Source of the DNA: a virus | Reading direction: 5' to 3' (one strand) | Length of the DNA stretch: 20,926 nucleotides | Virus record (IMG/VR): IMGVR_UViG_3300037069_001537 | Location: 1 to 20,926 of that record | In this document: one piece after another, positions 1-20,926 of the stretch | Numbering within the stretch: position 1 is the stretch's first letter | Layout of the letters: each line of letters starts with the position of its first letter | The notes under the pieces: generated by a model | The model's input: only the letters and a program-made list of their open reading frames with translations | Told to the model about the DNA's origin: nothing | Databases searched by the model: none | Program-made: the position numbers and the translations under genes

Positions 1-310
1 GCCCGGCCTTGGAGCGGGTCGAGGACAGGGCCTCGACGTCGGCGCGGGAGGTCTGCCAGTCGAGGTAGCCGTGTATGACCCATCCCGCCCCGCTGGGGTC
101 GGGCACCCACAGGTTGGCCCCGACCAGGGCGGGGATGGCCCGGCCTAGCCGCTGGGGTGGCCACCCGCTGGGGATGTCCCCATCGGTGAGGTTGCGGCGG
201 GCGTAGCACAGCGCGGACACGTGCAGCCGGAACGCGGCATCTGTCAGCCCGATGACCTTGGGGTGCTCGGGGAACCCGGCATCCAAGCGCAGCCATGGCC
301 CGCCGCTCAT
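1..310 (-). CDS. Replication initiator-like protein, N-terminal part (runs off left edge)
   Basis: The minus strand reads from an ATG at 310 without a stop to the left edge, about 103 codons. The protein starts MSGGPWLRLDAGFPEHPKVI and continues with AAFRLHVSALCYARRNLTDG and a VIHGYLDWQTSRADVE segment. This arrangement (W-hRLD, then a 'PKV..L...AFRLHV..LCY' helix pair, then 'YL.WQ.SR..V') is what I know from N-termini of actinophage replisome-organiser or replication-initiator proteins, which bind the phage origin and load host helicase; that role is inferred. The start overlaps the methyltransferase stop by ATGA, so it is the last visible gene of the early operon. The C-terminal part, which would normally hold the helicase-interacting domain, is outside the window. 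It could instead be a generic winged-helix regulator. Confidence 0.7.
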   Translation of the reverse strand, partial: MSGGPWLRLDAGFPEHPKVIGLTDAAFRLHVSALCYARRNLTDGDIPSGWPPQRLGRAIPALVGANLWVPDPSGAGWVIHGYLDWQTSRADVEALSSTRSKAG

Positions 311-1356
311 GCTGCCACCTCGACCCACCATGCGGCGGCGGCGGCTGCCTGTTGGGGCACTACCCCGTTGCCCAGTACCCGCAGCGCATGGCGTTGGGAT
401 AGCCCAAGCTCGGGGGCGGTGATGTGCCCAGCGGGTAGCCCCATCATCCACTCGACAAACGCGGGTGAGAGTCGGGGCCCGGCTTGGCCGTCCTCGGTGG
501 GCGGCGGTGGGGTGCGCCCGATCATGGCCGTATGCCGTTCGATGGCGGGCGCGTACCGGGCCCATGTGCCTGCCCGCAGGGTTTCGATGGCCAGGGAGTC
601 GCCGTGCCCGTTGCCGTTGCCGTGCCTCACCTTGGTGATGGCCGTCCACTCCTCCCACTCCTCGGGGGTGGACCCGTAGCCCATGTCAAACGCGGCGGGC
701 GTGGGCAGCAGGGTTAGCGGGGTGTCGTCGCTATCACGTTGAGGGGTAAGCCTCTCCGGTCCCATTGGGACGCGCCTGCCGTGTTCGCCGAGTCCTGCAC
801 GGTGGGGGTCGGTAGCAAAGACAAAGACTCGGAACCGCTCGTGACACGCGCCCACGTCGGCAGCGCGTAGGCCAACCCATGCCGCGTCATACCCGAGGTC
901 GGCCAAATCGCCGAGTATCTTTCCCAGTGGCCGCAGAGTTGGGCTTGGTCGGTCTCCCACACACCACGGGCAGGATTCCAGCGGGCCAGGAATCTTGACA
1001 CTGAGTGCCCCTTTCACGTTTTCCCACACGACCAGGGTGGGGCGAAGCTCGGCGATTGCGTCGCGCATGGACGCCCACAGCCCGGAGCGGGTGCCGGGCC
1101 CCATGCCCGCCCGTTTGCCTGCAACGCTCACATCCTGACAGGGGGTGCCCCCGGTGAGGATGTCCACGGGTGGCACGGTGGCCCAGTCAATGGCGGTGAC
1201 GTCCCCGAGGTTGGGGGCGTGCGGGTGGGCGCGGGCCATGACCTTGGAGGCGGCGGGGTCGTTGTCGGCCCACCAGGTCACCTCACCCCCGAGGACGGCG
1301 GCTAGCCCCAAGCTCAGCCCGCCATAGCCTGCGAACAACTCGCCATAGGTGGTCAT
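307..1356 (-). CDS. DNA (cytosine-5) methyltransferase
   Basis: A 349-residue protein with the C5-methyltransferase motifs in order: SAM-binding ELFAGYGGLSLGL (residues 6-18), WADNDPAASK (29-38), GDVTAIDW (51-58), the catalytic Pro-Cys loop GGTPCQDVS (69-77, nucleophile Cys73), ENV at 112-114, the HERFRVFVF block (172-180) and the C-terminal RVLGNGVVPQQ (motif X, 326-336). It should methylate C5 of cytosine in phage or host DNA; the target site cannot be read from sequence. The start is ATG 1356, which overlaps the RusA-like gene's stop as ATGA; a longer upstream frame lacks homology. Residues about 119-215 lie over a second open frame with recognisable protein sequence (714-1001), and codon third positions there are less GC-rich than elsewhere. 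A self-protection or anti-restriction role is likely but inferred. Confidence 0.93.
   Translation of the reverse strand: MTTYGELFAGYGGLSLGLAAVLGGEVTWWADNDPAASKVMARAHPHAPNLGDVTAIDWATVPPVDILTGGTPCQDVSVAGKRAGMGPGTRSGLWASMRDAIAELRPTLVVWENVKGALSVKIPGPLESCPWCVGDRPSPTLRPLGKILGDLADLGYDAAWVGLRAADVGACHERFRVFVFATDPHRAGLGEHGRRVPMGPERLTPQRDSDDTPLTLLPTPAAFDMGYGSTPEEWEEWTAITKVRHGNGNGHGDSLAIETLRAGTWARYAPAIERHTAMIGRTPPPPTEDGQAGPRLSPAFVEWMMGLPAGHITAPELGLSQRHALRVLGNGVVPQQAAAAAAWWVEVAA
714..1001 (-). CDS. Overlapping 95-codon frame inside the methyltransferase gene, methylase-associated motif protein
   Basis: Same strand as the methyltransferase but in another frame: GTG at 1001, TAA ending at 714, with an in-frame TGA four codons upstream of the GTG. 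The translation includes ARWNPARGVWETDQAQL, YSAIWPTSGMTRHGLAYALP and LLPTPTVQDSANTAGASQW. From memory, the pattern W-P-[RST]-S-G-M/T-x(3)-G-x-[AL]-Y-x-L-P followed by LLPTPT..D recurs in the variable region of phage C5 methyltransferase-like proteins; that is recall, not a search. Over this stretch the alternative frame has G or C at most third positions, while the methyltransferase frame has many A/T third positions, which favours real coding in both frames. No clear ribosome binding site is visible. It could be a decayed remnant, a frameshift product or a true overprinted gene. Confidence 0.4.
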   Translation of the reverse strand: MSRFLARWNPARGVWETDQAQLCGHWERYSAIWPTSGMTRHGLAYALPTWARVTSGSESLSLLPTPTVQDSANTAGASQWDRRGLPLNVIATTPR

Positions 1357-1802
1357 AGCGCGGTCACCACGATGACGGCGCCCGGTGTGTCGAGGGCATC
1401 GAGGTGCCTGCCGGGGAAACACTTTTCGGCCTCCAGCCGCACGACTCGGGCATCATCGGTGATGGCCCCGGCGTCGGTGAGGGCGTCGAGTGTGGACCGG
1501 GCGAGTTTGTCCAGGTCGGGGCGCCCGGTGGGGTAGCCGGGGGCGGTGTCTTTGAGGCGTGCCGCGTTGCGTCCGGTGCCGTAGTGCAGCGCGGGGCGGG
1601 CCATGGTGAATGTGACGGTGACGGCCACGGCCAGGGGTGGTGTCCATGCTTGGGCCTGCGCCGCGTCGTATGCCTCGTGCCGCACCGCCTCACGCCATGG
1701 GCGCACCGCCTTGGATGACTCGACCATGCCCCCGTGTGCCATGCGCGTTTTGGAGCCTTGCGGCGCGGGGGTGCCCGGCACCACCACCACCAGGGTGGGC
1801 AC
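1353..1802 (-). CDS. rusA: RusA-like Holliday junction resolvase
   Basis: A 149-residue protein from GTG 1802. It starts VPTLVVVVPGTPAPQGSK, the usual RusA opening strand and 'PQGSK' loop, and contains GRPDLDKLARSTLDALTDAG followed by ITDDARVVRLEAEK. The aspartates of PDLDK and of the DD pair match the metal-binding acidic residues of the RusA family. The enzyme cleaves four-way junctions formed during phage recombination or replication. I prefer GTG 1802 because GGGCGG lies just upstream, the gap to the previous stop is 4 bases, and the family starts here; an ATG at 1886 would add 28 residues of low-complexity sequence and overlap the upstream gene by 80 bases. Its stop overlaps the methyltransferase ATG. 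Confidence 0.88.
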   Translation of the reverse strand: MPTLVVVVPGTPAPQGSKTRMAHGGMVESSKAVRPWREAVRHEAYDAAQAQAWTPPLAVAVTVTFTMARPALHYGTGRNAARLKDTAPGYPTGRPDLDKLARSTLDALTDAGAITDDARVVRLEAEKCFPGRHLDALDTPGAVIVVTAL

Positions 1803-1806
1803 GGGG

Positions 1807-2028
1807 TCACCGCCCGTAGCCGTTGACGTCAAGCTCGGCGGCGAGGTCGTCGGCGCGGCGGTCACCCCGGTGATAGTGGGCCTCATGCTCGCGGCGTAGG
1901 GCCTCGACCACGGCCATGCGCTGCCTGCGTATCAACTCTCTTTGCTCGGGCCCCAACGTGGCCCATGCCTCGGTTGTGAAGTAGCGCGGACGGAAGTGCC
2001 GCACCACCTCCTCCTCCCAGACGATCAC
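1807..2028 (-). CDS. Hypothetical 73-residue basic helical protein
   Basis: GTG at 2028 overlaps the stop of the upstream gene as GTGA, and the RusA-like gene starts 4 bases after its stop, so it is translationally coupled on both sides. The sequence MIVWEEEVVRHFRPRYFTTE, then LGPEQRELIRRQRMAVVEAL, is rich in Arg and Glu and is predicted by eye to be mostly helical; the charged central segment could form a coiled coil. No cysteine cluster or catalytic motif is visible. I do not recognise the family. Position between recombination genes suggests an accessory role in phage DNA metabolism, but nothing in the protein proves that. Confidence 0.7.
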   Translation of the reverse strand: MIVWEEEVVRHFRPRYFTTEAWATLGPEQRELIRRQRMAVVEALRREHEAHYHRGDRRADDLAAELDVNGYGR

Positions 2029-2204
2029 GTGCCCAACTCCTCGATGCGGTCTACCTCGACGTAGGCGCCCCAGTCGCGCCCTTGCTCGGTGGGGTTGAGG
2101 TAGTCCTCAGCCTCCATTGCGGCCCGGCGTGCGGCCTCCTCGACGTGCGCCCACGTCACCGCGTCGGTGGTGGTGTCGATGGCCAGAACCACCGCGTACC
2201 TCAC
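2025..2204 (-). CDS. Hypothetical 59-residue acidic protein
   Basis: GTG at 2204 overlaps the previous stop (GTGA) and has GAGGGGCG a few bases upstream, which decides this start over longer options in the same frame. The protein begins VRYAVVLAIDTTTDAVTWAH, a beta-strand-like opening, followed by an alanine/glutamate-rich helix (VEEAARRAAMEAEDY) and an acidic end VEVDRIEELGT. The shape, one strand pair then a helix, resembles the small alpha/beta proteins common in actinophage early operons, but I cannot name a family. It is coupled to the next gene by another GTGA overlap. Confidence 0.65.
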   Translation of the reverse strand: MRYAVVLAIDTTTDAVTWAHVEEAARRAAMEAEDYLNPTEQGRDWGAYVEVDRIEELGT

Positions 2205-2332
2205 CGCTCGCCCCTCGCGGTGCGCAGCGGCGCGGGGTTGTGCGGGTGCTCGGGGCGGGTGCGGTGCAGCCACACCCAAAACCCAGACACGTCGGTGCCC
2301 CAGATGGGGGCCCCGCACACAGCGCACCTCAC
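2201..2332 (-). CDS. Hypothetical 43-residue CxxC protein
   Basis: Very short gene set by two GTGA overlaps: GTG 2332 overlaps the upstream stop and its own stop overlaps the next GTG. The protein starts VRCAVCGAPIWGTDVSGFWV and ends with a His/Pro/Arg-rich tail (LHRTRPEHPHNPAPL). One Cys-x2-Cys knuckle and several histidines could bind a zinc ion, as in a zinc ribbon or treble-clef fragment; this is inferred. A longer frame exists upstream but it is arginine/histidine-rich antisense-like sequence and would overlap the neighbouring gene for over 100 bases. Confidence 0.6.
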   Translation of the reverse strand: MRCAVCGAPIWGTDVSGFWVWLHRTRPEHPHNPAPLRTARGER

Positions 2333-2496
2333 GGCTTGCCCTGCGGCGGTAGGCGCCCCGACCCGGTACAGCGGGCGGGCGTCATAACCATGGTGGCTTG
2401 CGCGGCGTGAATGGCGATGGTGCCCGCCTCGGTGACCCTCACCGAGTGATGGCAGACGGGGCACAGGACGCGGCCCGGCCCGGGGACCCCGCTCAC
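2329..2496 (-). CDS. Small zinc-finger protein (CPxC...H...C), 55 residues
   Basis: GTG 2496 overlaps the upstream stop (GTGA). The protein has LCPVCHHSVRVTEAGTIAIH followed about 14 residues later by ARCTGSGRLPP. The pattern Cys-x2-Cys, His, Cys-x-Gly-Ser-Gly is one I associate with tiny zinc-finger proteins of actinophages ('CPVC..V....G....H........CPGSG'). It probably binds one zinc ion and may contact nucleic acid or protein; no function is known to me. It sits in the tight chain of small early genes between the RecT-like gene and the RusA-like gene. Confidence 0.65.
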   Translation of the reverse strand: MSGVPGPGRVLCPVCHHSVRVTEAGTIAIHAAQATMVMTPARCTGSGRLPPQGKP

Positions 2497-2729
2497 CCCT
2501 CTATCCCTTTGGCCACGACGTGCCGGGCGTAGGTGATGGCGTCGTGTCCGTCCTCGATGCCGGTAAGAATCTCCCACATGGCCATCGCGGTGGTGGCCCG
2601 CCCGGTGGCGTCGAAATTGGGCGGGTCGAACCCCGAGGCGTGGTCGTAGCAGCCGACCACGAGGCGGGCGAGTCGCACTAGGCGGGCGTTAAGCTCGGCG
2701 GTCGTCGTCGGTGTCGTTGTCGTCGTCAT
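2493..2729 (-). CDS. Hypothetical 78-residue protein with Thr-rich start
   Basis: ATG at 2729. The first ten residues are MTTTTTPTTT, because the gene begins inside the GAC-repeat that encodes the aspartate tail of the RecT-like protein in another frame; the overlap is 41 bases (2689-2729). The rest, AELNARLVRLARLVVGCYDH and MAMWEILTGIEDGHDAITYA, looks helical and folded. No known motif. The long overlap suggests translational coupling to the RecT-like gene. A shorter version from an internal start is possible, since the Thr-rich leader may not be functional. Confidence 0.65.
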   Translation of the reverse strand: MTTTTTPTTTAELNARLVRLARLVVGCYDHASGFDPPNFDATGRATTAMAMWEILTGIEDGHDAITYARHVVAKGIEG

Positions 2730-3807
2730 GGTTGGTGTCCTCCCAGAGTGTTGGGTCGGGGGTGGGGTTGTCGGGGCTCAGTCGCGCCCGGCCTTGGGTG
2801 ACCAGGGGCTCCAGAATCTCGGGGGTCTCGGTGGCCCGGATCAGGACGTCAATCAGGGCGGTGGCCTCGGTGCGGCTGAGTTGGTTGAGGCTCGCCAGGT
2901 CGCGCCCGACCAGCCCGCCCACGGTGCGCAGCCGTTCGGCGCGGGGTTCCATCCGGTCAAGCTCACCGAGGAGGGCGAACACGTGCGCCCGCTGGGGGCC
3001 CGTCAGGGCCTCGTCTGCGTCGTCGGGGGCTGGGGTGGCCCCGGTGGGCGCCTGCGCCGTGTTCGGCCCGGAGGGTGGCGGCGTGGGCGCGTCTGGGGGC
3101 AACGGGGGAGGCTCCCCGCCCATGGGGGCGGGCGGGCGGGGGGCCTCCTGTGGTGCCGCCCCCGCAGGGGGAGGGGGCGGCGTCTGGGGGGCGCGGTTGC
3201 GGCGCACGGCGCGGGTGGGTGCGGGCTCGGCGCCGTTCTCCTCCTCGGCGGGGATGTCCTGCGCCTCCTCGACCGTATACGCCATGCCGCCGATGACGTC
3301 GGGGAACAAAGCTCGGCACAACTCCCCGGTGGCTCGGGCTAGCAGCATTTGCCGGGGGTAGTGCGCCCAATTCTGTTTGCCCGCAATGCCTGCGCGGCGG
3401 GCGTCCTCCATGGACCATGACACAGCCGACTCGGCGGGGTCCCCCGCTCGGCGCCCGACCAGGGTGCAGCGTGCCGAGTTGACCTCGGCGAAACGGATTG
3501 AGTGCCCGTGCGCGAACACCAACGCCCGCATGAGTTGCGCGGACATGGCGGGGCGCCCGTCCACGACGTACAGGTGTTGCAGGGAGGTCATCGGGCCGAT
3601 GCCCATTTCCCGCCCGGCCAGGATGGCGGCGGCTACGGCGGCATCCTGCCCCCGGTACGCCTTGGGCACGAAATCCGTTGCGGCGATGTAGGTAGCGAGT
3701 TTGGCCACCGATGCCACTTGGTGGGCCCACCCGTCCACGATGTCGCGGCCCTGCGGCGGGGTGGGCAGCGCGGGTTGCTCCCAGCGGGCCACGTCCTGCC
3801 CGCTCAC
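2689..3807 (-). CDS. recT: RecT-like single-strand annealing protein with proline-rich linker and C-terminal domain
   Basis: A 372-residue protein from GTG 3807 (GTGA overlap). Residues about 25-185 carry the actinophage RecT-like pattern: FVPKAYRGQDAAVAAAI (46-62), GREMGIGPMTSLQHLYVVDG (65-84), the 'MEDARRAGIAGKQNWAHYPRQML' block (133-155) and FPDVIGGMAYTVEE (168-181). The role, annealing complementary strands after exonuclease resection, follows from the family and the RecB-like exonuclease gene two upstream. Residues about 197-265 are a Pro/Ala-rich linker. Residues about 267-325 (LTGPQRAHVFALLGEL ... SRTEATALIDVLI) form a small helical domain seen on similar phage proteins. The end is acidic (DDDNDTDDDRRA), reminiscent of tails that recruit partners. 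RecT and its relatives are diverse, so the exact subfamily is uncertain. Confidence 0.75.
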   Translation of the reverse strand: MSGQDVARWEQPALPTPPQGRDIVDGWAHQVASVAKLATYIAATDFVPKAYRGQDAAVAAAILAGREMGIGPMTSLQHLYVVDGRPAMSAQLMRALVFAHGHSIRFAEVNSARCTLVGRRAGDPAESAVSWSMEDARRAGIAGKQNWAHYPRQMLLARATGELCRALFPDVIGGMAYTVEEAQDIPAEEENGAEPAPTRAVRRNRAPQTPPPPPAGAAPQEAPRPPAPMGGEPPPLPPDAPTPPPSGPNTAQAPTGATPAPDDADEALTGPQRAHVFALLGELDRMEPRAERLRTVGGLVGRDLASLNQLSRTEATALIDVLIRATETPEILEPLVTQGRARLSPDNPTPDPTLWEDTNHDDDNDTDDDRRA

Positions 3808-4280
3808 GGCAGTGACCGCCCATCGAACGCGGGGCGACCGCTACGGGGCAGCAGGGCGAACGCCTTACGCGACCCATCCCCGGGGCGTTGCAGGGGGGCT
3901 ATAACCTCACGGCACCACGAGACGGGGATGTGCTGCCACATGGTCAGGGTGGACACGTCCACCACCACCACCGGGATGATGCGGGCCCATTGGTCGAGCC
4001 CCACGAGTTTGGCCAACTCGACCGGGATATGCGCGAACCCCGCACCCCCGGAACGGATCACCTCGACCAGCCGGGCCCCATGCTCGGGGTGGGTGGCCAG
4101 GATGTCGGGCATCGTCCGCAGCGGCCATATGGCATCTACCCGGATGACGGCCCGCGCCGCCTCGGGCCACGAGCGGGCCCCGACGTAGACGGCAGTCCAC
4201 CCGTGCTCGGCCAGGGCGTCACGCACCTGCCTTTCGTCAAGCTCGGCGGCGGCCAGATGTTCGGCGGTGTCCCAACTCAT
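3804..4280 (-). CDS. Unknown 158-residue protein between the exonuclease and RecT-like genes
   Basis: ATG 4280 overlaps the exonuclease stop (ATGA), and its own stop overlaps the RecT-like GTG, so the three genes form one coupled recombination unit. Residues begin MSWDTAEHLAAAELDERQVR with a helical region, then ALAEHGWTAVYVGAR, VDAIWPLRTMPDILATHP and ARLVEVIRSGGAG. A Pro-Asp followed about 17 residues later by Glu-x-Ile resembles the spacing of a PD-(D/E)xK nuclease core, but the lysine is absent, so an active nuclease is not supported. I do not recognise the family. Position suggests a partner or regulator of recombination. Confidence 0.75.
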   Translation of the reverse strand: MSWDTAEHLAAAELDERQVRDALAEHGWTAVYVGARSWPEAARAVIRVDAIWPLRTMPDILATHPEHGARLVEVIRSGGAGFAHIPVELAKLVGLDQWARIIPVVVVDVSTLTMWQHIPVSWCREVIAPLQRPGDGSRKAFALLPRSGRPAFDGRSLP

Positions 4281-5056
4281 GGCACACTCACCTGCGCGGA
4301 CGGGTCGAGCGCCGCCCCAACGGGCCAGGGGGTCCCATCCTTGCGGGCGGCGCTCACCCGCTCCGACCATGCCGATACCTGTGCGGCGTAACGAAACACG
4401 GTGTATGCCTCCTCGGTCACGGCCCAGTCGATGGGCACAAGCTCGGCGCTGTCGGCGGTGATATGCACCGCCCCCGCCCGCTCGGGCGGCACCCACTCGA
4501 TGAGTTGGCCGTCCTCCCGCTGGGCGTATGCCGCGTGCGCGTAGGCGGCGAGTTGTAGGGCGGTCTCCGGGTAGATGGCCTTACCCGTTTTCCAGTCGAT
4601 CAGCCACAGGGCCGAACCGATGCCGCACAGGAGGTCGAACGTGCCCGCCCACCTGTGCGCGGGGTGCAGCACCGGGCGTTCCCGCATCACGGGTTCCATG
4701 CGCCACGCGTCCATGAGGCGGGCCACGGCCTGCACGGAGCCGTGCTGTGCCGGGGGCACGTCCACCGCCTGCCCGGACACCAGCCGCTCGGCCAGGGCGT
4801 GTATCTGGGTGCCGTTGAGGGCGGCGGCGTCGCGGGTCTCCCAGCGCACCCGCCGCAGCGTGTCCAGCCTCGCGGTGTGGGACAGGGCGGCAAGCTCATC
4901 CCAGCGGTTGACGGCGGTCTCGGCGGTGATGTTGCCCGCCCACTCCTCCAGCCCCTTTTTGCGGAGGGCGTCGAGGATCGTGGTTACCCCGGGCAGCCGC
5001 TCCCCGTCGAGGGTGTAGGAGTGCCCGCGCCCGTGGTTGACGCGTCGGAAGTCCAC
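4277..5056 (-). CDS. RecB/Cas4-like PD-(D/E)xK exonuclease
   Basis: A 259-residue protein from GTG 5056. The nuclease core is clear: GTQIHALAERL (82-92, His86), a charged segment MRERPVLHP (124-132), AGTFDLL (137-143, Asp141), LIDWKTGK (152-159, Asp154 and Lys156) and LQLAAYAHA (167-175), the Gln-x3-Tyr motif of RecB-type nucleases. These residues coordinate metal and cut phosphodiester bonds. With the RecT-like protein it likely forms a two-component homologous recombination system in which the exonuclease makes single strands. The N-terminal RLPGVTTILDA is typical of phage members. Start chosen because GGGGG lies upstream and the gap to the previous stop is 4 bases. Confidence 0.88.
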   Translation of the reverse strand: MDFRRVNHGRGHSYTLDGERLPGVTTILDALRKKGLEEWAGNITAETAVNRWDELAALSHTARLDTLRRVRWETRDAAALNGTQIHALAERLVSGQAVDVPPAQHGSVQAVARLMDAWRMEPVMRERPVLHPAHRWAGTFDLLCGIGSALWLIDWKTGKAIYPETALQLAAYAHAAYAQREDGQLIEWVPPERAGAVHITADSAELVPIDWAVTEEAYTVFRYAAQVSAWSERVSAARKDGTPWPVGAALDPSAQVSVP

Positions 5057-5060
5057 GGGG

Positions 5061-5297
5061 TCACCCCCGAGTCTTTGCGGCCCGCAGCCGGGCGCCCAGC
5101 GCTTTGGCCGCGTTGGCTAGGGCGGGCTCCAACTCCTCGGGCGCCATGACCCCCTGCGGGTCCACCTGTGCGATGAGGTGGGCCCGCACGACCGCCGCCA
5201 TGACGCGGCTCTGTGCCTCCCGGGCGCCAGGTCGGGCCCATCGCTCATTGGCGGCGATCCTCGCCCGCTCGCGGCGCTGGGCGGGCGTCAGGCTCAC
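5061..5297 (-). CDS. Hypothetical 78-residue helical protein
   Basis: GTG 5297 overlaps the stop of the HTH gene (GTGA). The protein starts MSLTPAQRRERARIAANERW, then ARPGAREAQSRVMAAVVRAH, and ends with a basic helix ALGARLRAAKTRG. The 'AA.ERWARPGAREAQS' segment resembles short basic proteins often placed before the exonuclease/RecT genes in actinophages. Both ends are positively charged, so nucleic-acid contact is possible. I know no function. It is the second gene of the leftward early operon. Confidence 0.7.
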   Translation of the reverse strand: MSLTPAQRRERARIAANERWARPGAREAQSRVMAAVVRAHLIAQVDPQGVMAPEELEPALANAAKALGARLRAAKTRG

Positions 5298-5542
5298 AGC
5301 GACACCGCCGAGTCGTCGTCGGCGTCGCTCACCGAGAAAATGTCGGCGAACGCCTCGGGCCCCATCACCAGCCGCACCGCCGCCATAAGCTCATGGCCCG
5401 GCACACTCTTGCCACGGGTGGCCCGGCTGAGGGTCGAGGGGGCGATGTCCAGCCCTAGGGCAATCTCGCCCATGGTGTACCACCCGCGCTCTTTGCCCCA
5501 CCACCGCAGTTTGCGGACGTCGATCACCCACACAGCAGACAT
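5294..5542 (-). CDS. Small HTH DNA-binding protein (Cro/XRE-like)
   Basis: An 82-residue protein from ATG 5542: MSAVWVIDVRKLRWWGKERG, then MGEIALGLDIAPSTLSRATR at 24-43 and GKSVPGHELMAAVRLVMGPE. The segment 23-50 is a clear XRE-type helix-turn-helix (start sensing 'I-A-x-x-L-x-I-x-x-S-T-L-S-R' recognition helix). It heads the leftward early operon and lies next to the integrase, so it is the best candidate for a Cro-like or lysogeny regulator acting on the gap at 5543-5780. The same frame stays open back to 5734, but that upstream sequence is basic, low-complexity and contains the palindrome, so I consider ATG 5542 the start. It is short for a full CI-type repressor; the true immunity repressor may lie outside this window. 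Confidence 0.75.
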   Translation of the reverse strand: MSAVWVIDVRKLRWWGKERGWYTMGEIALGLDIAPSTLSRATRGKSVPGHELMAAVRLVMGPEAFADIFSVSDADDDSAVSL

Positions 5543-5780
5543 AGCCCCGGCAACCCTTCGTTGCGTCCCATGTCGGCCCGTAGGGTGCGTCCTCGCCCGA
5601 GGTCTGGGGGCGGTGGGCCGATTCGCCATAGGTTGCCACTGTCCAGTCACGTTGTCGTTGCGCGGGCGCAACCTACCTGCGGTAACGGGCCGAGTTACAC
5701 GGGTGGGGGCGTGCAGCCCATTGCACGGGCGCACCCCCGGCTGTATATGCAGAACGGCCCGGCCCGTGCTCCAGCGACCA
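5543..5780. promoter_or_regulatory. Regulatory gap with operator-like palindrome upstream of the early operon
   Basis: About 240 bases without a convincing gene, between the HTH gene and the integrase-side hairpins. It holds a perfect inverted repeat GTTGCGC-GG-GCGCAAC at 5657-5672. A second related pair, AGGTTGC at 5630-5636 and GCAACCT at 5668-5674, lies in opposite orientation around it. These are plausible operators for the neighbouring HTH protein. A plus-strand TTGCAC (5721-5726) and TATATG (5744-5749) are spaced 17 bases apart, but they would read toward the integrase terminators. I see no strong minus-strand -35/-10 pair, so the early promoter is unplaced. Confidence 0.45.
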
Positions 5781-5820
5781 AGAAACCCCGGTCACATCGT
5801 GGGATGTGTCCGGGGTTTCT
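5781..5820. terminator. Strong hairpin, likely (bidirectional) terminator
   Basis: AGAAACCCCGG at 5781-5791 pairs with CCGGGGTTTCT at 5810-5820, and inside it CACAT pairs with ATGTG around a 6-base loop, giving about 16 base pairs with one T-T mismatch. It follows the integrase stop on the minus strand and separates integrase transcription from the early operon. There is no long U-tract on either side, which is common for actinobacterial terminators. Confidence 0.65.
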
Positions 5821-5834
5821 GAGACAGGGGCGTT

Positions 5835-5869
5835 TCACCATGCGACCCGCTGGGGGGGTCGCATGGTGA
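5835..5869. terminator. Second perfect hairpin just after the integrase stop
   Basis: TCACCATGCGACCC at 5835-5848 pairs perfectly with GGGTCGCATGGTGA at 5856-5869 around a 7-base loop. It begins 4 bases past the integrase stop codon on the minus strand. With the hairpin at 5781-5820 it makes a tandem pair. It may be a terminator or a protective 3' structure on integrase mRNA; no U-run follows. Confidence 0.55.
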
Positions 5870-5872
5870 GAC

Positions 5873-6925
5873 CTAGGCCAGACCAGCCCGCCTCACCGCG
5901 TCGATGGCCCGCTCATTTTTGAGGTTGCGGGCGTAACGGTCGAGCATGGCCCGGTCTTTCCAGCCCATCACCGCCATGACGTCGCCCTCCTCGATGCCCC
6001 CGGACAGCAGGACATGGGCGCGGGTGTGCCGGAACGCGTGCGCGTTGATCGTGGCGGGATCGTAGCCCGCCTCCTGCGCCCGACGCTTGACCATTCTCAG
6101 GATGCCGTTGCCGGTGAGCCGACCGCGCCCACGGGTGGCGTACCACAGCGGGCCCGTGGTGGCGTCTTTCACCAACTTGTGCGCGGCCCGCACCCGCAGC
6201 CACTTGTGCAGCGCTACCAGGGCCTCGGGGCCCAGCGGCACGACGCGCCCTAGGCGGTGCTCCACCCCATCGACCACCCGCACCACAGGGGCGGTGCGGC
6301 GCGAGTCTTTGAACGCGCCCACGGTGATGGTGCCGCCCGCGCTGTCGATGTCCTCGACGTACAGCCCTTGAAGCTCGGCGCGGCGCACCCCGGTGGCAAG
6401 CAACCGCAGGATGGCCGCGTCCCGCACATCCTCGAATGAGGCGCCCCGGCACTCGGCCAGCAGGTGCCCCACGACGTCGCCCCCGAGGGCTGAGGGCGGC
6501 GGGGCACTGGGGGCGTAGTAGGCCACCTTGCCCCGGTAGGGCGAGGTAGTGCCGTAGGTCTCCTCTAGGAACGCATAGAACGGTCGCAGCCGCCGCAACT
6601 TGGTGTTGGTGCCGCCTTGGGTGTGGGTGGCCCGGTACGCGGCCAGGAACCCGTTAAGCGTCTCGGTGTCCACCTCGGGGAAGTCACCGACAAACCCGGT
6701 GCCGGTCAGGTAGTCCCCGAGGGCGTCCACCGCCTCTAGGTAGCCCTCGATGGTGCGGCGGCTGTAGGCGTCGCCCGCCTTGGAGGTGGCAGTCCGCAGG
6801 TGCGTGGCGTACACGGTGCGGGCCATGGTCCGGGCGGCGCCCCCGGCCACCTTGGTGGGCGGCGTGGGGGCGGGGCCTGCGGCGGCGCGGGCGTCCCGCA
6901 GCGGGGCGGTGGCGGCGCGGGTCAT
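5873..6925 (-). CDS. int: Tyrosine site-specific integrase
   Basis: A 350-residue tyrosine recombinase from ATG 6925 (ATGA overlap with the zinc-ribbon gene). The N-terminal half (about 30-130) holds the SAM-like core-binding domain (YSRRTIEGYLEAVDALGDYL). The catalytic domain shows LLATGVRRAELQGL with Arg181, Lys206 in VGAFKDSRR, HAFRHTRAHVLL with His296 and Arg299, GWKDR with Trp322, and nucleophile Tyr331 in MLDRYARN. All catalytic residues are present, so it should be active. It would recombine the attP core at 7302-7345 with a host tRNA-Arg gene. Length is slightly short for phage integrases with a separate arm-binding domain, but residues 1-35 (proline/alanine-rich) may reach the arm sites at 7204-7461. 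Confidence 0.95.
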   Translation of the reverse strand: MTRAATAPLRDARAAAGPAPTPPTKVAGGAARTMARTVYATHLRTATSKAGDAYSRRTIEGYLEAVDALGDYLTGTGFVGDFPEVDTETLNGFLAAYRATHTQGGTNTKLRRLRPFYAFLEETYGTTSPYRGKVAYYAPSAPPPSALGGDVVGHLLAECRGASFEDVRDAAILRLLATGVRRAELQGLYVEDIDSAGGTITVGAFKDSRRTAPVVRVVDGVEHRLGRVVPLGPEALVALHKWLRVRAAHKLVKDATTGPLWYATRGRGRLTGNGILRMVKRRAQEAGYDPATINAHAFRHTRAHVLLSGGIEEGDVMAVMGWKDRAMLDRYARNLKNERAIDAVRRAGLA

Positions 6926-7161
6926 CGGGTCCCCCCGATCACAACGTCAGTGCCGCACACCGGGCAGTAGTCCGCATCGAACGCGGGGTGCTGGGGGCAC
7001 CGCACGGGCGCATGGCGGGTGTGCCCGATGGGCGCGGCACAGTAGTTGTCACCGTCAGCCAACCACTGTCCAGCGGTGTGCGAGTAGGCGATGGGCTTGC
7101 GGCACTTGGCGCAGATGGTCGGGCCGGTGGTGGGGGTGATGTTGCGTATACGCGCGGTCAT
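6922..7161 (-). CDS. Small zinc-ribbon protein between attP and integrase
   Basis: A 79-residue protein from ATG 7161 with a strong ribosome binding site AAGAGGAG (7172-7179 on the minus strand). It has CAKCRKPIAYSH near the start, RCPQHPAF, and DYCPVCGTDVV near the end, so two Cys-x2-Cys knuckles plus a Cys-x2-His could bind zinc. Its stop overlaps the integrase ATG, so both are made from one message. The place next to integrase and attP would suit a directionality factor, but known excisionases are usually winged-helix proteins and no such fold is visible. Function unknown. Confidence 0.75.
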   Translation of the reverse strand: MTARIRNITPTTGPTICAKCRKPIAYSHTAGQWLADGDNYCAAPIGHTRHAPVRCPQHPAFDADYCPVCGTDVVIGGTR

Positions 7162-7203
7162 GGTGGTGAGGCTCCTCTTAGCAAGTCGGGCGATGTCAAC
7201 CCG

Positions 7204-7461
7204 CTACGCACTCTCGGAGGTGGCCAGGGCGGGTGCGTAGGCTGGGATGCCCACCCGCACTGAGTGCGTAGGTTCTGCGTTTCCGCAGGTCAGCCGGTGT
7301 GTGGTGCCCCCGGTAGGATTCGAACCTACGCAACCGCCTCCGGAGAGGGGTAGCGACTAACTGACATGCTACCAGCGCAAGTGTGCAGGTGAGAAACCCG
7401 CGACGCACCCCCGAATTGGGGCGGGGCGGGTGCGTAGGTCCCAACCGCTGGGAGTGCGTAG
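7204..7461. repeat. Arm-type integrase-binding repeats of attP
   Basis: The 9-base word (A/G)GTGCGTAG occurs five times around the attP core: 7232-7240, 7263-7271, 7429-7437 and 7453-7461 on the plus strand and 7204-7212 as its reverse complement. Three lie on the integrase side of the core and two on the other. This is the layout of P and P' arm sites in phages such as L5 and lambda. The rest of the gap 7162-7563 holds the core and GC-rich inverted sequence; I see no gene in it. Confidence 0.65.
7302..7345 (-). other. attP: attP core: 3' half of a tRNA-Arg(CCG)
   Basis: On the minus strand this stretch reads as an anticodon loop CTCCGGA (7345-7339, anticodon CCG), anticodon-stem 3' strand GGCGG, short variable loop TTGC, a complete T-arm GTAGG-TTCGAAT-CCTAC (7329-7313), acceptor 3' strand CGGGGGC, discriminator A and CCA (7304-7302). 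The 5' half is missing: no GCCCCCG acceptor strand or D-arm lies upstream, and the expected CCGCC anticodon 5' strand is replaced by CCCCT. Such a 3' tRNA half beside an integrase is the usual attP core, restoring the host tRNA on integration. The isotype is read from this partial fold. Confidence 0.8.
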
Positions 7462-7563
7462 AAAACGCGTGTCCTCTTGCGCTAACGCATCGAGTCGGGG
7501 AGGGTGACGCTTGAAACGCACCCCCGCACGGGTGGGGGGGCCAGGTCGAGAGGGTCGGGGCGA

Positions 7564-7935
7564 ATGGCGAACGGGCGACGACGTACCAAGCTCACCAGGG
7601 CACTAGCAACGTGGGAGGAGTCGCTACCGGACGCGTACCTCCAATGCCGAGACCTCGGGCACCTATGGCGCCCGTTCACGGCGCAATGGCACCAGCAGGA
7701 ACGGGCCTATTCGCGGGTGTTGTCGTGCCAACGGTGCGGCACGCAACGCGCCCAGTGGGTCAGTGCGTCGGGGCACATCGCCCACGGCAACGCGTACACG
7801 TACCCGGAGGGCTACACGGCCCCGGCTGGGTCGGGGCGCATGGATGGCGTGGCCAGGGATGCCCTGCGCCTTGCGTCTGTTCTGCGCATGGTTGACCAAC
7901 TCGGCGACCACGAGACCGAACGAAAGAGGGCCTAG
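7564..7935 (+). CDS. Unknown protein with Cys-x2-Cys knuckle, 123 residues
   Basis: First of three plus-strand genes. ATG 7564 is preceded by AGAGGGTCGGGG; an in-frame GTG at 7504 would add 20 low-complexity residues. The protein has SLPDAYLQCRDLGHLWRPF, a knuckle SCQRCGTQRAQWVSASGH, then YTYPEGYTAPAGSG and a C-terminal helix. Such 'LPD.Y..CRD.GH.W.PF ... C.RC.T.R' proteins are, to my memory, frequent in actinophages; the function is unknown and zinc binding is inferred. Direction is opposite to the flanking operons. Confidence 0.8.
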   Translation: MANGRRRTKLTRALATWEESLPDAYLQCRDLGHLWRPFTAQWHQQERAYSRVLSCQRCGTQRAQWVSASGHIAHGNAYTYPEGYTAPAGSGRMDGVARDALRLASVLRMVDQLGDHETERKRA

Positions 7936-7938
7936 AGC

Positions 7939-8496
7939 ATGGCTCAGGAGTTGGTTGTCAACACGTGGTGCGACATCCACCTAGACGCGGGGGAGCACGA
8001 GGCGGGGGAGCCGACTCCCACCGTTGACGGGCGCCTCATGGACCTGTGCAAAGTCCACAGGGAGGCGTTGCTCCTGCCGTTTCTGGAGCACCTAGAGCGG
8101 TTGGGGCGGCGGGCTGAGACTCCCGCACCGTCTCAAGCTCGGGCGGTGCGGAAGCGTGCCAGCAGCACACCCACCCCCACCGGGGAGGGCCTATTGCACC
8201 TCGACGTGACTCCGGAGGATTACCCGTTCCGGTGCCCGTTCTGTGACCGGGCCGAACCCACGGGCTCGGCGCTGGGGGCGCATCTGCGGGCGGCGCACAA
8301 CACTAGTTTTGCCGAGACCTACGGCGGGGTGTGCCCGGTGTGCGGGGCGGTGATGGCGTCGCAATCGGGGATTGGGATGCACCTCACGAAGTCGCACGGC
8401 GTAACGGGCGGCACGGCGGTTGCTTTTGAATGGGCCCGGCTCAACGGTGACCCTGCGGGCGTCGTGGCGGAACGCCTCGCGGCGTGGGCGCGGTGA
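7939..8496 (+). CDS. Two-finger C2H2-type zinc-finger protein
   Basis: A 185-residue protein from ATG 7939, 3 bases after the previous stop. The N-terminal domain (about 1-60) has WCDIHLDAGEHEAGE, a VDGRLMDLCKVHREALL segment and LPFLEHLERLG, resembling a small phage domain of the Lsr2-like 'D-x-C-x2-H' type; this is tentative. After a Ser/Thr/Pro linker come two C2H2-type fingers: RCPFCDRAEPTGSALGAHLR with AAH, and VCPVCGAVMASQSGIGMHL with KSH. Two fingers suggest nucleic-acid binding. It is likely co-transcribed with its neighbours and could regulate phage or host genes; not demonstrated. Confidence 0.8.
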   Translation: MAQELVVNTWCDIHLDAGEHEAGEPTPTVDGRLMDLCKVHREALLLPFLEHLERLGRRAETPAPSQARAVRKRASSTPTPTGEGLLHLDVTPEDYPFRCPFCDRAEPTGSALGAHLRAAHNTSFAETYGGVCPVCGAVMASQSGIGMHLTKSHGVTGGTAVAFEWARLNGDPAGVVAERLAAWAR

Positions 8497-8720
8497 GCCT
8501 GCCGGGCATGGTCCCCCTCGGGGACATGTGCCCGTGCGAGCCCATGCCGGTGATGTGGTGGCGGTTTCCGGTGGAGGGGTGGGAGGTCATGTTTTCACTC
8601 GATGAGAAACGCGATCCCGAGGCGGACGGGCTCGCCTATGCCGAGTTGGGCGCGGTGGGTTGGTGCATCCAATGCCCGGAGTGCCTACGCGTCTATCAGA
8701 TGGCCTTTACGACGGGCTAA
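8493..8720 (+). CDS. Small cysteine-rich protein, 75 residues
   Basis: GTG 8493 overlaps the preceding stop as GTGA, favouring it over GTG 8484. The protein contains DMCPCEPMPVMWWRFPVEGW, then GLAYAELGAVGWCIQCPECL and ends RVYQMAFTTG. Cys-x-Cys and Cys-x2-Cys-x2-Cys clusters suggest one zinc site. No family recognised. The gene ends just before a strong hairpin, so it closes the plus-strand three-gene unit. Confidence 0.72.
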   Translation: MSLPGMVPLGDMCPCEPMPVMWWRFPVEGWEVMFSLDEKRDPEADGLAYAELGAVGWCIQCPECLRVYQMAFTTG

Positions 8721-8727
8721 CGTCGTT

Positions 8728-8769
8728 GGCGGCGGGCCCCCCAACCGAATGGGGTGGGGGCCCGCCGCC
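8728..8769. terminator. Bidirectional terminator between convergent operons
   Basis: GGCGGCGGGCCCCC at 8728-8741 pairs perfectly with GGGGGCCCGCCGCC at 8756-8769; a short T-run follows on the plus strand. It lies between the stop of the plus-strand three-gene unit and the stop of the minus-strand lysis gene, the expected place for a shared terminator. Confidence 0.85.
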
Positions 8770-8775
8770 TTTGCT

Positions 8776-8898
8776 CTACCGGGGGCGGCGGTGGAATACC
8801 AACGTGATGTCATAGCCCCGCAGCAGGGCCAGGAGTAGCACCAACGGCACCGGCACCAGCAGCAGCAGCGCTAGGACAATCGCGGTGCCCCGGTCCAC
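8776..8898 (-). CDS. 40-residue single-span membrane protein, candidate holin
   Basis: GTG at 8898, one base after the endolysin stop, ends TAG 8776 just before the terminator. The protein is VDRGT followed by a continuous hydrophobic run AIVLALLLLVPVPLVLLLAL (about residues 6-25) and a polar, basic tail LRGYDITLVFHRRPR. That is one clear transmembrane helix with a positively charged C-terminus. Location right after the endolysin makes a holin or holin-like lysis protein the natural guess; no other hydrophobic small gene is seen near the endolysin. It is too short for most automated gene calls. The two prolines in the span are unusual. It could also be a small membrane regulator. Confidence 0.7.
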   Translation of the reverse strand: MDRGTAIVLALLLLVPVPLVLLLALLRGYDITLVFHRRPR

Positions 8899-8899
8899 G

Positions 8900-9715
8900 C
8901 TAGGTCACCGGCTCAGTCCACGCGGCTGCCCATGTCTCGGCACCGATCAGCCCATCCACGCCTAGCCCCTTGTCCTGTTGGAACCCGGTGGCCACGGACT
9001 CGGTTTCTGGCCCGTAGTAGCCGTCTGCGGTGATGACCCACCCCCGGGCATCCATCCGTTGCTGCCAGGGCCGTAGGCGGTCGTCGTCGTTGTTGTAGTA
9101 GCCGCTGTGGGACTCCTCGGGGCCCGAGGCGGGCCCGAAGTAGTGCCCGGACGGCAGGGGGAAGCTCGGCGCGGTGGTGCCGCCGCTGGGGGGCGGTGTG
9201 GTGCCGCCGCCGCTCGCGGTGCCGCCCGAGGTGAACTCCCCGGCCTGCACGCGGGCATAGAGCGAGTCACCAGGGCACGAGGTGGCGATGTGGTCGCGGT
9301 GCCCGGTCGAGCCGTCCCCGGCCCCCCAAGCTCGGCACGTGGCGGCGGCGTCCTGTAGCCCTCTCACCAGGTCGGGGCCCTGCGGGTCGCCCTCCCCGCA
9401 CAGGGCACAGATGGCGTACCAGTCCGCATTGGCTTGGGTGGTGCCGTTGGCGGCGCTGCCCTTGCCCTTGCCCCGGCCCTCGTATTGGTAGCCGTGCGGG
9501 CACACGACGATGTTGTAGGCGATGTCCGACCACCCGTTGCTGTCCATGTGGTACGCCTGTATGCCGCGCACGGTGTCGTCACAGGAGGAGTGCTCGGGCA
9601 CCCCCATGGTGGGGCCCTCCCAGTGGATGGCGTGGCCCTTGGGGTGTGCCGACAGGGTGTTACCCGACCCGGACGGGGCGCGGGCGCCCCACTCGGCGCG
9701 GCTCACCCATGTCAT
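8900..9715 (-). CDS. Endolysin: N-acetylmuramoyl-L-alanine amidase with peptidoglycan-binding domain
   Basis: A 271-residue protein from ATG 9715 (ATGA overlap). Residues 1-155 form an amidase_2/PGRP-type catalytic domain: TWVSRAEWGARAPSG, GHAIHWEG with His31, GWSDIAYNIVVCPHGYQYEG, and STGHRDHIATSCPGD with His139 and Cys147, the expected zinc ligands (His, His, Cys). It cleaves the bond between muramic acid and L-alanine. A Gly/Ser/Pro-rich linker (about 163-190) leads to a C-terminal domain (about 213-266) with LRPWQQRMDARGW, DGYYGPETESVATGFQQDKG and VDGLIGAETWAAAW, a PG_binding_1 type cell-wall-binding domain. No signal peptide is visible, so a holin should release it. Confidence 0.93.
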   Translation of the reverse strand: MTWVSRAEWGARAPSGSGNTLSAHPKGHAIHWEGPTMGVPEHSSCDDTVRGIQAYHMDSNGWSDIAYNIVVCPHGYQYEGRGKGKGSAANGTTQANADWYAICALCGEGDPQGPDLVRGLQDAAATCRAWGAGDGSTGHRDHIATSCPGDSLYARVQAGEFTSGGTASGGGTTPPPSGGTTAPSFPLPSGHYFGPASGPEESHSGYYNNDDDRLRPWQQRMDARGWVITADGYYGPETESVATGFQQDKGLGVDGLIGAETWAAAWTEPVT

Positions 9716-10014
9716 GGGGCGGGCTCCGATGGGAACACAACCCCGGCGTACACGGGCCAATTGGCCTGTACCGACGCCAAAATGTCGGGGTCCTCGACCT
9801 GATCCGACCGCTCCCCGTTGAACGATGGCGACACACACACAAGCTCGAATAGCCCGAGGGCGTTGATTTGGCTGGCAATGATCGACTCCGCCAGCGCTGC
9901 CATGTCTGCCCGCCCGTCGTCCTTGAAAATGAGGGCTTGCTCCGTACAGCACGCCATCACCCGATCCCGAAATGCGGGGTCGTCGCTCAACTTGCCCATC
10001 GCTGCATAGGTCAT
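9712..10014 (-). CDS. Conserved actinophage protein of unknown function, 100 residues
   Basis: ATG 10014, ending in an ATGA overlap with the endolysin. The protein starts MTYAAMGKLSDDPAFRDRVM, then ACCTEQALIFKDDGRADMAA and ends DPDILASVQANWPVYAGVVF. The pattern 'D..FR.R..AC.TEQA..F.DD.R.D..ALA' and 'D..I...VQA.WP..A' is one I recall from proteins next to the minor tail genes of actinophages. It may be a tail or lysis accessory factor. The longer frame back to 10128 overlaps the minor tail gene and is not convincing. Confidence 0.75.
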   Translation of the reverse strand: MTYAAMGKLSDDPAFRDRVMACCTEQALIFKDDGRADMAALAESIIASQINALGLFELVCVSPSFNGERSDQVEDPDILASVQANWPVYAGVVFPSEPAP

Positions 10015-10043
10015 GGTTCCGCGTCCTCTCAGTGGTGCGTGGG

Positions 10044-10421
10044 TTACGGCTTGGGCCCGGTCCACGCGATGGCCGAATATTGGATTGGGGTGTTGTTGAT
10101 GGTCACGTCGGTGGCGGGGTTGTAGCACTGTGCGGTGATGTTGTTGGCGTCCAGTGAGGTGATGAAACAGACGCGGGGGCTGCCTGTGACGCCATGCAGG
10201 GTGACCACGGCCCCGGTGGGCACTACCCCGAACCCGTGGGGAATGGCGATGTGCCCACCGCCCGATGTGGTTGCGGTGCCGTTGAATCGGCGCACCTTGA
10301 CGTAATCGGCGGCTAGGTAATCGTCGGTGTATTGGGCCAACGCTTGGATGGCGTTGTCGCCATCCATCACCCGATCAGTGCCCACGGGGTATGGGAACCC
10401 GTGCACGGTAGTTGATCCCAT
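10044..10421 (-). CDS. Minor tail protein, short
   Basis: A 125-residue protein from ATG 10421, 4 bases after the stop of the large minor tail gene. It starts MGSTTVHGFPYPVGTDRVMD, with GDNAIQALAQYTDDYLAADY; 'YPVG.D.V.DGDNAIQALA' is a common N-terminal motif of actinophage tail-tip or fibre proteins. The remainder (GGGHIAIPHGFGVVPTGAVV, CYNPATDVTINNTPIQYSAI) is beta-rich, fitting a small knob or collagen-free fibre tip. It likely contributes to host recognition at the tail end. Confidence 0.78.
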   Translation of the reverse strand: MGSTTVHGFPYPVGTDRVMDGDNAIQALAQYTDDYLAADYVKVRRFNGTATTSGGGHIAIPHGFGVVPTGAVVTLHGVTGSPRVCFITSLDANNITAQCYNPATDVTINNTPIQYSAIAWTGPKP

Positions 10422-10425
10422 GTCT

Positions 10426-12294
10426 CTAGCCTCCGTAGTTGTTCCACGATGTGGCAGGGTCGATTTGGTCCCACCGCAGCGAGGCGGGTTGGTCGTTCCA
10501 CCGGCCCAGGTAGGCGGGTGGCCCGAGGCAGGACAGGTCATCCCATGTCAGGGCGGGGTCAACCCCCCCGGGGATGCGGGCCACCTCGGAGAGTGTCGAG
10601 GGCGACAGATTCGCGGGCCCCGTCCACGCGTAGTCAAACGCGCCCGTGTCGGGGGTGTCCCCGTCGAAATATGGTCCAGGGGTGGCGGTCTCCTCAATGA
10701 GCACCGCGTCCACGTAGAACGATGACGCCCCGAGGGTGGTGTCGGTGGCGATCCCCACAAGCACAACAGGATTGGCAGCCGCCCCGGTCGTGATGGTGGC
10801 CGCGACTCGGGCCGTCTGGCCCGCTGCCACCGCCGCCGAAAACGGCGCATTGGATAGGTTGGTTTGGTCGCGCACTTTGATGGCCACCGGGCGCCCGGTC
10901 AGACTGCGAATGGTGGCCGACACTGTGTAGGTGGTGCCGGGTCGGGCGCCGAATGTGCAGGTGATCCCCTGTTGATTCGCGGCGCCGTCACAATCGACCC
11001 GCCCCGACTTCCCGCCCGCGATGGCCCACGCTGGGTCAGGGGTCAGGGTTGCGCCCGCGTTGGTCCAATAGGTGGCGTTGACACCCCAATACGTGACGCC
11101 ATTCTCAAACGACGGGTTGGCGCATAGGTTGCGGCGTTGCTCGGTGATGGTCTCCCCGCCCCACAGCCACGCGGGGTCCACGTCATCCCACAGCGGCGGG
11201 GGCACGGTGCGGCAGTACCCGGACACCACCAACTCGATGGTGTGCGAGCGGTATTCGAACACCTCCCGCCAACCCTCGACCCACAGCGCGGCGGTGGTGG
11301 GGGCGGCGCCGATGGCGGGGAGCCCCGTCAAGCTCACCAGCGAGTGCATGTCGAGGCTGAGGAGGGCGTCATAGTCGGCGGCGCTCAACCCGTCGATGTC
11401 CACGGGCAGGGTGCCCATCACCCAGATGGGCGAGGAGTTGCGCACGAGGAGGGTTTGCCCGAGGGCTTGCGCGTCGGCCAGGGCGGCAAGCTCGGTGGAC
11501 ACCGAGTAGCCCCACGTCTCATAGCGGGCGATGCTCGCGGCGTTGCTGTCCACGTATCGGGGTTGTTGCTCGGACCCGCTCGCAATGCCGTAGCCGATGC
11601 TGACACTGTTGACCAGCCCCTCCAGGGTGCGCCGCCAGGTCGGGGTAACGAGGATGTCGCACGCGTCGAGGGTCAAGCTCACGGGGATGGCCCTGCGGTG
11701 CATGGCGTCGGCGTACCGCACCGCCCCGTCTTTGGTCTGCCACAGCACCCCCGATCCCGACTCGGCCACACTTTGGGCGACGCCTAGCGCGGGCTGGGAG
11801 TCCACGTCCCGGGCCACAATCTGCACGGTGCCGGGGTCCGAATACAGCGGGTCGAGGGTGACGCCCGCCGCCGCCATGACCCGGGCCACCCGCGACCCGT
11901 CTAACTCCTGCGGCCACGGCACGTCACCGATGACGCGGCGCCCCAGGTCGGCCAGGGTGCCCACGGCGGTGAGTTGCCCAACCCCGTTGTCTGGGGTGTC
12001 CTCGCCCGCCGCCTCCCACCCCAACGCCACATCGGTGATGCGGCCCCGGAACCGTTGCGACGTCAGGGTGCCGGTGGCGTGGGTCACGGTGATGACCGAC
12101 CCGATTTCGACCAGGGCAGGCAGCGGGTCGTCCGGGGTGACGGTGAAGTCCAGCCCGAGGGTGGACGCCTCGGGTTGGGTGCCCGAGTCGTCGCGCCCGT
12201 GATGCACGGTGACCTGATCCACGAGGCAGGACAGGTCAACCCCGCCCCCGCTGCCATCGGGCGGGTACACGGTGACGGTGGTCGCCCACGCCAC
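10426..12294 (-). CDS. Minor tail (hub-like) protein with carbohydrate-binding-like C-terminal region
   Basis: A 622-residue protein from GTG 12294, 3 bases after the tape measure stop. Residues about 1-390 resemble phage tail hub proteins: CLVDQVTVHHGRDDSGTQPE, FTVTPDD, a 'RFRGRITDV' barrel strand and GVLWQTKDGAVRYADAMHRR. From about residue 390 a different module starts: RRNLCANPSFENGVTYWGVN, YTVSATIRSLTGRPVAIKV, VDAVLIEETATPGPYFDG and FDYAWTGPANLSPST, the jelly-roll pattern of carbohydrate-binding or laminin-G-like modules. Short tryptophan segments frame it: LWDDVDPAWLWGG before and TWDDLSC, GRWNDQ, LRWDQIDPATSW after. The protein probably sits at the tail tip and may bind host cell-wall sugars. 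Confidence 0.82.
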   Translation of the reverse strand: MAWATTVTVYPPDGSGGGVDLSCLVDQVTVHHGRDDSGTQPEASTLGLDFTVTPDDPLPALVEIGSVITVTHATGTLTSQRFRGRITDVALGWEAAGEDTPDNGVGQLTAVGTLADLGRRVIGDVPWPQELDGSRVARVMAAAGVTLDPLYSDPGTVQIVARDVDSQPALGVAQSVAESGSGVLWQTKDGAVRYADAMHRRAIPVSLTLDACDILVTPTWRRTLEGLVNSVSIGYGIASGSEQQPRYVDSNAASIARYETWGYSVSTELAALADAQALGQTLLVRNSSPIWVMGTLPVDIDGLSAADYDALLSLDMHSLVSLTGLPAIGAAPTTAALWVEGWREVFEYRSHTIELVVSGYCRTVPPPLWDDVDPAWLWGGETITEQRRNLCANPSFENGVTYWGVNATYWTNAGATLTPDPAWAIAGGKSGRVDCDGAANQQGITCTFGARPGTTYTVSATIRSLTGRPVAIKVRDQTNLSNAPFSAAVAAGQTARVAATITTGAAANPVVLVGIATDTTLGASSFYVDAVLIEETATPGPYFDGDTPDTGAFDYAWTGPANLSPSTLSEVARIPGGVDPALTWDDLSCLGPPAYLGRWNDQPASLRWDQIDPATSWNNYGG

Positions 12295-12297
12295 GGC

Positions 12298-14127
12298 CTA
12301 CACCGTCCCGGTGCGTAGCGCCCCGGTCAGCCCTACGCGGCGGTCGTGGGCGTCGAGGATGCGGCGTATCTGCCGGGCGGTGCTCTCGGGGTCCACGGCC
12401 CCTTGAATCACGATGGTGGGCGCCGTTTGGGCAGTGCCCCCGGTGCGGGTGCTGTAGAGCCCGGCAGAACGGAACCCGCCCCCACCCACCCCGGCACCGG
12501 GCGCGGGCGGCGCCGATTTGCCGATCACACTGGAGAGCCACGAGGGCGGCTTGGGCCAGGAGATTGACGGCACCTTGATACGGCCCAACCACCCCACCAG
12601 GGTTTGCACGGCACTGACCACGGCCCCCACCGCCGATTGCACGGCATGGAATGGTGCGGCCAGGACCGAGGCAAGCCCGGCCATGGCGCCCCGGATACCG
12701 GCCACCATGGACGCCCATGTCCGGGTTACCCACCCGGTGACCGAGGAGACCACGGAGCGTATGCCGTTGAATGCGGCGGTGATGACGGCCACGACGGCGT
12801 TGAACACGGCCCGGACCACGGTCAGATAGGCGGTCACGTAGGCACGGAGCACGGCCCACACGACACCCCACACCGCGACGATGACGCGGCCCACGGCGGC
12901 GGCGGCTGTTTGGATAGCCGCCCACATGCCCAGCACAAAAGCTCGGAACGCAGCCGACCTATTCCACAACAGGATGATGACGGCCACCAGGGCGATAACC
13001 GCGATGATGACCAGCCCTATCGGGTTGGCACTCATGGCGACGTTCCAAAGCCATTGGGCGGCGGCAGCGGCCTTGCTCGCGGCGCTCGCGGCAATGGTCG
13101 CGGTGGTCGAGGCAACCACGGCGGCGGCGGCGGCGATGGCGGCGGGCGCGGTGCGCAGCCACGCCACAAGCTCCAGATACTTGATGCCCAACCACGTCCC
13201 AAGGGTCGAGGTCGAGAGGGCGGTGGCGGCGGCGGCTACGGCCTGCCCGGCAGCGTAAATTTTCATGGCCACGTTCACGGCCAGGACGGCGCCGACAAGC
13301 CCGAGGATCACCCCCATGAGGACGTTGGCGGCGGCGGCGTTGTCGTGCATGAAAGACGCGAGCCCGGACAGGGCCCCGGACAGGGCGACGACGGCGGGTA
13401 GGAGGGCCTGCCCTATGGCGGCTTGGGCGTCCTGCCATTTGGCGGTTGCCACCTGTTGGGCGTGGGCGGCGGTGTCGGTCTCGCGGGCGAACGCCCCATG
13501 CGCGTCGGCGGCGCCTGCGGTGAGGAGTGCCAGGGTGGCCATGGCGGACGCGTTTTTGCCTGCGGCGCCTGTGAGTTTGGCGGTGCCGTCCGCCGCCTTT
13601 TTGGCGTTGATGTCGCTCTGCTTTATCGAAATCCCGTATTTCTCGATGGGGTCGAACTCGCCTCGCAGGGTGGACCCCAGAGCGGCCACGGCGTCGGCGG
13701 TGGTGCCACCGAATTGGGCGGCGAGGTCGGCGCCCATCTTGATGAGGTCGTTTGTCTGCCCGGTCACTTGCTCCAGGGGGACGCCCATGCCCTTTAGTTG
13801 GGCCCCGGTCACCGCCGCCATTTCGAGATAGGCAGCCTGTGAGAGCCCCACCGCGTCAGCCGATGTCTTGGACCACGCCTTGACCTGATCGGCGTTACGC
13901 CCGAACACCGATTCGACTGCCCCCATTGCTTGCTCGGTGCGGGAGGCGGCGTCCACGGTGGTTTTGGCAAACGCCAGGACGGCCCCGCCGATCAGCCCGG
14001 CAGGTATGGCGGCTTTGGCCACCCCCTTGGTGAACTTGTCCACCCCGGTGGCGGCTTTGTTGAGCCCGGCTTGGGCCTGTGAGTAGTCGGTGAGGATTTT
14101 GATAGCGAGTATCGCCGACCGTGCCAC
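12298..14127 (-). CDS. Tape measure protein
   Basis: A 609-residue protein from GTG 14127, with ribosome binding site AGGAGGTGAGG just upstream. It opens with [20 protein letters not shown] and [20 protein letters not shown], shows the phage tail tape-measure '[20 protein letters not shown]' region, and has long alanine/valine-rich hydrophobic stretches (about 255-450) typical of these proteins. It sits after the G/G-T chaperones and before tail-tip genes, the standard place. Tape measure length sets tail length; at the usual 0.15 nm per residue this predicts about 90 nm, a flexible-tailed siphovirus. The segment [20 protein letters not shown] near the end is a common C-terminal motif. Confidence 0.93.
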
Positions 14128-14131
14128 GTCC

Positions 14132-14607
14132 TCACCTCCTACGGCTTGCCGCTCGGGCCCTCTCGGCCCGCTCCCCCAACAGGTCCAGAACCGTTGCTAT
14201 CACTTGGTCGTCGGCGTCCCACCACCACGGCGGCGGTATGCCGATGTCGTAGACGTCTGCTATCTCGCAAATCAGCCGGGCACGGGACCCGGTGGGAAAG
14301 GGTCCACCCCGGTGGTGTCCTCCTCGTCCTCGTCGGCGTCGAGGTTGGCCACGTCGAGGGTTGACGCCTCCCACGCCTCGTAGGTCACATCGGCGGGGAG
14401 GCGCCCCTCCCGGCGTACCGCGTGCCAGGAGATAAACGTGAGCCACTTGAACGGGGCGTCTTTAAGCTCGGGCCAGTGATGCTTGCCACGGGTCATGTCC
14501 CACGCGATCAGGTCGGGGTTGAGGGTCTGCACCTCGATGACCTCGGGGGCGTCGATAGACCCCCGCAGCACCCGCAGCCGGGGGGAGGAGAGTTTGTAAT
14601 CTGCCAT
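14132..14607 (-). CDS. Tail assembly chaperone G-T fusion made by -1 frameshift
   Basis: The G frame from ATG 14607 and a second frame ending TAG at 14132 join if ribosomes slip back one base at CCCTTTC (14302-14296 on the minus strand). After the slip the protein continues [40 protein letters not shown] and ends [14 protein letters not shown], giving 158 residues in total. The second frame alone has no good start. G and G-T chaperones with this switch are found before the tape measure gene in almost all siphoviruses; they hold the tape measure protein during tail assembly. The '[11 protein letters not shown]' part is typical of the T domain. Frequency of slippage cannot be told from the sequence. 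Confidence 0.85.
14272..14607 (-). CDS. Tail assembly chaperone G (unshifted product)
   Basis: The 111-residue unshifted product from ATG 14607: [60 protein letters not shown] and an acidic end [20 protein letters not shown]. The 'D...W(D/E)...RGK..WP.......WL.F..W.A.RR.G' pattern is the typical actinophage G protein. Normally it is the more abundant partner. The slip site covers residues 102-104 (Asp-Pro-Phe), close to its stop, as usual for G proteins. Confidence 0.88.
   Translation of the reverse strand: MADYKLSSPRLRVLRGSIDAPEVIEVQTLNPDLIAWDMTRGKHHWPELKDAPFKWLTFISWHAVRREGRLPADVTYEAWEASTLDVANLDADEDEEDTTGVDPFPPGPVPG
14296..14302 (-). promoter_or_regulatory. Slippery heptamer CCCTTTC for -1 frameshifting
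   Basis: On the minus strand the zero frame reads GAC CCT TTC, i.e. C-CCT-TTC, an X-XXY-YYZ heptamer. A -1 slip re-pairs the two tRNAs with CCC and TTT. The zero-frame stop comes about 7 codons later, and the -1 frame stays open to 14132. Confidence 0.8.
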
Positions 14608-14611
14608 GGGC

Positions 14612-14995
14612 TTATGCGCCTCTCACTTGGTCTAGGACACGCTGCACGGCTTTGTAGTAGGCAACCGTCCAGGTCGGTTCGGTGTCGTGGGCGGCGTCCA
14701 CGAGGAACGGGTTAGCGGCGATGTTGCGGCGCGGCCACCCCCAGTGAATGGGCCCGGCATACGGCACCCCGGCCCGGCCCGCCCGAACCACGGCCATGGA
14801 CACAGCGCGGTTGCCTCGCACGGTCCCGGCCAGGGTCCCGCTCACGTGGGGGGCCCTGACCGTGGCGGCGCTACTGACGGTCGAGGCGGCGGCGGCGTTG
14901 GCGTCTTTGAGGTCTGCCACGTCGAGCCCGGCACGGCGCAACGACGCCCGAAGCTCACGGGCGCCGCGCACCTCAACGATGCCACCACCGGCCAT
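14612..14995 (-). CDS. HK97 gp10-like head-tail/tail completion protein
   Basis: A 127-residue protein from ATG 14995. It starts MAGGGIVEVRGARELRASLR, has APHVSGTLAGTVRGNRAVSM ('A P...G.L..S/T.R'), VPYAGPIHWGWPRRNIAANP and a C-terminal amphipathic helix VAYYKAVQRVLDQVRG. The 'G.L..T.R.....A.V..G...VPYA..IHWG.P.R...A.PFL..A' pattern is typical of HK97 gp10-type proteins, which join the tail to the connector. It lies after the tail tube gene, whereas such genes usually come before it. Confidence 0.75.
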   Translation of the reverse strand: MAGGGIVEVRGARELRASLRRAGLDVADLKDANAAAASTVSSAATVRAPHVSGTLAGTVRGNRAVSMAVVRAGRAGVPYAGPIHWGWPRRNIAANPFLVDAAHDTEPTWTVAYYKAVQRVLDQVRGA

Positions 14996-14996
14996 G

Positions 14997-15416
14997 TCAG
15001 GGCCCGTAGGTGTAGGTAACCTCGCCGACGATGCCCCACTCAAAGTCACTCGTCAGGTCGGCGCCCATGTCGCCCGCCCCGAAGTCGAGCGGGTCAATCA
15101 CCAGGATGCCCGCCGCCTTGGTCACCGCCGATGTCAGGGGCGTGAACTCAAACGCCTGTTGGGTGCCCTTGGCCGACTGTGACAGCGCGAATAGCCCCGC
15201 CGCGTCGGCGATGTCGGTGTCCAGATTGCCGGTGATTTTGAATGTGTAGGTGCGGGTCCCGGGGCGCACGTCGCCGCAGAGTTTGGTCGTCGGGTCGGTC
15301 TCGTTTTTGTCGTGGGTAATGGTGATGTTGTTGACGAGGCACGACGCGTCAATCTCGGTGCCGGTGGCCCCGACCGTGAACGTGCCCGGCCCCAACACCT
15401 CAGTCTGTGCCGTCAT
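14997..15416 (-). CDS. Major tail (tube) protein
   Basis: A 139-residue protein from ATG 15416. Sequence begins MTAQTEVLGPGTFTVGATGT with CLVNNITITHDKNETDPTTK, CGDVRPGTRTYTFKITGNLD, FALSQSAKGTQQAFEFTPLT and GADLTSDFEWGIVGEVTYTY. The beta-sandwich order ('.G.....I....T.V.I.......T.LCGD......Y...I.G......') and position between the connector genes and the chaperones identify a tail tube subunit. It would polymerise into the siphovirus tail. Length is at the short end for tube proteins. Confidence 0.85.
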   Translation of the reverse strand: MTAQTEVLGPGTFTVGATGTEIDASCLVNNITITHDKNETDPTTKLCGDVRPGTRTYTFKITGNLDTDIADAAGLFALSQSAKGTQQAFEFTPLTSAVTKAAGILVIDPLDFGAGDMGADLTSDFEWGIVGEVTYTYGP

Positions 15417-15429
15417 GGTGGATCACTCC

Positions 15430-15792
15430 CTAACAGGTGGAGACGGTCACCCGGGCGGTTATGCCGGGCATGGTGGATTGGTTGGTTTCGAACACCACGA
15501 GCACCGGGCCCACAGTCTCGACGGTGCCGCACTTGGACAGCGCGGCCATCACCTCCTCGATAAGCCCGTCTGCGGCGTCCACGGTGTCGGGGTGGTAGCC
15601 CGAGGGAAGCAACACCCGCACGTCGTAGGTATGGACGACAGGGTGGGCGAGTTTCCCACCCCGGTAATGGGACTCGGCCCACACCGGCCACGCGGCACCG
15701 GCCACCGGGGTGTCAGGCATGGTGGCGAACGGTTGAAGCTCGGGCACCGTTGCCAGGGCCTCGACCACCGCATCCCGCGCCGACAGCATCAC
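15430..15792 (-). CDS. Tail terminator-like protein
   Basis: A 120-residue protein from GTG 15792 (GTGA overlap); an ATG at 15789 immediately follows and would also couple as TGATG. It begins MMLSARDAVVEALATVPELQ, contains VVHTYDVRVLLPSGYHPDTV with DAADGLIEEVMAALSKCGTV and ends ITARVTVSTC. Position just before the tail tube gene and the helix-strand pattern fit the tail terminator (gpU-like) group, which caps the tail. Identification relies mainly on gene order. Confidence 0.65.
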   Translation of the reverse strand: MMLSARDAVVEALATVPELQPFATMPDTPVAGAAWPVWAESHYRGGKLAHPVVHTYDVRVLLPSGYHPDTVDAADGLIEEVMAALSKCGTVETVGPVLVVFETNQSTMPGITARVTVSTC

Positions 15793-16133
15793 GCCACCAC
15801 GTGCAGCCGGTAGGACGCCTCTAGCCGCGACACCTCGGCGTCATAGGAGGCGAGACGCTGGGGCCCGAACTCGGCGGCGGTGTCGGTGTAGAAACCCAGA
15901 GCGATGTTGCGGGCGGCGCACTGTCGTTGCACCCGCCGCAGCAGGGCCCGCCCCAACGCGGCGGGGTAGGTGGCCTCCTGCCCCGCCTCGTCGGGGTCGT
16001 CGGGCACCTCGCAGGTACGGGCTTGGATATCAAGCTCGGCCTCACGGATAGCCGCCAGGTCGGCGTCGGGGATGCCTTGCGCGGACACGTTCGCCCACGC
16101 TCGGCACTCCTCGGCGGTGGGGACTCCGATCAC
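15789..16133 (-). CDS. Head-tail connector (gp6-like)
   Basis: A 114-residue protein from GTG 16133 (GTGA overlap with the capsid stop). It starts MIGVPTAEECRAWANVSAQG and has ADLAAIREAELDIQARTCEV, YPAALGRALLRRVQRQCAAR and GFYTDTAAEFGPQRLASYDA. A helix bundle with 'P..A.L.R...L.........ALGF' is the form of phage head-tail connector or adaptor proteins that sit under the portal. Directly downstream of the capsid gene, as expected. Confidence 0.72.
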   Translation of the reverse strand: MIGVPTAEECRAWANVSAQGIPDADLAAIREAELDIQARTCEVPDDPDEAGQEATYPAALGRALLRRVQRQCAARNIALGFYTDTAAEFGPQRLASYDAEVSRLEASYRLHVVA

Positions 16134-17317
16134 TTGTCAGACCTTGACGCGGACTGGGTGCCTGCGGTGGCGGACACGGAGCACTCGACGAGGGCGGCGG
16201 GGCGGGTAACGATGGTCTTACTGCGGCGCTCGGCCAGGATCGTAAACACGTTCGACAGGAACGTGCTGGCATGGCTGTCGGTGATGTAGAGCGACACCCC
16301 GGAGCGGGTGTAATGCTGCACCCCGGCCCGGAAGTCGCCCACCGTGGCGGTGCCCAGCGGCTGGGCGTTGTCGGCGATCACCGAGAGTCCCCAGTAGTTG
16401 GTATTGATGACGGGCCCGGCCATGGTGCCGCCGAGAATGGCGATATCCAGGGTTGCCCAGTCGGCGGGGTTCACTAGTACCGCGTTGGGGTTGTAGCCCG
16501 CCGCCTGCACGGTGCCGATGCCCACCCGGATGGCGGACAGCAGGGAGTCGCCCAGCGGCACGGTGGCGGTCGGCAGGGCGGCGGCTGCCAGGGCGGCGGC
16601 AGCCTCCGACTCCTCGGCCACCAGCACCTCCCGCTGAAGCTCGCCGTCGATCAGCGACCGCACGGCGGGCGCGTCCTCCACGAGTTGCCGCGTGAGTTGG
16701 GTGTAAACCGCGATGGTGTCCAGCGTTGACGGGGTGACGGTCGGCGCATACTCCGCCGATGGCTTGCCCGTTTTCTCGGCGACGATGGCGGCGCCGCCCT
16801 GAATCTTGGCCCACACCACCACGTCGATGGCGTTTTGGGAGACGGTAACCCCGGTCATGGCGTCGATCAGCGGGGTAGGGGTGGGCGGCGCGGTGGCGTC
16901 CACCGTGACGGTGCCGCCCTTCCACCCTGCGGCGATGAGGTCAGCCACCCCGGTGGGAATGGCGCGAACCTGCGGGGTGTCGAGGCTGAGGCGCCCGGAC
17001 GTGCCACGGGCGGGGTAGCCGGTGAACACCTCAGAGCGCACAAACGCCTCCCCCCATGACTGACGCGTCAGGGGCTCGCGGGGGTCGTCGCGGTGCTGGG
17101 CCTTGGCTAGCCGCCCGTCGAGGGCGTCCGCCGCCGCCTGACGCTCCAGCAGGGAGGCGAGAGTGCCCGCCCTCTTGTCGAGGTCGTCGGCGCGGGCCTG
17201 AAGCTCGCCAAAAGTCTTGTCGTCGGGGCTGAAGTCGTCGGACTCAGCCATCGCCAGGGCGGCGTTGCGGGCCTCATCACGTTCGGCCCGAATCTTGTCG
17301 AGGACAGCGGTACTCAT
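16130..17317 (-). CDS. Major capsid protein, HK97 fold
   Basis: A 395-residue protein from ATG 17317, preceded by GGGGAG. A longer frame to 17413 is basic and unlike the family. Residues about 1-90 form a charged coiled coil (MSTAVLDKIRAERDEARN, ELQARADDLDKRAGTLASLL), the delta/scaffold domain removed by the prohead protease. The rest follows HK97-type capsids: AAIVAEKTGKPSAEYAPTVT, IAVYTQLTRQLVEDAPAVRS, LVNPADWATLDIAILGGTMA, GLSVIADNAQPLGTATVGDF and FTILAERRSKTIVTRPAALV. It assembles into the icosahedral shell. The upstream gap 17318-17437 (120 bases) shows only a short inverted repeat GACATGGATGTC at 17338-17349. Confidence 0.92.
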   Translation of the reverse strand: MSTAVLDKIRAERDEARNAALAMAESDDFSPDDKTFGELQARADDLDKRAGTLASLLERQAAADALDGRLAKAQHRDDPREPLTRQSWGEAFVRSEVFTGYPARGTSGRLSLDTPQVRAIPTGVADLIAAGWKGGTVTVDATAPPTPTPLIDAMTGVTVSQNAIDVVVWAKIQGGAAIVAEKTGKPSAEYAPTVTPSTLDTIAVYTQLTRQLVEDAPAVRSLIDGELQREVLVAEESEAAAALAAAALPTATVPLGDSLLSAIRVGIGTVQAAGYNPNAVLVNPADWATLDIAILGGTMAGPVINTNYWGLSVIADNAQPLGTATVGDFRAGVQHYTRSGVSLYITDSHASTFLSNVFTILAERRSKTIVTRPAALVECSVSATAGTQSASRSDK

Positions 17318-17437
17318 GTGGGTCAACTCCCCGGAATAGACATGGATGTCAGTCCACGGGGGTGGTTCCCGGTGCGGGGTGTGCCTCGACATGCTCCGAG
17401 GGGCGCCCGGCAATGGTTCGCAAAACCGCTGCCACCA

Positions 17438-18022
17438 CTATGACGTCAGGGCCCGCAGATGGGCAATGGCCAACTCCCGGGCGTGGTCGCCCTCCAGGTC
17501 CCGCACCGACGCCACAAACGCGGCATCCCCATAGGCGCCGTGCGGCACCAGGGCCACCCCGAGGAGTTGCCCCCGGTAGTGCCGCACGTGCAGCCCGTCA
17601 CGGCGGCGGGTCACCCGGTAGCCGTCCTGTGGGGCCCGAAACTCAATCGAGCATTGGTCGAGGGTGCCGTCTGTGGCAAGCTCGCGGGCCTCCAGCGCGG
17701 CGGCGGTGTTCGAAAACTTGGCCCGCACCCACACCCCGTCAGCCCGGTCCTCCACCGTTTTGGCGTGCCCGATCAGCACCCCGCCCGCGTTGGCGTGCCG
17801 GTGCCAGAACTTGACCCGGTGGGCGGCGTTGGCGGCGGCGGCGAACGTGCCGGGCGCGAACGACTCCCACAGCTCGGCCTCTAGTTCGGCCTCGACCCCA
17901 TACGGCGCGGCCCGTAGCAACACGGTGCCCTCGTCGGCGTCGATGGCCTCGACGGTGGCCTCTCGGATTTGGACGGCGCCGAACCGTGGCAGGGCCTCCA
18001 GGTCGGTAAGGGTGGCGGTCAT
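17438..18022 (-). CDS. Prohead protease
   Basis: A 194-residue protein from ATG 18022 (ATGA overlap with portal). It has AAPYGVEAELEAELWESFAP, VKFWHRHANAGGVLIGHAKT with the candidate catalytic histidine (His74 or His76), ATDGTLDQCSIEFRAPQDGY with Ser125 as likely nucleophile, and LLGVALVPHGAYGDAAFVAS. This is the HK97 U35-type serine protease pattern. It should clip the capsid N-terminal delta domain during maturation. Placement between portal and capsid is canonical. Confidence 0.9.
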   Translation of the reverse strand: MTATLTDLEALPRFGAVQIREATVEAIDADEGTVLLRAAPYGVEAELEAELWESFAPGTFAAAANAAHRVKFWHRHANAGGVLIGHAKTVEDRADGVWVRAKFSNTAAALEARELATDGTLDQCSIEFRAPQDGYRVTRRRDGLHVRHYRGQLLGVALVPHGAYGDAAFVASVRDLEGDHARELAIAHLRALTS

Positions 18023-19326
18023 GGTGTCGGCCCTCCTGCGGGTGGTGCGGGGTTGTCGGTGGGGGGTGGTAGGGGCGGCAGCCCTTCCAGGGCTCGCACC
18101 TCGTCAAGCGTGAGGATTCCAGCGGCCAGGGCGGCGCTGTAGGCGGCGATTCGCTCGGACATGGCGGGGTTGGCGAACCCGTCGAGGTTGACGGTCACCG
18201 TTTGGTTGCCCGGCAGGAGTGCGCTCAACGTGTCCTGCACGGCGGCGATCCACGGGCCTAGCCCAAAGTCGCGGTGGTTCTCCCACGCGTCTCGGAGGTT
18301 GGTGTAGGTGGCCGAGTTGTTGAGCCCCGCGCCCAACGTCATGGGGTCCAGCCCGAACGCAAAGGCGACGTCTGCGACGTTCAGCCGTTTCACTTGGTCG
18401 AGGGCGGCGTCAACGGGCGACAGCGACAGGGGGACAAAGCTCGTGGTCGAGTTGAGGACGGCAATACTGCGGCGGGCACTCGACCCGTGGTTGGCCAACC
18501 ACTTGGATTTGAGTTTGTCGGCCTGCGGCTCGGTCATGCCCGGCACCTCGGTTTTGAGGTATCCGTTAGGGATGCCCGCCCGGAATTGCCCGGCTTGGTA
18601 GGTGTCGATGTTGCCCGCCATGGTGAACACCCCGGGGGACATGGCAAACACGCCTTGGCTCATGCCCTCGGTGTCGATGGGCGACAACGGATTGCGGAGG
18701 ACGGTGATGTGAACCCCCGGGCCCTCGGGCAATGTGCCCTCGGGGGTGAACGTGACGGCGCCCTCGGTGGTGTCCACCTGCCAGCACAGCCGCCCCGACC
18801 CATCGCGCATGGTGTGCAGGAACCCCGGATGCACCACCCGCATGGTGCCCGCCATTGGCTGCCCCGCACTGTCGGGCTGCCAGATAAAAGCACCCACCCC
18901 CCACCACAGCGCCGACCGGATCAACTCGGCCCAGAACACCGACCGCACCCGCTGCACGGCGCTCGGGGCCAGGGTCACGGGGAAACGGTCATCGGGGCGG
19001 GCCAACATCGGGTCAGTCAGCCACCGGGGCGACCCCACCGGGGCGCCGCCCAACGTCGCCTCCAGCACCCGGAACGGGGCCACCGTCAACGGCCCGGTAA
19101 TCAGCGCGGTGGCCCTCGTGACGGTCGGCACCGCCCCACCCCACCCGTGCGGCCACGGCCCGTTAGGGCCAATCGGTGTTGCGCCCCCGCCGCTGTCGAG
19201 CCCGATCCACCACAGAGCGGGGGGGTAGTCGGATGGGAACCCCTCGGGGTCATTCACCAGGAAATCCCCGGTGGTGCGGGCGTATGCGGCGCGGTCGAGG
19301 ATGCGTGACCGGGGAAGTGTCGGCAT
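18019..19326 (-). CDS. Portal protein
   Basis: A 435-residue protein from ATG 19326, with AAGGG eight bases upstream; the frame stays open to 19413, but the extra residues are unlike the family. Key stretches: PPALWWIGLDSGGG, LIRSALWWGVGAFIWQPDSA, FRAGIPNGYLKTEVPGMTEP, ARRSIAVLNSTTSFVPLSLS, VKRLNVADVAFAFGLDPMTL and a C-terminal AAGILTLDEVRALEGLPPLP. This is the standard actinophage HK97-type portal, the dodecameric ring through which DNA enters. The gap between terminase and portal (19327-19449, 123 bases) has an imperfect GGAAA/TTTCC hairpin and one AAGCTCGG; no gene seen. Confidence 0.88.
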   Translation of the reverse strand: MPTLPRSRILDRAAYARTTGDFLVNDPEGFPSDYPPALWWIGLDSGGGATPIGPNGPWPHGWGGAVPTVTRATALITGPLTVAPFRVLEATLGGAPVGSPRWLTDPMLARPDDRFPVTLAPSAVQRVRSVFWAELIRSALWWGVGAFIWQPDSAGQPMAGTMRVVHPGFLHTMRDGSGRLCWQVDTTEGAVTFTPEGTLPEGPGVHITVLRNPLSPIDTEGMSQGVFAMSPGVFTMAGNIDTYQAGQFRAGIPNGYLKTEVPGMTEPQADKLKSKWLANHGSSARRSIAVLNSTTSFVPLSLSPVDAALDQVKRLNVADVAFAFGLDPMTLGAGLNNSATYTNLRDAWENHRDFGLGPWIAAVQDTLSALLPGNQTVTVNLDGFANPAMSERIAAYSAALAAGILTLDEVRALEGLPPLPPPTDNPAPPAGGPTP

Positions 19327-19449
19327 GGCCGTAGCCCTTGACTCGGGGGGCGGGGAAACGGGCCGACACTGGCACCTAACACGCAGGGTAGACCCAAGCT
19401 CGGGGGCCACCACCCCCCCACAAGCCCCGGAAAGGGCGTTTTCCCGGCC

Positions 19450-20926
19450 TCAGAACACGGCGGGGGCCTCGGGTGCCCCCCTCGCCTCCTGCGCCGCCCA
19501 GACGGCGGCTTTGATGGCGTCCGTGCGGCCCTTGGACCGGACCCGGGGCCCCTCCGGGCCCGAGACCACCCGCACCCCAAGCACCTGCGCCGCCAGGTCG
19601 GGCCCGTCGTCGTGCCGCATGACGCCCTCGACCACGAGGCGCCGAAGCTCGCCGACCGCCTGCCGTGACGTGCCGCCCACCGCCCGCACCGGCAACTCCC
19701 GCAGCGCGGGGTCGCCCGCAATGGATTTGCCCACCAGCACCGAGGGCACCCCGTCGAGGTAGCCCGCCGCCTGCGCCACAGTGTCGGCCAGGAAACACGA
19801 CACCCCCACATGCCCGGCCCCGTCATGCCCGGCCAGGGCCACGGCGACCCCCTGCCCGAACCACGCCTCCAGCGCCGCAGCCACGGGGGCGGTGGGCACG
19901 TACCCGCCCAACGCCTCCCACTCGGTCGAGGTGAACGCGGGCACACCAGGGTCCTCGGGGCGGGTGTGCGCCACGTCAACCCATTGGTTGAGGTAGTTCT
20001 GCCGAAACTCCAACTCCGTCTGCTTGGCGAGTTTGTCGATCACCTCGGACTCTCGCCGCTCACTCCAGATGGGCGACGCGGCACGCCACGCGGCCCGGTC
20101 GCTCAGGAGGGCGTCAGGGTGCGCCGACCACTCGGCAATAAGCGTGTTGCCGGGGTCGTCAAGCTCGGCCAACGCCTGCCCCCGGTACGTGCCGAACAAA
20201 TCCGATGCCGAGTCCCCCGCTGTGCTGATTAGGAGGAGTTGCGGGCTCGCCGATTCGGTCAGTGCGTCGTCGGCAGCCTCGACCACGCCCCGCCCGATCA
20301 TCCACCCCTCGTCAGCCACCAGCGCCGACAGGGCGAACCCCACCCCCACCCCGTCAGTGGCAGCCCGGATCAGCCACCGGCCACCGTCTGGGGACTCGAT
20401 CACCTGCTCACCGTTCGCCCACCGCACCCGCCAACCCTGCCCGGCAGCCCACCGCGCCGCAGGACGCCAAACCTCCGAGGCGGTCGGCAGCCGGTGCGCG
20501 ATATGGATAACCGTTTGCTCCTCCCCGAACCGTTCGCCCTGACAGATGCGCCACAACACCAGCGCCCGCACCAGCCACGATTTGCCCACCTGCCGGGCCA
20601 TCGTCACCAGGGCGTTACGCCACACCAGCCGCCCCCCCGCGTCATGCTCCAGCAGACGGAACGCCACCACCCGCTGCCACCACCGCAACCCCGACGTCTG
20701 CCGGGGGTGAATGCCGGGGTGCGCGTCCAGCCACGCCACAAACTCGGGCCCATAGGTGCCCACCGCGTCAGGGTGAGGGCCCGTCATGTAGCGCGGGGGG
20801 GAGGCGTCGGGCGGCACCGGCCCAAACTCGGCGATCCACGGCAGGGATTCGGCCAGGGCGGGCCAATTGGTGGGGTCCGGGGGCCTTGGGGAGAGAGACG
20901 CGGCAGACGCGGGTTCTCTCCTTCCC
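19450..20926 (-). CDS. terL: Terminase large subunit (5' end beyond window)
   Basis: Frame open from the right edge to a stop at 19450, at least 491 residues. No ATG, GTG or TTG occurs in frame between the edge and GTG 20817, and the sequence upstream of 20817 reads TNWPALAESLPWIAEFG, which I recognise as N-terminal terminase sequence; so the start probably lies outside. The ATPase domain has LRWWQRVVAFRLLEHDAGGR, Walker A VTMARQVGKSWLVRAL and Walker B SALVADEGWM. Downstream, YLNQWVDVAH and the nuclease region (AGHDGAGHVGVS, TDAIKAAVWAAQEAR) follow. It packages phage DNA through the portal. A small terminase gene would be to the right. Confidence 0.93.
   Translation of the reverse strand, partial: GRREPASAASLSPRPPDPTNWPALAESLPWIAEFGPVPPDASPPRYMTGPHPDAVGTYGPEFVAWLDAHPGIHPRQTSGLRWWQRVVAFRLLEHDAGGRLVWRNALVTMARQVGKSWLVRALVLWRICQGERFGEEQTVIHIAHRLPTASEVWRPAARWAAGQGWRVRWANGEQVIESPDGGRWLIRAATDGVGVGFALSALVADEGWMIGRGVVEAADDALTESASPQLLLISTAGDSASDLFGTYRGQALAELDDPGNTLIAEWSAHPDALLSDRAAWRAASPIWSERRESEVIDKLAKQTELEFRQNYLNQWVDVAHTRPEDPGVPAFTSTEWEALGGYVPTAPVAAALEAWFGQGVAVALAGHDGAGHVGVSCFLADTVAQAAGYLDGVPSVLVGKSIAGDPALRELPVRAVGGTSRQAVGELRRLVVEGVMRHDDGPDLAAQVLGVRVVSGPEGPRVRSKGRTDAIKAAVWAAQEARGAPEAPAVF

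Follow-up and report, generated by a model that had tools for sequence, protein, structure and literature searches.

We showed that the phage DNA analysed here (a stretch of 20,926 nt, hereafter the window) is purged of many short words, that more than a dozen words are kept in one orientation only, and that AAGCTC, one of these, is about eightfold enriched over codon expectation. The best explanation is that the phage has escaped several restriction systems, among them Type III or Type ISP enzymes, which cut only at head-to-head sites, and we put its probability at roughly 0.6. On this view the window covers much of the genome of a small temperate actinophage, its sequence heavily recoded against several systems simultaneously. 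Palindromic or two-way sites would have been lost altogether to ordinary (Type II-like) systems, while the asymmetric sites of Type III or Type ISP systems, which cleave only facing pairs, would have been removed in one orientation and left free in the other. AAGCTC would be the remainder where an AGCT-directed purge meets an orientation lock, nearly all AGCT contexts being forbidden save AAGCTC, which would be allowed on the plus strand only. Codons for Glu-Leu, and some for Ser or Ala, are sheltered in this word, with GAG CTT replacing GAG CTG or GAG CTC. The enzyme class is what we infer from these patterns, and AAGCTC(R) may itself be a recognition site.

Counts and positions of AAGCTC

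By exact string count, the window (69.3% G+C) contains 34 AGCT, of which 33 lie within AAGCTC on the plus strand and one within CAGCTC at 17870. GAGCTT is absent from the plus strand, giving AAGCTC a polarity of 33:0, and AAGCTCGG is likewise polar (18:0, exact string count). The same three counts (34, 33 and 0) had been given in an earlier sequence-only reading, and its rough estimates of about 3 AAGCTC per strand and about 60 AGCT agree with those from base composition (2.9 and 59). The description of the genome as AGCT-purged held for contexts other than AAGCTC (1 observed, about 46 expected) but not for AGCT as a whole, which was only moderately reduced (34 against 50 expected). The AAGCTC sites, all from the exact string count, and the associated features are as follows; L010, L011 and L012 are related contigs.

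406–411, plus, AAGCTC
1045–1050, plus, AAGCTC
1310–1315, plus, AAGCTC
1831–1836, plus, AAGCTC
2691–2696, plus, AAGCTC overlapping the RecT stop codon
2959–2964, plus, AAGCTC
3309–3314, plus, AAGCTC
4239–4244, plus, AAGCTC
4439–4444, plus, AAGCTC
4892–4897, plus, AAGCTC
5387–5392, plus, AAGCTC
6371–6376, plus, AAGCTC
7588–7593, plus, AAGCTC in a plus-strand gene, read Lys-Leu (AAG CTC)
8135–8140, plus, AAGCTC in a plus-strand gene
9162–9167, plus, AAGCTC
9328–9333, plus, AAGCTC
9841–9846, plus, AAGCTC; GAGCTC at the aligned place in L011
11330–11335, plus, AAGCTC
11488–11493, plus, AAGCTC; GAGCTC in L011
11675–11680, plus, AAGCTC
12939–12944, plus, AAGCTC
13168–13173, plus, AAGCTC, with C as the next base where all other copies have a purine
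14464–14469, plus, AAGCTC
14951–14956, plus, AAGCTC
15736–15741, plus, AAGCTC
16032–16037, plus, AAGCTC; GAGCTC in L011
16637–16642, plus, AAGCTC
17201–17206, plus, AAGCTC
17678–17683, plus, AAGCTC; GAGCTC in L010–L012
18437–18442, plus, AAGCTC
19396–19401, plus, AAGCTC
19645–19650, plus, AAGCTC
20161–20166, plus, AAGCTC; GAGCTC in L010–L012
17870–17875, plus, CAGCTC, the only AGCT not within AAGCTC
7504–7935, plus, gene keeping the genome-wide word polarity
7939–8496, plus, gene for a C2H2/Di19-type zinc finger (Pfam PF05605), keeping the genome-wide word polarity
307–1422, minus, phage cytosine-C5 DNA methyltransferase (PF00145)

The copies occupy all reading frames and nearly all lie within coding sequence, which is itself nearly all on the minus strand. 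Shuffling synonymous codons in place gave 3.9 AAGCTC in the observed orientation, 2.7 in the opposite one and 49.8 AGCT in total; the skew of 33 to 0 thus withstood the codon shuffle that the earlier reading had proposed as a check. A purine stands directly 3' of AAGCTC in 32 of the 33 sites, and the GG formerly written as part of the word is outside its invariant core. Since GGAGC is depleted generally in the window, the seventh position of AAGCTC(R) is doubtful. Chance or an assembly artefact has a negligible probability: the gene set contains 29 GAGCTT where codon-shuffled sequences reached a maximum of 10, and contig L009, identical to the window over 5259 bases, bears the same word.

The orientation lock tracks the DNA molecule

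AAGCTC had previously been treated alone, but about 14 further non-palindromic words are also fixed in one orientation, among them CCAGG (66:0), CGGCGT (35:0) and ACCAG (36:0). On the plus strand CCTGG was found 0 times against 34.3 expected, with its complement at 66 against 72.8, and GAGCT 0 times against 16.1, with the opposite orientation at 34 against 28.8. The allowed orientation of the locked words other than AAGCTC was mostly near expectation. Many palindromes are missing entirely, such as CGGCCG, GCCGGC, CCGCGG and GCGCGC. The EcoP15I lock of phage T7 served as the positive control of the polarity test (CAGCAG 0 against 10.3 expected, CTGCTG 36 against 24.1), and no polar words were detected in the other controls, 13 stretches of prophage and one more of phage. 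Among 98 phage contigs surveyed, 76 had no polar words and only 7 had three or more.

In the two plus-strand genes, forbidden orientations occurred 0 times against 15.4 ± 3.6 expected, and allowed ones 17 times against 12.0. Because these genes keep the same forbidden and allowed orientations as the rest of the genome, the polarity is not set by codon bias or by selection on mRNA; the lock tracks the DNA molecule rather than transcription. In the minus-strand genes, Lys-Leu pairs were written AAG CTC in 0 of 11 cases and AAA CTC in 8, while GAG CTT was used in 19 of 31 Glu-Leu pairs; Lys-Leu in the plus-strand gene at 7504–7935 was written AAG CTC. An origin in codon usage, in biased dipeptides or in selection acting on mRNA (by sequence-specific endoribonucleases, for instance), produced by genes lying nearly all on one strand, would fit the coding bias towards the minus strand and the 19 AAGCTC copies in Glu-Leu pairs, but is very improbable given the failed codon shuffles, the occurrence of AAGCTC in all frames and the polarity of the plus-strand genes. 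As a sufficient cause it was ruled out by the shuffles, the plus-strand genes and the purge model described below. Escape from restriction, one of the options originally offered, is well supported, as many words are purged and several kept one-way at the DNA level, like the EcoP15I sites of T7.

Relatives of the phage are purged of differing word sets: AGCT is absent from L013, L014, L015 and L017, and GAGCTC is retained in L010–L012. At aligned places, GAGCTC of a relative was often GAGCTT in the window, CAGCTN mostly CAACTC and AAGCTN mostly AAACTC. A signal common to the phage family was rejected, since a comparable enriched polar word was absent in every relative compared. No annotated phage matched the window by megablast, and searches with the integrase and RecT returned distant relatives only.

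Surplus and spacing of AAGCTC

A model combining the purge with the codon refuge produced 12.7 ± 2.7 AAGCTC (maximum 18 in 43 samples) against 33 observed; out of frame it placed about 1 copy, where the window has 11. The earlier caution that enrichment exceeds what avoidance alone would give was therefore well placed. The tolerated orientation of AAGCTC thus stands above its codon-refuge level, in which it departs from what membership of the Type III/Type ISP class calls for. A single-mutation escape model yielded 8.7 copies. The C-to-T path from GAGCTC was rejected, as even its extreme form reached at most 14.7 copies and, on the main strand, about 1.7 out-of-frame ones. Spacing was over-regular (CV 0.59, P about 0.0006; smallest gap 158, P 0.00015), compared with CVs of 0.83–1.15 for ten other frequent words tested. 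The roughly 20 surplus copies and the even spacing lie outside the best explanation, and the surplus may be a second, positive signal.

One tentative alternative is that, in addition to the purging by restriction, AAGCTC(R) has been selected as a positive polar signal that recurs roughly every 600 bases in a single direction. Its reader would be a machine that translocates or is strand-specific, whether for Chi-like nuclease control, for replication priming or for packaging, or a DNA-binding protein encoded by the phage. The surplus in every frame, the even spacing and the lack of anything comparable in relatives argue for this alternative. It is weakened by the missing word in relatives whose portal proteins are 65–79% identical, by the position of the sites within genes with no extended conserved motif around the 6–7 bp core, and by the refuge words CAACTC and CTCGAC, which are likewise about twofold above the purge model. 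The Chi-like host signal of the earlier reading was unsupported: in nine actinobacterial genomes, the true host not among them, AAGCTCGG was not over-represented, at 70–340 per genome per strand, like its reversed control. It is doubtful that this phage lineage, after its split from the relatives, gained AAGCTC(R) as an evenly spaced one-way signal under active selection, which might for example steer a translocating enzyme or, uncut itself, serve as a decoy occupying a head-to-head enzyme.

A variant of the restriction-escape explanation, not fully separate from it, is that a methyltransferase (a host single-strand type or the phage C5 enzyme at 307–1422) would mark AAGCTC(R), that an AGCT cutter would spare it, and that the same word would be a head-to-head target, hence the lock. 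Several relatives with zero AGCT fit an AGCT-cutting system, the phage does encode a C5 methyltransferase, and the tolerated unit resembles known Type ISP targets in being asymmetric and 6–7 bp long, perhaps with degeneracy at one end. This is quite unlikely, since a protected site is expected to be tolerated, not enriched.

Probable host and known systems

The host genus is probably Nocardioides, judging from distant prophages. Terminase alignment pointed to distant prophages in Nocardioides and Kribbella, among others; portal alignment of host genomes gave no relative at first, and the closest prophage portal protein (55% identity) was found in one Nocardioides genome, where a Type ISP enzyme is also present. 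Type ISP enzymes have asymmetric targets, methylate one strand and make double-strand cuts only from head-to-head sites (PMC4666363). Among 147 genomes of the genus, 23 carry a Type ISP enzyme and 4 a Type III nuclease domain above the cut-off; no enzyme with AAGCTC specificity was identified.

Strand-asymmetric escape from head-to-head enzymes rests on the example of T7 and EcoP15I; a large survey, in which strand-asymmetric avoidance of Type III sites by phages was not systematic, did not find it to be a general strategy (PMC6286503). If the escape explanation is true, the restriction repertoire of uncultured hosts could be read from phage sequence alone and specificities predicted, on the basis of the more than a dozen locked words here and the different sets in relatives. 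The AAGCTC surplus beyond any purge model would be a further, separate question.

Like Chi, AAGCTC is short, asymmetric, oriented and over-represented; unlike Chi, it shows no over-representation in the nine actinobacterial genomes of the host's kind and no signal in relatives. The stoperators of cluster A mycobacteriophages are similar as many dispersed, oriented, asymmetric sites in an actinophage, but they are 13-mers that lie between genes, in short spacers, and run in line with transcription (PMC9283540), whereas the AAGCTC core is 6–7 bp, nearly all copies are intragenic and polarity is independent of gene direction (both copies in plus-strand genes, two only). The window resembles phages avoiding Type II palindromes in lacking CGGCCG and the other three palindromes named above, and differs in its one-orientation avoidance, which was not systematic in the large survey (PMC6286503). 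The Type ISP enzymes LlaGI and LlaBIII offer a parallel in their asymmetric 6–7 bp targets, one-strand methylation and head-to-head double-strand cleavage, and such enzymes occur in the probable host genus. Head-to-tail pairs still permit nicking by Type ISP enzymes. We know of no enzyme targeting any of the window's locked words. The sites of the Type III enzyme EcoP15I in T7 are the known one-orientation case (PMC3874151): an asymmetric site is held in one orientation genome-wide because cleavage needs two inversely oriented sites. AAGCTC is about eightfold over codon expectation compared with 1.5-fold for CTGCTG in T7, and is evenly spaced where the T7 sites have a CV of 1.01; T7 is known for one such enzyme, whereas the window has more than a dozen locked words.

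Excess and spacing of AAGCTC

The window, a linear IMG/VR virus record of 20926 bases, is probably part of a longer genome. Its gene content is that of a small temperate tailed phage: terminase, portal, protease, capsid, tail genes, endolysin, integrase, exonuclease, RecT, RusA and C5 DNA methyltransferase. The minus strand holds nearly all of its genes; the plus strand carries the following feature.

7504-8496, plus strand, short gene cluster including a C2H2-type zinc-finger gene

The zinc-finger gene of this phage (C2H2/Di19-type, 7939-8496, plus strand) is encoded on the other strand from the main gene block.

The sequence-only reading had claimed that AGCT is almost confined to AAGCTC in a single orientation, and exact string counts confirmed this, with 34 AGCT, 33 of them AAGCTC on the plus strand, and 0 GAGCTT on that strand. 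From base composition, 2.9 AAGCTC would be expected on each strand. In-place shuffling of synonymous codons gave 3.9 AAGCTC and 2.7 GAGCTT on the plus strand, versus 33 and 0 observed, and did not reproduce the skew. In the gene set, 29 copies were observed while the maximum over 400 shuffles was 10, and every reading frame of the main strand contributed to the excess (18 vs 1.9, 6 vs 0.7 and 5 vs 0.15, observed vs shuffled). Spacing between copies was more regular than chance would give (CV 0.59, P ~0.0006), the smallest gap being 158 (P 0.00015); ten other frequent words had CVs of 0.83-1.15. The 3' base was a purine in 32 of 33 sites, which suggests AAGCTCR as a possible fuller word, with the caveat that GGAGC is generally depleted in the window.

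Purging of the other AGCT contexts could push codon choices into AAGCTC. A purge-only Monte Carlo, keeping protein and codon usage and removing 73 depleted words, yielded 12.7 ± 2.7 copies (maximum 18 in 43 samples) versus 33 observed, and about 1 out-of-frame copy versus 11; this model is inexact, being about twofold too low for other refuge words, but still falls short of 33. Mutational routes gave at most 14.7 copies. Since both models fall short, the excess and even spacing are left unaccounted for, and AAGCTC is possibly a positive polar signal. As a host Chi it gained no support in the genomes checked, and stoperators follow a different orientation rule and also differ from it in length and location (PMC9283540).

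Level of the polarity and other locked words

If polarity were set by codon use or mRNA selection, it should flip in plus-strand genes. In the two plus-strand genes (7504-7935 and 7939-8496), strictly forbidden words numbered 0 versus 15.4 ± 3.6 expected and allowed words 17 versus 12.0, these words partly overlapping and so not all being independent. Codon use and mRNA selection were therefore ruled out as setters of the polarity. In minus-strand genes, Lys-Leu was written AAG CTC in 0 of 11 cases and AAA CTC in 8, and Glu-Leu was written GAG CTT in 19 of 31, although AAG CTC and GAG CTT are one hexamer of duplex DNA read from opposite strands; plus-strand gene 7504-7935 does write Lys-Leu as AAG CTC.

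Other words were as polar as AAGCTC, including CCAGG (66:0), GCTCGG (41:0), ACCAG (36:0), CGGCGT (35:0) and TCCACG (24:0). The formal test returned 19-20 polar words, 14 with zero copies in one orientation, and palindromes including CGGCCG, GCCGGC, CCGCGG and GCGCGC were missing. AAGCTC is set apart by its strong enrichment, since most other locked words are near codon expectation in the tolerated orientation. CTTC/GAAG was depleted in both orientations (26 vs 92 expected), likewise in relatives L011, L013, L014 and L017.

Relatives and surveyed contigs

Contig L009 matched the window identically across 5259 bases. Relatives found as portal homologues (63-79% identity) carry other purges than the window: GAGCTC was retained by L010-L012, and CCAGG was missing from L010, L011 and L014 with CCTGG present. 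At aligned places, GAGCTC of L010-L012 was often GAGCTT in the window, while CAGCTN and AAGCTN of relatives were mostly CAACTC and AAACTC, respectively. No comparably enriched polar word was found in the portal relatives. The close relative L020 (5.3 kb) was purged differently, in both orientations (CCGCC 0 vs 20.4, ACCGC 0 vs 17.3). The AGCT count was zero in relatives L013, L014, L015 and L017; these, with L162 and the L038 prophage region of Nostocoides japonicum (AGCT 0, or 1 vs 26.7 expected), point to an AGCT-cutting system widespread in their hosts.

Among 98 phage contigs surveyed (window included), 76 had no polar word, and the window had the most (20); Microbacterium phage Quaker had 16. 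Polar words were absent from 13 stretches of prophage and from one additional stretch of phage. In the whole Quaker genome (L026, MH371111), the polar words include CCAGGC (0:21) and CTTCG (1:36), and its minus-strand cluster held 0 forbidden-word matches vs 5.4 expected. Contig L121 (IMGVR_UViG_3300037499_000324, 20.9 kb) was very strongly polar in other words (GGGGG 0 vs CCCCC 71; TCGGT 0 and GCTCGG 0 vs 79 and 45 for their complements).

Proposed restriction of opposed sites

Several words may have been purged in one orientation only by restriction enzymes cutting opposed sites, of putative class and specificities. Escape from a host system with one orientation tolerated, one half of the earlier interpretation, is well supported by the many locked words, the DNA-level polarity and the T7 calibration, and its scope is broader than AAGCTC alone. 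The terminase search pointed towards Nocardioides, Kribbella and relatives, and a portal protein with 55% identity was found in a genome sharing its genus with a named Nocardioides record. In that genus, a Type ISP enzyme was present in 23 of 147 genomes, including the one with the portal match, and a Type III nuclease domain was above cut-off in 4 of 147, which makes orientation-locked escape plausible for the inferred Nocardioides-group host. Type ISP enzymes have asymmetric targets methylated on one strand, and only head-to-head pairs give double-strand breaks while head-to-tail pairs give nicks (PMC4666363); they are comparable to EcoP15I in needing opposed sites for double-strand cleavage.

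In T7 (L035), where EcoP15I requires inversely oriented sites for cleavage (PMC3874151), our polarity test gave CAGCAG 0 vs 10.3 expected and CTGCTG 36 vs 24.1. The AAGCTC hexamer is also polar in T7, without enrichment (GAGCTT 0 vs AAGCTC 17; expected 12 and 16), as are CTGTTG (0 vs CAACAG 23) and GCAGAG (0 vs CTCTGC 17). Since a large survey saw no strand-asymmetric avoidance as a systematic pattern in phages (PMC6286503), the window phage is a useful test case. Its orientation-locked sites are of the kind known from T7 and EcoP15I; unlike that system, it locks many words at once, one of them strongly enriched.
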